From Chthonomonadaceae bacterium (GTDB taxonomy: Bacteria; Armatimonadota; Chthonomonadetes; Chthonomonadales; Chthonomonadaceae), in contig DAIDHN010000019.1 of the NCBI GenBank assembly GCA_027459665.1, positions 1-63,612 on the forward strand: 63,612 nt of DNA, read 5' to 3'. This document shows positions 1 through 63,612 of the stretch, in pieces (within the stretch, counting starts at the first letter, position 1; each line of letters begins with the position of its first letter). Both the position numbers and the translations under genes were made by a program. The notes under the pieces were generated by a model, which was not told the DNA's origin, did no database searches, and was given only the letters and a program-made list of their open reading frames with translations.

Positions 1-161
1 AACTCCCACCGGCGGTACATATTGTCGGTGTCGGCAACATGCTGGTCGTTGATCCAGAGTGTTGCGAGCGTATCGAGCCCGTAGCACACAAGGTGCACAT
101 GGGGCCGCGATAGAAGCTCCGCAGGTACATCAAACTCCCGCTGGTTGCACGTTACAAAATC
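1..161 (+). pseudogene. pilB: Damaged 5' part of pilB at the window edge
   Basis: The plus strand in the frame of the following gene still encodes recognisable pieces of a PilB/GspE N-terminal domain: 'PAVHIV', 'NMLVVD', 'EPVAHKVHM', and, after an in-frame TAG at 111-113, 'RRYIKLPLVARYKIMSEMN'. The stretches between these blocks are shorter than expected for the family; for example, the usual 'GASDIHIEP' region is reduced to a scrambled 'CCERIEP'. Several small deletions therefore break the reading frame content. This could be a real degenerate 5' end or consensus errors at a contig end. The second seems more likely, because the rest of the gene is intact. Confidence 0.55.
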
Positions 162-1148
162 ATGTCGGAAATGAATATCGCAGAGCGGCGTGTTCCGCAG
201 GACGGACGCATTGCTACACGCTACCAGGGAAAAGAGTACGACCTGCGAGTTTCCTGCCTGCCCAACCTGCATGGCGAGAAAATCGTTATGCGTATTCTCG
301 ACAAGGGAAGCGTTATGATCGGCCTGAACAAGCTGGGGTTTACCCCGGAAATGCAGGCGCAGCTGGAAGAACTGGCCGCCCAGCCGAACGGAATGCTTCT
401 CTCTACTGGACCTACGGGACATGGAAAAACCACTACACAGTATTCCCTGCTCAATAAACTCAACAGCATCGAGAAAAACATTCTCACCATAGAAGACCCC
501 TGCGAATACGTGCTGAGCGGGGTGACACAGGTGCAGGTGAACAAGAAAGCAGGGCTTACCTTCTCTTCGGCGCTGCGCGCATTTCTTCGACAAGACCCAG
601 ACATTATCATGGTGGGTGAAATGAGAGACCTGGAAACGGCGGAGATCGCAATAGAATCTGCTCTTACCGGCCACATGGTGCTTTCTACGCTGCATACCAA
701 CGATGCTCCCTCGGCCACCATTCGTCTGATAGACATGGGCATAGAACCCTTCCTTATTTCGGCAACAATCATAGGCGTGCTTGCACAGCGCCTTGGCAGG
801 CGCATTTGCACCGAGTGCAAGGAGTACTATGAAGTTCCGGCAGTAGACCTGCGCAAGTTCGGTTTCAAACCCAGCGATCCCACGCAGATGGTTCAGCTGG
901 CGCGCGGAAGAGGATGCGACAGGTGCAGGCAGACTGGCTATCGAGGTCGTATCGGCTTCTATGAACTGATGAAGATGAATGCAGAACTGGCGGAAATGGT
1001 GGTGCGGCGCGCGCCGCTTTCCGATCTGAAAGAAGCCGCCAAAGCCAATGGCATGACTGAACTGAGAGAAGATGGTTTGCTGAAGGTTCTGGAAGGGATA
1101 ACCACCCCCGAAGAAGTGATGCGAACCGTTTTTACAGCAGGTTACTGA
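162..1148 (+). CDS. pilB: Type IV pilus assembly / type II secretion ATPase PilB (C-terminal 328 aa)
   Basis: This is the cytoplasmic hexameric ATPase that powers pilus extension or pseudopilus assembly. The visible part holds the family's 'NIAERRVPQDGRI' segment, a Walker A 'GPTGHGKTTT' (His replaces the common Ser), 'TIEDPCEYV', a Walker B with Asp box 'DPDIIMVGEMRDLETAEIA', a His box 'LSTLHTNDAPSA', and a C-terminal tetracysteine zinc site (CTEC about 220 residues in, then CDRC). Full-length family members have 350-550 aa, so the N1/N2 domains are missing. The coordinate 162 is only the first available ATG; the true start lies in the damaged sequence or beyond the window. pilT follows 73 bp downstream. 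Confidence 0.9.
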   Translation: MSEMNIAERRVPQDGRIATRYQGKEYDLRVSCLPNLHGEKIVMRILDKGSVMIGLNKLGFTPEMQAQLEELAAQPNGMLLSTGPTGHGKTTTQYSLLNKLNSIEKNILTIEDPCEYVLSGVTQVQVNKKAGLTFSSALRAFLRQDPDIIMVGEMRDLETAEIAIESALTGHMVLSTLHTNDAPSATIRLIDMGIEPFLISATIIGVLAQRLGRRICTECKEYYEVPAVDLRKFGFKPSDPTQMVQLARGRGCDRCRQTGYRGRIGFYELMKMNAELAEMVVRRAPLSDLKEAAKANGMTELREDGLLKVLEGITTPEEVMRTVFTAGY

Positions 1149-1221
1149 AGCGTTTTGCGCGCTGCAGACGGCATGTTCGCCTGCAGCGCGCTGATGAATA
1201 GATACCGGGAGATACCTTGTT

Positions 1222-2490
1222 ATGTCTGACCAACCCAACCGGCCTGCGCCGCCACCGCAAATTTCCTCTACTGCTGGGCAGCCTGCTGCCGGTCTTAACC
1301 CGCTTACCGGCAGACCCGCCGGCGCCCAGCCTGCCGCACAAAGCTCTCAGCCGCTGCAGGTAGCAACCGCACGGCCTCTGCCTATCGATGATGCCCACAT
1401 AGATGACTTGCTGCGTGCAACAGTAGACAAAGGCGCATCTGACCTGCATATCGCCGTGGGGATACCTCCCATTATTCGTGTAGACGGCGCACTGATGCCC
1501 ATTCCTTTTGAAAAAGTGATGCCCCAGGATGCACAGCGCCTTATTTACGATATTCTGACTGATGAACAGATACAGCGCTTTGAAACTGAACTGGAACTGG
1601 ACTTTTCGTACCAGCTGGCCCGTGCAGCACGCTTCCGCGTGAATGTGTTTAGAGACAAAGGCAATGTAGCGCTCGCCTTCCGCCAAATTCCGCAGAAGGT
1701 GCCTACCATTCGCGACCTGGGCCTTTCGCCTGTGCTGGAAGAATTGTGCGACCTGCCCCGCGGTCTGGTTCTGGTGACAGGGCCAACCGGTTCGGGCAAG
1801 TCTACTACCCTGGCCGCGATGATCCACCAGATCAATACCCAGGACAGCCGGCACATTATCACCATAGAAGACCCTATCGAGTATTTGCACACACACCGCA
1901 TGTCGGTTATCAATCAGCGTGAAGTGGGGCAGGATACCCGCCAGTTCAAAAACGCTCTGCGCGCTGCTCTTCGCGAAGACCCCGATGTAATTCTGGTCGG
2001 CGAAATGAGAGACCTCGAAACCATGTCGCTTGCAGTGTCTGCAGCAGAAACTGGCCACCTTGTGTTTGCAACGCTGCACACCAACTCTGCGGCTACTTCG
2101 GTAGAACGCATTGTAGACTCTTTTCCGCATGAACAGCAGGGGCAGGTGAGGCTGCAGCTTTCCAACAACCTGCAGGCAATTCTCTGCCAGCAGCTGCTTC
2201 CACGCGCCAACCAGCCTGGGCGCGTGTGCGCTATGGAAATCATGCGCGCCAGCCCCGCTATCCGCAACCTCATCCGCGAGTCGAAGGCGCATCAGATCAC
2301 CTCCATGATACAGACCAGTGCAAACATGGGCATGCAGACTATGGACCAGTGTTTGCGCGATCTCTACCTGCGCGGAACCATTACCTATGAGGAAGCCATG
2401 ACCAGGGCAATGAACGTTACAGAACTGGACAAGATGATCCGAACGGCTTCCACTCCTACGGCAGGCTCTTCTGCACCGCCCATTCGATAG
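1222..2490 (+). CDS. pilT: Pilus retraction ATPase PilT
   Basis: PilT is the motor that disassembles the pilus and drives twitching motility. The 422-aa product has a Pro/Ala/Gln-rich N-terminal extension of about 55 residues, then the PAS-like domain ('GASDLHIAVG', 'RFRVNVFRDKG'), Walker A 'GPTGSGKSTT' at about residue 187, the Asp box 'IEDPIEY', Walker B 'DPDVILVGEMRD' at about 253, and the His box 'LHTNSAATSVERI'. The AIRNLIRE motif typical of PilT is present ('SPAIRNLIRESKAHQI'). It starts at ATG 1222 behind GGGAGA. Family members usually have about 350-370 aa; the excess is the N-terminal extension. It lies between pilB and pilC, all on the same strand. Confidence 0.96.
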   Translation: MSDQPNRPAPPPQISSTAGQPAAGLNPLTGRPAGAQPAAQSSQPLQVATARPLPIDDAHIDDLLRATVDKGASDLHIAVGIPPIIRVDGALMPIPFEKVMPQDAQRLIYDILTDEQIQRFETELELDFSYQLARAARFRVNVFRDKGNVALAFRQIPQKVPTIRDLGLSPVLEELCDLPRGLVLVTGPTGSGKSTTLAAMIHQINTQDSRHIITIEDPIEYLHTHRMSVINQREVGQDTRQFKNALRAALREDPDVILVGEMRDLETMSLAVSAAETGHLVFATLHTNSAATSVERIVDSFPHEQQGQVRLQLSNNLQAILCQQLLPRANQPGRVCAMEIMRASPAIRNLIRESKAHQITSMIQTSANMGMQTMDQCLRDLYLRGTITYEEAMTRAMNVTELDKMIRTASTPTAGSSAPPIR

Positions 2491-2588
2491 GAGATGTTTG
2501 AGCGCCCAGTTCGCAGACAAGGCGCCCCAGTTGACTGAAAGGGAAAAGCCTGCGGGTTTTTCCCTCATTCCCTGAAAGGGATACAAAG

Positions 2589-3809
2589 ATGCCAGTATTT
2601 CAATATACAGTGAGCGATGCTACCGGAAATGTTCGATCGGGTACATCTGAAGCGGAAAGCGAAGAGATTCTTACGCGCCGACTGCAAGAACAGGGTTTTC
2701 GGGTAAGCGCAGTAAAGAAAACAGCCAAGAAGAAAAGCGGCGCCAGCCAGGTAGCGTTCGGCAGAGTGAAACTCAAAGACGTTTCGATATTCTGCCGCCA
2801 GTTTTCTACCATGACCGATGCCGGTGTTTCGCTTGTGCGCACTCTGGACGTTTTGGGAGAACAAACCCAGAATGTGCTGCTGAAACGCATTATTCAGGAA
2901 ATTCAGGTGGACGTAGAAGGAGGCGCCAACCTCTCTGCCGCTATGGCCAAACACCCAAAAACGTTCAACAACCTTTTTGTAGGTTTGATAAAAGCCGGGG
3001 AAGTGGGCGGTGTACTGGAAGAAGCATTGCAGCGTCTCTCCTTCTTTATGGAAAAAGACCTGGAGCTGAAGCGCAAGGTAAAAGGCGCCATGACTTATCC
3101 GGTCATCGTTATCATCGTGGCTGTGGCTATTGTGCTGGGGCTTTGCACGTTTATTGTTCCCAAGTTTGTAGACCTGTTCAAAGACCTGGGCGTGAAACAG
3201 CTTCCCGCTCCTACACAGATGCTGATGGATTTCAGCACCTTTCTGAAATCAGAATGGTACATTGGCATAGGCATCATTTTTTTGGTGTGGGGTTCAATCA
3301 AACTCATCGGACGCACCCGCATAGGGCGGCGCGTAATAGACCGCATGAAACTGAAAGCGCCAGTGTTTGGGCCATTGGGACGCAAGGTATCTCTGGCGCG
3401 CTTCTCACGCACTCTGGGCACGCTGCTCGTATCTGGCGTACCTATTCTGCAGGCGCTTGAGACAGTGGCGGCCACAATGAACAACGTTATTCTGAGCGAT
3501 GCCGTAATGAACGCCCATGCGCGCATTCGTGAAGGAGACCGTATTCGCGACCCGCTGGAAAAAAGCGGCCAGTTCCCACCCATGGTAGTACACATGATTT
3601 CTATTGGAGAAGAATCTGGCGCTCTCGATCAGATGCTTACCAAAATAGGCGAATTTTATGAAAGCGAAGTGGATGCGCAGCTGCAGTCGCTTACTGCAGC
3701 CATTGAGCCAATCATGATCGTCGTTCTTGGTCTCATTGTAGGCTTCATCGTTATTTCGCTCTTTATGCCGCTCATTGCGGTTATCGCCAACCTGAGTGGA
3801 GGCGGCTAA
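2589..3809 (+). CDS. pilC: Inner-membrane platform protein PilC/GspF
   Basis: PilC is the polytopic inner-membrane protein that couples the PilB and PilT motors to pilin polymerisation. The 406-aa product has the normal family length and two T2SF domains: the first ('FCRQFSTMTDAGVSLVRTLD', then a long hydrophobic helix around residues 170-190) and the second ('RFSRTLGTLLVSGVPILQAL', then a C-terminal transmembrane segment ending 'LFMPLIAVIANLSGGG'). The start is ATG 2589 after GAAAGGG. The 3' end contains GGAGG, which also serves as the ribosome-binding site for pilD; the next reading frame begins directly after the stop. Confidence 0.96.
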   Translation: MPVFQYTVSDATGNVRSGTSEAESEEILTRRLQEQGFRVSAVKKTAKKKSGASQVAFGRVKLKDVSIFCRQFSTMTDAGVSLVRTLDVLGEQTQNVLLKRIIQEIQVDVEGGANLSAAMAKHPKTFNNLFVGLIKAGEVGGVLEEALQRLSFFMEKDLELKRKVKGAMTYPVIVIIVAVAIVLGLCTFIVPKFVDLFKDLGVKQLPAPTQMLMDFSTFLKSEWYIGIGIIFLVWGSIKLIGRTRIGRRVIDRMKLKAPVFGPLGRKVSLARFSRTLGTLLVSGVPILQALETVAATMNNVILSDAVMNAHARIREGDRIRDPLEKSGQFPPMVVHMISIGEESGALDQMLTKIGEFYESEVDAQLQSLTAAIEPIMIVVLGLIVGFIVISLFMPLIAVIANLSGGG

Positions 3810-4877
3810 ATCGGAGCGTTTACGCCATACACAGAATTCTGGGCTGCCGTGTGCGTGCTGTTTGGCATTACAATCGGCAGCTTTCTGAATGCTGTAATAT
3901 ACAGACTGGGGCAGAATCCACCGCTTTCACTGCTAGAACCGAAAACGTCTATCTGCCCCAGCTGCAGGCATGCGCTGAACGCACTGGATCTGGTTCCACT
4001 GTTCAGCTTTCTTCTGCTGGGGCGCAAGTGCCGCTACTGCCGCAAACCCATTTCATGGCGCTATTTTGGGGTGGAACTGCTCACAGGGGTGCTTTTTCTG
4101 CTGCTGTTTCTGCGCTTTCCACAGCCGGAACAAGTGCCGGTTTTGGTTGCAGCGCTGGCATTTGCAGCAACGCTGGTGCCGGTGTTCTTTATAGACCTGG
4201 CTACCTTCACAATACCGAACTCTCTCAATATTCTTCTTCTGGTCATTCCTGTCAGCCTCGACCTGTACGATGCCTGGCATCATGTACCTGGACATGCACT
4301 GATGTGGGGATGGATGCCGCTCTCGGTAGAGGGAGCGGTTGCGGGCGTGCTGATTTTTGGTTCAGTGCGCATTGCAGGATGGCTCTGGAAGGGAATAGAG
4401 GCAATGGGACTGGGCGATGTGCTGCTGGCACGCGGAATGGGCGCCATGCTGGTAAACATTACGCCGGCGCAATACAACCCGCTGCGGCTGCAGCCTGCCT
4501 GGGTTCTGCTGGCATGCCTTTCTGGAATAGTGGTTGGGCCGGCGCTTATCTGGGTGCGGCGGCGCAGCGCAGTGACGCAGGATGCACAGCCTGCACTGAC
4601 GACAGAAACCCCAGACGCCGAAGGACGTGAGGGCAGCATGCGGCAGGAAGCTGCAGATATACTCTGGTGCCTTGTGCTGGGTGATGTGTGGGACTACTTG
4701 AGAGCACTGTTTGGCAAAAACGATGCTTCTGCAGCAGTAGAGGAAGAGCCGTGGACACCTGCTCCTACTGCCATTCCGTTTGGGCCGTTTCTGGTAGTGG
4801 GGTTTTTACTTACACTGTTTGCAGGAAACAGCCTTACCGCAGCATATCTGCAGTACGCACTTGGGCATGTGCACTGA
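3810..4877 (+). CDS. pilD: Prepilin leader peptidase / N-methyltransferase PilD (apparent ATC start)
   Basis: PilD cleaves the leader of prepilins in the inner membrane and methylates the new N-terminus. It has the N-terminal 'GSFLNAVIYRL' signature, the paired zinc cysteines CPSC and CRYC, and both catalytic aspartates of the A24 peptidase family, in 'FIDLATFTIPN' and 'GLGDVLLARGMG'. A hydrophilic insertion of about 90 aa precedes the last membrane helix. The only conventional in-frame start is GTG 3849, which has no ribosome-binding site and leaves nine residues before GSFLN. ATC 3810, directly after the pilC stop and 7 nt behind GGAGG, would add 13 residues and complete helix 1. I chose ATC; a conservative annotator would use 3849. 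Confidence 0.9.
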   Translation: MGAFTPYTEFWAAVCVLFGITIGSFLNAVIYRLGQNPPLSLLEPKTSICPSCRHALNALDLVPLFSFLLLGRKCRYCRKPISWRYFGVELLTGVLFLLLFLRFPQPEQVPVLVAALAFAATLVPVFFIDLATFTIPNSLNILLLVIPVSLDLYDAWHHVPGHALMWGWMPLSVEGAVAGVLIFGSVRIAGWLWKGIEAMGLGDVLLARGMGAMLVNITPAQYNPLRLQPAWVLLACLSGIVVGPALIWVRRRSAVTQDAQPALTTETPDAEGREGSMRQEAADILWCLVLGDVWDYLRALFGKNDASAAVEEEPWTPAPTAIPFGPFLVVGFLLTLFAGNSLTAAYLQYALGHVH

Positions 4878-5001
4878 GGATGGCAAAACACCGGGGAACG
4901 GAACAAGTGCAGAACAGAAGGCGTCGTACTAAGCGCAGTATCGTGCTGCGAGAAACCCTGCAGTATATGTCATGTCTCTGCAGAAGAACAGGAAACAACT
5001 T

Positions 5002-5841
5002 ATGAATGCAGACAGTACAAAAAAAACAAACGCATTTACACTCATAGAACTGCTTGTGGTGATAGCAATCATAGCCATACTGGCAGCGATATTGTTTCCG
5101 GTATTTGCAGCGGCAAGAGAAAAAGCGAGGCAGGCCGGGTGTCTTTCCAATCTGCACAATATTTACCAGGCGGCACAGTTGTACTACCTAGACAACCACA
5201 GTTACCCGGCAGTTCTTTGGCAGTGGAACAATGTGAACTATCAGAATTACAACCCCAACTGCGGCGACAACGGCTCACTGCATCAGTACAAACCGCTTTT
5301 TACCACAAAAAAACTGAACGCCGATTCTGCATTTCACTGCCCAGACAACCCTGTTACCAACAAGGCACTGACTACCCAGGCAGTCTATCCGCCCACAACT
5401 CCTCTGGGGCAGAAGTTTGGCAGCGGCTACAGTGCACAGTTTACAGATACCGCAGCCCTGCTGCGTGCAGCAGGCAAGAAGGTGGAAACCGGGGTGACCG
5501 GCACGCTTACAGGGCCGGAATCTTTTTACACCTATGACTCATATGACATTGGCCCTGAACTGGATGCCAACGGCAATGAGGTGACGGCAGGCGGCCAGCC
5601 GGTGTATGAACTGCATTACAGTCTGGACTGGACTGGAAACACCGGCCCCGGCGACAATCAAAATCAACTCAAGTATGGTTCGGCAGCGCCTCCGGCAGAA
5701 ACCGTTTTGACCTGGTGTACCTATCATCAGGCAGTGAATCATTCGTCTCTGGTTACATTGGTGCTGCTTTCTGGTACAGCACGCACCCTGGATGCAAAAA
5801 CATTTGCCTCCAAAGGTCCGCTGTATGCATTTGCGCCATAA
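5002..5841 (+). CDS. Type IV prepilin / pseudopilin, first tandem copy
   Basis: A 279-aa prepilin. A short basic leader ([11 protein letters not shown]) precedes the class III signal '[18 protein letters not shown]', with Glu5 of the mature pilin present, followed by '[15 protein letters not shown]'. It should be processed by PilD and polymerised by PilB/PilC. ATG 5002 is preferred over ATG 4972 because AGGA lies 8 nt upstream and the leader then has normal length. The C-terminal half shares several blocks with the next gene: 'CPDNPVT', 'DIGPEL', 'YELHYSLDW' and a terminal 'LLSGTAR'. It is larger than a classical major pilin (about 150 aa). Confidence 0.9.
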
Positions 5842-5875
5842 TCCGGCATCTTCCTATTCAACCGTGGAGAAACCC

Positions 5876-6874
5876 ATGTTTTCGTATAGAACCCAATCGG
5901 TGCGCCGCGCCTTTACTCTGATTGAGCTGCTCGTGGTGATAGCAATCATCGCTATACTGGCAGCCATTCTGTTTCCGGCTTTTGCTGCTGCGCGAGAACA
6001 GGCGCGGCAGTCTAATACCATATCGAACATGCATGACATATACGAAGGGGCGCGCATTTACAAGGAAGACAATGGTCAGTACCCTGCTTCACTCTTTGGT
6101 TATGCAGAAGTCGCCTCTCCCAATGCTGCCATACCGGGCAGCCCTGCCGGAATGCCAGCCCTCCCTTCAGATTTGGGTACAGTGCCGATTGTTCCCATGG
6201 AAAAAGCAACGGAGAACTTCAGCACTGTTTTATCTGGCATTCTGCCCTATCTGTACCCGCACCAGGTAAAAGACTATACAAGCTTTCTCTGCCCAGACAA
6301 CCCGGTTACCAGCCAGACTGCAGTTACTGAAGCATATTATCCGCTGGCGCTCACGGGCGGAGTACCTACACTGGTTACCTGGCAAAGCTCCAACAACAAT
6401 ACCCCCTGCCCAGGATATGGCGATACCGATCTGCCTGTGAGGCAGCTTGCCGGAGGTACAACCGACCCAACAGCCTACCTGACGCAGCCTAAACTGTTTT
6501 ATACCATGGATACCATGGATATTGGCCCTATGGTGAACAGCAGCGGACAGCAAATGCGTGATGCAAAGGGCAATTTGATGTACGAACTGCACTATACCCC
6601 CGACTGGACGCACCTGCGTTACAACATTGCCAATGCCTGCGATGTGTTTGGGGCAAACGGTATACCGGCCTATGGCGATGAGCCGGCAGGCACGCCTGTT
6701 ACTGAACAGATGAAGTACAAAAACCCTCCTACAGAAAACACCATACTTACCTGGAATACCCAGCATGCCGCCTCTGCAGGATCGGGGAATGTAATCATCA
6801 TTCTGTTGTCTGGAACGGCTCGCAAAATCAACCTGAACCAGGCATTGCAGCAGCTTCCGCTGGATTACCACTGA
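5876..6874 (+). CDS. Type IV prepilin / pseudopilin, second tandem copy
   Basis: A 332-aa prepilin whose leader (MFSYRTQSVRRA) precedes '[18 protein letters not shown]' and 'ILFPAFAAAREQARQ'. ATG 5876 has GGAG 5 nt upstream. A longer in-frame start at 5792 would overlap the previous gene and give an implausible leader. The shared blocks 'CPDNPVT', 'DIGP', 'YELHYTPDW', 'TILTWNTQHA' and 'LLSGTARK' show that this gene and its neighbour at 5002 arose by tandem duplication. Which copy is the major subunit cannot be told from sequence. Confidence 0.9.
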   Translation: MFSYRTQSVRRAFTLIELLVVIAIIAILAAILFPAFAAAREQARQSNTISNMHDIYEGARIYKEDNGQYPASLFGYAEVASPNAAIPGSPAGMPALPSDLGTVPIVPMEKATENFSTVLSGILPYLYPHQVKDYTSFLCPDNPVTSQTAVTEAYYPLALTGGVPTLVTWQSSNNNTPCPGYGDTDLPVRQLAGGTTDPTAYLTQPKLFYTMDTMDIGPMVNSSGQQMRDAKGNLMYELHYTPDWTHLRYNIANACDVFGANGIPAYGDEPAGTPVTEQMKYKNPPTENTILTWNTQHAASAGSGNVIIILLSGTARKINLNQALQQLPLDYH

Positions 6875-7002
6875 GCATCTGCAGCGCTGTGGAACCACGG
6901 GCGGGCAAACGGCGTCGTACAGGAGGAAATGCATCAGGCACCTGAAAAAAGCTTTAAGCCTGAGCATGTGAGACAGAGTGTGAAGAGAGGAACGAACAGG
7001 AT

Positions 7003-9054
7003 ATGAGGCAGAGAACCGGGCAGTATAACAGTGGTGTGCGTACCCCAGGCAACCGAAGGCAAAAGGGCTTCTCGCTGGTAGAGGTACTGGTTACTGTGGT
7101 TATTCTGGTAATTGGCATTTTTGCGGTCGCCCGCCTGTTTCCATATGGGTTCCTTTCCATACAGCATACGGGCAATATCAGTATTGCTCAGGCAATGGCA
7201 CGCAAGCAGATAGAAGAGATAACTACTCCTTTCAACGCAATATCTGCTGCCCTGCCAGACTCTAACGGCAACCTGATTCCCATCAACAACATTGCTCCCA
7301 GCGACTTGTCTGAAACCTCTCAGGCAGAATTGCAGGCACTGCAAACCGCATACAATTTTACACTGCCTGCCAACTATCCGCTCTACTCGTTTTCAGATGT
7401 AAACCGGCTTCGCTATGTGCAGGGTGAAACGTTTACCATACCTGCAGCCAGCCCTTCGGTGCATCTGCTCAAACTGGGGCCGGTGTACAATAAGTTTCAC
7501 CTGGATGCCAGCAATAACGCAGCCGACAGCATTCTGGTAACCGGCGCCCCGCTTGCACGCTCGGTGCAGAATGAAGCCGGTACCGCAGACAATCCGCAGC
7601 CGGTGCCAGTGCTGAACCAGCAAAATGAATACGCTATAGATTACCAAAACGGCGCCATCGCCTTTTACCCCCGTGTTGCTAATACAGGGTATGCAGTGCC
7701 CTACCGCACCTTTGTGGTGAGCTACCAGGGATACCCGGCAGGCGGGCTTACCCCCATCACCTATACACTGGCAGTAGTGGTGAACGACACTGGTGCAGGC
7801 AGCGCTTCCAACCCCGTGCTTCCTCTCTGGCAGCCAATTGCAGGGCCGGGCACCACGGTACTCAGCCCGTCTGGCGTATTGGTAAGCCAGCTGCCGGCGA
7901 TGATACCAGGCAGCGAAACCGTGAGCCAAAAATTCAGACTGGTATCTAGTACGGCGGGGCCAAACCAGAACTTCAGCACCCTGTTTACGCTTGATCCCTA
8001 TGAGTATGCGTGGTACAGCCCGCAGGAGACAGGCAATGCCAATTTGGGAGCGCTTATTTTTAATCCCAGAGGGCATGTGTCGGTTGACCCCAACAATCCG
8101 GCTTCTACAGCGTCTGTCGCCACTCAGCCGCTGCAGGCAGTGGTGAATTATCTGATTTATGACAACCACATTCTGCGTGAAAACCACACTCTGTCAACCG
8201 CACACCCATACAATATTCAGCTCTCTGTGCCCAATGTGCTGCAGCAGGGAGATACTCTACCAGACGGCACGCAGTACGATGGCCTGTATCACGACGTGCC
8301 GGGCGATCAGACAACAGATGAAACAGACCTGGTGGTAGTCAACCGGTCTACCGGGCTGCCTATTTTCTACATGCAGAACGCAACACTCTATTCTTACAAC
8401 CCAGCCAACCCTTACAACCCCGGCACCGATGTGCCAGCCGGCATATATGACCGCAAAACCTCTGAACTGCAGTTTCAGCAGAGCTACATAGAGGCAAACA
8501 ATTTGCAAAATACCCCCATACGCATTTTGTACCGCACTGCTCAGGGGTGGGGGATGCAGCTGCAGCAGGCAGCGCTTGGCTACACATCAGTCGCCTCTGT
8601 TGGCTCAAACGGGTTGTCGCCCACACAGTACTACATAGGCGGAGGCGCATCTGGCGGGCTGGCCACCAGAATCTATTTTTCTATATCAGAAGCAGGCAAG
8701 ACGGTGGTACTGCACAATGTGGTATACGCAACCGCCAGCACAACTGCCAATGACCCTACTACTTATGGCAACGCCTCAGACCTGACGCTGCAGGTGGGCA
8801 CTCTGACAGACAACGTAAATGGAGTGCAGCTGGTGTATGCGAATATTCAGGATGACGTGCCTGGCGCTACCGCACTCTCCTCTGCTCCTACAGGGCTGTC
8901 GGTGACTTCTGTGCAGGGAGGCTCTCTCAAATCCAGGGTGGTTTGGCATGACAACAACGTAAACAGTACCAATATCATCTGGCACAAGATCGATCAGGAT
9001 GAACTGATGCCGGCAGGCGGCGCCAGCATGGTGAACGGAGGGGCTTCCAACTGA
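7003..9054 (+). CDS. Giant PilV-like minor prepilin
   Basis: A 683-aa protein with a prepilin N-terminus: a basic leader, then 'GFSLVEVLVTVVILVIGIF', which has the PilV-type 'SLVEVLV' signature with the conserved Glu. PilV proteins normally have about 150-200 aa. Here the globular part is about 640 aa and rich in Asn, Thr and Tyr, with no domain I recognise. It shares direction with the next four genes, and its TGA stop is one base from the start of the PilW-like gene, so the two are probably translated together. Likely role: a minor pilin that primes pilus assembly or presents an exposed domain at the tip. Confidence 0.82.
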   Translation: MRQRTGQYNSGVRTPGNRRQKGFSLVEVLVTVVILVIGIFAVARLFPYGFLSIQHTGNISIAQAMARKQIEEITTPFNAISAALPDSNGNLIPINNIAPSDLSETSQAELQALQTAYNFTLPANYPLYSFSDVNRLRYVQGETFTIPAASPSVHLLKLGPVYNKFHLDASNNAADSILVTGAPLARSVQNEAGTADNPQPVPVLNQQNEYAIDYQNGAIAFYPRVANTGYAVPYRTFVVSYQGYPAGGLTPITYTLAVVVNDTGAGSASNPVLPLWQPIAGPGTTVLSPSGVLVSQLPAMIPGSETVSQKFRLVSSTAGPNQNFSTLFTLDPYEYAWYSPQETGNANLGALIFNPRGHVSVDPNNPASTASVATQPLQAVVNYLIYDNHILRENHTLSTAHPYNIQLSVPNVLQQGDTLPDGTQYDGLYHDVPGDQTTDETDLVVVNRSTGLPIFYMQNATLYSYNPANPYNPGTDVPAGIYDRKTSELQFQQSYIEANNLQNTPIRILYRTAQGWGMQLQQAALGYTSVASVGSNGLSPTQYYIGGGASGGLATRIYFSISEAGKTVVLHNVVYATASTTANDPTTYGNASDLTLQVGTLTDNVNGVQLVYANIQDDVPGATALSSAPTGLSVTSVQGGSLKSRVVWHDNNVNSTNIIWHKIDQDELMPAGGASMVNGGASN

Positions 9055-9055
9055 G

Positions 9056-11170
9056 ATGAAACCTTACGCTTTCAAGTCGAGTTCAGAGCCGCATGGCAGG
9101 CCATCTGCCGCAAGGCATGCATTTACACTGGTAGAACTGCTGGTGGTAATCGCTATTACATCGCTGCTCATTACACTGGTGGTGCAGCCGCTTACAGCCA
9201 GCTTTAGTCTGGTCAGCCAGGCAGGCACACAGATTGAGAGTCAGTCGGCGGCACGAGACACACTGCGCGAGATTTCTGTTTCTCTTTCAGATGCAACTCT
9301 GGTATACGACAACTCGGCTCCGCAGGGCAGCACGAACCTGTGGGTAACCAGCCAAAACGCTCTGCCTGCCATTGCAACGCTGCCCTACGCACGAGTGGAT
9401 ATTGTTGAGCCACTGCATGCCCTGGATCAGCAGGGAAACCCTACTGCAACCGACCCTACAACCGGCAACCCGATTTTTCCGGCGGGGCAAAACAGCATTG
9501 CCCTCCCTGCAGCGCCTGGCAGGGTAATTACGCGCTATTTTATTGGCCTGATAGACAACCAGTCTGCTGCAGATACCAGCGGTAATTCGCAAACAGGCAT
9601 GCCTGTTGCATCAGACGGCAAAACCTTTCACGGGTACCTGAACCGCTTTACCGATCCGAACAATTCTGGTCAGGACAACCGCACCACGCTCTACAAGGCG
9701 CAGTTCACTGCCAGCATATACAATACATCTACCAATTCGTATATTCCCAACCTCGACCTGTTTCACACCACTGGCGGACCGACTGCAGATTCGGAGAAGG
9801 GACAGATTGTTCTCAACGACCCGAATTTCTTCTACGACGCCACCCCCGCAGGGCCTGTAGATGACCCCAGCTTCAAGCAGGGAGACCCGCACTGGGGGGT
9901 GCCCGGCTGGCAGCGAATCGCAAAGAAATACGGCATGCCGCTTACTGTGGTGTACCGCTGGGAGAACTGGGCGGCAGTTTCTTCACCGCTGCTGCTCACC
10001 GCCAAGTCTGATGCTGTATCTATTCTGCTCAACGACGACGGCTCGATACAATACTGCAACAATCTGCCCAGTGTGTCGCCGCTTATCAAGTTTGTGCCGA
10101 ACCCGGTGCAAAACGAACCGGCAGCTCCGGTGAGTGTTTCTGCCGCCGGAGACGAGACGCCGCTGGCATCGCCCGCAGTTTTTACCGCCAAGTACGGCGC
10201 ATGGGGGCAAAACTATTCGGTAAAAGTTTTTCGTGCTGCAGCGCCAAATACAGACCCGCTGTCGCAGGGAACGCTTACCTACTACCAGTATTACACTGGC
10301 ACAGACGGCATTGGCCACATTGTAGCGCAAACCGTGCCTCCGGGCGGAACTCCTGCCAACCCGACAACGCTCACTGATGTGGGGCCGCAGCTGAACGCTC
10401 AGGGTCTGTTCAATTTGACCCAGCTGCCCAATGTGCAAATTGCGTTTGCACCAAACCCGGTGTCTGGCCTGATTGAGTTTGCCTTTCCGCAGTGGGCTAC
10501 GCTGGGAGGGGTAGGCTTTGCGCCCCAGTACAGCCCGGTGAATATCAACAACAATCTGACAGGGCAGTATGGAACCCGCTACATTCTGCTGAGCCAGATG
10601 CCCCAGGTTACTTACAACTCTGCAACGCTGAATGGGTTTCCTGCCGGAGCCGAGTCTCCGCTTCTGCTTCCCAACGCCAGCATAGTGCCTGGCAGCGAGC
10701 AGGTATTTGGTCCAGACCAGCGTGCGGGGGCGAATTACGGGCATCTGGTGCAGTACCACCGGGTGGCGTCTCTTACCGGCAGCATTGGGCAGGACGAGTA
10801 CAAAATCAACTACACGGCACTGCCCGGAGCGGCTAACGGAGACCCGCGGCTGCAGGCAGGGTACATTCAGTTTGACAGCCAGAACGATACGCCCGATGTG
10901 CAGAACCTGAACCAGATTGGTGTATTTTCTGCCAACAGCCTGCCTGTCTGGAAGTACGATCTGAACACCAATACCACACAGCCTGCCGACCCGGTAACGG
11001 TAAAATTTCAGTTCCAAACAAACCAGCAAACCGATATTGTGCAGGTAAGCTATCAGACCAGCGACAAACTGCGCGTTTCTATAGACGCAAGGCTCTACGA
11101 TCCCTCTTCAGCAACGGCTCAGCAGTCTCTGCTGTCGCAAACAGTAGCAGTAAGGAACCTGCAGCGCTAG
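9056..11170 (+). CDS. Giant PilW/GspJ-like minor prepilin
   Basis: A 704-aa protein. A basic leader (MKPYAFKSSSEPHGRPSAARHA) is followed by '[20 protein letters not shown]', a prepilin signal with Glu5, and by a helix with 'SQAGTQIESQSAARDTLREI', which resembles PilW/GspJ. PilW usually has 250-350 aa, so this one carries some 400 extra residues of exported sequence without a domain I can name. ATG 9056 lies just after the stop of the PilV-like gene, with GGAGGGG upstream. The position between PilV-like and PilX-like genes supports the assignment. Confidence 0.8.
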   Translation: MKPYAFKSSSEPHGRPSAARHAFTLVELLVVIAITSLLITLVVQPLTASFSLVSQAGTQIESQSAARDTLREISVSLSDATLVYDNSAPQGSTNLWVTSQNALPAIATLPYARVDIVEPLHALDQQGNPTATDPTTGNPIFPAGQNSIALPAAPGRVITRYFIGLIDNQSAADTSGNSQTGMPVASDGKTFHGYLNRFTDPNNSGQDNRTTLYKAQFTASIYNTSTNSYIPNLDLFHTTGGPTADSEKGQIVLNDPNFFYDATPAGPVDDPSFKQGDPHWGVPGWQRIAKKYGMPLTVVYRWENWAAVSSPLLLTAKSDAVSILLNDDGSIQYCNNLPSVSPLIKFVPNPVQNEPAAPVSVSAAGDETPLASPAVFTAKYGAWGQNYSVKVFRAAAPNTDPLSQGTLTYYQYYTGTDGIGHIVAQTVPPGGTPANPTTLTDVGPQLNAQGLFNLTQLPNVQIAFAPNPVSGLIEFAFPQWATLGGVGFAPQYSPVNINNNLTGQYGTRYILLSQMPQVTYNSATLNGFPAGAESPLLLPNASIVPGSEQVFGPDQRAGANYGHLVQYHRVASLTGSIGQDEYKINYTALPGAANGDPRLQAGYIQFDSQNDTPDVQNLNQIGVFSANSLPVWKYDLNTNTTQPADPVTVKFQFQTNQQTDIVQVSYQTSDKLRVSIDARLYDPSSATAQQSLLSQTVAVRNLQR

Positions 11171-11248
11171 CCGTATGTCTAACAGAGAGCAGAGCCAAAT
11201 CGGCTCCAGGAAGGTCCTGACTCTCAAAGAAAGCCGGGAAGAAACCAA

Positions 11249-14200
11249 GTGATATCGAACGATTTTATGCACAGACGAATACGGGCACAGCGCGGTCAGA
11301 CGCTGTTGATAGCGCTGATTGTGCTTTTTACCCTGCTCTTTCTTGGAGGCATATTTGTAGCCCGCATTGCGCACAACCTCACGCAGTCGGGGCGCAGCAG
11401 GGATACCGGTGCAGCAGAGCAGCTTGCTCAGGCTGGGCTGAACTACTGCAATCAGCAGCTCAATACCTCGCCGCTTGGCGCAGACTGGCGGCCAGTACCA
11501 AGCACTCCTGTCAGTCTGCAAGACCCCGACTTCTTCTGGCTGCAGCGCGGCTTCTCCAGAATACTGATGAACGGTGGAAGAGTGCTGGTGCGGGTAGGCT
11601 ATGCCCCCAACACAAACAACCCTGTTGGTTCATCACTGGTGATAGAGTCGGTTGGCCGCCCTGGCGCGCTGCCCAATCCTGCCGGCAGCGACCCTACGGT
11701 ATTTGTGCCCACCGGCAATTCCCCGCAGCTGCGTTCTGAAAGAGTTGCCTACAAACAGATTGGCCTTACAGATTACGCCTTGTATGTTACAGGAAAAACA
11801 CGGCGCACTGTGGCAAACTACATTGGTACGCCTGCTATCGGCCATCCGGTGGCAACAGTGCTGGGCAACCCTATGATTGGGTTTGCACAGTATGCAGGCG
11901 GCAGCAACAATGGCACCGCCCTGTTTGGGTACCCTGTCTATGTGAATGGCGACCTCGACCTGGGCAGCGATACCTACCTGTACGAAAGCCACAGGGGCGG
12001 GGCGACCAACCTGAACCAGGAAAACGTATTTGTAAACGGAAACATCAAACTTGACCCGGGCCGCATTCAGGCAGATTACAGCAGCATCAACGATGCGGCT
12101 TTTCCTGCCTACCTCAACGAAGAGATAGATCAGCCGCCCGTAGCTGCCAATGGAGCGACCAGCGGCGCTATTCTTGCAAGTTCCTCAGCCTTATACAACA
12201 CTTTTCAGGGCATAGTGAGAGACGCCAGCGGTCAGCCTGATGTAAACGGCGTTACCCGCGACGTTCCGCGCCTTGACCCGCCCAGCCTGAGTACCACGGT
12301 GAGCGGAAGCGGCGTGCTGCGCTACAGAGCGCTTACCCGCGATTCAGGCTTCTGGTATACCGACAGCAGCGGGGTGAAGCAGAATACCGGGGAAGACGGG
12401 TACGGCACAGGCATTTATGTGAACAATTTTGCCGATTTGCAGAAGGAAACCGCGGTTGCCGGTGTAAACGGCGGCTACTCTGAACGTGCCGACTGGCTTA
12501 ACCCCAGTGCGCATTATGCAACCAGCGTAAACGGCGTAAGCTATGGCTGGAACGGGCCGTACTACCGGGCGCCGGGAGTGCAGATAGACCTGCTGGGCAA
12601 TACCATTCAACTTACCAGAGACGATGGGCAGCAGTTTACACTGCCAGACGGCACCAGGAGCAATACGCTGACTATACCCTTGTGGGATTATGCACGCGTC
12701 AATACAATTCTTCCCAATGGCATACACCTTGTTCCGCTGAATCACAATGGCGATGATGCCGGCCCCAACTCACCATTTGGCGACCCCAATTCATATGGCG
12801 TAAGCCTTGTGCTGTTTGCAGAAGGAAATGTGCGCGTGCAGGGCGTGTACGGTGCTATTACCAATGTAAACGACACAGCTGAAAGCGCAACGGTGAGCAA
12901 ACTGGGGCGTGTGCATCTGACCATTGTAAGCGGGGGCACCGCCTACATAGATGGCAATGTGGTAAGCGGAGACGGCTATGTGTCGGGGGGGACAGTGCAT
13001 ATGGAACATGCCTCTACCCTGGCAATAATGGCCAAAGACTACGTATGCGTGAACACCACACAGTTTATGCGCCAGCGAGCTGCCAATCTCTGGACATCGC
13101 AGAATCAGGACAGCAGCCCGCCCTTCTATACCGAACTTGGCAATTCTGGCACAGACACCCTCGATACCACCTTTTCATGGGGAATCAACCCTGGCGACTA
13201 CACGGTGAACGGAGCACAGTCTCCTCTGTTCCTAATGATGCGTCACGGTGCTCTGGGCAGCGGCATTGCGCCATTCAATCTGCTCGTGAACCCGGCTCTC
13301 GCCGCCAACCCGGCCAATGCCTATTTCCAGTTCCCTTTCAATACCGTGCCTTCTACAGCGCCAGCCGGTGGAACCTACGGGGTGCAGGGGCAGGAGAGCC
13401 TGGGCTATGCACTTGCTCCGGGCTACCTGGGCACACTGCTTACCGGCGGCAATCAGCTGCCTGCCAATACACAACTGCCCGCACTCAATCAGCCCGGCTA
13501 CGACAACCTGTTTCGCATACAGTTCGACAGAAGCGCCGAACTTGCTACCAACAGCATGAGCGACTTGCAGCAGGGATCGATCATGGCAGCGCCGCTGGAT
13601 ATTCGTATTGAGGCAAGCCTCTATGCAGAAAACCGCTCGTTTTTTGTGATACCCGGCTACTCTTTCAACCCGGATGCAGCAGATTCACGGGATGCATATC
13701 AGCTGCGCGGAAACATTCGCATATCGTATAATCAGGGAGACATAGCCAGTCTGAATACGGGGCAGTCGCCCACAGCCGACAGGCTGCTGAAGGACGTGTA
13801 CCCGTTTTACGATGAGCCGAATGATGTACGAATCACCATGTTTGGCTCTATAGCAGAAAACTATACAGCCTCTGCGGGAGACCAGGCTGCCTGGATGAGA
13901 CGCTGGGGATACATACCCGATTACTACGGCTCTACACAGTACTACACCAATACAGCGTACCGGGTGCAGGTGCCAGACATGCATCTGCTGAACCAGGACC
14001 CGTTGGAACTGCTGCCGGGAGAAGACATCACGCTGACCTATACAACACCGCTTGAAAGGCAGAATGCAGCACAACTCGCTTCTGCTCAGCCAGGCGTGCC
14101 CATAACAAACGGGCTGCGTTACGAGTACAATCCGATATTGGCCATGCCCTACCTGAACCCAACCGATATGACGCTGATAGGCAACCAGAACCTGAGCCAG

Positions 14201-14404
14201 CAGCGCGCAATTAGAGCAAACTTCTACTCGATATCGGTGCCTTCTGCAACAGGCTCAACGCCCTACACCTATCGTATTGAACAGATACTGCCAGCTCTGC
14301 CAGATCTGCCCGTGTGTCCCAACTATTTGTACGCCGGCAAAAGCAGCGACCTGATAGGAAGCCTGCCGGGCGATACCGATCAAACTGCGTCGTTGAGAAA
14401 CTGA
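11249..14404 (+). CDS. Giant PilX-like minor pilin with long exported domain
   Basis: A 1051-aa protein. The N-terminus 'RGQTLLIALIVLFTLLFLGG' followed by 'ARIAHNLTQSGRSRDTGAAEQLAQAGLNY' is typical of PilX/GspK proteins, which lack the strict prepilin motif. The rest contains repeated strands of the form 'YVNGDLDLGSD', 'FVNGNIKLDPG' and 'AYIDGNVVSGDGYVSGG', which suggest a beta-helix or bactofilin-like stack at roughly residues 225-600. PilX normally has about 200 aa. The start is GTG 11249 with GGGAAG upstream; ATG 11267 is an alternative. The large exported domain implies a surface or tip function, but no substrate can be deduced. Confidence 0.8.
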   Translation: MISNDFMHRRIRAQRGQTLLIALIVLFTLLFLGGIFVARIAHNLTQSGRSRDTGAAEQLAQAGLNYCNQQLNTSPLGADWRPVPSTPVSLQDPDFFWLQRGFSRILMNGGRVLVRVGYAPNTNNPVGSSLVIESVGRPGALPNPAGSDPTVFVPTGNSPQLRSERVAYKQIGLTDYALYVTGKTRRTVANYIGTPAIGHPVATVLGNPMIGFAQYAGGSNNGTALFGYPVYVNGDLDLGSDTYLYESHRGGATNLNQENVFVNGNIKLDPGRIQADYSSINDAAFPAYLNEEIDQPPVAANGATSGAILASSSALYNTFQGIVRDASGQPDVNGVTRDVPRLDPPSLSTTVSGSGVLRYRALTRDSGFWYTDSSGVKQNTGEDGYGTGIYVNNFADLQKETAVAGVNGGYSERADWLNPSAHYATSVNGVSYGWNGPYYRAPGVQIDLLGNTIQLTRDDGQQFTLPDGTRSNTLTIPLWDYARVNTILPNGIHLVPLNHNGDDAGPNSPFGDPNSYGVSLVLFAEGNVRVQGVYGAITNVNDTAESATVSKLGRVHLTIVSGGTAYIDGNVVSGDGYVSGGTVHMEHASTLAIMAKDYVCVNTTQFMRQRAANLWTSQNQDSSPPFYTELGNSGTDTLDTTFSWGINPGDYTVNGAQSPLFLMMRHGALGSGIAPFNLLVNPALAANPANAYFQFPFNTVPSTAPAGGTYGVQGQESLGYALAPGYLGTLLTGGNQLPANTQLPALNQPGYDNLFRIQFDRSAELATNSMSDLQQGSIMAAPLDIRIEASLYAENRSFFVIPGYSFNPDAADSRDAYQLRGNIRISYNQGDIASLNTGQSPTADRLLKDVYPFYDEPNDVRITMFGSIAENYTASAGDQAAWMRRWGYIPDYYGSTQYYTNTAYRVQVPDMHLLNQDPLELLPGEDITLTYTTPLERQNAAQLASAQPGVPITNGLRYEYNPILAMPYLNPTDMTLIGNQNLSQQRAIRANFYSISVPSATGSTPYTYRIEQILPALPDLPVCPNYLYAGKSSDLIGSLPGDTDQTASLRN

Positions 14405-14427
14405 CCAGGCTCAGGAGTGATTTACGT

Positions 14428-17400
14428 ATGACACGCCATACCGAAAAATGGATGCTTCTTTGCATTCTGCTGCTGGCTTGCAACGGCTTTGCCGCGCACG
14501 CCTCCACGGTACAGTATTCCTCCGGGACACGCACCATCAACGCCTGTGTACTGGTTTCCAACGCCACTTCCCAGGAAAACGGGGTGAATTCAGGGCCAAA
14601 CAATCCCGATCCCTATCTGTTTTATGGCCTAGACAACCGAACCGACTACAAACCCGCAGGCTGGAGGTTTGTAAACCCGCTGGCGCCGCCTGTTATTACA
14701 CAGCCAATCTACACCCGGTGGCAGAGCCGCCAGGCTTCGGCGGGCACCGACCCGGCGTTTTCTACAGGAACCGTTACTCCGCAGCAGCAGGTTTTTCAGG
14801 TAGGTCTTCCACTCACCGAAAACATGGGGGCGTACTGGGAAGAGAACCTTGATACCATCAGTCAGGCTGACCTCGACCAGTACAATGTGGTGTACCTGCC
14901 GCTGCTGGGCGGGCGCTTTGGGGCAGCTGCAGTGCAGTTTGACGAGCAGGAGAAACAAAAGCTGCAGCAGTATGTAGATTCTGGCGGAACGCTCTGGCTG
15001 GAAAATGACGGAGTGAACTCTTTTACCAGTGCAGACGGCGGCAACTTCTTTTTTCCGCTTGCAACAGGGGCAGTGCCGGGCAACAGCCTGCAAGACCTGG
15101 CTCCTTATCACCCAGTGCTTAACTCGCCTTTCGCTCTTGGCCCGGCAGATGTGAACAGCCTGCTGGAACCAAACGGTAATTTTGCCTCTTTTCTGCTCTC
15201 ATCCCCTCAGCTTCTCACACCGCTTGTATCAGACAGTGCAGGCAGTGTACTGCTTTATGCAGGCAGGTATGGGGCAGGGCACTTAATACTTGACTCGGCG
15301 TCGATTGGGGGAACAATCAGCCGCACTATTGGCGGCCCTCAGGTGGATGGGTATGTGAACAGCGGTGCGGTAAGCGGAGTGAATTTTACTTCCATTCCCG
15401 CCTCCAACCTGAAGGCAGCATTCAATATAGTCTCCTGGGCTGGGTATGGTTCGCGCAGCCAGACTGCTGCTCAATCGAGTATAGGGCACGATTTAGGCAT
15501 CGCCTGGAATACTCTGCCTGCTGCAGCCAATGGCATTGGAAGCGGTGTAACCGTAAGCAGCAACGTTGCCTACTATGTAGACGGCAGCAATGTGCTGCAT
15601 GCATACAACCTCACACCCGGCGTAAGCCTGGGTGGTTCGAGTTTGCTCAACGACAATGGCATAGTTGACTACAGCATGGGCTACCCATACGATGAAATCT
15701 TCAATTCAGCTCTGCCTGCAGGAGGGCAGTATGGCCGGCCGCTGGTTCCATCGCTGTTCAACCCTACATCCAATCAGACCATAACACCTGTCATTGTCAC
15801 CAATGCTGCTGGCACAACCACCGTGCTGAATGGCGTTACGCGCAATGCCGCAGGGCTGGTAAACAACTCTACCTCTACGCTGTTCAGCATTTCGCAGCAG
15901 GCGGCAGGAAACACTTTTGCAGATGGCCACGGCAATCTGCTTCCCGGCCCTTCCTGCGCCTATGCCGATGGCATTCTGTTTGTACCGGTGTACGACGATG
16001 TGGTAGGCAACTCTGAACAGGCATGGCATATTGTGGCGGTCAACCTGCTGCAGAGCCTGCAGAACGGATCGGCAGTAAACGCATTTGGCTCTGGAGAAAG
16101 CGGTGAGGCACCTTCTACCAGCACAACACTCAACCTGCCTGGGCTGGGGCCGCTCTGCGGGCCGCTTTCGGCAGGCTACGTTACAGACAAGGCAAGCGGT
16201 GCAGAAGACCTGGTAGTTTTTGCACCAGTGCAGGGGGTGGCTGGTACAAGCTCTGGAGGCGTGAATGCTGTCTGGTTTGCAACGCGCAATGAAGGGCTTA
16301 TATATAAAGGCAATGCTTCACAATCAGGTTACAGCCTGTTCACGCCTACACGTGCAAACGTTCCCTGGTTCACCAACACCAGCGGCAGCCAGGCGCTGCT
16401 CCCAGTCATTCATATCTCTACCGTAACCCCACAGGGGCAGGTAATCAGTGTTGCTTCTTACACATATCCCAACTCCAACATTATTATTGACTATACATCG
16501 GGGGTGACCAGGGTAAACATAAGTGACTCCCTGCTTGGGCCTGCGTCAGGAGCGCCCGCTGGTTCAACTTATGTTGTGAGCGCAGACTATACCCTTGACT
16601 GGCCGGGCGATGCGATCAATGGCACCAATCCTACTGCGCAGCAGATGCGAAGCATCTATGCCTTTAGAGGGTTTACGCTTTATAATTCAAGCAGCAATAC
16701 CACAAACTCAGACTTTATGACAGGCGGCGCTACGCTTGATTCCAACGGTTCTCTGCTGTTTGGAGCATTTCCCAGCGGCCTGGTAGATGGCAACGGGGGC
16801 GGCAGTCTGCCCGACAGACTGTACAGCGTTACCAGTCAGTTTATTCAGCCTGGCGGTCCTATCAATGTTGCAGGAGGCACCACAGTAAACTGGATGTGGT
16901 CTCCTACCAGCAAGGAAGTGTTTGACGGTCACCAGATCAATGAGCGTCTGACGTACACAGCCAGCAGCGGCGCACTGTTTGACGTTGCAAATTTCCGTGT
17001 GGTGGGCAAGCCAACCGTCCTGAACGGGGTGGTGTATGCTCTGGCCACTGGCCTGCTGCCGGGTGCAAGCGCTTCGGCGGGCAATGTGCCCTGCACTATA
17101 GTGCTTGCGCTAAATGACCAGATCAATCAATCGCTGGCACTCAACCCGCCTGTAGAAATCGGCACAAACGCCAGCGTTTCTACCAGCTCGCTGCAGGTTC
17201 AGCAGCCAGATCTGGTGAATACCACAACCAGCGCCAACCCTGTTTACCTGACGCTGAAGAATGGCAGAGACTACAGCCTCAATACTACCATCGACAGTTC
17301 GGGGGCAGTGTATGCAACTTCCATTCAGTTCAACAGCCTGCAGGTGCTGCCGGGGCAGGATTCGTTCAACACAGCCATGCCGATCTTTCTTTTGCAGTCG

Positions 17401-19323
17401 ACCAACGGGCAGCGATCTGAACTTGTAAACAGCACAACAGGGTTTGGTCCGCTGGATAACCTGCTCTGGTATATGGTGATACCCGCGCAGCCTGTTTCCT
17501 CTGATTCTGCAGCGCTGCAGAACCTGGAAAACCTGCCGCTGCCGGTTTCGGCGCCTTCTGTGGCCGGAAGCACGTTGTTTTACGGTACCGCCAATGGCAC
17601 GATAGCTGCAGTAGACCTGCAAAACGGCAAGGATGGACGCCTGCTGGGTACAGATGGCAGCGTGCGCGTGCTGCAGTACAATACTCTCACACAGACGAAT
17701 GGGACAGGCATAGGCACAAACGTTGTGCAGTCGCTTGTCAATCCGCTTACGGTGTACAACAATGTGCTGCTGGCAGGCACAGGAGAAGGAATAGCAGCAC
17801 TCAACAACAAGCCTACCCTGATAGCAGATGGAAATCGTCTGCTGGAGGTAGATGCACAGGGCGCCGCAGTATGGTCGATAGATACCACCAACTCACTGCT
17901 TCCCAGCACCAATGCCCCGGTAACTGGCCTGAATAATACCGCCGCCCTGCATGTGCCTCTTGCACACCCCGCTGTAGTACAGCAGGTAAGCCCTGGTCGC
18001 TATGTGCTGGCAGATACCGGCAACAACCGCATTGTAGAAATAGACCAGAGCGGCGGGGTGCTGATGAGCCTGCACTCATTTCGCAATGACCTAATGGAAC
18101 TGCCGGCGGGCGAGGCCACTGTATTGAGTCAGCCTACCGATGTGCAGGTATACACCGATGTAGAAGCGAATGGCACTATCTCGCTCACCAGCAGAACATC
18201 GGGAGTGACATACAATTACACAGGCGCCTACTATGCAACCCATTACATTATTGCCGACAGCGGCAACAACCGGTCGCTGGAAATTCTGGATGCGTACAAC
18301 CCTGTTACAGGGCAGGCTATTGTGCTCACCCCCTCCAACAACAACTACCCGCCCGTAACGCTGTTTCATCAGGCGATATTCACTACCAGGTCGCTGGGGG
18401 AACAAAATGCGCATTACAGGTATCGAACCATACAGGAGTTCGCAGACCCCCTCAATGCGAATGCAATAGACATGATAGCGGCAGTGAGCAACGGCGGCTT
18501 TGTGAACGGGCCAACGGCACAGGGCTTTGGAAGCTTCCAGAATCTGCCTTCCGGGGCCGGTACGGGGGCCGTGATGTTTATCAAGCGCTTCAACGGCCAG
18601 GACGGAGCCACGGCACAGATTCAGGACCATATCCAGATCATGGCGGCCGACGGAGTGACCGTGATACGCAGGCAGCCTATACAGAACCCGTCCTGGTTCA
18701 AGGAATTTGCATACACCGACCCTTCTACAGGGGTATCGTCGCTGCATTATCTGCTGGCAGACGCCAATGGCTGCTACGAGCTGCAGGCAGATGCGCAGGG
18801 CAATCTGGATACTGTGTGGATGCTCACTTCCAGCGACTACTACCGCATGACGGGAAGGCCGCTGCATGCGGTTTCTATACAGCGCCTCCCTTCCAGCGAT
18901 GTGTATGCAGATGTAAACGGCGTGAAGCATTTTGCACCGCATTACCTGATTACAAATAGTTACAATGGCAGCGACAATGTTGCCGGAGTATTTAGCGGGG
19001 CTTCAAATATACTGAATGGTCAGGTACATGGAGAAGTGTTTGAGATAGCTGGCGCTCCATACTATGCCCAGACTGTCAACGAGAGCAATGCTGCAGGCGG
19101 CACCTCGGCGGTGTATGCAGGATATCTGCAGCCAGCCGTAGCATTGTATGCGATAAATGGCGGGCTGCTGGCGGCTAATCCGAATAGCGCGATTGTGCAG
19201 ATGATACCGGCAGAAACCATTTCGCCCACAACTCAGTCGCCTATTCAGCGCACCATTGGTTCATATGGAAGCGGGACAAGCACCGGTTCTCTGCAAGGCA
19301 CTTCGTTCGCCTATCGTCCCTAG
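14428..19323 (+). CDS. Giant exported beta-propeller-like protein 1 (1631 aa), in the pilY1 position
   Basis: ATG 14428 follows AGGAG and starts a Sec signal peptide ('KWMLLCILLLACNGFAAHAS'). The body is Asn/Thr/Gly/Ser-rich. Blade-like repeats are visible: 'NVLHAYNLTPG' at about residue 386, 'GTIAAVDLQNGKDG' at about 1056, 'RLLEVDAQGAAVWSID' at about 1137, NHL-like 'DTGNNRIVEIDQSGG' at about 1195, 'DSGNNRSLEILD' at about 1276 and 'CYELQADAQGNLDTVWML' at about 1447. This points to one or more PQQ/NHL-type propellers. It directly follows the PilX-like gene, where classical operons carry the PilY1 adhesin. Adhesin or tip function is inferred from position only. Confidence 0.72.
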   Translation: MTRHTEKWMLLCILLLACNGFAAHASTVQYSSGTRTINACVLVSNATSQENGVNSGPNNPDPYLFYGLDNRTDYKPAGWRFVNPLAPPVITQPIYTRWQSRQASAGTDPAFSTGTVTPQQQVFQVGLPLTENMGAYWEENLDTISQADLDQYNVVYLPLLGGRFGAAAVQFDEQEKQKLQQYVDSGGTLWLENDGVNSFTSADGGNFFFPLATGAVPGNSLQDLAPYHPVLNSPFALGPADVNSLLEPNGNFASFLLSSPQLLTPLVSDSAGSVLLYAGRYGAGHLILDSASIGGTISRTIGGPQVDGYVNSGAVSGVNFTSIPASNLKAAFNIVSWAGYGSRSQTAAQSSIGHDLGIAWNTLPAAANGIGSGVTVSSNVAYYVDGSNVLHAYNLTPGVSLGGSSLLNDNGIVDYSMGYPYDEIFNSALPAGGQYGRPLVPSLFNPTSNQTITPVIVTNAAGTTTVLNGVTRNAAGLVNNSTSTLFSISQQAAGNTFADGHGNLLPGPSCAYADGILFVPVYDDVVGNSEQAWHIVAVNLLQSLQNGSAVNAFGSGESGEAPSTSTTLNLPGLGPLCGPLSAGYVTDKASGAEDLVVFAPVQGVAGTSSGGVNAVWFATRNEGLIYKGNASQSGYSLFTPTRANVPWFTNTSGSQALLPVIHISTVTPQGQVISVASYTYPNSNIIIDYTSGVTRVNISDSLLGPASGAPAGSTYVVSADYTLDWPGDAINGTNPTAQQMRSIYAFRGFTLYNSSSNTTNSDFMTGGATLDSNGSLLFGAFPSGLVDGNGGGSLPDRLYSVTSQFIQPGGPINVAGGTTVNWMWSPTSKEVFDGHQINERLTYTASSGALFDVANFRVVGKPTVLNGVVYALATGLLPGASASAGNVPCTIVLALNDQINQSLALNPPVEIGTNASVSTSSLQVQQPDLVNTTTSANPVYLTLKNGRDYSLNTTIDSSGAVYATSIQFNSLQVLPGQDSFNTAMPIFLLQSTNGQRSELVNSTTGFGPLDNLLWYMVIPAQPVSSDSAALQNLENLPLPVSAPSVAGSTLFYGTANGTIAAVDLQNGKDGRLLGTDGSVRVLQYNTLTQTNGTGIGTNVVQSLVNPLTVYNNVLLAGTGEGIAALNNKPTLIADGNRLLEVDAQGAAVWSIDTTNSLLPSTNAPVTGLNNTAALHVPLAHPAVVQQVSPGRYVLADTGNNRIVEIDQSGGVLMSLHSFRNDLMELPAGEATVLSQPTDVQVYTDVEANGTISLTSRTSGVTYNYTGAYYATHYIIADSGNNRSLEILDAYNPVTGQAIVLTPSNNNYPPVTLFHQAIFTTRSLGEQNAHYRYRTIQEFADPLNANAIDMIAAVSNGGFVNGPTAQGFGSFQNLPSGAGTGAVMFIKRFNGQDGATAQIQDHIQIMAADGVTVIRRQPIQNPSWFKEFAYTDPSTGVSSLHYLLADANGCYELQADAQGNLDTVWMLTSSDYYRMTGRPLHAVSIQRLPSSDVYADVNGVKHFAPHYLITNSYNGSDNVAGVFSGASNILNGQVHGEVFEIAGAPYYAQTVNESNAAGGTSAVYAGYLQPAVALYAINGGLLAANPNSAIVQMIPAETISPTTQSPIQRTIGSYGSGTSTGSLQGTSFAYRP

Positions 19324-19395
19324 TGGAAGGCATAAAAAATGGTTTCACACAGCGGCAGCAATCACTGCCGAAAAGATAATGAGGGAAATGGCAAT

Positions 19396-22300
19396 ATGAA
19401 ACAGAAGAAAGCAGCGTATGCCCTCTGGCTTACACAGTGCGTACTGCTGCTTGCTCTTACCGCACTGCGCACGCAGGCGCAGATACCTTTTACCCAGGAC
19501 GACTGGACACTGGATAGAGGCTCTGCCACAGTGAGCGTTGGCAGCAATTACAATGGTCTGGCGCTGCGGCAGGGCTACAATGCTTTTCAGGATACTGGCA
19601 ACAACCCGCTGCATTCCGTGCGCCGATGGGTGTGGCCGGCTTCAGCCGATCTGCAGAATGCTATTTCAGCAAACGGCGTGGCAGGCACGTTTGGGGAAGT
19701 TACCGACAACCCGAATCCGCTAGACACCAACAAAAGCGCTGACACAGGTTCTCTGCAGTTTCCAACGGCTATTGCCCAGTGGAATACCAATATCTTCTCT
19801 ATTCCTGCCCCGGCGCTTAGAGTGCCCTACGGCGGCTACAGTTTTATTACAGATCCAACCAACCCTGTATCCTTTGATTACGGGGTTGCAGTGCCGATTC
19901 AGACAAATATAGACGATGCAAACGGCAATGTGGTAAGCGCCCAGACCCTGGAAGCGCTTCCCTATGTTAACTCTACTATCTACAGCAATGTGCAAACCGC
20001 GCTGGTAAACGATACTGCAAACAGTGCGCAGTACTCTATGGGTACGCCGGTGGTTACCGGCACGCTGCAGCCCGGCCAGTATGTACAGGTGCAGTATGAG
20101 GTGCAGGTATGGTCGCCGGGAGATGGCACAACCACAGTTGCCAATGGCGTAAGCACTGTACACCCCAATGTGCAGCATGTTTTTGTGCGCGTCAGCTGGA
20201 ATGGCACTGTGAACAACAACGCCATTGTAGAAGGCAGCGGAACAGCGGGTGCTGGCGGAATAAATGACCCGGAAAACAGCCGCATTTATTTGATGGACTT
20301 TTCGGGCGGACCTGGCTGGAGAACAGTGGGCGCATTTGCCTCGGGCAATCAGACAGCCGCGGTGCAGCCGGCCCTCTTTCCCTATCGCACAGACCAGCCC
20401 GGCAACCAGCCGGCAGTAACCATTTACAGAGATACGCCAGACAACCCAAACGACACTAACATTTACGCAAACACCCCGCTGGTCACAGCCGACGCAGTGC
20501 AGTTTGTGCCGGTGAGCGTGCAGGTCGTTACTCCCGGCGCCACCGCAACATCCAGCGGCAACCTGGGCAGCGTATCTCCCATTTCACCCATAGGCAGAAT
20601 ACTGGCCCCCATTGTCGGCACAAATCAGCTGATCACCAATACCAAAGACCTGGACTATGGTTCAGACATTTATTTTGCGGCTCGCGAGGAAACAATACCG
20701 CCCACTGCCGCACTGGCAGCTGTAGACCCGACGCAGACCACCCTTACTTCTACCAACGACCCCAACTCATCGCAGACAGTGCCGGTATTTTACTGTCTGA
20801 ACAATATGGATGAGGCGGTTACCCAGGGCACAACTGTTACCAATGCTCCCTCTGAAGACAGGGTGCGCTGGCGGTATGTGGCTACACCGGACGCAGGAAC
20901 AGGCACCTGCATAGCATCACCGCTGCTGGCCAATGTACGCTGCCGCGACGGGGTGGTGCGCCCTATGGTTTTCTTTGTCACAACCAATGCCGGCGGCACC
21001 CTGGGGCATATCTACGCCCTCAACCCGCTGGGTACCGGGGCATTGAACAACCCGCTGCTCAACCGGCCATCCAATCCGCCTGTGGGATACACTGCCGGCG
21101 ACCTCACCAATTACTCAACAAGCGCATACTGGATATATCCCTCGTTTAGGCCGCTGCTTGGCACAGCCAATGAGCCGCCCAATGCGCCCGCTGCCTGGGA
21201 AGACCCCAACTACACCCTGCCGATCAATACCGGCGGCTATGCGCGCACGGGGTATCCTGCTGCTGCATTTGGAGCAGACCTCACACTGCCCAACTACGAT
21301 GGCGACATTGTGGCGACAGGAAATGCTTCGCAGCCCTACGCCACTCGTACAGATACGCAGATTGTTCTGGGTGGAATGCCCTGGGCGCCTGCTCTTGTGA
21401 ACGACCCAGACAACCCTGCGGGGGCGCAGCTGCTGGTGGTTGGTGCGCAGGCCAATGCATCCGATGGTCTGCCGCACAGCCGCATATGGGCCTTTGATGC
21501 CGGCGGGCGCGGCGATTTTGGCACGGTAACTTCCAATGCTACCGGCACCCCCACAGTAGTGCCCGCAGCCGGAACCACTCAGCGCATATTTACCTGGCCG
21601 CATTTCGGCACAGACGGGTTTCATTACGCCAATTCAGATACAGCCAACGGGTATACGCAAACATTCAGCATTGCAGACGAGGCGCCCCTGGGGCTTATCT
21701 CCGGTTCACCGGCATTCGATCCCAATTACCCGGGCGCCGAACAGCCCATTATGTTTGGCACATCAGATGGGCGCATGTATGCAGTGCTGCCTCATCACGA
21801 TGTATTCAAGGGCATCAATACCAACAATCAGGCGCTGTACGACAACAGCAAGAGAGAATACTGGGTGTACCCTGCCCTCAGTACTGCCGGTTTCGGGGCA
21901 GGCTTTTCCACCCCGGCATTCTATCAGTCCACCAAAACAGGAAACCGGTACCTCACATTTACCAGCGATTTGCCGGATGGTTCGGGCGGCAGGGTGTACA
22001 TGCTTCCCGAAGACCCTGTTACCGGTGTTCTGAACTCACAGACGCCCGTCACCAACACGCTTACCTGGGTCTACCCGCCTACGCCTGTACCACCTGCAGC
22101 CTCTGCAACCGACCCGACCACCAACCCGCTGTCGCCCGGTTTTGGCTCTTCTGCGCCAATGCCAGTAAACAGCGGCACAGTAAATACGCTGCTTGCACCG
22201 TATGGGCTTTCCATACCCTACGACATGGTGTATGTGGTACAAAACGATGGCACAGTAGATGCAATAGAGGCTGATCCTGCAGGAGACGGCAACGGAACTG

Positions 22301-25300
22301 CGCCTGCGCTCTATTCCAGCAGCCCGGCGTTTACCGACAGCACTACCTGCACGCCAATGGCTACCCAGATTATTTCGCAGGCAGGCAACCTGAGCAACAC
22401 CCCTATTTCGGCAGATGCCAACAACGCTTTGCCTGCGCTGATGTTTGCAGACAACGGAGGAAGCATTTCGGCTTTTGGGCTGAATGCCATAGATGACGGC
22501 ACCGGCACAGGCACTACTCTGCTGCCTGCTCTGTGGCAGTACACAGATGCTTCCAATACGCGCATAGCAAGCGCAGCACTTGTGAACGGCTATGTGGTGG
22601 AAGGCGATTTGGGAGGGCAGCTGCACGCATACAGCAATGGGCTGGGGGCAAATGGTCTGAATGAGACCGTTCCGCCTTCAGAAACGCTGGGCGGAAACAG
22701 TTACTATGACACGGTAGACCTGCGCACAGTGAACTACTACAAGTATGCCGACTGGAAGAACTTCATGCTTCCCACTGCAAACGGCGGGGAAAGCCCGGCA
22801 GTTGATGCCAGCGGCAACCCTCTTCCTGGCGCAGCCTCACCTATTCCTGCTACGCCGCTGCCCAGAAACGGCGTTCCCGCCGACTGGGGCGATACCCTGT
22901 ATGTGGCAGCGTGGGGCGTGTACCATGCCCAGCCGACACAGGCACAGGGTGGAAACAACAACGGCACAGTTGTTACCGGCCTCACAGCACCCAGAATCAC
23001 TGTGACCTTCAGCGTGCTGCAGCCTGACTCTACACAGCGCACAACCATTACTGTGCCGGCAGAGGTGATAGATGCAAACCACAGCGGATGGCCCGCAGAC
23101 CTGGCAGGCATTGCGCTGGGCGGCAACTATCAGATTGCAGGCTGGGACAATGGCCTGCAAACGGTATCTCTGCTGAGCAGCACCGCTGGCCAGAATGTGT
23201 ACCCCTGGGTGGCAGTGTACCAGCTGCCTATACACCCTGATGCGCAGCACCCGTTCACGCCCGGTCTGGGCGGCGTACGCATATCCGCCAGGGCCACCAT
23301 TACCCAAACAGTGAGCATACAGAATAATGGGAGAGGGGCGCAGACACAGACCATTACGCGAAGCTCTATCTTCCTGCGGGCTGGTCAGCATGACAGCGGC
23401 CTGGTGAATACGCAGGGAAATGGAAACTTTACAACAGGCACCCCCAACAACCGCGCACTGCGCGGCAGGGTGCGCCCTCTGTTTGTTACCAATCCGCTGG
23501 CGCTCTCTACTGCCGGCGAAGACCCTGCAGGTCAGGCAGTTGGGGCGAATGGCATTGCAGACAATACCGGCCTCAACGTTCCCTTTACCGTAGGCTGGGC
23601 AGGATCTGTACAGAACCCGGTTGGTTATCTGCAAGACCTGTTTGGCAACGGCGCTGCAATAGGATGGTTTGGCAGCAGCACCTACAAAGACCCGCTGGCT
23701 CCGCTGGATATGACGCCGGATGGAAGCAGCGTGCAGTACCAGGGAATGAATGCCGCCGGCAGCCGTGTGCCTGCCCTTTACGTGATGGACCGAAGCGCCT
23801 ACTACGAAATCACCGGCAGCGCACTGCAGTATTCGGTATCTGTGCCTTCGTTTGAATGGTATGGCGGGGCAAGCTCAGTGATGAATCCGCTGCCGTGGGA
23901 AACCATGCCCGGCAATGGAGTGGGAAGCGCCGACTATCCGCCCATTCCGTCTACCGCGGTTACAGTGACTGGCCCCGATGGAGTAGACACAACGCGTGCA
24001 AACGGTACCCTGCTTACCCCTACGCAGCCCATAAACGACACCAATGTAATAGACCGCGTACTGAGGCCAACACAGCTTACCTTTGCGATGAACGTACCCA
24101 GGTACCAGCCTGCCAACGTGAACGCAGGGCTGACAACATTCAACGGCACCACCTTTGGCGCCGGCTTTACCACGCTTACGGGGCAGCTGCTGGGAAGCGG
24201 CAGCCCAGTGCTTGGGCCTGCGCTTACCTACGGCAACGGGCAGCTGCCTGCTACCGCAAATGCCAATACATTCCCGGCATTGGGCTACATTGCTCCAGAA
24301 ATTCAGGTGTCGGTACACCTGCCCGGCACGCAAAGAAGGGTGATACCACCCAACGGTTTCAATAGCGTGAACCAGCAGATGGCAACCCGCGTCTTCACCT
24401 CTATGGTAGATGTGCCGCCCTCCTTCCGCATGAATGTGAGCGAGAGTACAGTAGACCTGGGCAATGAACCAGCAGGCACGGGGTATTCTCCGGTCAACGG
24501 GAACGGCTACTCTCTTCCGTTTGCCCCAAGCGGGGTGGGGGTTTATCAGGCAGGGATCATTTCTCCCTGGGACAACGCCGCCATCAACGGCATTGGCAAG
24601 TTCTTCCATCCGTTCACACTCAACAGCGAAAGCAATGTGAACCTGGTGAATCTGCGCATAGCCGATCTGTTTGGGGTGCCTGGCGCATCAATCACGCCCG
24701 AATCGCTTACCACCAACCCGCTTGACAACAACGTAGCAGTTTCTGCGCGCCTTACCAGCGACCAGGTAGACCAGAGCCTTACTCCCTGGCTGCTTGGCGT
24801 GCCCTTTGGCCGACCGGGCAGCAACGCAAGCGGGTCTGGCCTGGGCAACATAGGGTACGTGAGTTCCTTTGACCATGCCTCCAGTTCAGATGCCTCAACC
24901 AGCGCCATATCGCTTTACCCAGTGAACAACAGCACCTATCTGGGCGGTCTGACCAACAACTGGCCAAACAGCCTGCAGCCGGTGCCGACGCTGCACAAGC
25001 CGCTGCCCGGCGATTCGCAGGGAACAGTGGCCACTGTGCCCGATGTGCCGCACAACTACACAGGAGTAGTGCCGCCCAAGCCCGAAATTGGCATTGCCAT
25101 ACCGTATGGCACGCCGGTTGGCTCATACAGCGGCAAGGTAATTGCCTACGAAGATGAACTGCCAGTGCAGTGGCAGTGGTGGCTGGCAAATACCATCAAT
25201 CCGGGGGTAACGCCCCTGCCTGTGAGCAACGACGGCATTTTGAATACCACAAGCACCCAGATTGCCGGTACGCTCACCGACCCCACCGGAGCAATTGAGG

Positions 25301-27837
25301 GCGGAGTGCTTGAGCCATTCGCACAGCCCTTCAACCTGCATGTGAACGTGATTTCGAATCGCCTCACAAATGGGGTAGCGGCAGGCAGCCTGAGCCAGAT
25401 GGATCTGGTGAATCCGCTGGCGCAGTTCACATCGGCCGGCATTCAGCCCGGTCAGCTAACAGGGCCGTTCAACACACTGCCGGCAGTACAGTTCAATGCC
25501 AATGGCGCCAATTCGCAAATTGTGTCGTACTTTACATCCAATCGTCCCGTCAACGGCGCAGCACTGGTGCCCGGCCAGGCTGGGGTGTACAGTTCTGTTA
25601 TTAATCTGCCTTACAACAGCTACAGCTTTACCGGCGTACTGGGCAATGAGACCATTTTGCGCGGAGACGCTTCGTTTAGCACCGCCAATGCAATCAATTC
25701 CCTTTGGTGGACGCCGCCTTCGAGTCTGCTTGCAATGGATGCGGCAACTACCGCATCCCTCTTCCCAAGCACGGGTGATTTCTCGGTGCCCGGCACGCCT
25801 GCACTGGCCACACTGCGCTACGGAGATGCAGCAGTGGCGCAGGGAGAAGACATTGCCCTGAACGGCGGGTATACGCCCTATGCAGACGCTGAAGGCTATC
25901 TTGCCTGGCTTGGCCAGGTAGATAAGAACCAGGGAGTTGCACAGCAGCAGATAGACGAACGCATCTTTCTTGAACCAGTTACCAGCGGCGTAGCATCCGG
26001 GGGAGTCATCTCCTTCCCAGTCACAGGCAACCTGCCCAATTCGAGCGTGCGCCCGCTGCTGGCAAAGTTCATGGCATCAGACAACACCCGCGGCACCACT
26101 ACCCAGAAAATGCTCTTCCTCTTCTGGTCGGCGGGCGGCAGCGGCAGCTCTCGCATATATTATGATGTGAACGCATACAGCAGCAGCGGGCAGCATCTCA
26201 ATCTGCCCGGCGATGCCATAACCTCGGATGGATGGATAACAACCGGGCAGACTACCGATCCCAGGCTGGGAGTGCAGCAGCTTTCACTGCCTGCCTCTGT
26301 GACAGCGGTCAATGATCCATCGCCCGTCTACCGTCAGGTAGTTGCGCACAACCCATTCGACCCGGGCAATTCTGCCGATGTACGCACCTTCGACTGTGTA
26401 GATGTGTACTTCAGCGGCAAACTGCGCGGCAGAGGCGGCATACGCCTGCTGATGGCGCGCTACGGAATATACCGAGGCGAAAACCTGGGGCCAAATGCAC
26501 CGGTGATGAGAATGGGGCAGCTCTTCCTTATGCCGCTGCCTTCGGTGGTAAACGAGCAGCTGGTGCGCCGAGGCGATACAAATACCTGGGTTGCGCGGGA
26601 TGCCGACTGGTACACAGGCGTGCAGCCCGGCGCCGGGGTGAACGGGAATGGTGCTGCTGCGCTTTCGGGTGAAATCTATGTACAGCTGGAACACCTCGAC
26701 CCTGCCACAGGGCTGTATGGCGCTCCGCTCAACCTCAATGTGCCGGCAGGAACCACCATTGCTCCAGCCGGAACCTACGATCCAGCTTCCGGGGTGGTCT
26801 ACTTCAAGGTAGATACCACCAACCCCGCTACCGGCGCAGAAGTGGACGGCGCCAACAACCAGCCCATTCTGAGCGGCGGCGTGATGGTGGTGAATGCAAG
26901 CGCGGGTACTGTTACCTTCCCGAATATCCCGCCTGCATCGGGCGACAAGCTTCTGGTAAGCTATCAGCCGCAGGTGCGCGATCTGAGCGTGAGCCGTGGA
27001 GACAGCAACCTTATACTGGCGGGCGGATATGGCAACTTTGCTGCACCGCCCTCAAACCTGCTGCCCCAGAGCTGGACGCGCACACCCGGCGATGCCTATT
27101 CGCCCTCGGTGCTGCTGGATACCAGCGACAACCCGCGCAGGCAGCTGCTTGCCCCCGTGGTTACGTTTCTGGGCAACGGCAAGCCAAACGCTGCGGCCAG
27201 CAACGGAACGCCAATGCCTGTAGACAGGCTGTGGGTTATCTACCGCAAAACAGACACTAACGGCGCCCAGAAACAGGCGGTGTATGCAAAAGCTATGCGC
27301 CTGATGGTGAGGCTGCCTTACCCTGTGGAACTCACAGCGCCTGCCGCCAGCGGGCTGCAGCAAATTGCCAGCCTGACAGTGACTGTAGACCCGCACGACG
27401 CCAACCCGTCGCAACCGCTTGGCATGTACGAAGTAGACTGGATGCGGGGAAGAATATACTTCACCACCGCAGATGCCGGCAGACTGATTGATGTGAACTA
27501 TACTCCTGCAGGCGGAGGGGTGACACAGAGCGGAACCCTGGTGTACCGCGTTGCATGGGGTGATGAGATAAGCACCAACAGCGATGTGAAGTACATTCTG
27601 GTGAACAACCAGCCGGTGATAGTAGACCAGAACGGTCAGTCTACCGCCGACACCACCACGCCAGAGGCTCTGGTGCCAATGTCTACCAGCGGTAATGAGG
27701 GCGAGGTTGCGGCTCTTCTCGATCCGTATCTGCCGCGTATCTGGCTCTTCTGGTCTGGCACGGATGCCGGTTCAACCGACCTCTATTCGGAGACCATTGC
27801 GCCGCAGCTCTATCCGCAGGCCACCAACCAGCACTGA
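19396..27837 (+). CDS. Giant exported beta-propeller-like protein 2 (2813 aa)
   Basis: ATG 19396 lies behind GAGGGAA and begins a signal peptide (MKQKKAAYALWL, ending near 'LRTQAQ'). Residues about 535-1080 hold at least six PQQ-like blades: 'HIYALNPLG', 'RIWAFDAGG', 'GRMYAVLP', 'YVVQNDGTVDAIEA', 'GSISAFGLN' and 'GQLHAYSNG'. The C-terminal third has two related strands, 'LFLFWSAGGSGSSRIYYD' and 'IWLFWSGTDAGSTDLYSE'. No anchor, sortase motif or C-terminal membrane helix is seen. It ends 17 bp before a strong terminator, so it is the last gene of the pilus block. A PilY1-like surface role is inferred from the propeller and the gene order. Confidence 0.72.
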   Translation: MKQKKAAYALWLTQCVLLLALTALRTQAQIPFTQDDWTLDRGSATVSVGSNYNGLALRQGYNAFQDTGNNPLHSVRRWVWPASADLQNAISANGVAGTFGEVTDNPNPLDTNKSADTGSLQFPTAIAQWNTNIFSIPAPALRVPYGGYSFITDPTNPVSFDYGVAVPIQTNIDDANGNVVSAQTLEALPYVNSTIYSNVQTALVNDTANSAQYSMGTPVVTGTLQPGQYVQVQYEVQVWSPGDGTTTVANGVSTVHPNVQHVFVRVSWNGTVNNNAIVEGSGTAGAGGINDPENSRIYLMDFSGGPGWRTVGAFASGNQTAAVQPALFPYRTDQPGNQPAVTIYRDTPDNPNDTNIYANTPLVTADAVQFVPVSVQVVTPGATATSSGNLGSVSPISPIGRILAPIVGTNQLITNTKDLDYGSDIYFAAREETIPPTAALAAVDPTQTTLTSTNDPNSSQTVPVFYCLNNMDEAVTQGTTVTNAPSEDRVRWRYVATPDAGTGTCIASPLLANVRCRDGVVRPMVFFVTTNAGGTLGHIYALNPLGTGALNNPLLNRPSNPPVGYTAGDLTNYSTSAYWIYPSFRPLLGTANEPPNAPAAWEDPNYTLPINTGGYARTGYPAAAFGADLTLPNYDGDIVATGNASQPYATRTDTQIVLGGMPWAPALVNDPDNPAGAQLLVVGAQANASDGLPHSRIWAFDAGGRGDFGTVTSNATGTPTVVPAAGTTQRIFTWPHFGTDGFHYANSDTANGYTQTFSIADEAPLGLISGSPAFDPNYPGAEQPIMFGTSDGRMYAVLPHHDVFKGINTNNQALYDNSKREYWVYPALSTAGFGAGFSTPAFYQSTKTGNRYLTFTSDLPDGSGGRVYMLPEDPVTGVLNSQTPVTNTLTWVYPPTPVPPAASATDPTTNPLSPGFGSSAPMPVNSGTVNTLLAPYGLSIPYDMVYVVQNDGTVDAIEADPAGDGNGTAPALYSSSPAFTDSTTCTPMATQIISQAGNLSNTPISADANNALPALMFADNGGSISAFGLNAIDDGTGTGTTLLPALWQYTDASNTRIASAALVNGYVVEGDLGGQLHAYSNGLGANGLNETVPPSETLGGNSYYDTVDLRTVNYYKYADWKNFMLPTANGGESPAVDASGNPLPGAASPIPATPLPRNGVPADWGDTLYVAAWGVYHAQPTQAQGGNNNGTVVTGLTAPRITVTFSVLQPDSTQRTTITVPAEVIDANHSGWPADLAGIALGGNYQIAGWDNGLQTVSLLSSTAGQNVYPWVAVYQLPIHPDAQHPFTPGLGGVRISARATITQTVSIQNNGRGAQTQTITRSSIFLRAGQHDSGLVNTQGNGNFTTGTPNNRALRGRVRPLFVTNPLALSTAGEDPAGQAVGANGIADNTGLNVPFTVGWAGSVQNPVGYLQDLFGNGAAIGWFGSSTYKDPLAPLDMTPDGSSVQYQGMNAAGSRVPALYVMDRSAYYEITGSALQYSVSVPSFEWYGGASSVMNPLPWETMPGNGVGSADYPPIPSTAVTVTGPDGVDTTRANGTLLTPTQPINDTNVIDRVLRPTQLTFAMNVPRYQPANVNAGLTTFNGTTFGAGFTTLTGQLLGSGSPVLGPALTYGNGQLPATANANTFPALGYIAPEIQVSVHLPGTQRRVIPPNGFNSVNQQMATRVFTSMVDVPPSFRMNVSESTVDLGNEPAGTGYSPVNGNGYSLPFAPSGVGVYQAGIISPWDNAAINGIGKFFHPFTLNSESNVNLVNLRIADLFGVPGASITPESLTTNPLDNNVAVSARLTSDQVDQSLTPWLLGVPFGRPGSNASGSGLGNIGYVSSFDHASSSDASTSAISLYPVNNSTYLGGLTNNWPNSLQPVPTLHKPLPGDSQGTVATVPDVPHNYTGVVPPKPEIGIAIPYGTPVGSYSGKVIAYEDELPVQWQWWLANTINPGVTPLPVSNDGILNTTSTQIAGTLTDPTGAIEGGVLEPFAQPFNLHVNVISNRLTNGVAAGSLSQMDLVNPLAQFTSAGIQPGQLTGPFNTLPAVQFNANGANSQIVSYFTSNRPVNGAALVPGQAGVYSSVINLPYNSYSFTGVLGNETILRGDASFSTANAINSLWWTPPSSLLAMDAATTASLFPSTGDFSVPGTPALATLRYGDAAVAQGEDIALNGGYTPYADAEGYLAWLGQVDKNQGVAQQQIDERIFLEPVTSGVASGGVISFPVTGNLPNSSVRPLLAKFMASDNTRGTTTQKMLFLFWSAGGSGSSRIYYDVNAYSSSGQHLNLPGDAITSDGWITTGQTTDPRLGVQQLSLPASVTAVNDPSPVYRQVVAHNPFDPGNSADVRTFDCVDVYFSGKLRGRGGIRLLMARYGIYRGENLGPNAPVMRMGQLFLMPLPSVVNEQLVRRGDTNTWVARDADWYTGVQPGAGVNGNGAAALSGEIYVQLEHLDPATGLYGAPLNLNVPAGTTIAPAGTYDPASGVVYFKVDTTNPATGAEVDGANNQPILSGGVMVVNASAGTVTFPNIPPASGDKLLVSYQPQVRDLSVSRGDSNLILAGGYGNFAAPPSNLLPQSWTRTPGDAYSPSVLLDTSDNPRRQLLAPVVTFLGNGKPNAAASNGTPMPVDRLWVIYRKTDTNGAQKQAVYAKAMRLMVRLPYPVELTAPAASGLQQIASLTVTVDPHDANPSQPLGMYEVDWMRGRIYFTTADAGRLIDVNYTPAGGGVTQSGTLVYRVAWGDEISTNSDVKYILVNNQPVIVDQNGQSTADTTTPEALVPMSTSGNEGEVAALLDPYLPRIWLFWSGTDAGSTDLYSETIAPQLYPQATNQH

Positions 27838-27854
27838 GCTGCAGATAACCATAA

Positions 27855-27899
27855 AGAAGGGCCGGGTGGCTGCAGCCATTCGGCCCCTTCTGCTTTTTT
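27855..27899 (+). terminator. Rho-independent terminator ending the pilus block
   Basis: A long hairpin pairs 27855-27870 (AGAAGGGCCGGGTGGC) with 27875-27891 (GCCATTCGGCCCCTTCT) around a TGCA loop, followed by TTTTTT. It lies in the 79-bp gap between the 2813-aa protein gene and the next plus-strand gene, so it separates that gene from the pilus operon. Confidence 0.85.
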
Positions 27900-27916
27900 G
27901 TAACTGGAACCGAACC

Positions 27917-28618
27917 ATGCAGAAGTATATCGTATTGCTGCTGCTGTGCGTATGTGCAGAGGCGAAGGCGGCGCCGAAACGGCCGAATGCCCGCGAGCTG
28001 CTGGCCAATGTGCATACTGTTGCCATTGTCTCTCCTTTTTTTGGCGTGAACCTGCCCGATAAACCGCAAAAAAATGCAAAAGCCAGGGCAGAAGAGGCGC
28101 ATGAGCGCGTCTGGCTGAAGGCTTTGCTGGCACATGCCCAGCAGCGGCTGCCGATACGCATGCTGCACCGCACCCCCTGGAAACTGGCTGGGCAGAAAGA
28201 GACTCTGCTGGCCATGCAGAAGCTGCATCTTACGCCTCAGGAGTTGTTTCAGAACAACGGATTGATTCAGCATGGAAAATATCCACTCCCCAAGCCTGCC
28301 GCCGTGCAGCAGCTGCTTGCCGCGCTGCATGCAGATGCGCTGATACTGGCAGACCTGGATGCACCGCAAAACATATCGGGGCACTATACGTTTTCACTGC
28401 TGGGGGGTACAGGGTATGAGCCGGCGCATGAGGTGATGAAGGGGGAGTTTTTGGTGGCGCTGCCCAATGGCGACACAGCGCTCAGGTTCATCAATACCGT
28501 AGAGCATCCACCTACCTCAATAGGAGGGCGCAAGTTTGTACAGCTTGACTGGGAGGAAGCCGAGAACCTTCTGATTGAAAACTTTTTGGATGATGTAACG
28601 CGCTATCTGCCCGAATAG
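27917..28618 (+). CDS. Exported protein of unknown function (233 aa)
   Basis: ATG 27917 begins a Sec signal peptide ('KYIVLLLLCVCAEAKAA', cleavage expected near residue 20). The mature part starts with a segment that looks like a lipoprotein/CsgG-type beta-alpha unit ('RELLANVHTVAIVSPFFGVNL'), followed by 'ERVWLKALLAHAQQRL' and 'ADALILADLDAP'. This pattern recalls proteins that compute a versioned or periplasmic multimer subunit, but I do not recognise the family with confidence. It lies downstream of the pilus-block terminator and converges on the CRISPR csx gene with 39 bp between the stops. Confidence 0.75.
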   Translation: MQKYIVLLLLCVCAEAKAAPKRPNARELLANVHTVAIVSPFFGVNLPDKPQKNAKARAEEAHERVWLKALLAHAQQRLPIRMLHRTPWKLAGQKETLLAMQKLHLTPQELFQNNGLIQHGKYPLPKPAAVQQLLAALHADALILADLDAPQNISGHYTFSLLGGTGYEPAHEVMKGEFLVALPNGDTALRFINTVEHPPTSIGGRKFVQLDWEEAENLLIENFLDDVTRYLPE

Positions 28619-28657
28619 TGTGCGAGCGGACCGACTTGAAAAACGCGTCAGCCCAAA

Positions 28658-29833
28658 CTAATCAATGCTGGCCAGCAGTTTTTTCAGCACTGGCAGCTGC
28701 TCGTTAAAAAAACGCCCTATGTCTTTGGGAAGATCTGTGTTCCCCATGCCGCAGTGGCTGAGGGTGTTGCGGTGCTGAGCGATACTTTTGAATGCCTCTG
28801 CTGCCTGTTTGAGCGCCGCGGGGATGCTGTCTTTTTCATTCAGAGAATTTTCAATCTCTGTTCGTATCTCTCTATCCAGCCATGCATCCTGCAGGCCCTG
28901 GTGCAAAACCACCCATGAGACCAGCCATTCGCGCATCAGGTCTGCTGCATGTATGTAGTGCCCGTGATCAAGGTAGTTTTTTATCAGGTTCAGCTGCGCC
29001 TGCAGGTTTGCCTTGCTCAGTACATCTGGTTCGCTGTGCGCGAAAGGCTCGTACTCGCTGCTTACCCTGCCCAGCACGGCAAACAGGGGCTGGCTCCATG
29101 CGGCAGTGGCTGCAAACGCTTCTTCTTCCTTTTGCTTCAGCTCGCTGGCTGCTTTCATTACCTCTCGCGGCTGGGCCAGCAGATAGTTTTCCGAAAGTTT
29201 TTTCAGCATATCTGCATAGGGCTGTATTTTGGTAGGCGGCTGAGGCGTATTGCTTTTGTGCGCCTTCCCCTGCACCAGACGCAGGCGGCTGGCCAGAGCT
29301 AGCGAACTGGATGTTTCGAGAAAACTGTGTACATCGGTTGTGAAGTCGAGCAGGGTGAGAAATGGAGAAAGGTCCCAGAATGGTGTTTTGTCTTCAACCT
29401 CTGCTTCAAATGCACCGTAGTAAAGGTTGGTGAATTCCACCTGTTTTACGAGGCGCAGGTAGCTTGCCGCCAAAATTGCCATCATTGGAATAGTGCGAAA
29501 GCCGTGGGTGATGTCGAAAACAGCCTGCTCATTCTCATGCAGGCTGTCTTCCATCTGGCTGAAGAGCTGCCACATCTCGGTTTCTACTTTTCCGTCGGGT
29601 AGTAAAACTGGTTCAGTGCGGTTTTCCATATCTGCGCCAAGACCTTCGCGGAAAGCCTTTTCATGTCTATTGCGCGCGTCATTTGTTACGCAGAGCAGAA
29701 TGCGCGCAGGCTGCAAAAAATGGGCAAGGGCTACCCCTGTGAATTTGGATTTATGCTCGCTGCCCTGCAGGGTGTAGCACGTTTCATCGTAGTTTCCTGT
29801 TCCTAAAAAAGTAATCAGGGTGGTACTGCTCAT
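28658..29833 (-). CDS. csx2: CARF-HEPN CRISPR-associated ribonuclease, Csx2/Csx1 (DxTHG) family
   Basis: A 391-aa effector of type III CRISPR systems. The N-terminal CARF domain ('TLITFLGTGNYDETCYTL') binds cyclic oligoadenylate made by Cas10, and carries the family hallmark 'FDITHGFRTIP' (DxTHG) near residue 105. The C-terminal helical domain contains 'RNTLSH', a fit to the R-x4-H catalytic motif of HEPN ribonucleases, near residue 357. Activated enzymes of this family cleave RNA non-specifically. It is the last gene of the cmr operon, 12 bp behind cmr6. The Csx2 (TIGR02221-like) assignment is from motif recall, and the exact subfamily is not certain. Confidence 0.88.
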   Translation of the reverse strand: MSSTTLITFLGTGNYDETCYTLQGSEHKSKFTGVALAHFLQPARILLCVTNDARNRHEKAFREGLGADMENRTEPVLLPDGKVETEMWQLFSQMEDSLHENEQAVFDITHGFRTIPMMAILAASYLRLVKQVEFTNLYYGAFEAEVEDKTPFWDLSPFLTLLDFTTDVHSFLETSSSLALASRLRLVQGKAHKSNTPQPPTKIQPYADMLKKLSENYLLAQPREVMKAASELKQKEEEAFAATAAWSQPLFAVLGRVSSEYEPFAHSEPDVLSKANLQAQLNLIKNYLDHGHYIHAADLMREWLVSWVVLHQGLQDAWLDREIRTEIENSLNEKDSIPAALKQAAEAFKSIAQHRNTLSHCGMGNTDLPKDIGRFFNEQLPVLKKLLASID

Positions 29834-29845
29834 ATGGCGCCTCGC

Positions 29846-30856
29846 TTAATTTTCTGTAATGCGATCTACGGAAAGCAGTGTGACGCTGCTGCCCTTGATC
29901 TCCAGGGTGACTTGCACAGCAAGCTGATTCTTTTTCTTAAGTAACTTACTTTCTTCCTCAGTAAGCATTTTTCGTATAGGAGACATGCCCCAGTCGCCTT
30001 CAACTGCCTGATCGTAAGTATCTGCAATCACGCGGTATTCCAAATGACTGCCGTTTTGACGACGTATCAATAGGCCGCGTATTGTTACACTCACTGCTTC
30101 GGGTTCGGATTCGGGAGGCATTTCCATTTTGTTGAATCGGCCATAGCCTGCATTGGTTTTTGCGCCTGCCCCCAGGTTTTGCAGGCACCATTCAAGCAGA
30201 TGCAGGGTGAATCGCGCCCAGGCATCTTCTGGCGCTTCTACAGCAAACAGAAAAGTTACTTCCGGCCTCACCACGAGAAAAGGAACCGGTATCGGGTCTT
30301 CTGCATCGGTAGGAGCGATGCTGCCTCTTGTGCTGTAGTAGCTCTGATGGTGTACGGTGATCACATCCCGCTGCAGTAGATTTTTTGCTTCAGGCACAGC
30401 CAGGGCATCATGAAACACCAGCAGGGAAGCTGATTCGGTGCTGCCGAAAATGGCGTCAAACTGTGTTTGCGTAATCAGCCCTTCTTTCAGCATTTCCCCG
30501 GCGCCCCGTCTGCAAAGCCCCTTGAGGGCAGCGCCCGGAATGATGGGAGTACCGAAAGTATGGTGCAGGGTGATGCCTATCTCGATGGGAGAGGCATTGC
30601 CCAGCCCAATAGCCAGCGGTCCGGCAGTGGCGGCGCGGGCGCAGAGAGCGCCTCGCTGTTCCAGCGCATGGCGGCGCATCTCAAATGCCCGTGCGTACAC
30701 CTCTGGCGGCGAACAGTCAGTCACTTTATCGAGCAGCTGCACAGCCGATTCATGATTGTCTTCTGTGCTGGGCAGATAGCGGTGCAGAGCCAGACCCGGA
30801 TGGCTGATTTTTGTCTGTTCCAGCGCAGACAGAGCACTTCGGCAGGCAATGCTCAT
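29846..30856 (-). CDS. cmr6: Type III-B RAMP subunit Cmr6
   Basis: Cmr6 caps the Cmr4-Cmr5 filament of the type III-B effector complex at the crRNA 3' side. The 336-aa product contains the RAMP signature 'GTPIIPGAALKGLCRRGAGE', a 'FGSTESASLLVFHDA' strand and 'NAGYGRFNKME', the C-terminal glycine-rich loop. The start overlaps the stop of cmr5 by 4 nt (ATGA type). Length is in the upper range for the family. Confidence 0.93.
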   Translation of the reverse strand: MSIACRSALSALEQTKISHPGLALHRYLPSTEDNHESAVQLLDKVTDCSPPEVYARAFEMRRHALEQRGALCARAATAGPLAIGLGNASPIEIGITLHHTFGTPIIPGAALKGLCRRGAGEMLKEGLITQTQFDAIFGSTESASLLVFHDALAVPEAKNLLQRDVITVHHQSYYSTRGSIAPTDAEDPIPVPFLVVRPEVTFLFAVEAPEDAWARFTLHLLEWCLQNLGAGAKTNAGYGRFNKMEMPPESEPEAVSVTIRGLLIRRQNGSHLEYRVIADTYDQAVEGDWGMSPIRKMLTEEESKLLKKKNQLAVQVTLEIKGSSVTLLSVDRITEN

Positions 30857-31233
30857 TGCTGGTCCCCCGCTGTCTCTACCTTGAGAATGGATACTGCAAA
30901 GCGTTTGAAGTAAATCCAGGCGGCCAGAACGCGCCGGGTAGCAAACATGTATTCGGAGGCATTCATTTGCTGTACAGCGCTCGCTGCAGTTTGCTTATCC
31001 AGCAGCTTTGCAACATGCTCCAGCAGCTTTTCGTGCGCCTCGCCCCTTCCTTCGCCTGCTGCTTTTTTCGATTCGGAAAAGGCAAGTGCCTGGCAGAGGC
31101 CGCAGGTACGCACCATCACTGGAAAACTGTGGCACAACCCGCCGTATATTTTTGCAGCTTTGTCATTGCCTTTGAGTTCAGAAACCAGTTTTTCGGCCAG
31201 TTCCATATCGGTTTGCGCTCTGCTTTTGCTCAT
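30853..31233 (-). CDS. cmr5: Type III-B small subunit Cmr5
   Basis: A 126-aa all-helical protein, as expected for Cmr5 (about 120-150 aa), the small subunit that forms the inner filament of the Cmr complex and contacts target RNA. The sequence begins 'KSRAQTDMELAEKLVSEL' and ends with a helix 'RRVLAAWIYFKRFAVSIL', both typical of the family. It overlaps cmr4 and cmr6 by 4 nt at either end, which fits strict translational coupling. Confidence 0.92.
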   Translation of the reverse strand: MSKSRAQTDMELAEKLVSELKGNDKAAKIYGGLCHSFPVMVRTCGLCQALAFSESKKAAGEGRGEAHEKLLEHVAKLLDKQTAASAVQQMNASEYMFATRRVLAAWIYFKRFAVSILKVETAGDQQ

Positions 31234-32048
31234 GGCATCACCACCACCACTCTGCAGAGGCCGCGCCCCACCGAGGCATCTCCTCCAACCTGAATGGTTT
31301 TGCCGTTTTGCTGCAGAACAGCATCCAGCGTGGCGCCTGCTCTTGCGGGAGCGGCAAAGCCATAGAAAAGGGTTTCTGCCGGTACAGCTTCCTCATACCA
31401 GAGGCCGCCTGCTTCTACGGTTTTAGATTCTTCTTTCAAACGTATGCGCGCAGTCACCTCTGTACCCGTTTCGCAGAGGTAGGCAAAAGTCTGGTCTGAC
31501 ACCATGAGAAACCGATTGACAAAACTTTTTGCATCATCCGGGAAGAGCGCTTCTGCCAGCGCATTTGCGATTTCCTCTGCTGCGGGGTGGGGGGCGGCGT
31601 GAAGGTCGAGGTCTTCGAGGTAGACGGTCTGGTTTTTAACCAGCTCAGAAGAATTTGTGCAGAGTGCGCAGAGCGTCTGGTCTTCATCGCGCACATCCGG
31701 CAGGTTTTTGAGCAAGGCTTTTGCGCCAAGCGCCTCAGCGTTTCGCTTCATGCGCGCCAGTGTAAGGGGGCTGGCAACATAGGCAAAGGTGCCGAAGTAG
31801 CTGCGTACAGGCAGACAGAGCAGACGCTGATCGGTGATGCAGAGTTCTCCAGCGTTTTCCTGGCTGCCAAATAGTGCGCTGTGCTGGTTGTCTAGCGTGG
31901 AGCGCAGAACTCCCTTCAGGCTGCTGCCGGGCAGCATTGGAAAGCCCGTGGCTTTTTCGCGTGCAACGGGCAGTTCTATTACGGCCACTGTCTGCCCTGT
32001 GCCAGAATGCACTGGCGTGAGGGCATGCAGAAAGAGGGTGGCAGTCAT
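31230..32048 (-). CDS. cmr4: Type III-B backbone subunit Cmr4, catalytic Asp replaced by Glu
   Basis: Cmr4 forms the backbone of the complex and cuts target RNA every six nucleotides in characterised systems. The N-terminus 'LFLHALTPVHSGTGQ' and the RAMP loop 'LPGSSLKGVLRS' are standard. The conserved segment that normally reads V-(V/I)-D-L-P-I reads 'AVIELPVAREKATGF' here, so position 25 (equivalent to the catalytic Asp26 of P. furiosus Cmr4) is Glu, encoded by GAA. At 272 aa it is slightly short for Cmr4 (about 280-300). Neighbours are cmr3 (16-bp gap) and cmr5 (4-nt overlap). Confidence 0.93.
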   Translation of the reverse strand: MTATLFLHALTPVHSGTGQTVAVIELPVAREKATGFPMLPGSSLKGVLRSTLDNQHSALFGSQENAGELCITDQRLLCLPVRSYFGTFAYVASPLTLARMKRNAEALGAKALLKNLPDVRDEDQTLCALCTNSSELVKNQTVYLEDLDLHAAPHPAAEEIANALAEALFPDDAKSFVNRFLMVSDQTFAYLCETGTEVTARIRLKEESKTVEAGGLWYEEAVPAETLFYGFAAPARAGATLDAVLQQNGKTIQVGGDASVGRGLCRVVVVMP

Positions 32049-32064
32049 ACAGTGTTCTCCTTAG

Positions 32065-33165
32065 TTATTCCCATACTCCCCAAAGGGAGAGGCCAAAACC
32101 ATCGCGTCTGTCTTGCTCGCCGCTGCTTTGCGGCGCAAGCCATGCGCCCTCTGCCAGCTCGGCAGGGCTGCCCTGCAGCACGTCAAAAAAGTAGACCGAG
32201 CCTGCCGGCGCCATCCATCGTACGGCTTTGGGTGCGTTGTGCCTCCAGTCCCACCCATGTGCAGGCTCTCTGCGTTTTACCGCCGCGGCAGCCAGCCGAA
32301 GGGTAAGGCTGGGCGCTCCCTGCGGCGTGAACTCCAAGCGGCTGTCGGCAGGGTTCCAGCCTGCTGCAAACAGCGCCGGCGTTGCCAGAAGCATGCGCAC
32401 CCGTTTTGCATTTGCCAGTTTCTGCTGCAGGCTTGCGGGGCAGGCTGGCCAGAGCTGCTCATCGGCCGTGCAAACGGCGGCCAGCCTCCGTTCGCCTCCC
32501 AGCGGGCGCGGGCCGGAAAGGTCTGCTGCATTATCCATGCGCACCAGCATTTCCCATTCTGCCGGCTGGTTTGGGCTGCGGTAGTCTTCCCAGCAGAGCG
32601 AACGCGTAGTGAAAAGCATGGCATCCTCCGATGTGCCAGTAAAAGGGTTGATGCTCACGTGCACTCTTTCTTCCACGGGCAGGCCTTCCAGCTTTTGCGG
32701 CGGCGCAAACTCGCCGCCCTCATGCTGCAGCCACGCGAACAGGTCTTCCTGCTGCCAAAGCGTGTACCCTGCGGCAGGCTTGCCATCACGTGTGACCTGC
32801 AGGGGAAGCAGTCCGTCGGGCAAGTTGACTCCCTGCGGCTTCGAAAACGGGCGCAGTGCCATTACCGAGGCCATACCGTTTTCATCTCCTGCCATCACCA
32901 CCGCATCGGCAGGGGAGGGGTAGACAGGTTTGCCGCACCTGAGCAGCAGCGGTCCGTGGCAGGCCGTCTGCATGGCCATATCCGGGCCGTCTGCCTTCCA
33001 GTCCCACCCAAGCGTTTCGCCCAGGTGCGTGCGCAGCGCTCCTGCGATGCTGGAGGGCAGCGGCATTGGGAGCGTGCGTGCGCTCTGTGCGCCTTCTTCC
33101 TGTGTGAAGGCTCTGCCGTCGCGAAAGAGCAGGGGGTCTATGCCCAGAATTCTCAGTGTGTTCAT
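32065..33165 (-). CDS. cmr3: Type III-B RAMP subunit Cmr3
   Basis: Cmr3 binds the 5' handle of the crRNA together with Cas10/Cmr2. The 366-aa product starts with the family-typical 'LGIDPLLFRDGRAFT' and 'PSSIAGALRTHLGE' and has 'RVHVSINPFTGTSEDAMLFTT' in the middle. Its ATG overlaps the cmr2 stop by 4 nt. Order and length agree with cmr operons elsewhere. Confidence 0.93.
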   Translation of the reverse strand: MNTLRILGIDPLLFRDGRAFTQEEGAQSARTLPMPLPSSIAGALRTHLGETLGWDWKADGPDMAMQTACHGPLLLRCGKPVYPSPADAVVMAGDENGMASVMALRPFSKPQGVNLPDGLLPLQVTRDGKPAAGYTLWQQEDLFAWLQHEGGEFAPPQKLEGLPVEERVHVSINPFTGTSEDAMLFTTRSLCWEDYRSPNQPAEWEMLVRMDNAADLSGPRPLGGERRLAAVCTADEQLWPACPASLQQKLANAKRVRMLLATPALFAAGWNPADSRLEFTPQGAPSLTLRLAAAAVKRREPAHGWDWRHNAPKAVRWMAPAGSVYFFDVLQGSPAELAEGAWLAPQSSGEQDRRDGFGLSLWGVWE

Positions 33166-34784
33166 TTCTGCTCCTTTGCGGCATTGTAGCTGGACAGGAA
33201 GCGTGCTGTTACCAGCATATCTGCAAACGATTGCAGTACCCCCGTAATTTCCCCATACTGCGGCACAAATTCTTCCAGAAGGTTTTGCAGGGTGAGTTTT
33301 GCCGCGCTGTTACCCTCCTTGCGGTTGAGAATGCGCTGCGCCTCGCGCCGTATTGTTTCGTTGTGCAGCTGCACCCCTCTGCATTCTGCGGCCAGCGCTT
33401 TTAGCTCGTACGGAAAGCCGCGCAGGTCTTTCTGCAGTGCGTCTCCCGCTCTTGCCATTTGCTCTACCGGATTGCGGTTCCAGGGCAGGCTCCAGAGCAC
33501 AGGCGATCCGCCGCGAGTATGCAGCGCCAGGGCGAGGGAGTTTCGTTCTTTTTTCGCTTCCTTTTCAGCTGTGCGCACAAAATCGAGAGCAGTTTGCAGG
33601 TTTTCCAGGTGGTGCACCACCGCGACACCTGCAGAGAGTGTGAGGTCTTTTCGGGCGAGAGGCACTCCTACAGTGCTGTGAAACAGTTCTGCCAGTTCAT
33701 GTGCGCACTGCAGCGCTGTGTGCAGCGGCAGCATGGCAAGCACATCATCTCCGCCTGAGTAAATCAGAAAGCCTTGTTGTTTTTCCACCACTCCTTTTAC
33801 GCTGCCGGCAAAGTCGGCAAGCAGGCTGGAAAGTGCCTGATGTTTTTTCCTGCTTTCAAGCTGGTTGATGGCAGCGCCCATTCGGTCGCCATCCGCCTGC
33901 AGCAGCGCATAGTAGCCTGGGAATTCGGATATTTTGAGGCCTCTTTTCAAATCCTTTACCACCGCATCTGCTGCCTGTTTTTCCTGTTCATTCAGCAGTT
34001 CGTCATCGCGGCGGTAAATCAGTTCGCCCGGCTGCAGGCTTTTCCCCCTGGTCAACTGCTCCAGTGTTTCCCATGCCTGCGGGCAGTTTTGTTTTGCTAT
34101 TTCCTCAAAACACCGAAAAGCCATTTCAGAGGTGGAAGGCACCGTTTGGTTGCTGCCCCGAATGCGTTTGAGCAGGGAAACGGCGTCGAGGCGCTCGCTT
34201 TTTTTAAGTCTCAGTTTGTGTTCAACGGTTTTCCACTCCTGTTCTGTACGAATCAGCAGTACCTCCTCGCGGGAAGGATCCAGGCTGCTTTTATTGCGTC
34301 CTTCCCGGCCCTGTACAGGTGCAAAATCGCGCAGCGCCTTGCGCCCTGCCAGCAGCCTGTCGAGTTCACAGCGCACGGCCGGGTATTCTTCTTCTTTTTC
34401 CAGTTCCATCCATGCTGCATAGAACTCCAGAAAAGAGGCGATCTGTTGTTCTGCCTGTTCAGAATCAAGCAGTGCGGGCGGCAAAGTGCCTGCTGCCTCA
34501 ATCCATGCCCCGTGCAGAAATTTTTTTGCCTGCTGTTCGGCTTCTTCGGCTGTTTGCTTTGGGTGTGCAGTGTGAGGGAGCAGCACAAGAATTTTGTTGG
34601 CGGCATCACCTTCGGGGTCAGATGGAAAAATAAGTTCAGCACCCTGATTCCGCAGCCACTGCGATACAGTTTGAGCGGTTTTTACCAGCAGCTGCGAGCC
34701 GGCATGCAAGTCTGCGGTGCGGCGTGCAGCCGCAATAAAATCCTGCACAGGGCCAATAGAGATTGCAAGAAGGGTACCGTTCAC
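33162..34784 (-). CDS. cmr2: Cas10/Cmr2 large subunit without HD domain
   Basis: Cmr2 (Cas10) senses target RNA binding and makes cyclic oligoadenylates. The N-terminus 'LAISIGPVQDFIAAARRT' is the ferredoxin-like Palm start. The first Palm Asp cluster is 'ADGDRMG' at about residue 300, and the cyclase motif 'YSGGDDVLAML' (GGDD at about 344-347) is intact. The protein has only 540 aa; no N-terminal HD nuclease domain exists, and no clear Cys4 zinc finger is seen between the Palm domains. GTG 34784 forms a 4-nt overlap with the cmr1 stop and has AGAGG 8 nt upstream, so it is preferred over GTG 34808 or ATG 34802. Confidence 0.93.
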   Translation of the reverse strand: MNGTLLAISIGPVQDFIAAARRTADLHAGSQLLVKTAQTVSQWLRNQGAELIFPSDPEGDAANKILVLLPHTAHPKQTAEEAEQQAKKFLHGAWIEAAGTLPPALLDSEQAEQQIASFLEFYAAWMELEKEEEYPAVRCELDRLLAGRKALRDFAPVQGREGRNKSSLDPSREEVLLIRTEQEWKTVEHKLRLKKSERLDAVSLLKRIRGSNQTVPSTSEMAFRCFEEIAKQNCPQAWETLEQLTRGKSLQPGELIYRRDDELLNEQEKQAADAVVKDLKRGLKISEFPGYYALLQADGDRMGAAINQLESRKKHQALSSLLADFAGSVKGVVEKQQGFLIYSGGDDVLAMLPLHTALQCAHELAELFHSTVGVPLARKDLTLSAGVAVVHHLENLQTALDFVRTAEKEAKKERNSLALALHTRGGSPVLWSLPWNRNPVEQMARAGDALQKDLRGFPYELKALAAECRGVQLHNETIRREAQRILNRKEGNSAAKLTLQNLLEEFVPQYGEITGVLQSFADMLVTARFLSSYNAAKEQK

Positions 34785-35935
34785 AACTGTTTCCTCTGCC
34801 ATTTGCACTGGGTCAGGTAATCTGCAAGGAACTGGCGCACCGGCATTTTCTGTATTTGCAGCGGACCATCTGCCTGCTGCAGCGGGCTTTTGGTTGTTTC
34901 TAGTGAAGTGATCTGCGTAACAGAAGGCGCAGTCAGAATGAGGATGGCAGCACTGTACTGCTTCTCGCCGGTGCGGAGCGGCTTGACTATTATTGGCGAG
35001 GCAAGGCGCGTGTTTTTTCCGCTGCCCTGCAGAGTGGTATTGTGGTGTTCTTCATGAAGAAAATGGTATACGATGGGCAGGCCCAGCTCTGCTTTTGGAA
35101 ACCGGGCTGCCTGCCAGTCTTTTTCACGAATGGCTGTTGCATCTGGCCAGCGAAATTCACGCTTTGGATCAATGTCGCGCCCCAGCCTGAAGAGTTTCCA
35201 TTCGTTTACGGCAGTTTGCCATGCGTTGTCTGCATCGGCACACTGTTTCCAAAACAGGCCCGCGCCCTGCAGCACCGGGAACAGGTGATCTGTGCCGCTC
35301 TGCGTAGCGGGGATATCCATTGGCCAGCACACCGGCCGACCATTCATATGTGCCTCCATGCTGCCGCATCCACGCCGGGTGCGCGCACCTATGCCGCCAA
35401 ACAGCAGCCATGCCCGCAGCGCGCCCTCTATTTGCTGCTGCAGATGGGCAGGAAAGTCGAGCTGCAGGGTGAACTCTACCTTCTGCAGGCCGGATGCTTG
35501 CGGTTGATCATTGTCTTCGTTAAAAGGAAACAGCGCGTATGCGGGATGGTCGCTTATTTTCGGATCCAGACTTGAATAGGATGTTTTACTGCCCTTCTGG
35601 CTGATATGAATCGTGATGGCTGTTTGGCAGTCGGGTGTCTGGCCGGGTTTGCCTTTGTGTTCCAGCGCTGCCTCGCCCCAGCAGGCTGCCTCTGCTGCAA
35701 ACATTTCTTCTGTGCTTCGGTAGTTTGCGCCATAGAGCGCGCGCCACCAGAATCTGAGGTGACCGCGGATAGCGGCCGGGCGTACCGGAGACTGTTCATC
35801 TACTTCACGGGCCTGAAAGCTGCCTCCAAACATGGGGGTAACCAGCTTGATTTTTGCCTCCAGCCTGGCCCTTTTCGGGCGCTGGGGGGCTTCCCATTTC
35901 GGTGGTTCGGGTAGATTGCGGCTCAATGCTGACAT
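34781..35935 (-). CDS. cmr1: Type III-B RAMP subunit Cmr1
   Basis: Cmr1 sits at the 3' end of the crRNA in the Cmr complex and helps capture target RNA. The 384-aa product contains the family signature 'LVTPMFGGSFQAREVDEQSPVRPAAIRGHLRFWWRAL' in residues about 31-67 (given here as its position; key residues are the GG and the RGHLRFWWR loop) and a RAMP Gly-rich stretch 'GGIGARTRRGCGS'. It is the first gene of the seven-gene operon and follows the consensus promoter at 36035-36063 with a leader of about 93 nt. Confidence 0.93.
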   Translation of the reverse strand: MSALSRNLPEPPKWEAPQRPKRARLEAKIKLVTPMFGGSFQAREVDEQSPVRPAAIRGHLRFWWRALYGANYRSTEEMFAAEAACWGEAALEHKGKPGQTPDCQTAITIHISQKGSKTSYSSLDPKISDHPAYALFPFNEDNDQPQASGLQKVEFTLQLDFPAHLQQQIEGALRAWLLFGGIGARTRRGCGSMEAHMNGRPVCWPMDIPATQSGTDHLFPVLQGAGLFWKQCADADNAWQTAVNEWKLFRLGRDIDPKREFRWPDATAIREKDWQAARFPKAELGLPIVYHFLHEEHHNTTLQGSGKNTRLASPIIVKPLRTGEKQYSAAILILTAPSVTQITSLETTKSPLQQADGPLQIQKMPVRQFLADYLTQCKWQRKQL

Positions 35936-36034
35936 CTCCTCCCTTCAAGGCGGATAAGAGTTTGGGCAAGGCACAATGGCTTGAAATGCGGTTAAAAGAG
36001 GCGTACGCAAACGAGTAAAGCAACCTGACAGCAA

Positions 36035-36063
36035 ATTATAACAGGTGCTGTTTCTTCTGTCAA
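36035..36063 (-). promoter_or_regulatory. Consensus sigma-70 promoter of the cmr operon
   Basis: Read on the minus strand, TTGACA (36063-36058) and TATAAT (36040-36035) are separated by exactly 17 bp. Both boxes are perfect. Transcription should begin near 36028 and run into cmr1. No operator palindrome is obvious around it, which suggests strong constitutive expression. Confidence 0.85.
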
Positions 36064-36193
36064 CAGTTTTTTTGGGGCCAAGTGGTCAGCAGCAGCGAAG
36101 CGGCAGGAAGAGCGGTGTATGGAAGGAAAACAGGCGGTGAGGGGGAATATACTGCAGGCACGACTGAATACTAAACTGTGAGGACTGCTGCGA

Positions 36194-37114
36194 ATGCGTA
36201 TTGTCTCGCTGCTGCCGGGTGCAACCGAAATCATATGCGCCATTGGCCTGCAGGATAATCTGGTTGGCGTTACTCATGAATGCGACTGGCCGCCCAGTGT
36301 GAGGCAGCTGCCGAAGGTAACGCGCACCCTGATTCCTGCCGGGGCAGGCAGCGCTGAAATAGATGCTCTGGTGCGTGAGAGGCTGCAGAGCCGGAATGCA
36401 CTGTACACCCTGAACAGGGAGGTTTTGGAGAGTTTGCGCCCCGACCTTATTGTTACGCAGGCGTTGTGCGAGGTGTGCGCGGTTGCAGAGGCCGAGGTGC
36501 GTGCTGCTGCCAGTGCGCTGCCCGGCAGACCGCGTGTTCTCAATCTGGCGCCCTCTTCGCTGGAAGATGTGTATGCTGCCATGCTGCAGACAGGTCGTGC
36601 TGCAGGCTGTGAGATGCAGGCAGGCAGGGCGGCAGCCGCCATGCAGAGCCGCGTGCGTGCAGTGGAGCAGCGTACGGTGCAGCTGCCGCCGGAAGCCAGA
36701 CCGCGCACGGTTCTGCTGGAGTGGATAGACCCCCTGTTTTGCGCGGGGCACTGGACGCCTTCGCTGATAGAGCGGGCGGGTGGAAAGTGTGTGCTGGGCG
36801 CTGCGGGGCAGCCATCGCGCACTACGTCGTGGCAGGAGTTGTGTGAGGCAGAGCCTGAGGCGCTGTTTGCTGCCTGCTGCGGTTACACCACAGAGCGCGC
36901 CCTGCAAGATATTCCGCTGCTGCAGCGCATTGCGGGCTGGGAGGCACTGCCCTGCGTGCAAAACATGCGCGTTTATTTTGCGGATGGCAGCGCCTACTTC
37001 AACCGCCCCGGCCCGCGCCTGGCAGAGAGCCTGGAAATTCTGGCCCATGCGCTGCATCCTTCGCTGCACCCCTTGCCTGAGGGGTTGGAGGCGGCTGTCT
37101 GCCCATTTGCATAG
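36194..37114 (+). CDS. Cobalamin-binding-like periplasmic protein family member, no signal peptide
   Basis: A 306-aa member of the BtuF/FecB-type binding-protein superfamily. The N-terminus 'RIVSLLPGATEIICAIGL' then 'LVGVTHECDWPP' is the hallmark of the subgroup often annotated as cobalamin-binding, and 'SLRPDLIVTQALCEVC' and 'APSSLEDVY' follow. No signal peptide or lipobox precedes the first strand: ATG 36194 is followed at once by the core fold. It may therefore act in the cytoplasm or reach the envelope by other means. It lies divergent to cmr1 and upstream of cas6 on the same strand (189 bp). No transporter gene adjoins it. Confidence 0.82.
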   Translation: MRIVSLLPGATEIICAIGLQDNLVGVTHECDWPPSVRQLPKVTRTLIPAGAGSAEIDALVRERLQSRNALYTLNREVLESLRPDLIVTQALCEVCAVAEAEVRAAASALPGRPRVLNLAPSSLEDVYAAMLQTGRAAGCEMQAGRAAAAMQSRVRAVEQRTVQLPPEARPRTVLLEWIDPLFCAGHWTPSLIERAGGKCVLGAAGQPSRTTSWQELCEAEPEALFAACCGYTTERALQDIPLLQRIAGWEALPCVQNMRVYFADGSAYFNRPGPRLAESLEILAHALHPSLHPLPEGLEAAVCPFA

Positions 37115-37303
37115 CCCTGTACCGGTTTCAAGCGGGCAGGCAGGCAGCATTTGGTGGTACTTTTTGGTTAAAAACGCTTTTGTGCGAACAGTGTATATGT
37201 GAGGGTGTTTGCAGAGAGAAGATTTCCCCTGTGTTGCATGAGTGCGGCAGAGCGGGGGAAGGTATGCACACTGCCTGATATTTATTTGCACAAAGAGGAA
37301 GAG

Positions 37304-38107
37304 ATGCGACTTAAAATCAGTTTGCACAGCGAGAGTGATGTAGAGCTTCCGGTAGATCATCTGCATCAGCTTACTGCACTGGTGTATTATCTGCTGAATA
37401 ATTCGGATGAGGAGTATGCGCGTTTTTTGCATACCGAGGGTTATGCTGCCGAGGATGACTCGGGGCAGCGTTTCAAGCTGTTTCATTTCAGCACCCTTCG
37501 CAGCCGCAATCGGCGCATATCGGGCAGCAGCATCCATTTTGCACGCGGCGGGGTGGAGTGGCTGATTGGCTCGCCAGTAGAGCCTTTTATACGAAACCTG
37601 GCGAGTGCGCTGGTTGTCTCCCCGCTGTTGAGAGTAGGGAATGCGCATTTTGAAACGAGACAGATCGAGACGCTGCATGTTCCTTTATTTGCAGAGGGGC
37701 ATGCCGATTTTACCTGCATTACCCCTGTGGTCGCCTCGGTGCGGCGGCTGGGTGAAGAGAGACAGGGAATTCGTTATCTTCGCCCTCGCGAGCAGGATGA
37801 GTTTGAGAATTCGGTGCGGGCCAATCTGCTTCGCAAGCATCTTGCCCTGTATGGAACAGAGCCTGCGCGGCCTTGTCTGCGGCTTTATTTTGACAGAAAC
37901 TACATGCAGCGTGATGCGCATGAGGGGGCGCGCAAGATGCGTTTCAAAAACGTGGATGTGGTGGGGGCTTTCTGCCCTTTGCGTTTGGAAGGGAGTCCCG
38001 AGCTGCTCAGGCTTGCCTGGGAGTGCGGACTTGGTGAAAAGAATGCAGCAGGCTTTGGAATGCTGGAGATGATTCGGCCTGTTTCTGCAAGGCCGACGGC
38101 GGTATGA
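37304..38107 (+). CDS. cas6: CRISPR pre-crRNA endoribonuclease Cas6
   Basis: Cas6 cuts the repeat RNA to release crRNAs. The 267-aa product has the usual Cas6 layout: an N-terminal RAMP fold with 'VELPVDHLHQLTALVYYLLN' (candidate catalytic His in this segment), an 'NLASALVVSPLLRVG' strand, and a C-terminal glycine-rich loop 'GLGEKNAAGFGMLEM'. ATG 37304 has AGAGGAAGAG directly upstream, which makes it a better start than GTG 37199. It lies 291 bp upstream of the array, in the same direction, and is followed by a perfect 14-bp hairpin. Confidence 0.92.
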   Translation: MRLKISLHSESDVELPVDHLHQLTALVYYLLNNSDEEYARFLHTEGYAAEDDSGQRFKLFHFSTLRSRNRRISGSSIHFARGGVEWLIGSPVEPFIRNLASALVVSPLLRVGNAHFETRQIETLHVPLFAEGHADFTCITPVVASVRRLGEERQGIRYLRPREQDEFENSVRANLLRKHLALYGTEPARPCLRLYFDRNYMQRDAHEGARKMRFKNVDVVGAFCPLRLEGSPELLRLAWECGLGEKNAAGFGMLEMIRPVSARPTAV

Positions 38108-38144
38108 ATACGGCATTTTGCGGGCTGATCTGCTGAGCGTTGTG

Positions 38145-38175
38145 ACTAGCGGGGGGAAATATTCCCCCCGCTAGT
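38145..38175 (+). terminator. Perfect palindromic hairpin after cas6
   Basis: ACTAGCGGGGGGAA (38145-38158) pairs perfectly with TTCCCCCCGCTAGT (38162-38175) around a 3-nt loop. The stem is 14 bp and very GC-rich, but the following sequence has only a short T run (GCTTTGTG). It probably ends cas6 transcription or protects the 3' end. Confidence 0.6.
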
Positions 38176-38245
38176 GCTTTGTGCCTGTTTCCTCTTGCTG
38201 TAATTCCCCTTTTTTCACTGGGTAAAACCCTCCAGAAACCCCTCA

Positions 38246-38302
38246 AAAAGAGTCGTCGGTCTCCAGTAGCCTTGCGCTACTCTAGAGGTCGACGACTCTT
38301 TT
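38246..38302. promoter_or_regulatory. Large imperfect inverted repeat in the CRISPR leader
   Basis: AAAAGAGTCGTCG (38246-38258) is perfectly complementary to CGACGACTCTTTT (38290-38302). Inside, CTC/GAG and AGTAG/CTACT extend the stem to roughly 23 pairs, with a CCTTGCG loop. T tracts flank it on either strand, so it could work as a bidirectional terminator that insulates the array promoter (38345) from cas6, or as a leader binding site. Confidence 0.6.
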
Positions 38303-38344
38303 GTGCATTTTTGCCGCTTTTCGCCTTTTTTTGTGATTTTACAC

Positions 38345-38373
38345 TTGCACGAAACACAGGGATAGTGTATACT
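38345..38373 (+). promoter_or_regulatory. Promoter of the CRISPR array
   Basis: TTGCAC (38345-38350) and TATACT (38368-38373) are 17 bp apart. Transcription should start near 38380, about 20 bp before the first repeat at 38399. This agrees with the orientation deduced from the degenerate repeat at the far end. Confidence 0.75.
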
Positions 38374-38398
38374 ATGAATGTCTACTACTGATTGTGGG

Positions 38399-39159
38399 CT
38401 TTTAACCGCACCATTGTGGAATGGAAACGGGATGGCGGATAGCTCTGCGCGGAGCGAATGCACTTTTAACCGCACCATTGTGGAATGGAAACAATCTTAT
38501 TATACTACATATTGCAAACACTACAAAATCTTTTAACCGCACCATTGTGGAATGGAAACCTTCGCAGTCTCTGCCGAGCCCGGCCGGCAATATCAACTTT
38601 TAACCGCACCATTGTGGAATGGAAACTCGAGTTCCTTGATACGGAACTCAAGTTCTGCAATTGCTTTTAACCGCACCATTGTGGAATGGAAACTAGGCGG
38701 CACCGTGACGATTCCTCCCACACAGTGCACTTTTAACCGCACCATTGTGGAATGGAAACGCCTGCGCAGGGTATCAGGGCATGATATCAGGGTACTTTTA
38801 ACCGCACCATTGTGGAATGGAAACTCATCTTCGTAATCTACGACATACGGGTGTTTATGTCTTTTAACCGCACCATTGTGGAATGGAAACAGAAAGAATC
38901 CGACTGCTCCAAAGATTGACGCGCCCGCCTTTTAACCGCACCATTGTGGAATGGAAACCATCGAACATAAACGGCAGCCACTCAATCATCGAAACTTTTA
39001 ACCGCACCATTGTGGAATGGAAACGTGGTGGTGGTTGGTCAGGCAGTCAGTCAGGCAGGGACTTTTAACCGCACCATTGTGGAATGGAAACGCTCATCAG
39101 TGTCGGTTCGGGCTTTTCCGGTAGACTGGCTTTTGACCGCACCGATGCTCAAAATGCAA
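38399..39159 (+). CRISPR. CRISPR array: 11 identical 30-nt repeats, one degenerate repeat, 11 spacers
   Basis: The 30-nt repeat begins CTTTTAACCGCACC and ends TGTGGAATGGAAAC. Repeats start at 38399, 38463, 38530, 38597, 38664, 38730, 38795, 38861, 38929, 38995 and 39062, all identical. A final copy at 39130 matches only its first 14 bases with one change (CTTTTGACC...) and then diverges. Spacers are 34-38 nt long (34, 37, 37, 37, 37, 36, 35, 36, 38, 36, 37... ending with 38, measured between repeat starts less 30). The 3' ATGGAAAC would be the 8-nt crRNA handle after Cas6 cleavage. The leader lies at the left, so new spacers should enter next to 38429. Confidence 0.98.
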
Positions 39160-39282
39160 GATTCCGGCTCTAAAGCGGGAGCGCCTGCTGCACTGTGAGG
39201 TGAAGCGCGCAGGGCTTGCTCATGCATACCCGGCGGCTGGCGCAGCATGAAATACGAAGCATTGACTGCGTTTGTTTTTTGC

Positions 39283-39311
39283 TTGCCATTGGATGGCTCT
39301 GGTGTCATAAT
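39283..39311 (+). promoter_or_regulatory. Probable promoter of the DUF1015 gene
   Basis: TTGCCA (39283-39288) and CATAAT (39306-39311) are 17 bp apart, placing the start near 39318, about 62 bp before ATG 39380. The remainder of the interval 39160-39379 shows no gene. Confidence 0.55.
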
Positions 39312-39379
39312 GATACCTAAATGCCGGCCGCTCAATGCAGAGACGGCCAGCCGAAAAATACAAAGGAGCCGACCCACGA

Positions 39380-40702
39380 ATGGCAACTGTACTGCCGTTT
39401 GCAGCATTACACTACAATTCACAGGCTGTACCGCTTTCTGAGGTGATTGCACCTCCCTATGACGTGCTATCTTCTGCCGACCAGGATGCACTATATCAGA
39501 GACACCCTGCCAACATAGTGCGCCTGATTTTGAACCGGGAAACCCCGTACGACACCGACACCGCGAACCGCTATGCCAGAGCAGCAGAATTTCTTGCCCA
39601 GGCACGCGAGCAGAATGTGATAGTGCAGGATGATGCACCGGCATTTTATGAGTATCTGCAGCAGTTTCCGCATCCGCTTCACCCGGAACAGCAGGTGGTG
39701 CGCACCACGCTTTTTGTAGCCCTGCAGCTCGAACCCTATGAAAACGGAGTGGTGCTGCCGCATGAAGAGACCATTTCGAAAGCGAAAACCGACCGCCTCA
39801 ACCTGATGAGAGCCACCCATGCCAACCCCGAACCAATTTACGGCCTGTATCAAGACCTGGACAATTCGCTGGTGAAGCAGCTGCGCATGGCCCGCAAGAC
39901 AGCGCCCCCGCTGCTGGAAGCAGAGTACAGCGGGCCGGGAGCGGCAGGAACGGAACGCCACCTGCTCTATGCGCATCACAGCGCCGAAACAGTGGAGGCA
40001 GTGCAGAGGTTTTTTGAACAAAAACGCATCTGGATTGCCGACGGGCACCACCGGTATGAAACCGCCCTCAATTATCAGCGGGAGCAACGGGCAGCCCGCA
40101 GCGGTGCAGAAGGCGCACTGCCCTGCGACAGCATACTGATTGGCCTGAGCGCATTTGAAGAACCCGGCCTGGTGGTGCTGCCTACGCACCGCATGGTGAA
40201 AAACATTGCCCCTGCACTGCTGGAGGAAATGGAACAGAAGCTGGCGCAATGGTTTGATGTGCGGCATGTAACACACGAGGAAGCACGAGCCTGGATTGCA
40301 CAGCCATCGGCAGACAGCAGGCGGTTTGCCATACTGCGCAGTGCAGATGCGCTGGCGCTTACCCTGAAAACGCCGGCGCTGCCAAAAGAGATAGAGTGCG
40401 GTAATCAGCGGGAAGCATGGCGTGCGCTGGATGTGAGCATCTTGCAGATACTGGTGCTAGACAACACCCTGGGCATTGCCTGGCAGGAACTGGCGCATAC
40501 CCCGAATATTGGCTACACCCGCGACGATGCCGCAGCACAGGCAGCCGTGCAGGGCGGAGAATATCAGCTGGCCTGCCTGCTGCAAAACCCCGCCGTAACC
40601 GATATTCGTGAAGTAGCGGCAGATGGAGACAAAATGCCCCAGAAGTCCACCTACTTTTACCCCAAGCTCTACAGCGGTATTCTGCTGCGCACCCTGCAAT
40701 AG
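39380..40702 (+). CDS. DUF1015 family protein
   Basis: A 440-aa cytoplasmic protein of the DUF1015 (COG4198) family. Visible family features are the N-terminal 'LPFAALHYN', 'VIAPPYDVLS', 'HPANIVRLILNRE', 'HEETISKAKTDRLNLMRAT' and the central 'WIADGHHRYETALNY', all strongly conserved in the family. The last contains a His-rich GHHRYE that may bind metal or phosphate. The biochemical function of the family is not known to me; members often lie near serine metabolism genes, which are not present here. ATG 39380 has AAAGGAG about 12 nt upstream. A terminator follows. Confidence 0.9.
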   Translation: MATVLPFAALHYNSQAVPLSEVIAPPYDVLSSADQDALYQRHPANIVRLILNRETPYDTDTANRYARAAEFLAQAREQNVIVQDDAPAFYEYLQQFPHPLHPEQQVVRTTLFVALQLEPYENGVVLPHEETISKAKTDRLNLMRATHANPEPIYGLYQDLDNSLVKQLRMARKTAPPLLEAEYSGPGAAGTERHLLYAHHSAETVEAVQRFFEQKRIWIADGHHRYETALNYQREQRAARSGAEGALPCDSILIGLSAFEEPGLVVLPTHRMVKNIAPALLEEMEQKLAQWFDVRHVTHEEARAWIAQPSADSRRFAILRSADALALTLKTPALPKEIECGNQREAWRALDVSILQILVLDNTLGIAWQELAHTPNIGYTRDDAAAQAAVQGGEYQLACLLQNPAVTDIREVAADGDKMPQKSTYFYPKLYSGILLRTLQ

Positions 40703-40732
40703 CAGCCTGCGCCCCTTTGGCCAGAATGCAGA

Positions 40733-41293
40733 TTATGAAACAGGCGGCGCGGCATCATGCACAACCGCCTGTTTTTTTGCCAGGCTCGCTGCGTATTCGC
40801 TTTTGCTTCGGTAACGCTGCAGCCAGTCCGCTATCCCTGCTGCGCGCTCTGTTTCACCCATGCTGCTGTAGGCAAGCATGAGCAGATAGTGCGCCCTGCC
40901 ATCCTTATCGAACCCCATGTTGCCCATGCGGTGAAAGTTTTCGAGTATGTACACCGCATCTGCATACCGGTGCTGCTTCAGCTTGCCCTCACCCAGGGCG
41001 CGAAGTTTCTCAAACGTGGCCACCAGCCCGCGGCGTGAAGAGACAAGCAGGCCAAACAGTGCAGACATAAAGAGCAGTGCTGGCCAGAGTGAGTGCGCCA
41101 GATGCGCCGCGAAAGCAATGAGCGCTGCCGAAAGCAGGGTGAGCAGCAGGGTAAGCAGCATGCGGAGCCAGTATCCGGTGAAAACTTTCATCACCTCGCG
41201 CGGGGTTTCGGGCGCAGGGGTGACCTGCCCCGGTTTTATGCGCTGCGTACGTGGAGCAGACCGTTTTGGGGGTTTGTTTGCAGGGCGTTTCAC
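40733..41293 (-). CDS. Membrane-anchored TPR-like protein
   Basis: A 186-aa protein: a basic, Pro-rich N-terminus of about 40 residues, a membrane hairpin ('LRMLLTLLLTLLSAALIAFA' and 'SLWPALLFMSALFGLLV'), and a helical region that looks like one or two TPR units ('GKLKQHRYADAVYILENF', 'AHYLLMLAYSSMGETERAAG'). It overlaps btuC by 4 nt and is the last gene of the dacF-rluB-btuF-btuC operon. Function unknown. Its 3' end contains, on the opposite strand, the terminator of the converging DUF1015 gene. Confidence 0.8.
   Translation of the reverse strand: MKRPANKPPKRSAPRTQRIKPGQVTPAPETPREVMKVFTGYWLRMLLTLLLTLLSAALIAFAAHLAHSLWPALLFMSALFGLLVSSRRGLVATFEKLRALGEGKLKQHRYADAVYILENFHRMGNMGFDKDGRAHYLLMLAYSSMGETERAAGIADWLQRYRSKSEYAASLAKKQAVVHDAAPPVS
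40738..40778 (+). terminator. Rho-independent terminator of the DUF1015 gene, inside a convergent gene
   Basis: AAACAGGCGG (40738-40747) pairs with CCGCCTGTTT (40765-40774) and is followed by further T residues to 40778. It lies within the last 15 codons of the minus-strand gene that ends at 40733, so one sequence is both coding and terminator. Confidence 0.8.
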
Positions 41294-42384
41294 TGTGCAC
41301 GCTCCAGCCCGCGCATTTCACGGCGCATAAGCCCTATGTAGAGCGGAATGCCAAAGAGCGATGTGACCACGCCAACCTGCACATCGTGCAGCCACACCCT
41401 GGCAGTCCAGTCGGCCAGGCTAAGCAGCAGCGCTCCGATGAGCAGGGAAGCCGGCAGCAGCCCTCTGTGCTGCGGGCCAACCAGTTTCCTGGCGGCGTGC
41501 GGAGCCACAAACCCCACAAAGGCAATGATGCCTGCAACCGCAACCGCGGCTGCAGTAAGCAGAGAACCTGCCAGCAGTACGGTACGCCGAAATCGCTGGG
41601 CGTCTACCCCCAGGTGCAGGGCGGTTTCTTCCCCCAGAGCCATCATATCCATTTCTCCTGCCTTTTTCCAGAGCGCCCATACGCCGGGTACGCTGCATGC
41701 AGTCAGCACGCCCACCCGCCGCCAGCCCACCCCGGCAATGCTGCCGAACAGCGCCGCCATGATGTGCGCCTGCCGGTTTTCGCCCGCCCCCATGCCCAGC
41801 GTGATGATGAGGGGAATGAGCGACCAGAAAAACGCGCCTACCACCATTCCAGACAGCAGGAATGTATGCGGAGACGTGCGCCCCGATGCCCTTGCCAGAG
41901 CGTATACCAGCATGACAGTGAGCAGGCCGCAGACAAAAGCCGCCATCGGCTGTGCCATACCCTCCAGTGCGCCCGCTCCTCCCGCCATGATCACCACCAC
42001 AGACCCCAGCCCCGCACCCGAAGATACCCCCACGGTATACGGGTCGGCAAGCGGGTTCATGAGCAGGCTTTGAAACGCTGCTCCCACCAGGGCAAGCAGC
42101 CCACCTGTGAGCAGTGCGCCCACAGCACGTGGAACACGGATTTGCCACACAATGTTGTCTGCCCAGTGAATGGCAGGCGCGGGGGCCAGGTGCCCCGGAA
42201 GATGATAAAGCAGTACCTGCACCACCACCGCAGGAGTAATGATGCGCTGCACCATTGGTTCGCCAGTGGCAACATTCAGCACAAACACCGCTGCGAGCAG
42301 CAGGGCAAGCCCTGTGCAGATGCAGGTAGTGCGCCAGGCGCTGCGGTGTTCTGCAGCAGAGTTTTTCTGGTTGGTTTGAAACAT
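41290..42384 (-). CDS. btuC: FecCD-type ABC transporter permease (BtuC-like)
   Basis: A permease of the vitamin B12 / iron-siderophore importer family, about 364 aa with nine to ten membrane helices. Family signatures include 'RVPRAVGALLTGGLLALVGAAFQSLLMNPLADPYTVGVSSGAGLGSV' within residues about 85-130, 'LLSGMVVGAFFWSLIPL', 'GSIAGVGWRRVG', 'LGVDAQRFRR' and the coupling region 'GFVAPHAARKLVG'. ATG 42384 is preferred on length, although no ribosome-binding site is clear; TTG 42429 is an alternative. The gene follows btuF by 54 bp. No ATPase gene (btuD) is found nearby. Confidence 0.92.
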   Translation of the reverse strand: MFQTNQKNSAAEHRSAWRTTCICTGLALLLAAVFVLNVATGEPMVQRIITPAVVVQVLLYHLPGHLAPAPAIHWADNIVWQIRVPRAVGALLTGGLLALVGAAFQSLLMNPLADPYTVGVSSGAGLGSVVVIMAGGAGALEGMAQPMAAFVCGLLTVMLVYALARASGRTSPHTFLLSGMVVGAFFWSLIPLIITLGMGAGENRQAHIMAALFGSIAGVGWRRVGVLTACSVPGVWALWKKAGEMDMMALGEETALHLGVDAQRFRRTVLLAGSLLTAAAVAVAGIIAFVGFVAPHAARKLVGPQHRGLLPASLLIGALLLSLADWTARVWLHDVQVGVVTSLFGIPLYIGLMRREMRGLERAQ

Positions 42385-42438
42385 AGCGGCAGATGCATGC
42401 GAAACGCCCGCGCTTGCAGGGCTGGGCAATGCTGCTCG

Positions 42439-43374
42439 TTAGTGCGCCGGCTGGTTTTTTACATGTTTTGGGTGCAGATAGGCCGCCAGCCGCTGTATGG
42501 CGTCAGCCAGCCGGGGGCCGGGCACTTCGAGAGCAGGGTCGAAGTAGAAAGCGCGGTGTTCCACAGCAGGCACGCCGGTCGCCCAGCCGGGCAGATGTTC
42601 TGCCTGGGTCTGTGTAGCGGGATCGGCAATGATGATCTGCGGTCGAAGCGCTATGGCGGCTTCTGGAGAAAGAGTGCTGCCTGGGAGATTTACCGTCACC
42701 GCGTTTCTTCCGCCTGCAAGGCGCACCACGTTGTCTAGAAACATGCCGGGCGAGGTTGTGTAGATCGGGTTGACCGACCAGAGCAGCAGCACCGAGGGGC
42801 GCGGCAGCCCTGCTACCTCGCGGCCTGTTTTTTGTATACTGTTTTTCATTTGCGCAACCAGCGTCTCTGCGTTTTTAGTGTGCCCTGTTGCAGTGCCGAT
42901 CATCAGAATGCTGCGGTAAATGTCTGCCAGACTGCCTGTGTTTACCTGCATCAGCAGGATGCCTGCCTTTTGCAGACCGGGCAGAATGGTTTTGTTGTTT
43001 TGTGCATCGCAGATCACCAGGTCTGGGTTGGCGGCCAGAATGGGGGTAACATCTGCGCTCATGGCATTGAAGTGCGGCAGTTTTGTGCATTGCACGGGGT
43101 AGCTGTCTGCGCTGGAGTTCATTTTCAGCTGCTGCCCGGCTCCAATGGCATAGAGAATTTCGGTAATGGCCGGTTCGCCCGATACGATGCTTTTTACCGG
43201 GTGTGAGATAGATATTTTGCTGCCGGCGGCATCGGTGATTTGGCGCGGGTAGCCGCCTGCAGCGCCACCAGGCGGGGCAGGCGTTTGTGAAACCGCAGGG
43301 GCGGCATGATGCGCACCGCAGCCGCACAGTAACAGGAGTGCAGAGAGAAGCAGGAGCAGCGGTTTTTGTTTCAT
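42439..43374 (-). CDS. btuF: ABC transporter substrate-binding lipoprotein (BtuF/FecB family)
   Basis: A 311-aa substrate-binding protein that delivers cobalamin or an iron chelate to the adjacent permease. The N-terminus 'KPLLLLLSALLLLCGCG' is a lipoprotein signal with the acylated Cys in 'LCGC'. The mature part has 'SIVSGEPAITEILYAIGAGQQL', 'ILAANPDLVICDAQN' and 'SPEAAIALRPQIIIADPATQ', typical of class III binding proteins. Its start overlaps the rluB stop by 4 nt. The substrate cannot be decided from sequence; B12 is suggested by 'PAITEILYAIGAG' similarity only. Confidence 0.88.
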   Translation of the reverse strand: MKQKPLLLLLSALLLLCGCGAHHAAPAVSQTPAPPGGAAGGYPRQITDAAGSKISISHPVKSIVSGEPAITEILYAIGAGQQLKMNSSADSYPVQCTKLPHFNAMSADVTPILAANPDLVICDAQNNKTILPGLQKAGILLMQVNTGSLADIYRSILMIGTATGHTKNAETLVAQMKNSIQKTGREVAGLPRPSVLLLWSVNPIYTTSPGMFLDNVVRLAGGRNAVTVNLPGSTLSPEAAIALRPQIIIADPATQTQAEHLPGWATGVPAVEHRAFYFDPALEVPGPRLADAIQRLAAYLHPKHVKNQPAH

Positions 43375-44153
43375 TGGGAATGCTTTCCTCTGCGCGGCGG
43401 GAGCGGTTTCGGTTCTCCTGCCAGATTTTTCAGTTCCTCCACTTCCTGGGGGCGCAGCTTGCGCCAGGTGCCGGGGGCGAGCGAACCGAGGGTAAGGTTT
43501 CCGTATGATATGCGCACCAGATCGCGCACTGGGTGGCTTACTGCCTGCATCATGCGGCGGATTTGCCTGTTGCGGCCTTCTGTGAGGGTGATTTCAAGCA
43601 GTGTAGAGCGTGTTGCCTCATCATAATCGAGGTACTTCAGCCCGGCGGGCATCGTAGGTCCGTCATCAAGCATGACAGAGCCGGCAAGCCGTTCCGCCAC
43701 CCCGCGCCCCACAAACCCTGCCGCTCGCACCCGGTAAGTGCGCGGCACATGAAACCGGGGGTGGGTGAGCCGGTAGGCGAAATCGCCATCGTTTGTGAGC
43801 AGCAGCAGGCCCGCGGTATCGGCGTCCAGCCTGCCTACGGGATAGACTCGCGTACCGACCTGCTCTACGAGCGACATGACAGTGACCGGGGCGTGCGGGT
43901 CGGAGACTGTGGTGTGTACCCCTCTTGGCTTGTTGAGCATGAGGTAAACGTGGGCGACAGGCGTCGAGAGTGAAATACGGTCTCCATCTACGCAGACCAC
44001 ATCGTTTTGCGGGTCTATGCGCACGCCCTGTTCACGAATGATTTTGCCGTTAACGGAGATACGGCCCTGCGCTATCATCTCCTCGCAGGCCCGTCGTGAT
44101 GCGATTCCTGCGCCGGCGAGTACTTTTTGCAATCGAAGCAATTCTGATTCCAT
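43371..44153 (-). CDS. rluB: Ribosomal large-subunit pseudouridine synthase RluB family
   Basis: A 260-aa RsuA/RluB-family enzyme that isomerises a uridine in 23S (or 16S) rRNA. It has an N-terminal S4 RNA-binding domain ('RLQKVLAGAGIASRRACEEMI', reported as residues about 7-27), then the catalytic 'YPVGRLDADTAGLLLLTNDG' with the catalytic Asp in GRLD, and 'EGRNRQIRRMMQAVSHPVRDLVR'. The best start, ATG 44153, lies 104 nt inside the upstream dacF gene. No ribosome-binding site is visible, so translation probably depends on dacF translation. Confidence 0.93.
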   Translation of the reverse strand: MESELLRLQKVLAGAGIASRRACEEMIAQGRISVNGKIIREQGVRIDPQNDVVCVDGDRISLSTPVAHVYLMLNKPRGVHTTVSDPHAPVTVMSLVEQVGTRVYPVGRLDADTAGLLLLTNDGDFAYRLTHPRFHVPRTYRVRAAGFVGRGVAERLAGSVMLDDGPTMPAGLKYLDYDEATRSTLLEITLTEGRNRQIRRMMQAVSHPVRDLVRISYGNLTLGSLAPGTWRKLRPQEVEELKNLAGEPKPLPPRRGKHSQ

Positions 44154-45342
44154 AGAGTAAGCATACCAGAATCAGGGCTGCAGTGAGCAGCATTTTGACT
44201 GCAGACCTGAGAAATGATTTGCCGTGCGCTGCAGGGGGCGTTATGCGCGGCGCGTTCATGCCTGCCACCAGCGGCTCTTCGGCCAGCACCGTTCCACCTG
44301 CCGAGGCCTGCAGCGAGCCTACGGTTTCGCCCTTGCGTACCGGAGCCGACATTGGCTGAATCAGCGCGGTGAGTCGAACAGGATGCTCCCCCCTGGCCGG
44401 CACCAGCACCTTGAGCGATTTGAGCAGCAGGGCGGGGACGACTTTTGTGTTGGAAAGCCCCACATGTACGCTGCCTTCCACCATGCCGGCAGGGGCTGCC
44501 TCAATTTCCCTGAAGTGTGCAAAGCCCCAGTTCATCAGGGCCATGGTATCTTGTGCAAAGGGTCTGTCGTGCAGCACTACCGAGATCAAATGCACCCCAT
44601 TGCGCTCTGCCGACCCCACCAGGCAGTGCCCTGCAGCAATGGTCCAGCCGGTTTTGATTCCGTTTGCACCGGGGTATACGCCCACGAAATGGGTGTGGTT
44701 GCGCATGATTTCATCCAGTTTATCTACGGATCGGTGTATACGGGCGAATTTCAGGTCTACCACGTTGCGTATGCGCTGCACCTGCATTGCCGCTCTGCCA
44801 ATCATTGCCAGGTCTCGCGCGCAGGAATAGTGGTCTGGCGCGGGCAGGCCGTTTGGGTCTGCAAAGTGTGTATGCAGACATCCCATCTGTTTTGCGCGTT
44901 CATTCATCAGTTGCACAAATGCGGGCACGCTGCCTGCTGCCGCGTCTGCTGCTGCCACTGCTGCATCGTTGGCAGATCTGAGCAGCATGCCTCGCAGCAG
45001 GTCATGGGCAGAGAGTTTTTCTCCCAGTTTGAGGTGCATAGAGCATTCACCGGTATGCGCTGCATCTGCTCCGGCGGTAACAATAGTGTTTGGCGCTACT
45101 CTTTCACAGAAAAGAATGGCAGTCATCATTTTGGTGGTGCTGGCCATGGGCAGTTCCATGTCGGGGTTGTGCGCGTAGAGAATTTGCCCGGTGGCTGCGT
45201 TGATGAGAATGGCAGCTCGGGCATGCAGCAGCGGGGGTGGAGAGACGGAAGACAGTTTGGGCATGGAGCGTGACGGAGCGGCTAACAGTGCAATGCCTAC
45301 TGCCAAAGGGAGCCAGAAAAAAGGTGTGGTGCGAGATTTTAT
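44050..45342 (-). CDS. dacF: D-alanyl-D-alanine carboxypeptidase (DacF/PBP5 type), apparent ATA start
   Basis: A 430-aa penicillin-binding protein that trims the peptidoglycan pentapeptide. The serine-protease-like motifs are all present: SxxK 'ASTTK' at about residue 68, SxN 'SANDAA' at about 130, and KTG 'IKTGWT'. A PBP5-type C-terminal domain and a final membrane anchor ('MLLTAALILVCLLYGI') with a basic tail follow. The only usual start near the right place is TTG 45306, which truncates the signal peptide and lacks a ribosome-binding site. ATA 45342 has AGGAG 8 nt upstream and gives a complete signal (KSRTTPFFWLPLAVGIALLA). It overlaps rluB by 104 nt. Confidence 0.9.
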   Translation of the reverse strand: MKSRTTPFFWLPLAVGIALLAAPSRSMPKLSSVSPPPLLHARAAILINAATGQILYAHNPDMELPMASTTKMMTAILFCERVAPNTIVTAGADAAHTGECSMHLKLGEKLSAHDLLRGMLLRSANDAAVAAADAAAGSVPAFVQLMNERAKQMGCLHTHFADPNGLPAPDHYSCARDLAMIGRAAMQVQRIRNVVDLKFARIHRSVDKLDEIMRNHTHFVGVYPGANGIKTGWTIAAGHCLVGSAERNGVHLISVVLHDRPFAQDTMALMNWGFAHFREIEAAPAGMVEGSVHVGLSNTKVVPALLLKSLKVLVPARGEHPVRLTALIQPMSAPVRKGETVGSLQASAGGTVLAEEPLVAGMNAPRITPPAAHGKSFLRSAVKMLLTAALILVCLLYGIRIASIAKSTRRRRNRITTGLRGDDSAGPYLR

Positions 45343-45387
45343 GACATTTACTCCTGTACGCCCTGGGGCAGAATTTCAGGTGAGAGT

Positions 45388-45416
45388 ATTTTAGCAGGTA
45401 TTGCATAATCTGGCAA
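45388..45416 (-). promoter_or_regulatory. Promoter of the dacF-rluB-btuF-btuC operon
   Basis: On the minus strand TTGCCA (45416-45411) and TAAAAT (45393-45388) are 17 bp apart. The start would be near 45381, leaving a leader of about 39 nt that contains AGGAG before the ATA codon at 45342. Confidence 0.65.
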
Positions 45417-45500
45417 CAGCAGGGAGAGCCTTTTGCACTGATTTTGCGAATTTGCCGGGGTGTGCTGCAGTGATGAATTCTGTTTGACCGGTTTTTACCC

Positions 45501-45531
45501 TTGACTGAATTGAAAGCAGATGAGGTATAAT
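45501..45531 (+). promoter_or_regulatory. Promoter of tRNA-Gln
   Basis: TTGACT (45501-45506) and TATAAT (45526-45531) precede the tRNA by 12 bp. The spacer is 19 bp, longer than optimal, but no other candidate fits. Confidence 0.55.
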
Positions 45532-45543
45532 ACAAGCTGTCCT

Positions 45544-45615
45544 TGCCGGGTAGTGCAGCGGTAGCACAACTGACTCTGGATCAGTAGGTCGAGGGTTCGA
45601 ATCCTTCCCCGGCAG
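45544..45615 (+). tRNA. tRNA-Gln (anticodon CTG)
   Basis: The 72-nt cloverleaf has acceptor arms TGCCGGG and CCCGGCA, an anticodon stem ACTGA/TCAGT with loop CTCTGGA (anticodon CTG, reading CAG), a T arm GAGGG-TTCGAAT-CCTTC and discriminator G. The 3' CCA is not encoded. A short T run follows. The gene converges on the HEAT-repeat protein gene, 10 bp away. Confidence 0.96.
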
Positions 45616-45625
45616 CTTTTTCTCT

Positions 45626-46888
45626 TCAGCCTCCAAGCTGCTGTTTTTGTTCTTCCCCGCTGCGCCCCTGCTGCACATTTGCTTGCGGGGCGTATGCTGC
45701 TTCAGGTTTGTCTGCGGCCCTCAGCATTTCGCCTGAGCTGGTTTGCACATGTACTCCTTCTGCCGGACGCAGCAGGGCCTCTCCCGACTGAGTGAGGCGT
45801 TGTGCCGATGGTCGCAGCAGTGTGGAGTTTTCTTCAGCGCGGCGCAGGCGTTCCATTATGAGCGACATGGCTTCCGGCGCTGCGGTTCTTACGTTTGGGT
45901 CTGGGTCGTAAATAGAGAGCTGCTCTATCATCCAGACTGCGCTTTCATTTCCCACCTGGCCCAGCGCCTTGAGCGCTGCAAGGCGCAGTTCGGCTTTTTT
46001 GTTTTCCAGCAGTGCAGTAAGGGCGGCATGCTGCTCTCTGTCGAGCCAGCGTGCGTCTGTATTTTTCATTTGCGGCAGTAGCTGCAGCAGATTGGTTTCT
46101 ATCAGGGTTTTGATGGCAGCCTGCTGGGTTTGCTGCAGTATCATGGCTAGCACGCCGGCTGTTCTGGGTTCTCCTGCTCTTGAGAGGCGTTCTATTTCCT
46201 GTCGTGATTTTTGAATGTCTACGGCTCCTCCACCTCCCACCACCCAGAATATCCACCAGTTGGAGCCAAAGAAGTGGAGCTGCGGGAAGACTGAGCTGGA
46301 TATTGCGAGGCTGATAAAGATAACGATGAGCACTCCCTTTATTGCCTGGCTGCGGCGGTGCCTGCGCATTTTGTAGGCTGTTTGTTTGAGCAGTGCAACC
46401 GAACGTTCTATTTCTGCAGGGGTAAGCTCTTTCTCCTGCTGTTTATTCTTTTTTTTCTGTTCCTGCATGGGGAGCAGGAGCGGCCAGATTTCGCGGTCGG
46501 CTCGTGAAAAAGGGGGTATATTGCAGTACACGCGTTCTCCGGTTTGTTCTGAGCGCCAGGAGAAAGCGAACGGCGTGCGCCGGTTGGCAGGCGGCAGCTG
46601 GCGCTGCATCTGTGCGAGCGCTTCCTGCACGGCAGGATGGTGAATCTGGTCACTGGTTTCGCTGTTGTAGAGCAGCAGGGAGTTTTCGGGCAGTACGGCG
46701 ACTTCGCACCGCTGCATTTGTGCTTCACGCACCTTTGCTGCAGTTTGCAGTACCTGCAGCAGCTCTGCTGCAGCCTGTATTTTATTTTCTGCAGCTGGCT
46801 GCGTTAGCCATGCGTCTGGTGTGCTTGGCTGTGCGGTCTGCTTCGGCGGAGGCAGCGTATGGTTTTGTTGTGGATAAAACTGCTGCAT
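45626..46888 (-). CDS. Membrane-anchored HEAT-repeat protein
   Basis: A 420-aa protein. A Gln/Pro-rich start (MQQFYPQQNHTLPPP) leads into a cytoplasmic region, a basic 'KMRRHRRSQ', a membrane segment ('KGVLIVIFISLAISSSVF') and a glycine-rich turn. The C-terminal half has HEAT-like helices: 'ALTALLENKKAELRLAALKALGQVGNESAVWMIEQLS' at about residues 295-330 and 'DPDPNVRTAAPEAM'. ATG 46888 is chosen because upstream residues run into the divergent GNAT promoter region. Function unknown. The C-terminal architecture resembles the gene at 57490. Confidence 0.8.
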   Translation of the reverse strand: MQQFYPQQNHTLPPPKQTAQPSTPDAWLTQPAAENKIQAAAELLQVLQTAAKVREAQMQRCEVAVLPENSLLLYNSETSDQIHHPAVQEALAQMQRQLPPANRRTPFAFSWRSEQTGERVYCNIPPFSRADREIWPLLLPMQEQKKKNKQQEKELTPAEIERSVALLKQTAYKMRRHRRSQAIKGVLIVIFISLAISSSVFPQLHFFGSNWWIFWVVGGGGAVDIQKSRQEIERLSRAGEPRTAGVLAMILQQTQQAAIKTLIETNLLQLLPQMKNTDARWLDREQHAALTALLENKKAELRLAALKALGQVGNESAVWMIEQLSIYDPDPNVRTAAPEAMSLIMERLRRAEENSTLLRPSAQRLTQSGEALLRPAEGVHVQTSSGEMLRAADKPEAAYAPQANVQQGRSGEEQKQQLGG

Positions 46889-46973
46889 AATAGTATAGTT
46901 ACGATGAGGATGCGGGTACTGTTTGCCTGAGTGCTGCAGCAGTACAAAGTTGATAGAAAGCGAGGCTGTTGAA

Positions 46974-47435
46974 ATGGCACAGCAACCTTTTGCGCAGGGG
47001 CGGTACACGGTGGTGAAAGTTGCGAGTGATGAGGAGTATGAGGCGGCGCTGCGCATTCGGTTTGAAGTTTTTGTGAATGAGCAGCATGTACCGCCTGAAG
47101 AGGAGCTGGATGCCTATGATGACTCTGCACAGCATTTTCTGGTGAGACTGGGCGGGGAAGCCATTGGCACAGCGCGTCTGATTGAGAAAGAGGGCGGGGT
47201 GGGCAAGGTGGGGCGTGTTGCAATTTTGCAGCAGCACCGGGGGCAGGGGGCTGGCGCCCTGCTGATGCAGGCGGTGGAGGCATTTGCCGCCCAGCTTGGC
47301 CTGCAGCAGCTCATTCTGGATGCCCAGCTGCAGGCGCTGCCGTTTTATGAGCGGCTGGGATACCGTGCAGAGGGCGAGGAGTTTCTGGATGCAGGAATTG
47401 CTCATTTGCGTATGAGGCGCAGCCTTGTGTGCTGA
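46974..47435 (+). CDS. GNAT-family N-acetyltransferase
   Basis: A 153-aa acetyltransferase of the ElaA-like branch. It shows 'ALRIRFEVFVNEQHVPPEEELD' (residues about 25-46; the 'R..VFV.EQ.VP...E.D' pattern is typical), the acetyl-CoA loop 'VGRVAILQQHRGQGAGALLM', and 'LDAQLQALPFYERLGYRAEG', which carries the catalytic Tyr region. The substrate is not known. ATG 46974 has GAGG about 9 nt upstream. It is divergent from the HEAT-repeat gene (85 bp between starts) and followed by a hairpin. Confidence 0.9.
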   Translation: MAQQPFAQGRYTVVKVASDEEYEAALRIRFEVFVNEQHVPPEEELDAYDDSAQHFLVRLGGEAIGTARLIEKEGGVGKVGRVAILQQHRGQGAGALLMQAVEAFAAQLGLQQLILDAQLQALPFYERLGYRAEGEEFLDAGIAHLRMRRSLVC

Positions 47436-47440
47436 AACAG

Positions 47441-47476
47441 GAAGCGGAACAGGACTGCTTGTCCCTGTTCCGCTTC
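47441..47476. terminator. Bidirectional hairpin between the GNAT gene and the small gene
   Basis: GAAGCGGAACAGG (47441-47453) pairs perfectly with CCTGTTCCGCTTC (47464-47476) around a 10-nt loop. It starts 5 bp after the GNAT stop. The T tract is weak on both strands (TCTGTT on plus, CTGTTTC on minus). It can serve both converging transcripts. Confidence 0.7.
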
Positions 47477-47545
47477 TCTGTTATGAAAATGCAGTGGGGC
47501 GTTGACGCCTGCCGAATGGTTTAGGCAGCAAGTTTGAAATAGTGT

Positions 47546-47710
47546 TTACCCGACTGTCTCGGCTACTTCCTGTCGTGTGTACCCAAGCTCTGCCAGAATA
47601 TCGTCTGCGTCTGTTTCAAGTAGCTCTGCTACTGCGAGTACAAAGTCTGGCGACGGCGTATGTGCGGCGGCATTGTCTACGCTTTTCCACTCGTTGATGT
47701 TTGTTTCCAT
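47546..47710 (-). CDS. Small acidic protein, 54 codons, unknown family
   Basis: ATG 47710 lies 6 nt behind GGGAGGA, a very strong ribosome-binding site, and opens a 54-codon frame ending at TAA 47546-47548. The product starts METNINEWKSVDNAAA and ends with an amphipathic acidic helical part ('FVLAVAELLETDADDILAEL' then 'GYTRQEVAETVG'). It has no Cys, no membrane helix and no signal peptide. A near-consensus promoter lies 72 bp upstream. It could be a small regulator or adaptor, but I recognise no family. The promoter and ribosome-binding site make expression likely. Confidence 0.72.
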   Translation of the reverse strand: METNINEWKSVDNAAAHTPSPDFVLAVAELLETDADDILAELGYTRQEVAETVG

Positions 47711-47781
47711 GGGTTCCTCCCAGGCGCTGGAAATGGGGCAGGCACGTCGTTGTCCTGACCGATGTTAATACATACGAGAGA

Positions 47782-47810
47782 ATTATACTACGAGTTCTCC
47801 CCGGAGTCAA
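47782..47810 (-). promoter_or_regulatory. Near-consensus promoter of the small gene
   Basis: On the minus strand TTGACT (47810-47805) and TATAAT (47787-47782) are separated by exactly 17 bp. The start would be near 47775, giving a 65-nt leader that ends in GGGAGGA. GAGAA and TTCTC flank the spacer as a short inverted repeat. Confidence 0.8.
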
Positions 47811-48086
47811 TAAGATTTTCCGTTTCTTTGTTCCCTGTTTTGCAAAAAGTTTACAATATTTTGTATCAGCAGTAAAAAATGTTTTTTTAGGCGCTGCTTT
47901 CAAAATTCTGTGCCTGTAAGTGCGTTTTGCAATAAGAGCGGCGGCGTATTGAGCTGCCTTTGTATCGCTCAAAAAATGATTGGATGTGTGCAATAATACG
48001 TCAGCAAAATTCTTGAGCGCTGCTGCACTTTTCCGGTACTTTGAGTGACTTGTGTTTGCAGCGCTGCCGGCATAGAGAGCAATAGA
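47811..48086 (+). other. Intergenic region upstream of the glycosidase gene
   Basis: A/T-rich compared with the surroundings and without a convincing gene. A candidate plus-strand promoter, TTTACA (47850-47855) and TAAAAA (47873-47878) with a 17-bp spacer, could serve the gene at 48087, but would leave a leader of about 200 nt. Low confidence. Confidence 0.35.
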
Positions 48087-49640
48087 ATGTTGAACTGGGG
48101 TGATTTCAGGTTTGCGGTATGGACACTTGCAGGCAGAAACGACGCTGCCGCAGAAGTAGACCTGCAGGAAGGCAATGTTGTACGGGTTTGTGTGAATGGT
48201 ACTGTAGAGACAGTGGCGCTTCGATGGGATGTTCCCCCCTGCCAGGGGGTAAGAATACTGGGTGATCACTGGGAGCGTGCATACGGTGATCTGGAGTGGC
48301 GGGGCTGCGTGCCTGAGCGTGTGCTGCCCTGGTACGCACTTTTGTACAATCCTCAGGATGCATCGCTGTTCGGCATAGGGGTGAAAACGGGAGGAGGAGC
48401 ATATGCTTCCTGGCGCATAGACCAGGGGGGAATCACTCTTGTTTTGGATGTACGGTGCGGCGGCAGGCCGGTTGCAAAACAAGGAAGGGTGATAGATGCC
48501 GCCAGGCTGGTGCAGCTAAGCTCAAAAGAGGGGGAAAGCGCCTTTGCATTTGCCTGCCGTTTTTGTGCATTGCTCTGCGACTCGCCGAGGCTGGCTTCAC
48601 GGCCGGTATTTGGCGGCAACGACTGGTACCACAGATACGGGCATATTACGCAGCATACAGTGCGTACTGATGCGGCAAACATTGCTGCCCTTGCGGGGGG
48701 AGGCACGCACCGCCCCTTTTTTGTGATAGATGCCGGCTGGTTCGACAGCAAAGACTGCAACGGCGGCCCCTATGCGCATGGCAATGAGAACTTCCCGGAT
48801 ATGCCTGGGCTGGCGAATGATATTTCAGAACTGGGAGCTGTGCCCGGCATATGGATGCGACCGCTGCTTACTACAGAGCAGGTTCCGCAGAGCTGGCAGG
48901 TTTGCTCAAGCCACCCAAACAGCAGTGCAAATGGCAATACGCTCGACCCTTCTGTGCCCGAGGTGGTTGAAATGGCGAAAACAGATATACGCCGCATGCA
49001 TGCATGGGGATACAAACTGATAAAGCATGATTTTACAACGTACGACATAACAGGAAAATGGGGTTTTGAGGCAAACAGCGGCATCACAAGGGCAGGCTGG
49101 ACGTTTGCAGATACATCGCGTACTACTGTACAGATAATACGCGACTTTTATGCTGCCTTGAGGGAAGCTGCCGGGGATTGCATACTGCTTGGCTGCAATA
49201 CAGCGGGGCATTTGGGCGCTGGATTGTTTGAGGTACAGCGAACGGGCGATGACACAAGCGGCCGCCACTGGGAGAGAACCCGCAAAATGGGTATAAACAC
49301 CCTGGCATTTCGATTACCGCAAAACAACACATTCTTTGCTGCAGATGCAGATTGTGCGGGGCTAACCCAGAGCATACCATGGGAATTGAATAGGCAGTGG
49401 ATTGATTTGCTTGCCCGAAGCGGCACCCCGCTGTTTGTTTCGGCACACCCTGAAGCTCTTGGCGCAGCACAGAAACAGGCCCTGCGCGCTGCGTTTGCCC
49501 GGGCAGAAAAACCACAGCCTCTGCTGGAGCCGCTGGACTGGATGGATACAACGGCGCCGCAAAGGTACAGGCAGGGCGGGGAGACGCTGGAATACTGCTG
49601 GAATGAGTTTGCCGGCAGCGCAGGGTTCTGCCCTGCGTAG
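48087..49640 (+). CDS. Cytoplasmic glycoside hydrolase of clan GH-D (alpha-galactosidase-like, GH36/GH27)
   Basis: A 517-aa enzyme without signal peptide. The N-terminal beta-rich part includes 'WYALLYNPQDASLFGIGVKT'. The (beta/alpha)8 barrel has 'NDWYHRYG', 'FFVIDAGWFD', 'PGIWMRPLL', 'YKLIKHDFTTYD' (Asp in KHD is the candidate nucleophile) and 'VQRTGDDTSGRHW' (candidate acid/base in the R-x-G-D-D segment), then 'AADADCAGLT'. This layout is that of alpha-galactosidases and relatives; activity on other alpha-linked sugars is possible. ATG 48087 is preferred to GTG 48045. The stop lies 6 bp from the stop of the converging gene. Confidence 0.85.
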   Translation: MLNWGDFRFAVWTLAGRNDAAAEVDLQEGNVVRVCVNGTVETVALRWDVPPCQGVRILGDHWERAYGDLEWRGCVPERVLPWYALLYNPQDASLFGIGVKTGGGAYASWRIDQGGITLVLDVRCGGRPVAKQGRVIDAARLVQLSSKEGESAFAFACRFCALLCDSPRLASRPVFGGNDWYHRYGHITQHTVRTDAANIAALAGGGTHRPFFVIDAGWFDSKDCNGGPYAHGNENFPDMPGLANDISELGAVPGIWMRPLLTTEQVPQSWQVCSSHPNSSANGNTLDPSVPEVVEMAKTDIRRMHAWGYKLIKHDFTTYDITGKWGFEANSGITRAGWTFADTSRTTVQIIRDFYAALREAAGDCILLGCNTAGHLGAGLFEVQRTGDDTSGRHWERTRKMGINTLAFRLPQNNTFFAADADCAGLTQSIPWELNRQWIDLLARSGTPLFVSAHPEALGAAQKQALRAAFARAEKPQPLLEPLDWMDTTAPQRYRQGGETLEYCWNEFAGSAGFCPA

Positions 49641-49646
49641 CGGTTT

Positions 49647-51542
49647 TCAGAAGCGCAGTGGATGCGCAGGTTTTGCCTGTTTTTGCTGCTGGCGTATGAG
49701 CAGAAACAGGGTGTACGGGTCTACGTATACACAGTTTTGCTGCAAAGTTTTTACCTGCTGCACGGTTTGTGCCAGTCGGGAGGGCGGCCAGAGAATGGCG
49801 CGGTAAATAGCAAACGAGGCTGGCTGGTTTGCATGGTCGGCGGCGATGATTGCTGCTGCCTGGGCAGGATTGGGGGGCAGGTCGGCAGACATGCGCAGAA
49901 ACGGCGTGCCATCGGTTTCTGATAGATAGGGGATTTTTTGTGCAACCACTCCATTGGGCGAGAAGCGGGCATAGGCCCTTCTTACTGCCAGGCTCATGGG
50001 CGGGGCGTTGCCGTCTATAACAAAGCCTGTGATGCCCAGCCGCCATTGATGATAGTAGCGCATGCAGCGCCGCTGCCATGCCTTTAAGCCGGATGGCAGC
50101 CCGCTCCAGGTGCGCGGCGGCGTGAGAAACCCCGGATTGAGGTACCCTGCGCCAGAGTCGCCGGTGAGAAAAAAATCCTGCGAGTCTGCAGTTTTGCGCA
50201 CATAGTCCATACCCATGGGAAAACGGTCGGCAATGTTGGGGTTAAACGCCCACCCTATCGGCAGAGTGCCTCTGGCAGGGTCTGGCCAGAACTGCGGAAT
50301 CATTTGGTAAAACCAGGCGCTCGAATCGTAGTCGCCCATGTAAATGGCGTAGTAGTGGTGCGGGGCCACACTGCCATTCGGCAGCAGCCAGCCAGCCTTG
50401 CGAAGCTGCTGTAGTGTGGGCAGGCTGTGCTGAGGATAGGAATGCCGCAGCGGGTAATGTTGAAAGAACGAGGCATTGGCCATGGAATCGAGGCCGGGGG
50501 CGTCGGCATCCATACAGGCGTTGTAGCAGGAGAGTATTTCTGCATACCTCCACTCTGTGGCCACGCCGCCATGCCTGCCGCCAGTGTATCGGGTGTACTT
50601 TTCATCCCAGGGAGGAAACCCGTCTACGGTAATTATGCTTCCGTGCGCCCTATTGTATGCAGCCAGCAGCATGGTGCGCAGCGTGCGGTAGTCATCTCCC
50701 AGCGGCTGATGCGGGTCATCGTTGGGAGCTTCATCGGACCATGGACTCAGGTCGAAGCAGAACCCCTTGTGCGCTACGCAGTAATCGCGGTTGGAGAGCA
50801 GCGTTCGAGTGACCGGCAGGTGCAGGTCTTTTGTGAGCCACCAGCCATCCGGGTACCATGCGAGCAGGCGCGGGCTGCAGAGGCCGGAGGCGAGAAACTT
50901 TTTGACTGCCCAGAGGTATACATCGCATTTCGCGCTGCCCGAAGAAGGCGCATGCATACCCGGAATAACGCCTTTGCCTGTGAAGAGGGGTTTGCCATTG
51001 CGATGCAGCAGGCGCAGCAGCACGGGCAGGTGCGGCCCACCGGGGCTGACTATGAGCCGCGTGTAGAGAGAGCCGGGCGAGGTGTCATAGCGAACAGCCA
51101 CTGCATGGTACACCCCTGCTGCGGTGACTGCGGCATCGGCGGTTGCCGGCACGCCTGGGTCCCACACAACTGCGCCGCGAACAAAGCTTTTGTAGAGTTG
51201 CAGCGCCTGCAGAGGGCCGGTTATTTTGGCATAGTGCGCCCCGCGGGGCCAGGATTCTGCACGCATGCGCTGCATCCAGAACCGGTCGATGGCACCATTG
51301 CTGCCATTGAGGTAAAGGTAGAGCAGAGGGGCATGGCGGTTTACATTCCCCTGCAGGGTTGCGGCAAACAGCAGGGTATCCCAGGCAGCATTACGCTGCT
51401 GCGGGGAGTTTTGGGACATTTGGTCCAGGCTGCTGAGGTTCCAGGTTCCCATTGGCGTATGCGTAGAGGCAGAAGCAGATGCATTCAGCATGAGAGTGCA
51501 GAGAATCAGCCAGAAGCAGGAGACAAGTTTTTTTTGTTTCAT
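49647..51542 (-). CDS. Exported GxGYxYP-family putative glycoside hydrolase
   Basis: A 631-aa protein with a signal peptide (MKQKKLVSCFWLILCTLML, cleavage near 'ASAS'). The segment 'FFLTGDSGAGYLNPGFLTP' matches the GxGYxYP pattern that names the family. Other family-like parts are 'TLLFAATLQGNVNRHAPLLYLY', 'FVRGAVVWDPGVPATADAA' and 'YYAIYMGDYDSSAWFYQMIP'. A polysaccharide substrate is expected from the family, but its activity is not well established. It follows the acyltransferase gene by 25 bp on the same strand, so the two are probably co-transcribed. Confidence 0.85.
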   Translation of the reverse strand: MKQKKLVSCFWLILCTLMLNASASASTHTPMGTWNLSSLDQMSQNSPQQRNAAWDTLLFAATLQGNVNRHAPLLYLYLNGSNGAIDRFWMQRMRAESWPRGAHYAKITGPLQALQLYKSFVRGAVVWDPGVPATADAAVTAAGVYHAVAVRYDTSPGSLYTRLIVSPGGPHLPVLLRLLHRNGKPLFTGKGVIPGMHAPSSGSAKCDVYLWAVKKFLASGLCSPRLLAWYPDGWWLTKDLHLPVTRTLLSNRDYCVAHKGFCFDLSPWSDEAPNDDPHQPLGDDYRTLRTMLLAAYNRAHGSIITVDGFPPWDEKYTRYTGGRHGGVATEWRYAEILSCYNACMDADAPGLDSMANASFFQHYPLRHSYPQHSLPTLQQLRKAGWLLPNGSVAPHHYYAIYMGDYDSSAWFYQMIPQFWPDPARGTLPIGWAFNPNIADRFPMGMDYVRKTADSQDFFLTGDSGAGYLNPGFLTPPRTWSGLPSGLKAWQRRCMRYYHQWRLGITGFVIDGNAPPMSLAVRRAYARFSPNGVVAQKIPYLSETDGTPFLRMSADLPPNPAQAAAIIAADHANQPASFAIYRAILWPPSRLAQTVQQVKTLQQNCVYVDPYTLFLLIRQQQKQAKPAHPLRF

Positions 51543-51567
51543 GGGGTGTTGACCAGTCTATAAATTT

Positions 51568-52668
51568 TCATGTGCGCGTTCTCTGGTGCGCCCATTGCAG
51601 AATGGGGCTTTCGAGGCAGTGCCAGCTTATGGCAGCGAGGCAAAACGACCCGATGAGAGTGAGAGCAGCAAGCAGTGCGGTGCTGATATTTCGGTGCGCG
51701 GCCAGCATAACCGCCATAGAGACCGGCCAGGCGTACAGATAGATTCCGTATGAGAAGTCGCCGTGTTTTGCTGCACTGCGAAATGCGGCGGGGGCATAAA
51801 ATGCGAAGCTGAAAAGCAGAATGCCTAGGCAGGGCGGCAGCAGGAGGGGCTGCAGAGCTGGAAACAGAATGTAAAGAAGCAGCCCTGCAGCGGCAGCACC
51901 AAGCAGCAGAGGGGTGGGACGAAGTTTGCTTTTGAAGGTGAGGAAGCAGGCCCCGGTAAGAAAATAGAGAAAAAAGCGCGGCATGGCATACGGCCCGCTG
52001 ATTATGTTGAGCAGCGGGCTGCCGGTTCCCCAGTGTGTTGGCAGGCTGTGCAGGGGCAGACCGGGCAGCTGCAGAAGAGCCAGCACTGCGGTGACTGCAG
52101 TGAGAAGCGCAGGTTTGCGAAACAGCCCCAGGGCCGCGGCGGGAATGACCAGCAGGTAGCAGAGAAACTCATACTGTATTGTCCAGGTAGAGCCGTTTAC
52201 GTTGGCATAGTGAAAGCCCTCAAATACCCTGGGAGAGTATGCCTTGAGAGCAGGAGTAAAAATAATGAACCATGCTGTATGGTGCAGCGAGAGGTAGCCG
52301 CTTCTGTTCACCGCTCCCCACCACCCTACTACCCAGGTGGAGAAAAGCATGGCGGCTATAAATGCAGGGTAAATGCGCGCCACCCTGCGAAGCAGGTATG
52401 GTTTACTGCCGCGGCAGCGCATATGGCTTTGCACAATCAGGTAGCCGCTTATGAGAAAGAAACCATCTACTGCAAGCCCTCCCATGGTAAGGCTGCCGCC
52501 TGTGAGGCGCATCAGCCACTCACGCTTTGCCGCCTGCGGGCCATACAGCTGAGCCGGCACATGAGAGAAAATAACCAGGCAGGCAAAGAGCAGGCGCAGA
52601 AAATCGAAGGCATTGGCGCTTCTTGCCTTTTCAGCCGTTTCATTTTGCAGTACAGGCGTTTCGTGCAT
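51568..52668 (-). CDS. Membrane acyltransferase (acyltransferase 3 / OafA-like)
   Basis: A 366-aa protein with about ten membrane helices that would O-acylate an envelope polysaccharide or lipid. The N-terminus has 'FDFLRLLFACLVIFSHV' (family R and H residues), followed by 'GGLAVDGFFLISGYLIVQS', 'RVARIYPAFIAA', 'STWTIQYEFLCYL' and 'FSYGIYLYAWPV'. ATG 52668 lies 7 nt behind GGGAGC, and is preferred to a much longer upstream extension that would cross into the divergent GT2 gene region. Confidence 0.92.
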   Translation of the reverse strand: MHETPVLQNETAEKARSANAFDFLRLLFACLVIFSHVPAQLYGPQAAKREWLMRLTGGSLTMGGLAVDGFFLISGYLIVQSHMRCRGSKPYLLRRVARIYPAFIAAMLFSTWVVGWWGAVNRSGYLSLHHTAWFIIFTPALKAYSPRVFEGFHYANVNGSTWTIQYEFLCYLLVIPAAALGLFRKPALLTAVTAVLALLQLPGLPLHSLPTHWGTGSPLLNIISGPYAMPRFFLYFLTGACFLTFKSKLRPTPLLLGAAAAGLLLYILFPALQPLLLPPCLGILLFSFAFYAPAAFRSAAKHGDFSYGIYLYAWPVSMAVMLAAHRNISTALLAALTLIGSFCLAAISWHCLESPILQWAHQRTRT

Positions 52669-52814
52669 AACTGCTCCCTTGCTCGTGCAAATGCACTGTG
52701 GTGATATGTGTTTATACAAATTAGGTGCTGCACTGCCTCTTTCCTGCCGAATGCAGTGTTGCGGCGACAACTGGCAGGCTTCATTTTCGCTCTGGTTTGC
52801 AGGTATGATATACC

Positions 52815-53648
52815 ATGCACAAAATCGACCCAGGAGAATGCGCGGTGGAACAGGGTGAAAACAGTTCGGTGAACCCGGAATCATCTGACACTGCTGCAGG
52901 GGCAGGCGAACAGAAAACGCCCCTGCCGTCGCGCGGCAGGCAGAGGGTGGAGGACTACACCCTTTCTGTATTGATCCCAGTATACAACGAGGTAAACACC
53001 TTGCTGGAGCTGCTTTCTCGTGTTCGAGAGGTAGATATTCGCAAGGAAGTGGTATTGGTGGATGACGGCAGCACCGATGGCACACGCGATCTGCTGCGCA
53101 GCCAGGTAGAGGGCCGTTTTCCCGATGTAAAGGTGTGCTACCATTCTGAGAACCGCGGTAAAGGCGCTGCCATTCGCACCGCGATAGCAGAAGCGACCGG
53201 TGATTTTTTGATTGTGCAGGATGCCGATCTGGAATATGACCCGCGCGAATACTTTGTGCTGCTGGAACCTCTGCTGGATGGCCGTGCAGATGTGGTGTTT
53301 GGCAGCCGTTTTTTAGGCGGGGGCGCTCACCGTGTGCATTTTTTCTGGCACCGCATGGGCAATGGTCTGCTCACTCTGCTTTCCAACATGCTTACCAACC
53401 TGAACCTCACCGATATGGAAGTATGCTACAAGGTGTTTCGGCGCGAGGTTTTGCAGTCTATTCCCCTTCGCTGCAACCGCTTTGACTTTGAGCCGGAGGT
53501 TACTGCCAAGGTAGCCAAGAGACGGTGCCGTATTTACGAAGTTCCTATCTCGTACAGCGGAAGGGATTATGAGGAGGGCAAGAAAATTGGCTGGAGAGAT
53601 GGCGTGCAGGCAATCTGGACGATTCTCAAGTACCGCCTGACCGACTGA
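52815..53648 (+). CDS. Family 2 glycosyltransferase (dolichol-phosphate-mannose-synthase-like)
   Basis: A 277-aa GT-A glycosyltransferase. After a hydrophilic N-terminal extension of about 45 residues come '[17 protein letters not shown]', '[17 protein letters not shown]', '[19 protein letters not shown]', '[18 protein letters not shown]' (DxD-type Asp) and 'FGSRFLGGG', as in polyprenyl-phosphate sugar transferases. No membrane anchor is present. It probably transfers a sugar to a lipid carrier or glycan. It is divergent from the acyltransferase gene and upstream of the ABC ATPase. Confidence 0.93.
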
Positions 53649-53785
53649 ACAGTCTGCAGTATCTGTAAAGTGAGCGCTATTTGCAGAGAGGGTGCAAAAA
53701 CAGTATTGATGTATAGCGCTGTGAGTATAGTTAGAAGCAGGAAGAGAGAACGCAGGATGCGAAATGAGAAAGCCCCATGGATGCA

Positions 53786-53820
53786 GGAGGGAGCGGTTTT
53801 GCTCTTTCACCCTCCAGTTT
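53786..53820 (+). terminator. Possible terminator in the 281-bp gap after the GT2 gene
   Basis: GGAGGG (53786-53791) pairs with CCCTCC (53810-53815), with AGC/GCT inside, followed by AGTTTTG. It is weak. Otherwise the interval 53649-53929 shows no gene. Confidence 0.35.
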
Positions 53821-53929
53821 TGTGGTGCGGTGTGCCGAAAATAAAGCCGCAGGCAGGAGATGGCCCTGCAGCGGCAGCCTGGTTTTTTTCTCTGCTGCCT
53901 GTGGCGATGGAAAGGGGTTTTCGGCAGTT

Positions 53930-55180
53930 ATGACCAATCAACTGGCGGTTTCGGTGCAGGGGGTGGGCAAGGCTTACCGTATTGCACGCAACGCAGAAAA
54001 GTTTTACCATCTCTCCGATGCGATTATGAACAAGATAAAAAACCCGCTTCAGCGTGTAGAGCGGGAAACATTTTGGGCACTGCGCAATATAGATTTTCAG
54101 ATAGACCGCGGTGAGTGCGTAGGGATCATTGGCAGAAACGGCGCCGGCAAGTCTACTCTGCTGAAACTGCTGAGCCGCATTACCCCGCCCAGCGAAGGAC
54201 GCATAGAGCTGTATGGGCGCGTAGGCAGCCTGCTGGAGGTGGGGACTGGGTTTCATCCTGAACTCACCGGGCGTGAGAATATTTTTCTCAATGGGGCCAT
54301 ACTGGGTATGCGCCGCTCTGAAATACAGCGCGAGTTTGATTCTATTGTAGAGTTTGCCGGGGTGGAGAAGTTTCTGGAAACCCCTGTGAAGCGTTATTCC
54401 AGCGGCATGTATGTGCGTCTGGCTTTTGCGGTAGCGGCGCATTTGCGCACAGAAATACTGGTTGTAGATGAAGTTTTGGCAGTGGGCGATGCTGAATTCC
54501 AGAAAAAGTGCCTGGGCAAAATGCAGGATGTTGCCTCTGGAGGGCGCACCGTTCTGTTTGTCAGCCACAATATGCATGCCGTGAACATGCTCTGTTCGCG
54601 AGGCATCTTCCTGCGGCAGGGCGGGGTGGTGTACGATGGCACTGCAGAGGGAGCGGTAGACCACTATCTCAACAGCTTCAGCGCCAGCACTACTCTGGAA
54701 ACCGAAGCGCGATTTCGGCCCGGTACGGGAGAATACAGGGTGGTGGAAGCGCGCTTTGAGAAAAGCGTGTACGACCCGGATGAACCCAAGGTGCTTCGCT
54801 TTAAGCTGGAACGCACGGGACGGCCGCTGACCAGGCTGCATCTCTCTTTCTTTCTCACAGATGAAAAAGGGGTAATGGTCACTCAGTGCGACTCGCGTAC
54901 ACACAACTTCTGGATGAACGATGCCCCGGTGCTGGAAGGGACTTTTACGCTGCAATACCCATGGCTCAAGCCAGGCGAGTATCGAGTAGACCTGCTGATA
55001 GGTTCTGCCGGGATAATCGACAAGTTTGATGGAGCTGCCACGCTGTCGGTATCTCCTGTGCTGCCATTCCCGGCTTCGGTGCCAGAAGATGCTGTGAGCG
55101 ACGGAACCGTATTTTCGGTGTTTGAATATCAGCAGGACACCTCATGCCTTGCTGCCGAGCCGACTGAGAATATTGCATGA
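53930..55180 (+). CDS. Polysaccharide ABC exporter ATPase with substrate-binding C-terminal domain (Wzt-like)
   Basis: A 416-aa protein. The ATPase domain has Walker A 'GIIGRNGAGKSTLLKLL', signature 'KRYSSGMYVRLAFAVA', Walker B 'ILVVDEVLAVGDAEFQ' and the His switch 'FVSHNM', as in O-antigen and teichoic-acid exporters (Wzt/TagH). The C-terminal domain (about residues 265-400) is a beta-sandwich like Wzt-C, which recognises the glycan end. ATG 53930 is chosen from the conserved N-terminus; no perfect ribosome-binding site is seen. The next gene overlaps by 4 nt. The partner permease (Wzm) is not found in the window. Confidence 0.9.
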   Translation: MTNQLAVSVQGVGKAYRIARNAEKFYHLSDAIMNKIKNPLQRVERETFWALRNIDFQIDRGECVGIIGRNGAGKSTLLKLLSRITPPSEGRIELYGRVGSLLEVGTGFHPELTGRENIFLNGAILGMRRSEIQREFDSIVEFAGVEKFLETPVKRYSSGMYVRLAFAVAAHLRTEILVVDEVLAVGDAEFQKKCLGKMQDVASGGRTVLFVSHNMHAVNMLCSRGIFLRQGGVVYDGTAEGAVDHYLNSFSASTTLETEARFRPGTGEYRVVEARFEKSVYDPDEPKVLRFKLERTGRPLTRLHLSFFLTDEKGVMVTQCDSRTHNFWMNDAPVLEGTFTLQYPWLKPGEYRVDLLIGSAGIIDKFDGAATLSVSPVLPFPASVPEDAVSDGTVFSVFEYQQDTSCLAAEPTENIA

Positions 55181-56400
55181 GCGCCTCTCCTGCTGCCTCA
55201 AAACGCATTCGCCTGGAATACCTTGATGGGCTGAGGGGGCTTGCCGCCCTGTATGTGGTGTGCAATCACACCAGCATTATGACCATGAATCTCACTAGCA
55301 GCGGCAAAAGTCTTTCCAAACCGCTTGCCCGTCTTGAACATATTCTTCACTTTTTTGTGTTCAATTACGGCACCTATGCCGTGGCAGTTTTTATTGTGCT
55401 TTCAGGCTATCTGCTTATGCTGCCGGTGGCAAGGCGTGCCGACCTGCAGCTGAGCGGCGGGGTAACCGGTTTTGTGAAACGGCGTGCGCGCCGTATTCTG
55501 CCTCCTTACTATGCCGCCATGGCGTGCAGCCTGCTGCTGCTTTTTTTGCTGCCCATTCTGGGGGTAGACCGTTCGCAAATGTCATGGGCGACCCTGGTGA
55601 AGGGGTCTTTTACCCCTGGCAGCATACTTTCACACCTGTTTCTGGTACACAACCTTACCCGCTGGATAGCCACGATCGATCCGCCCATGTGGTCTGTTTC
55701 GGTGGAGTGGCAAATCTATTTTGTTTTCGCGCTGCTGCTGCTGCCAGTCTATCGCAGGTTCGGCGTGCCTGCTCTAATTGGCACAGCTTTTGCGCTGTTT
55801 GTAATACCTGCCTATGCAGGTTTCAGCCTGCTGAAGCAGTCGCATCCCTGGTTTGCCGGGCTTTTCGCTCTTGGCATGGCAGGGGCATGCATCAATTTTT
55901 CGCCGAATGAGAAATATGCGCGCCTGCGTGCAAGCAAGCTCTGGCTGCCTGCTGCCGGGGGATTTCTGCTGCTAACTCTTCTGATTACATTGCTGCGTTT
56001 CAAACTGCGCGTGCATATAGGCGGAGATTTTCTGCCCGAAACAGCAACAGGTCTGGCCGTGGTCTGCTTTATTGTGCACTGCACCCGCTTGAGGCAGGCA
56101 GGCAGCGGAGAGGAGTTTCTGCCTCTTCGCATTCTGGGCAGCCGACCTCTGGAGATGCTTGGCGTTTTTTCCTACAGCCTCTACCTTGCGCATGACCCTG
56201 TAGTGGAAGTGATTTTCTACTTGTGCAAAATCAGCGGCATCAGCCCAAATATTCTGCTGTTTCTGTTTCCTGTGCTCTCGGTGCTGCTTGCCCTGCTTAT
56301 TTCCTACTGTTTTCATTTGCTGTTTGAAAAGAGGTTTCTGCCTTCGCAGCTTCATGCTCCAGAGAAAGCAAGTGCGCCTCAGCAAACATCCGGGGCATGA
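55177..56400 (+). CDS. Membrane acyltransferase (acyltransferase 3 family)
   Basis: A 407-aa protein with about ten membrane helices. Family hallmarks: 'LEYLDGLRGLAALYVVCNH' (the catalytic-type His at the end), 'AVFIVLSGYLLMLPVAR', 'RRARRILPPYYAAM', 'PPMWSVSVEWQIYFV' and 'GVFSYSLYLAHDPVVEV'. It would acylate the sugar or lipid exported by the preceding ABC ATPase, with which it overlaps by 4 nt. Its 3' end overlaps the converging kinase gene by 22 bp. Confidence 0.92.
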   Translation: MSASPAASKRIRLEYLDGLRGLAALYVVCNHTSIMTMNLTSSGKSLSKPLARLEHILHFFVFNYGTYAVAVFIVLSGYLLMLPVARRADLQLSGGVTGFVKRRARRILPPYYAAMACSLLLLFLLPILGVDRSQMSWATLVKGSFTPGSILSHLFLVHNLTRWIATIDPPMWSVSVEWQIYFVFALLLLPVYRRFGVPALIGTAFALFVIPAYAGFSLLKQSHPWFAGLFALGMAGACINFSPNEKYARLRASKLWLPAAGGFLLLTLLITLLRFKLRVHIGGDFLPETATGLAVVCFIVHCTRLRQAGSGEEFLPLRILGSRPLEMLGVFSYSLYLAHDPVVEVIFYLCKISGISPNILLFLFPVLSVLLALLISYCFHLLFEKRFLPSQLHAPEKASAPQQTSGA

Positions 56401-57377
56401 AGCTGGCATTCGTGAGCCAGCTCTTCTGCATCTACGGTAGCCACCCCCATTTTTTGTACTGCGCATGCACCGGCAAAATTGGCCAGGCAGGCAGCCTGCC
56501 GCACTGAAGCGCCGCCCAGCAGAGCCAGCGTGAGTGCGCACACAGTGGTGTCGCCTGCGCCGGCTACATCGTACACATCGATGGCATGGGCAGGCACATG
56601 CAGCCATTCTCCCTGCCGCGGCCAGCAGGCCAGCCCTCGCGCACCAAGAGTAATCACCAGCAGGTCTGTGTCGAGCTGCTGCTGCAGTTTTCTTCCATAT
56701 GCCTCAAACTGGTCGGGAAACTTACCTGCCAGCGCTTCTGCCTCCGACTGATTGAGCGAGATAAGCGCTGCCCCTGCAAGCCATGAGGCGCTTTCAGGCT
56801 TTGGGTTGGCAAACAGTGGTATTCCACTGTTTCGGCAGTGTGCAGCGAGCTGCAGGGCGGTTTCGCGGGAAAGAGTGCCTTTGCGATAATCAGATACCAG
56901 CACCCCCTCAACCGCGGGCAGCAGAGAGAGCGTTTTTTGCAGCATTGCCTCGGCAACAGCGGCGGGGGCGGGCAGAGTGCGTTCCCGATCTATGCGCAGC
57001 ATTTGCTGGTGCTGCGCCACCACGCGGGTTTTGCGGGTAGTAGGACGGTCGGGAGTGATGAACAGGGCACTGGTGCAAATGCCGCCTGCCTCCAGTTCAG
57101 CCCTGAGCGAAGCGCCTGCCTCGTCTTCTCCTACCATGCCTGCAATGTATACCTGCGCACCCAGGGCCAGCAGGTTGTTGGCAACGTTGGCTGCGCCGCC
57201 TGGCTTCCAGTCTTCCCGGTCCACCTCAAGCACCATCACCGGGCCTTCGGGTGATATGCGCCGCACGCTGCCGTACAGGTACTCGTCTACCATCAGGTCG
57301 CCCAGCACAAGCAGGCGCCGGCCTGCAAAAGCAGACACAATTTTCAAAAGCTGAGAGGGGTTGCTGCTGTTTGTCAT
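56379..57377 (-). CDS. PfkB-family sugar kinase, heptose-7-phosphate kinase-like (RfaE1/HldE N-domain)
   Basis: A 332-aa ribokinase-fold enzyme. It has 'RRLLVLGDLMVDEYLYGSV', 'RISPEGPVMVLEVDREDWKPGGAANVANNLLALGA' (about residues 40-75, with the GGAANVA signature), 'QQMLRIDRE', 'VLVSDYRKGTLS' and the anion-hole 'DVAGAGDTTVCAL' with the catalytic Asp. These match D-glycero-D-manno-heptose-7-phosphate kinase. The nucleotidyltransferase domain of bifunctional HldE is missing. ATG 57377 is preferred; no strong ribosome-binding site is seen. It would feed nucleotide-heptose for surface glycans. Confidence 0.85.
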   Translation of the reverse strand: MTNSSNPSQLLKIVSAFAGRRLLVLGDLMVDEYLYGSVRRISPEGPVMVLEVDREDWKPGGAANVANNLLALGAQVYIAGMVGEDEAGASLRAELEAGGICTSALFITPDRPTTRKTRVVAQHQQMLRIDRERTLPAPAAVAEAMLQKTLSLLPAVEGVLVSDYRKGTLSRETALQLAAHCRNSGIPLFANPKPESASWLAGAALISLNQSEAEALAGKFPDQFEAYGRKLQQQLDTDLLVITLGARGLACWPRQGEWLHVPAHAIDVYDVAGAGDTTVCALTLALLGGASVRQAACLANFAGACAVQKMGVATVDAEELAHECQLHAPDVC

Positions 57378-57489
57378 GAGCAATAATATACCCTGCTCAT
57401 CTGCCCAAAATAAAATACTGCCAGCGCGGGTTGTGATGAGGCTGGCATTTGGCTGCACTGTGCAGCTGGCAGCAGAAACCTGGTAAAGT

Positions 57490-58278
57490 TCAGCTCTCCT
57501 GTTTGTTTTCCTGCAACTGGGGTATAGGCTGAATGGGGGAGTGTGCTGTGTCAGTACCAGGGTTGTCAGCCTGTCGAAGCAGTATGCCGCTGTTTGCAGA
57601 ATGGCTGCCGGCAGCGCGCAGCAGCTCTTCAGAAAGCATGCCTTCTGAAGCACGCAGCAAATAATCTGATGTACTATCCTGCGCGAGCCGTGTTTGTATG
57701 GCTTTCAGGCAGTTTTCCGCCGCCTGTTGCAAATCTGGGTCTCTGGCAAGCCTGCCCGCGCGTATATGGTACTTTACCAGCCTGAGTTCGTTGGCGCCCC
57801 CTACCTGCGTGTATGCCTGCAAGAAGGCAAGCGTGAGCTTTTTTGAGCGGAAAAACAAAAACTTCTGAGTGCGAAAAACCTCTTTGGTAAACAGCGGCCA
57901 GTCGGCTTCTTTCACAAGGCAGAGCAGATGAACCAGAGCATCTTCCATATCAAGGCGTGTTTCAGGCAGTGCTGTGAGCGCGGCTTCAGAGAGGGCGGGA
58001 ACAGCACTTACATCATCATAACGGGCAAGCTCTGCCGCTGCCCGCAGGAATTCTTTGCTTTGTATGAAAAAGCCTGCCATTATAACAGGAAATATGCCGA
58101 TTAAGCCTATGAAGGCGACCATGTTAATACCCAGAAAGCACATGAGCAGCATGCAAAATATCAGCCACGTAAAAGTGACCGACAGTACAGTGATCAGTCC
58201 GGTCTTTATTCTTTTGCGGCGTTTTACGATTTCCTTGTCTGCTGTTTGCAGCAGGGTTTCCAGTTGCCCGGAGTACAT
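57490..58278 (-). CDS. Membrane-anchored HEAT-like protein, second copy
   Basis: A 262-aa protein: basic cytoplasmic N-terminus 'EIVKRRKRIK', two membrane helices ('TGLITVLSVTFTWLIFCMLL' and 'AFIGLIGIFPVIMAGFFI'), then a helical domain with 'AVPALSEAAL', 'LVHLLCLVKEADWPLF' and 'AYTQVGGANELRLVKYHI'. The arrangement and the 'QVG' helix pair resemble the C-terminal half of the protein at 45626-46888. ATG 58278 lies 7 nt behind GAGGGGG. Function unknown. It lies behind the heptose kinase gene in reading direction, with 112 bp between them. Confidence 0.78.
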   Translation of the reverse strand: MYSGQLETLLQTADKEIVKRRKRIKTGLITVLSVTFTWLIFCMLLMCFLGINMVAFIGLIGIFPVIMAGFFIQSKEFLRAAAELARYDDVSAVPALSEAALTALPETRLDMEDALVHLLCLVKEADWPLFTKEVFRTQKFLFFRSKKLTLAFLQAYTQVGGANELRLVKYHIRAGRLARDPDLQQAAENCLKAIQTRLAQDSTSDYLLRASEGMLSEELLRAAGSHSANSGILLRQADNPGTDTAHSPIQPIPQLQENKQES

Positions 58279-58509
58279 GCAGAACCCCCTCAAAGCCCAT
58301 AACGGTTGTTTGCGACAGGCACTTTCATGTTACACCATTTGCCCTTAAAAGGAAGCGGCATACTTTGCAGTATAAAGGTAAAATGTATGTGCATTCAGTA
58401 AAAAACATTGGTAGCAGGTGTTTTTACTGCACAGCGCTTGATTCAGATTGTTCGCGAAGACCCCCATAATCAGGCCGTACCCGATTTGTTGTGAGGAGGG
58501 TTGTACGAT

Positions 58510-59355
58510 ATGGCTGCTTCTTCACTGCCGACGCAGCCTCAGCTGAAACGCACCGGCTTGAAACCGGTTTTGCCGCATGAGCATGGGGCTTGGTTTATTC
58601 TTTATTGCCCGCTTTTGCTTGGCTATGCTGTGAGCGGGTTTCGCAGCAGCGCCTGCATGGCACTACTGGCGCTTGCTGCAACAGGGCTTTTTCTTTTGCG
58701 GGAACCAGCGGAGTTATGGATGCGGGGAAGAAAAAGCAGAGGCACATTGCTCTGGGGAATAGTTTATTTGCTGCTTGCTGCTGCAGGCGGCATACCACTT
58801 CTGCTGAGCAGGCAGAACCACGGCCTGCTGGGCACTGCCCTGACAGGGATGCTGCTTTTTTTGCTGCACGGCAGGCTGGCAGCGAACAGGCGGCAGGATA
58901 GATCGCTTGCCGGGGAGCTGGTGGGAACGTCTGCGCTCACGCTCACGGCTCCCGCCGCCTACATGGTGGGAACAGGAAGCGTTTCAGCTGCTGCGGCAGC
59001 ACTCTGGGGAGCATGCATACTTTTTTACAGCAGCAGCGTGTTTTCTGTTCGACTCTACCTGGCAGCGGCTCGCGCAAAAAAAGAGTGGTCGCCAGCAGTC
59101 AAGCAGCGCATTGTGCGCAGCTCTGTTTTCTATCATCTTCTCTTGAGCATTGCACTTCTGGCTGCAGATACAGCCATGGCTATACCGGCTGCGCTCTGGC
59201 TCTCGCTTGCATTTCTCCCCGCTATAGTTCGAGGGTTTGCCACTATACAGAAACTGACGCCTGCTGTGCCGGTGCTGAAGAAAGTGGGAATGCGTGAAGC
59301 AGCGCTTTCGTTGTGGTTCACAATCGCCTTTACGGCAGGAATGCATTTTTTATAA
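58510..59355 (+). CDS. YwiC-like membrane protein
   Basis: A 281-aa protein with about eight membrane helices. 'PVLPHEHGAWFILYCPLLLG' near the N-terminus is the hallmark of the YwiC-like family, whose function is unknown. 'LAGELVGTSALTLTAPAAYMV' and a UbiA-like run of helices follow, which has led to proposals of a prenyltransferase relationship; I cannot confirm it. ATG 58510 has GGAGGG 9 nt upstream and is preferred over TTG 58501. It precedes the oxidoreductase gene by 46 bp on the same strand. Confidence 0.85.
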   Translation: MAASSLPTQPQLKRTGLKPVLPHEHGAWFILYCPLLLGYAVSGFRSSACMALLALAATGLFLLREPAELWMRGRKSRGTLLWGIVYLLLAAAGGIPLLLSRQNHGLLGTALTGMLLFLLHGRLAANRRQDRSLAGELVGTSALTLTAPAAYMVGTGSVSAAAAALWGACILFYSSSVFSVRLYLAAARAKKEWSPAVKQRIVRSSVFYHLLLSIALLAADTAMAIPAALWLSLAFLPAIVRGFATIQKLTPAVPVLKKVGMREAALSLWFTIAFTAGMHFL

Positions 59356-59401
59356 CTGCCTGTTTTGCAGGGCAGGGCAATTGCTTTGAAAGGAGCGCAT
59401 T

Positions 59402-60421
59402 ATGCGTGCTGCTGTAGTGGGGACAGGCGGGTGGGGGCATACTCACATAGAAGCCTACTGGCGTAACCCGAATATAGAGCTGGCTGGAATATGCGGGCAC
59501 ACCAATGTTGCACGGGCTGAGTCGGCGGCCGCACGCTACAACACACGTGCCTATATGAATATCGCCGAGATGCTGGAAAAGGAAAAACCAGACGTAGTGA
59601 GTGTGATTGCCCCGGATGCGCTGCACTATGCCGCATACAAAACGGTGATAGAAGCCGGCATAGACTGCCTGCTGGAAAAACCTTTGGCAATGGACCTTGC
59701 AGAGGCACGTGAATTAGTGCAGCTTGCCACAGCAAAGGGAATACGCTGCGGCATCAATTTTAACCACAGGTACGCAGACCCGTTTCTGCTGATGGCAAAG
59801 GATGTGCAGGAAGGCAGGATAGGAACTGTGCATCATCTGCTTTGGCGGTTTACCGGCGGGCACTATCCCGAAGGGCATGCCCAGCCGCTTGCGCACCTGC
59901 TTTATATGCAGTCGCACGGCTTCAACATGATGCAGACATTTGGCGGCAGAATAACCAGTATAGCAGGCCATGCGCACGACCCTCGCGGTACAGGACAGTT
60001 TACCACAGCCACCTTCAGTCTTCAGTTTGAAAGCGGTGCTGTGGGCGCATTTTCCGCCTCGGTAGATGAAGATTACCACCATGCAGGCATCTATTCATTT
60101 GAGCTGATGGGGCAGCGCGGGCGCGCTGCAGCTGCCGATGTCGTGTCACGCTACGAATACTGCCCTCGGCCTTCTGCTGATAATCCGCGGCCGCTTGCAC
60201 AGGTATGGCACAGCCCGTTTTTTGCAGATGAAAGCCGCCAGTTTGGGCGCACCACCGACAGACATATTCAGGCGTTTGTTGATGCCAAGCAGAACGGCTG
60301 GCCGGTTCCTATCCCTGTAGAAGAGGGTCTGCATGCCCTGGAAGCAGGGCTTGCTGCTTCTGAGGCGGCATTGAACCGGAAGGTGGTGCAGCTGGTGCAG
60401 CGGGAAATCGGGGGGATTTGA
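59402..60421 (+). CDS. Gfo/Idh/MocA-family oxidoreductase
   Basis: A 339-aa NAD(P)-dependent sugar or inositol dehydrogenase. The Rossmann domain begins at once with 'RAAVVGTGGWGHTHIEAY', followed by 'PDVVSVIAPDALHYAAYKT', the conserved 'CLLEKPLAMDLAEAREL' with the EKP motif, and 'GINFNHRYADPFLLMA'. ATG 59402 has GGAG about 10 nt upstream. The substrate is not identifiable. The gene is followed by a bidirectional hairpin and a convergent katG. Confidence 0.92.
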   Translation: MRAAVVGTGGWGHTHIEAYWRNPNIELAGICGHTNVARAESAAARYNTRAYMNIAEMLEKEKPDVVSVIAPDALHYAAYKTVIEAGIDCLLEKPLAMDLAEARELVQLATAKGIRCGINFNHRYADPFLLMAKDVQEGRIGTVHHLLWRFTGGHYPEGHAQPLAHLLYMQSHGFNMMQTFGGRITSIAGHAHDPRGTGQFTTATFSLQFESGAVGAFSASVDEDYHHAGIYSFELMGQRGRAAAADVVSRYEYCPRPSADNPRPLAQVWHSPFFADESRQFGRTTDRHIQAFVDAKQNGWPVPIPVEEGLHALEAGLAASEAALNRKVVQLVQREIGGI

Positions 60422-60481
60422 CTACTCGTCTGGGCGCAGCGGCAGGCAGAGGAATCGGTAAGAACAAAGCGGGACAAAACA

Positions 60482-60513
60482 AAGAGAGGACGCCCTGGCG
60501 GGAGTCCTCTCTT
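60482..60513. terminator. Terminator between the oxidoreductase gene and katG
   Basis: AAGAGAGGAC (60482-60491) pairs perfectly with GTCCTCTCTT (60504-60513). On the minus strand it is followed by TTGTTTTGT, which makes it a good katG terminator; on the plus strand a weaker T-rich stretch follows. Confidence 0.8.
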
Positions 60514-60555
60514 GCACTTTTCTGGTTACAGAGAATAGAGAAGCGGGTGTTTCAA

Positions 60556-62787
<2,232 letters not shown>

Positions 62788-63243
62788 TTACTCCCTTTTG
62801 TTTTTGTTGGCAAGAGTTTCGTGCTGGCACTGGGGACATAAGCCCCAGTAGATGACTTCAGCTTCTTGTACTATGAAATTGTGGCTGGCAGACGGCTCCA
62901 GGCAGGGCGCCATGCCCACTGCACAGTCGACATCTGCCATACTGCCGCAATTGCGGCAGACTATGTGGTGGTGATTGTCCCCTACGCGTGCTTCATAGCG
63001 TGCCGGGTGCCCAGAGGGCTGAATGCGCCGTATCAGTCCTGCTTCTTCCAAAACAGCGAGGTTGTCGTATACCGCCTGTGTAGAGAGGGCGCCCAGGCGC
63101 AGCCTGGCAACACGCGCAACAGCTTCGGCATCGCGGTGCTGCCCCTCCCCCTGCACCGCCTGCAGCACAGCCAGCCGGGGTGCGGTTATACGCAGTCCGG
63201 CTTTTTGCAGCGATAGGTGCAGGGCATTTTCTTCTGAAGTCAT
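62788..63243 (-). CDS. furA: Fur-family peroxide-responsive repressor (FurA/PerR-like)
   Basis: A 151-aa metal-dependent repressor. The winged helix is 'LHLSLQKAGLRITAPRLAVL' through 'LSTQAVYDNLAVLEEAGLIRRI'. The regulatory metal site region is 'RYEARVGDNHHHIVCRNCG', and two CxxC pairs (CRNC, CPQC) form the structural zinc site. Position directly upstream of katG shows its target, as for FurA in actinobacteria and PerR elsewhere. ATG 63243 follows the predicted transcription start by about one base, so the mRNA seems leaderless. The palindrome at 63278 suggests autoregulation. Confidence 0.94.
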   Translation of the reverse strand: MTSEENALHLSLQKAGLRITAPRLAVLQAVQGEGQHRDAEAVARVARLRLGALSTQAVYDNLAVLEEAGLIRRIQPSGHPARYEARVGDNHHHIVCRNCGSMADVDCAVGMAPCLEPSASHNFIVQEAEVIYWGLCPQCQHETLANKNKRE

Positions 63244-63250
63244 GGACGTA

Positions 63251-63279
63251 ATTATAGCTGATAATCTGGAATGAATCAA
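63251..63279 (-). promoter_or_regulatory. Promoter of the furA-katG operon
   Basis: On the minus strand TTGATT (63279-63274) and TATAAT (63256-63251) are exactly 17 bp apart. The expected start point, near 63244, coincides with the furA ATG at 63243. Confidence 0.8.
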
Positions 63280-63298
63280 TAGAATTAAAGATTCTATT
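63278..63298. promoter_or_regulatory. Fur/PerR-type operator palindrome
   Basis: AATAGAAT and ATTCTATT form a perfect 8-bp inverted repeat around TAAAG. It touches the upstream edge of the -35 box, so a repressor bound here would hinder RNA polymerase. The layout resembles PerR/FurA boxes in spacing and A/T content. Confidence 0.75.
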
Positions 63299-63612
63299 TT
63301 ATTTTTTTGCAATCGGATACTAAGTAGATGAATGCTGCAGGAAATTTTTGGCCACTTTCTTGCTTATGTGAAGAGGGTATTGTGCCTGCATTCGCACAGC
63401 CGGGCAGTTTGAAGCATCGCGACTAGCTGCCGCACTGTCTAGTTGAGCAGTGCAAACGGCATCGCAGGTTTTTTTGAAATTTTTTCGTTTTTTGCAAAAA
63501 AACGCTGTAAACGCTAATTTGGAACAAAAATTGCCATCTACATTATAATTGCAAAACCAATTTGCTTGTTTGGGCGATGCCGCCCTGTTTACTGCAGTAC
63601 CAATACTATTCC
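63299..63612. other. Intergenic region at the window end
   Basis: No gene is seen. A weak hairpin (TGCCG-CACTG at 63428-63437 with CAGTG and CGGCA to 63461) is followed by T7 at 63469-63475. TATAAT at 63544-63549, with TTGGAA 19 bp upstream, may be a promoter for a gene beyond the window. Both are low confidence. Confidence 0.3.

Follow-up and report, generated by a model that had tools for sequence, protein, structure and literature searches.

A module of five consecutive genes, which encodes three giant minor pilins (V, W and X) and two large exported propeller proteins (Y1 and Y2), is a phylum-wide trait found in almost all Armatimonadota. The module most likely specifies the complex that primes a type IVa pilus and forms its tip, in which modular giant minor pilins would carry a head of two propeller proteins with a PilY1-like function. 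We analyzed it in a Chthonomonadaceae relative (Armatimonadota), on a stretch of 63,612 nucleotides, hereafter the window, that represents contig 19 of its genome (3.67 Mb). The original prediction, made from this DNA alone, recognized a minor-pilin module with a PilY1-like component; it missed the phylum-wide spread, as well as the nature of X, which appears to be of the ComZ/GspK type rather than a classical PilX.

An open reading frame check of the window confirmed all five plus-strand genes at the positions and with the sizes initially read from the sequence (Table 1); together, they encode 6876 aa or 726 kDa (about 0.73 MDa) of protein. By homology, the best starts are 11267 for X (an ATG that yields 1045 aa, the other option being a GTG at 11249 that yields 1051 aa), 14428 for Y1 and 19396 for Y2. 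Because the genes, their order and their sizes recur across the phylum, a chance arrangement is excluded. Measured against canonical minor pilins, V, W and X are enlarged roughly three- to fivefold, as had been claimed for every product of the module. The claim fails for the propeller proteins: Y1 is about 1.4 times and Y2 about 2.4 times as long as Pseudomonas aeruginosa PilY1, which has 1,163 residues (PMC3248442).

Table 1. Features of the pilus operon in the window.
Feature	Position	Strand	Description
PilB extension ATPase	162..1148	+	C-terminal 328 aa only; window begins at contig end
PilT retraction ATPase	1222..2490	+	synteny, 69-85% identity in relatives
PilC platform protein	2589..3809	+	NCBIfam NF052607 E 1e-126, NF052606 E 2e-122, both below the models' own cut-offs
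PilD prepilin peptidase	3849..4877	+	sequence and position; conserved in operon
Pilin, GspG-like N-terminus	4972..5841	+	N_methyl, GspG-like match
Second pilin, GspG-like N-terminus	5792..6874	+	N_methyl
V	7003..9054	+	PilV/GspI-type minor pilin, 683 aa
W	9056..11170	+	PilW/GspJ-position minor pilin, 704 aa
X	11249..14404	+	PilX/GspK-position giant tip pilin (putative), 1045-1051 aa, predicted ComZ-like fold
X long N-terminal pilin helix, residues 11-67	11297..11467	+	AlphaFold model
X inserted beta-sandwich, CBM6/35/36-like, residues 601-777	13067..13597	+	fold similarity only, Z up to 8.3
Y1	14428..19323	+	exported double-propeller protein, 1631 aa
Y1 DUF4159 domain	14839..15147	+	PF13709, 31.8 bits, above cut-off
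Y1 propeller 1, BamB-type	15553..17808	+	Tako8 6g6m Z 17.3 over 300 residues; BamB 4imm Z 16.6
Y1 propeller 2, NHL-type	17806..19065	+	7djl_B Z 19.6 over 262 residues, other NHL propellers
Y2	19396..27837	+	exported giant protein, 2813 aa
Y2 PQQ-type propeller region	20803..22725	+	limits approximate, by eye; designed PQQ propellers 6tjh, profile E 3e-16
Y2 conserved C-terminal domain	26833..27837	+	best conserved part in aligned relatives

The gene order in the window is pilB-T-C-D, two pilins, then V-W-X-Y1-Y2, and the presence of PilB, PilT, PilC and PilD alongside pilins is that of a type IVa pilus operon. The remaining components, PilM, PilN, PilO, PilP and the secretin PilQ, are encoded on contig 25, separately from the module in this genome and directly downstream of it in most of the phylum. 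The proposed match to a pilV-pilW-pilX-pilY1 operon is borne out in this setting, with the five genes forming the minor-pilin and tip part of a type IV pilus operon. The 5' end of the second pilin frame overlaps the preceding frame, and its true start probably lies further in than 5792. PilB is full-length in relatives (589-621 aa), with a C-terminal part 76-91% identical to the fragment in the window, where the gene is cut by the contig end. At positions 1-161, where the contig ends inside pilB, an in-frame stop directly precedes the conserved part, so that the N-terminal part of PilB is either absent or scrambled in the window.

Across Armatimonadota, X was detected in 261 of 275 genomes, Y1 in 88 of 91, and the C-terminal domain of Y2, which was used for the phylum search instead of a full Y2 alignment, in 71 of 91. 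A scan of GTDB with two Y2 peptide patterns yielded only Armatimonadota-type or nameless bacterial titles. The giant sizes are kept in relatives even at 24-30% identity. As far as the contigs reach, the complete block pilB-T-C-D-pilin-V-W-X-Y1-Y2 is kept in Chthonomonadales and one further lineage of Chthonomonadia, and in the other well-sampled family of Chthonomonadales it runs directly into PilM, PilN, PilO and PilP, and PilQ where read. In seven deep lineages, each read over about 32-38 kb, the order V-W-X-Y1-Y2 is kept throughout, with 537-764 aa for V, 499-724 for W, 821-1044 for X, 1362-1707 for Y1 and 2156-3590 for Y2. The pilB-T-C-D genes precede the module in six of the seven and pilM follows in five of those six; in the stretches read, lineage G060 has pilB-T-C-D before the module and no pilM, and lineage G047 shows neither.

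Synteny was counted over 55 loci from the GTDB scan, with the testable cases as denominators. X is directly upstream of Y1 in 22/22 loci and Y1 directly upstream of Y2 in 38/43, such that the giant genes were not found to lie away from the pilus genes, an outcome that was to count against the original prediction. In 28 of 41 loci, pilM comes immediately after Y2, and 7 of the 13 exceptions come from the window's own family. Y1 is not adjacent to Y2 in 5 of the 43 loci, and in one deep lineage (G222) a gene on the opposite strand separates the two. Such separation would fit a reading in which Y1 and Y2 belong to the cell surface or matrix and share the operon without ever contacting the pilus, but the retention of both across the phylum inside a pilus operon, between X and pilM, makes this distinctly unlikely.

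The prepilin signals reported for V and W are real. The N_methyl domain (PF07963), the class III signal, scores above the cut-off in both window proteins (2e-7 for V) and is present in all 14 V homologues and all 11 W homologues, which identifies V and W as type IV prepilins. The PilV model TIGR02523 matches 14/14 V homologues; in window V it covers residues 20-82 only, at 29.5 bits against a curated cut-off of 52.2, so the protein as a whole does not reach the level of a PilV family member. Beyond the N-terminal end, V and W are assigned by position. The models of Verru_Chthon cassette proteins B and C (TIGR02598, TIGR02599) show weak N-terminal matches from V homologues and W that are far below the cut-off where window proteins were scored.

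In their relative positions and N-terminal kinds, V, W and X also correspond to GspI, GspJ and GspK of type II secretion, a system that a survey assigned to Armatimonadetes (PMC6668835), and could accordingly be viewed as a type II-like secretion pseudopilus that moves Y1 and Y2 as substrates. There is only a slim chance of this, given that PilT is encoded in the operon, that pilM-N-O-P-Q comes next in most of the phylum, and that the same genome contains a separate type II secretion locus (contig 26, 8523-19998) with a 983-aa secretin, whereas Y1 and Y2 are encoded with the pilus genes. The pseudopilins of that locus, named from our own reading of gene order and N-terminal sequences, are GspG (170 aa), GspH (179 aa), GspI (157 aa), GspJ (319 aa) and GspK (605 aa). 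Because these are smaller, giant size is a property of the pilus tip genes and not of all pseudopilins in this organism.

X begins with a conserved RGQ(T/S)L start and lacks Glu5, as is the case in GspK-type pilins. No Pfam or NCBIfam model matches the window protein or nine homologues, so X is not a classical PilX or GspK by sequence; HpsA and Verru_Chthon were likewise rejected as families for X, which matches no family model. An hhalign comparison with GspK of the same genome aligned the N-terminus only, at 15.7% probability, PDB sequence profiles gave nothing at E 1 or E 10, and no sequence match between X and ComZ was found. In the AlphaFold model of X (27 sequences, pLDDT 81, pTM 0.87), a helix of 57 residues at the N-terminus is followed by pilin-like strands and a very large beta insert, and closing strands lie close to the C-terminus. 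Among 996 chains aligned to it with VIA-align, the top match is ComZ of Thermus thermophilus (6qvi; Z 11.2, 271 residues), in an alignment that spans residues 112-1022 of the model. The next matches (Z <=8.3) are mostly carbohydrate-binding modules that fall on the inserted beta-sandwich, a resemblance near the common-fold level that can be mere shared architecture. Among the Foldseek matches listed, carbohydrate-binding modules and unrelated beta folds predominate, with weak E-values.

ComZ is a pilin resembling GspK into which a beta-solenoid is inserted, and its authors placed it at the pilus tip (PMC6561018). It shares with the model of X the GspK-type pilin core with its N-terminal helix and a large beta insert in the sheet, and differs in length (554 aa versus 1045 aa, X being about twice as long) and in lacking the extra CBM-like sandwich. 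By predicted fold, X thus appears to be a tip pilin of the ComZ/GspK type and not a classical PilX. ComZ binds DNA (PMC6561018), and the window genome has ComEC and DprA, so DNA uptake is a serious alternative or an added job, with the module forming the tip of a competence pilus in which X would be a ComZ-like DNA receptor and the propeller proteins would aid uptake. A shared fold shows no ligand, however, ComEC and DprA are also present in most well-known control genomes, and the sandwich of X resembles carbohydrate-binding modules; as a replacement for adhesion, we regard this function as improbable. The two functions are not mutually exclusive.

The signal peptides of Y1 and Y2 were seen by eye and recur in homologues of both proteins. 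In Y1, the DUF4159 domain is present in 14/14 homologues, and AlphaFold modeling of the 1196 residues behind it predicts two propellers. The first is of the BamB type and, judging from its matches to Tako8 and BamB, probably has eight blades; the second is of the NHL type, in agreement with a profile match of Y1 to the designed NHL-type propeller Pizza6 (E 5e-10). Foldseek matches of Y1 to DDB1 and similar proteins reflect tandem propellers, not kinship. Thus, the propellers, whose absence from both giant proteins was to speak against the original prediction, were found in each, in Y1 by model, fold search and profile match and in Y2 by profile match. The C-terminal domain of Y2 has a mean column identity of 46% in aligned relatives, compared to 34% for the whole protein. 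A Golvesin_C domain occurs in 5 of 14 Y2 homologues (best E 3.9e-21) and was undetected in the window Y2.

The known minor pilin/PilY1 complex (PilV-PilW-PilX-PilY1) shares with the module the gene order, the prepilin signals and an exported propeller protein after pilX. In that complex, PilX and PilY1 are predicted to pair by beta-strand complementation. Like PilY1, the propeller proteins combine export (signal peptide by eye), an N-terminal domain and a beta-propeller. The differences are that all three minor pilins are giant, that there are two propeller proteins instead of one, and that Y1 has DUF4159 in place of vWA, followed by BamB-type and NHL-type propellers. By sequence, neither Y1 nor Y2 belongs to the PilY1 family: its model PF05567 (IPR008707, T4P_PilY1) matched none of 14 Y1 and 14 Y2 homologues at E 0.1. 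The same model had 0 matches over 151 genomes, in a search without a positive control that is not proof of absence. The PilY1 structure 3HX6 is not among the 50 matches listed for Y1, which does not exclude similarity.

Most, although not all, PilY1 proteins contain calcium motif 1, Dx(D/N)xDGxxD (PMC13190605). This motif occurs at one position, in blade 1 of the Y1 propeller, in 18 of 26 Y1 sequences, compared to 0.04 of 26 after shuffling, and is absent from the window Y1 and its closest kin. Such calcium loops are common in other propellers too, so the motif supports similar working and is not proof of descent. If Y1 and Y2 were true, very diverged PilY1 proteins, their position after pilX, their export, the N-terminal domain followed by a propeller and the motif in many Y1 relatives would all be accounted for; we nevertheless consider descent unlikely in view of the 28 homologues without a PF05567 match, the BamB and NHL types of the Y1 propellers and the wide occurrence of calcium loops. 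Because PF05567 is not matched, the PilY1 equivalence is one of functional analogy, in which Y1 and Y2 would take the role of PilY1, as suggested by position, export, domain layout and, in many relatives, the calcium motif. The label "PilY1-like" used in the original prediction can be read in this functional sense and is not supported for descent.

For Myxococcus, a complex of PilY1 and minor pilins has been proposed that primes pilus assembly, occupies the pilus tip and serves as a cork once retraction ends (PMC7541494); in the simplest reading, the five proteins described here would do the same with a head of about 0.73 MDa. PilD of the same operon would cut the signal ends of V, W and X, whose N-terminal helices would then initiate the fiber and remain at its tip; large extra domains are carried by each of these three proteins. 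At the very tip, X would present its large inserted beta body and CBM-like sandwich. Y1 and Y2, exported by Sec, would bind the tip and replace PilY1, with Y1 contributing DUF4159 and two propellers, and Y2 a PQQ propeller and a long multidomain body. Since PilB would extend and PilT retract the fiber, the head would be pushed out, stick to a surface or polymer, and be pulled back. We infer the tip position, the contact of Y1 and Y2 with X, the formation of a single complex, and adhesion as the main job. More tentatively, the ancestral Armatimonadota pilus tip might have been rebuilt into an adhesive head by convergent replacement of PilY1; too bulky to re-enter the secretin, this head would stay outside as a permanent grapple and cork, a possibility about which we are rather doubtful.

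Modular type IV pilins, with a functional module on a pilin core, are known in 264 architectures, among them PilB of Streptococcus sanguinis, and the most extreme multi-domain pilin cited has 860 residues (PMC8179133). The present case differs in that three giant pilins have been inherited together throughout a phylum, with extra modules that lack a consistent match to any Pfam family. Pilins with added modules and large tip pilins have precedents (PMC8179133, PMC6561018), and this combination is new as far as found: no paper that we found in the mostly open-access literature describes it or its near-universal occurrence among Armatimonadota. The passages found of the Fimbriimonas genome paper list PilB, PilC, PilD, PilQ, PilM and PilT and do not mention the module. 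The suggestion of a large tip or surface machine undescribed under that name agrees with this search outcome, and placement at the tip is probable.

The binding targets of a type IV pilus are set by its tip complex, and the module bears on how a pilus works without a classical PilY1. It amounts to a natural experiment, almost phylum-wide, in which a standard pilus engine is kept and the tip is rebuilt at giant size, and it offers new material on the size of pilus tip that the secretin can accommodate. In this poorly cultured phylum, the module is a marker and likely an adhesion or uptake head.

Y2 is followed in the window by a small exported-looking protein of 238 aa (27902-28618) that matches no Pfam model and lacks a homologue among the operon neighbors compared. 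Directly beyond the pilus operon, on the minus strand and oriented toward it, lies a type III-B (Cmr) CRISPR effector cluster (29849-35935) with RAMP proteins, Cmr3 and Cas10/Cmr2; the frames that flank it (28661-29833 and 36089-37678) have no Pfam match. Farther along, at 49650-56397, a GxGYxYP putative glycoside hydrolase, two Acyl_transf_3 acyltransferases and an ABC ATPase with a Wzt-like C-terminus suggest a surface polysaccharide locus.

Follow-up and report, generated by a model that had tools for sequence, protein, structure and literature searches.

The minus strand of the 63,612-nt window analysed here (Chthonomonadaceae bacterium, assembly GCA_027459665.1, contig DAIDHN010000019.1, positions 1 to 63,612) carries a 54-codon gene at 47546..47710 that is almost certainly a real coding gene, and whose product represents a small-protein family that, judged against Pfam, NCBIfam, PADLOC and PHROGs, is new and lineage-restricted. 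The sequence data suggest, with a probability of about one half, that this acidic protein acts as an adaptor or antagonist through a helical hairpin and protein contact, with its partner encoded elsewhere.

The gene has a complete set of expression signals. In particular, a −35 hexamer TTGACT (47805..47810, minus strand) and a −10 hexamer TATAAT (47782..47787, minus strand), separated by a 17-nt spacer, match the consensus at 11 of 12 positions (47810–47782), and of 300 random windows of equal length only 0.3% contain an equally good site. The ATG at 47710 lies 71 nt past the −10 box and is preceded by a Shine-Dalgarno sequence, GGGAGGA (47715..47721, minus strand), read from the sequence; a transcript beginning 7 nt past that box would have a leader of ~65 nt. 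The frame runs to a TAA at 47546 and encodes a 54-aa acidic protein, METNINEWKSVDNAAAHTPSPDFVLAVAELLETDADDILAELGYTRQEVAETVG, with a conserved core at residues 19–44, a pI of ~4.05, a net charge of −10.4 and no Cys. The promoter, 65-nt leader, GGGAGGA and acidic, Cys-free 54-codon frame described in an earlier note made from the letters of the window are thus all present, on the minus strand, and we infer strong expression from the quality of the promoter and the Shine-Dalgarno sequence. Sites with at least 11 of 12 matches number two in the whole window, the other being a 12/12 site at 36063 (minus strand). That site precedes two frames resembling type III CRISPR Cmr1- and Cas10/Cmr2-like genes, with a GGDD motif, and a CRISPR-like repeat occurs close by in 11 copies spaced 64–68 nt apart; together these features occupy 33162–36063 (minus strand) and 38392–39091.

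The same note had the frame end before a hairpin, and here the small hairpin directly 3′ of the stop is unremarkable (z −1.22), whereas a strong terminator-like hairpin is present further downstream (47441..47476, minus strand). The 106-nt stretch containing it (47440–47545) has a z of −4.69 against shuffles, with none of 200 shuffles folding as stably; the hairpin is followed by CTGTTTC, not by a long T run. With the small gene on one side and a convergent GNAT acetyltransferase gene (46974–47435, plus strand; Pfam Acetyltransf_10, E 1.7e-19) on the other, the hairpin may terminate both genes. Terminator-like hairpins are also seen by eye downstream of the gene in many family members. Other features in this part of the window are its only tRNA gene, a tRNA-Gln with anticodon CTG (45544–45616, plus strand), also found by Rfam, and a 531-codon frame (48045–49640, plus strand) with a weak, below-cut-off Melibiase match (E 0.032) and no NCBIfam match.

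Searches of 61 genomes with the window protein, and then of 291 Armatimonadota genomes with profiles, identified the family in 21 of the 291 genomes, with one strong copy per genome in all 21. The weakest member has an E-value of 2.2e-17; beyond it, the best match of whatever sort is in a 577-codon frame at an E-value of 0.015, leaving a clear gap between the family and noise. By genome family, members occur in 11 of 17 genomes of the window's own family (f1), 1 of 2 in f2 and 1 of 12 in f3, with two more in f15 and six in f24; of the six f1 genomes without the gene, two are only 64% and 73% complete. A scan of 84,980 species genomes returned eight loci, from Chthonomonadaceae (three), Chthonomonadales (one) and unclassified MAGs, using a single peptide pattern that would miss diverged relatives and that returned none of the f15 or f24 members. 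The lineage concerned is Armatimonadota; Chthonomonadia; Chthonomonadales; Chthonomonadaceae. As far as tested, with profile searches confined to this phylum, the family thus appears limited to part of the Armatimonadota.

Comparison of the 21 members indicates that the frame is under purifying selection. Specifically, pN is lower than pS in 210 of 210 pairs (which are not independent), and the 15 least diverged pairs show 0.47–0.90 synonymous versus 0.12–0.28 non-synonymous differences per site. Representative values of pS and pN are 0.81 and 0.12 for G001 versus G011, and 0.77 and 0.21 for the window versus G005 (G001, G005 and G010 are members of f1). Codon entropy in the core is 0.59, 0.29 and 1.63 bits at positions 1, 2 and 3, respectively. 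The short translated gene proposed in the earlier note is supported by this conservation of the frame across relatives, the check that the note had named.

The promoter recurs with the gene. Within the region up to 190 nt upstream, a promoter-like site with at least 9 of 12 matches is present at 20 of 21 loci, and one with 8 of 12 at the remaining locus; among random windows drawn from these loci, a fraction between 0.003 and 0.177 contain an equally good site, for a combined p of 6.5e-17 with relatedness ignored. The −35 hexamer recurs ahead of the gene in relatives, usually in the form TTGAC- or TTGAA-, and most Chthonomonadales members read TTGAC...TATACT. The neighbours vary: the convergent acetyltransferase is common to 5 of 21 loci, three of the 21 have a Mrp/ApbC-like gene upstream, and the ten neighbours scanned with family models are varied and include no XRE gene. 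A search for a partner by neighbourhood was rejected, as 5 of 21 loci is the highest recurrence of any neighbour. Since the promoter and short leader recur while the neighbours vary, the transcription unit persists alone, and the gene is apparently a monocistronic, single-copy gene with its own promoter. A stand-alone small gene of this kind fits the non-operonic gene layout described for Chthonomonas calidirosea, a species of the family that is in culture (PMC4959169).

All 21 members are short (46–65 aa) and acidic (pI 4.05–4.38; net charge −4.5 to −14.3), and 16 of 21 have no Cys. Their alignment shows a conserved central part, with the core PS-x2-[FYW]-[IV]-x-A-...-D-[IL]-L-x-E-x-G-[YF], and a variable C-terminal tail. 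Residues M1 (counting as M the GTG start of one member), P19, S20, A26, D37, L39, E41 and G43 are invariant, and L31 and Y44 are nearly so. An AlphaFold2 model built from a nine-row alignment predicts helices at residues 5–16, 21–30, 35–42 and 46–53, with a pLDDT of ~91 over residues 21–40, a mean of 75.7, and a pTM of only 0.50. Foldseek returned no PDB match to the model at E ≤ 0.001, and two chains from a second fold comparison had Z scores of 2.8 and 2.2, too low for use. An EF-hand reading of ETDADDILAELG was rejected on inspection: the last ligand position is occupied by the invariant Gly43, and the loop Gly position by the invariant Asp37. No convincing or above-cut-off model was obtained from Pfam, NCBIfam, PHROGs or PADLOC (the last checked with 14 members), in agreement with the earlier assignment of the protein to no familiar family. 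A mobile-element origin was likewise rejected, the window protein having no phage or plasmid match at E ≤ 1 and viral contigs containing no confirmed relative.

The core weakly resembles the C-terminal half of an XRE/Cro-CI DNA binding domain. The window protein has weak matches to two Pfam models at corresponding places: HTH_31 (residues 16–37 on model positions 38–60 of 64, at 15.1 bits against a cut-off of 27) and HTH_19 (residues 17–40 on positions 37–60 of 64, under cut-off). A weak match to HTH_3 (residues 39–54 on positions 5–20 of 55) is placed elsewhere and does not fit a half-XRE reading. The best HTH_31 E-value among the 21 members is 0.0022, all the Pfam scores shown are below the curated cut-offs, and the unrelated KRAP_IP3R_bind model is matched by 9 of 21 members versus 5 of 21 for any HTH model. 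PHROGs phage repressor families give weak matches at similar places.

Alignment to a self-written XRE consensus placed the core on helices 4–5 with 89% probability; because of the origin of this consensus, the comparison was repeated with real XRE domains, 17 in number, taken from four genomes of the set. Columns 16–41 of the family profile align with columns 33–58 of the real domains, the C-terminal helices, in the same register. The score of 16.1 is reached by none of 200 column shuffles (mean 8.3, sd 1.7, maximum 13.9), a lenient control that destroys helix periodicity too; the hhalign probability with these 17 domains is only 4.2%, and a profile search of 18 genomic XRE domains reported 16 of them, with a top score of 2.6 bits. 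The family core may follow the register of helices 4–5 of HTH_31, HTH_19 and HTH_3 domains (PS..[FL][IV]..[VL]A..L......LL...GY). The family differs from them in lacking helices 1–3, including the recognition helix (in the window protein, only ~18 residues precede the core), in being strongly acidic, with D37 and E41 invariant, and in scoring under the curated cut-offs. Most likely the likeness is structural, one helix pair resembling another, and it need not reflect shared descent. Neither the XRE likeness nor the recurring leader hairpin described below was part of the earlier note.

Contig 17 of genome G000 (L099, 1–1710, minus strand) encodes a protein that joins an XRE domain to a long, repeat-like C-terminal region, judged by eye to be TPR. 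The XRE-TPR gene, a 612-codon frame, is present in 17 of 17 f1 genomes, at 47–60% identity outside the window's own, and in G027, the sole f3 genome with the small gene, which is like f1 in having both. As a candidate partner the XRE-TPR gene was set aside, its presence not following that of the small gene: the 17 f1 genomes that have it include the six in which the small gene was not found.

The leader contains a predicted hairpin, GGTCAGGAC-AACGAC-GTgCCTGCC (47737..47760, minus strand), which would span approximately +15 to +38, counted from the inferred start; relatives have hairpins at the corresponding place, and many Chthonomonadales members have a predicted hairpin soon after the inferred transcription start. 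Folding of the leaders of 13 Chthonomonadales loci gave combined z-scores of −5.5 when the first 40 nt were taken and −3.8 when 50 nt were, with single loci at 50 nt ranging from clear (G002, −2.8; G008, −2.3) to absent; the window's own leader is no stabler than shuffles (z −0.18 and 0.03 in two runs). The evidence is weak in f15 and f24, for which seven of eight members (L059, a close relative of L058, being excluded) gave combined z-scores of −1.2 at 40 nt and −2.3 at 50 nt. MAFFT alignment of 11 whole leaders misaligned the hairpin, and nine of the 11 hairpins were cut by eye and realigned. The nine were scored in two registers, one of which bulges a 3′ base; either register pairs in ~76–78% of cells, with both-side changes at 3 or 4 of six pairs and with 3 or 4 of 500 shuffles reaching the number of changed cells, counts that lean towards structure, since G005 and G010, whose hairpins have another shape, were left out. 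With up to two mismatches, the hairpin sequence in three genomes finds only this gene's own matches, save one in G002, and three-mismatch matches are no commoner there than in a reversed control. We consider a structured leader in Chthonomonadales members moderately well supported; the hairpin would most simply be an mRNA-stabilising or translation-tuning element of the small gene.

In an alternative reading, the product of the locus is a regulatory small RNA and the reading frame is there by chance, as a strong promoter, a hairpin near the 5′ end, a terminator-like hairpin and a short transcript would all suggest. The earlier note had held that conservation of the RNA in place of the frame would tell against its gene. 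The opposite pattern is found: the ATG (GTG in one member), the frame and the core are kept over 21 genomes, synonymous changes being in strong excess, and it is the leader sequence that diverges; the Rfam matches in the window comprise one tRNA only. Selection at the protein level disposes of a pure small-RNA reading, which appears largely refuted by codon-level conservation and is barely credible as an account of the locus; a second, RNA-level role may exist beside coding. The protein, with its conserved central part and variable tail, could be read as a precursor peptide, with the conserved part as leader and the variable C-terminal tail as product. We regard this as very improbable, given the absence of a recurrent modifying or export gene adjoining, and tails that are short and in which inspection shows no common motif for cleavage or modification.

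Being small and acidic is typical of antitoxins, and this together with the HTH-like resemblance raises the reading that the protein is an antitoxin paired with a toxin, or some other partner protein tied to an operon. This is also highly improbable: no conserved partner gene adjoins the small gene at the 21 loci, where the acetyltransferase gene is convergent (5 loci) and the Mrp/ApbC-like gene upstream (3 loci), and no match came from PADLOC with 14 members or, at E ≤ 1, from phages and plasmids with the window protein. The reading as an acidic, constitutive, RNA-polymerase- or ribosome-associated small factor, rather than a regulator antagonist, agrees with the high acidity, house-keeping type of promoter, single copy and stand-alone unit, but the protein has no similarity to a known factor and the patchy distribution, both within f1 and in another family of the order with a single member among 12 genomes, argues against an indispensable role; we consider this reading unlikely, if less so than the antitoxin.

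The preferred reading, an adaptor or antagonist, would work as follows. Residues 19–44 would fold as a helical hairpin like helices 4–5 of the XRE/Cro-CI domain, carrying the invariant acidic residues D37 and E41 and a Gly-Tyr/Phe end, and this hairpin would bind a partner protein, a step for and against which we judge the odds to be even. As no neighbour is constant, the partner is probably encoded elsewhere; that it is an XRE-type regulator is a doubtful proposition. An antagonist or adaptor is favoured over an enzyme by the small size, over a DNA binding protein by the missing DNA-reading helices and the strongly negative charge, and over a toxin partner by the lack of a constant neighbour. 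A more specific and rather improbable form of this proposal is a "half-XRE" microprotein, a free-standing, constitutive and acidic version of the last two Cro/CI helices that would disable a regulator encoded elsewhere, with the leader hairpin as a private cis-regulatory element.

A close known comparison is SinI of Bacillus subtilis, which antagonises SinR and, at 57 aa, is of similar size; it offers the model of a small protein akin to one portion of an XRE regulator and blocking that regulator by heterodimer formation (PMC3163267, PMC5864091). No SinI model is among the Pfam families matched at E ≤ 1 by the 21 members. SinI acts via its dimerisation region, not helices 4–5, and sinI adjoins sinR, in contrast to the small gene, whose scanned neighbours include no such regulator.

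Our literature search found no publication joining Armatimonadota, a small protein and unknown function. As a lineage-restricted family of fewer than 100 codons with no assigned function, the family resembles the conserved orphan families of smORF catalogues (for example, PMC11364881 and PMC11796252). It constitutes, with little doubt, a real protein family unnamed in the libraries searched. Few members of the phylum are in culture, and its best-known species has a scattered genome without operons; thanks to its promoter, leader and terminator, the small gene should be easy to test in the cultured species. If it is true that the protein blocks a regulator, it would be a bacterial microprotein made from half of a very common DNA binding domain.
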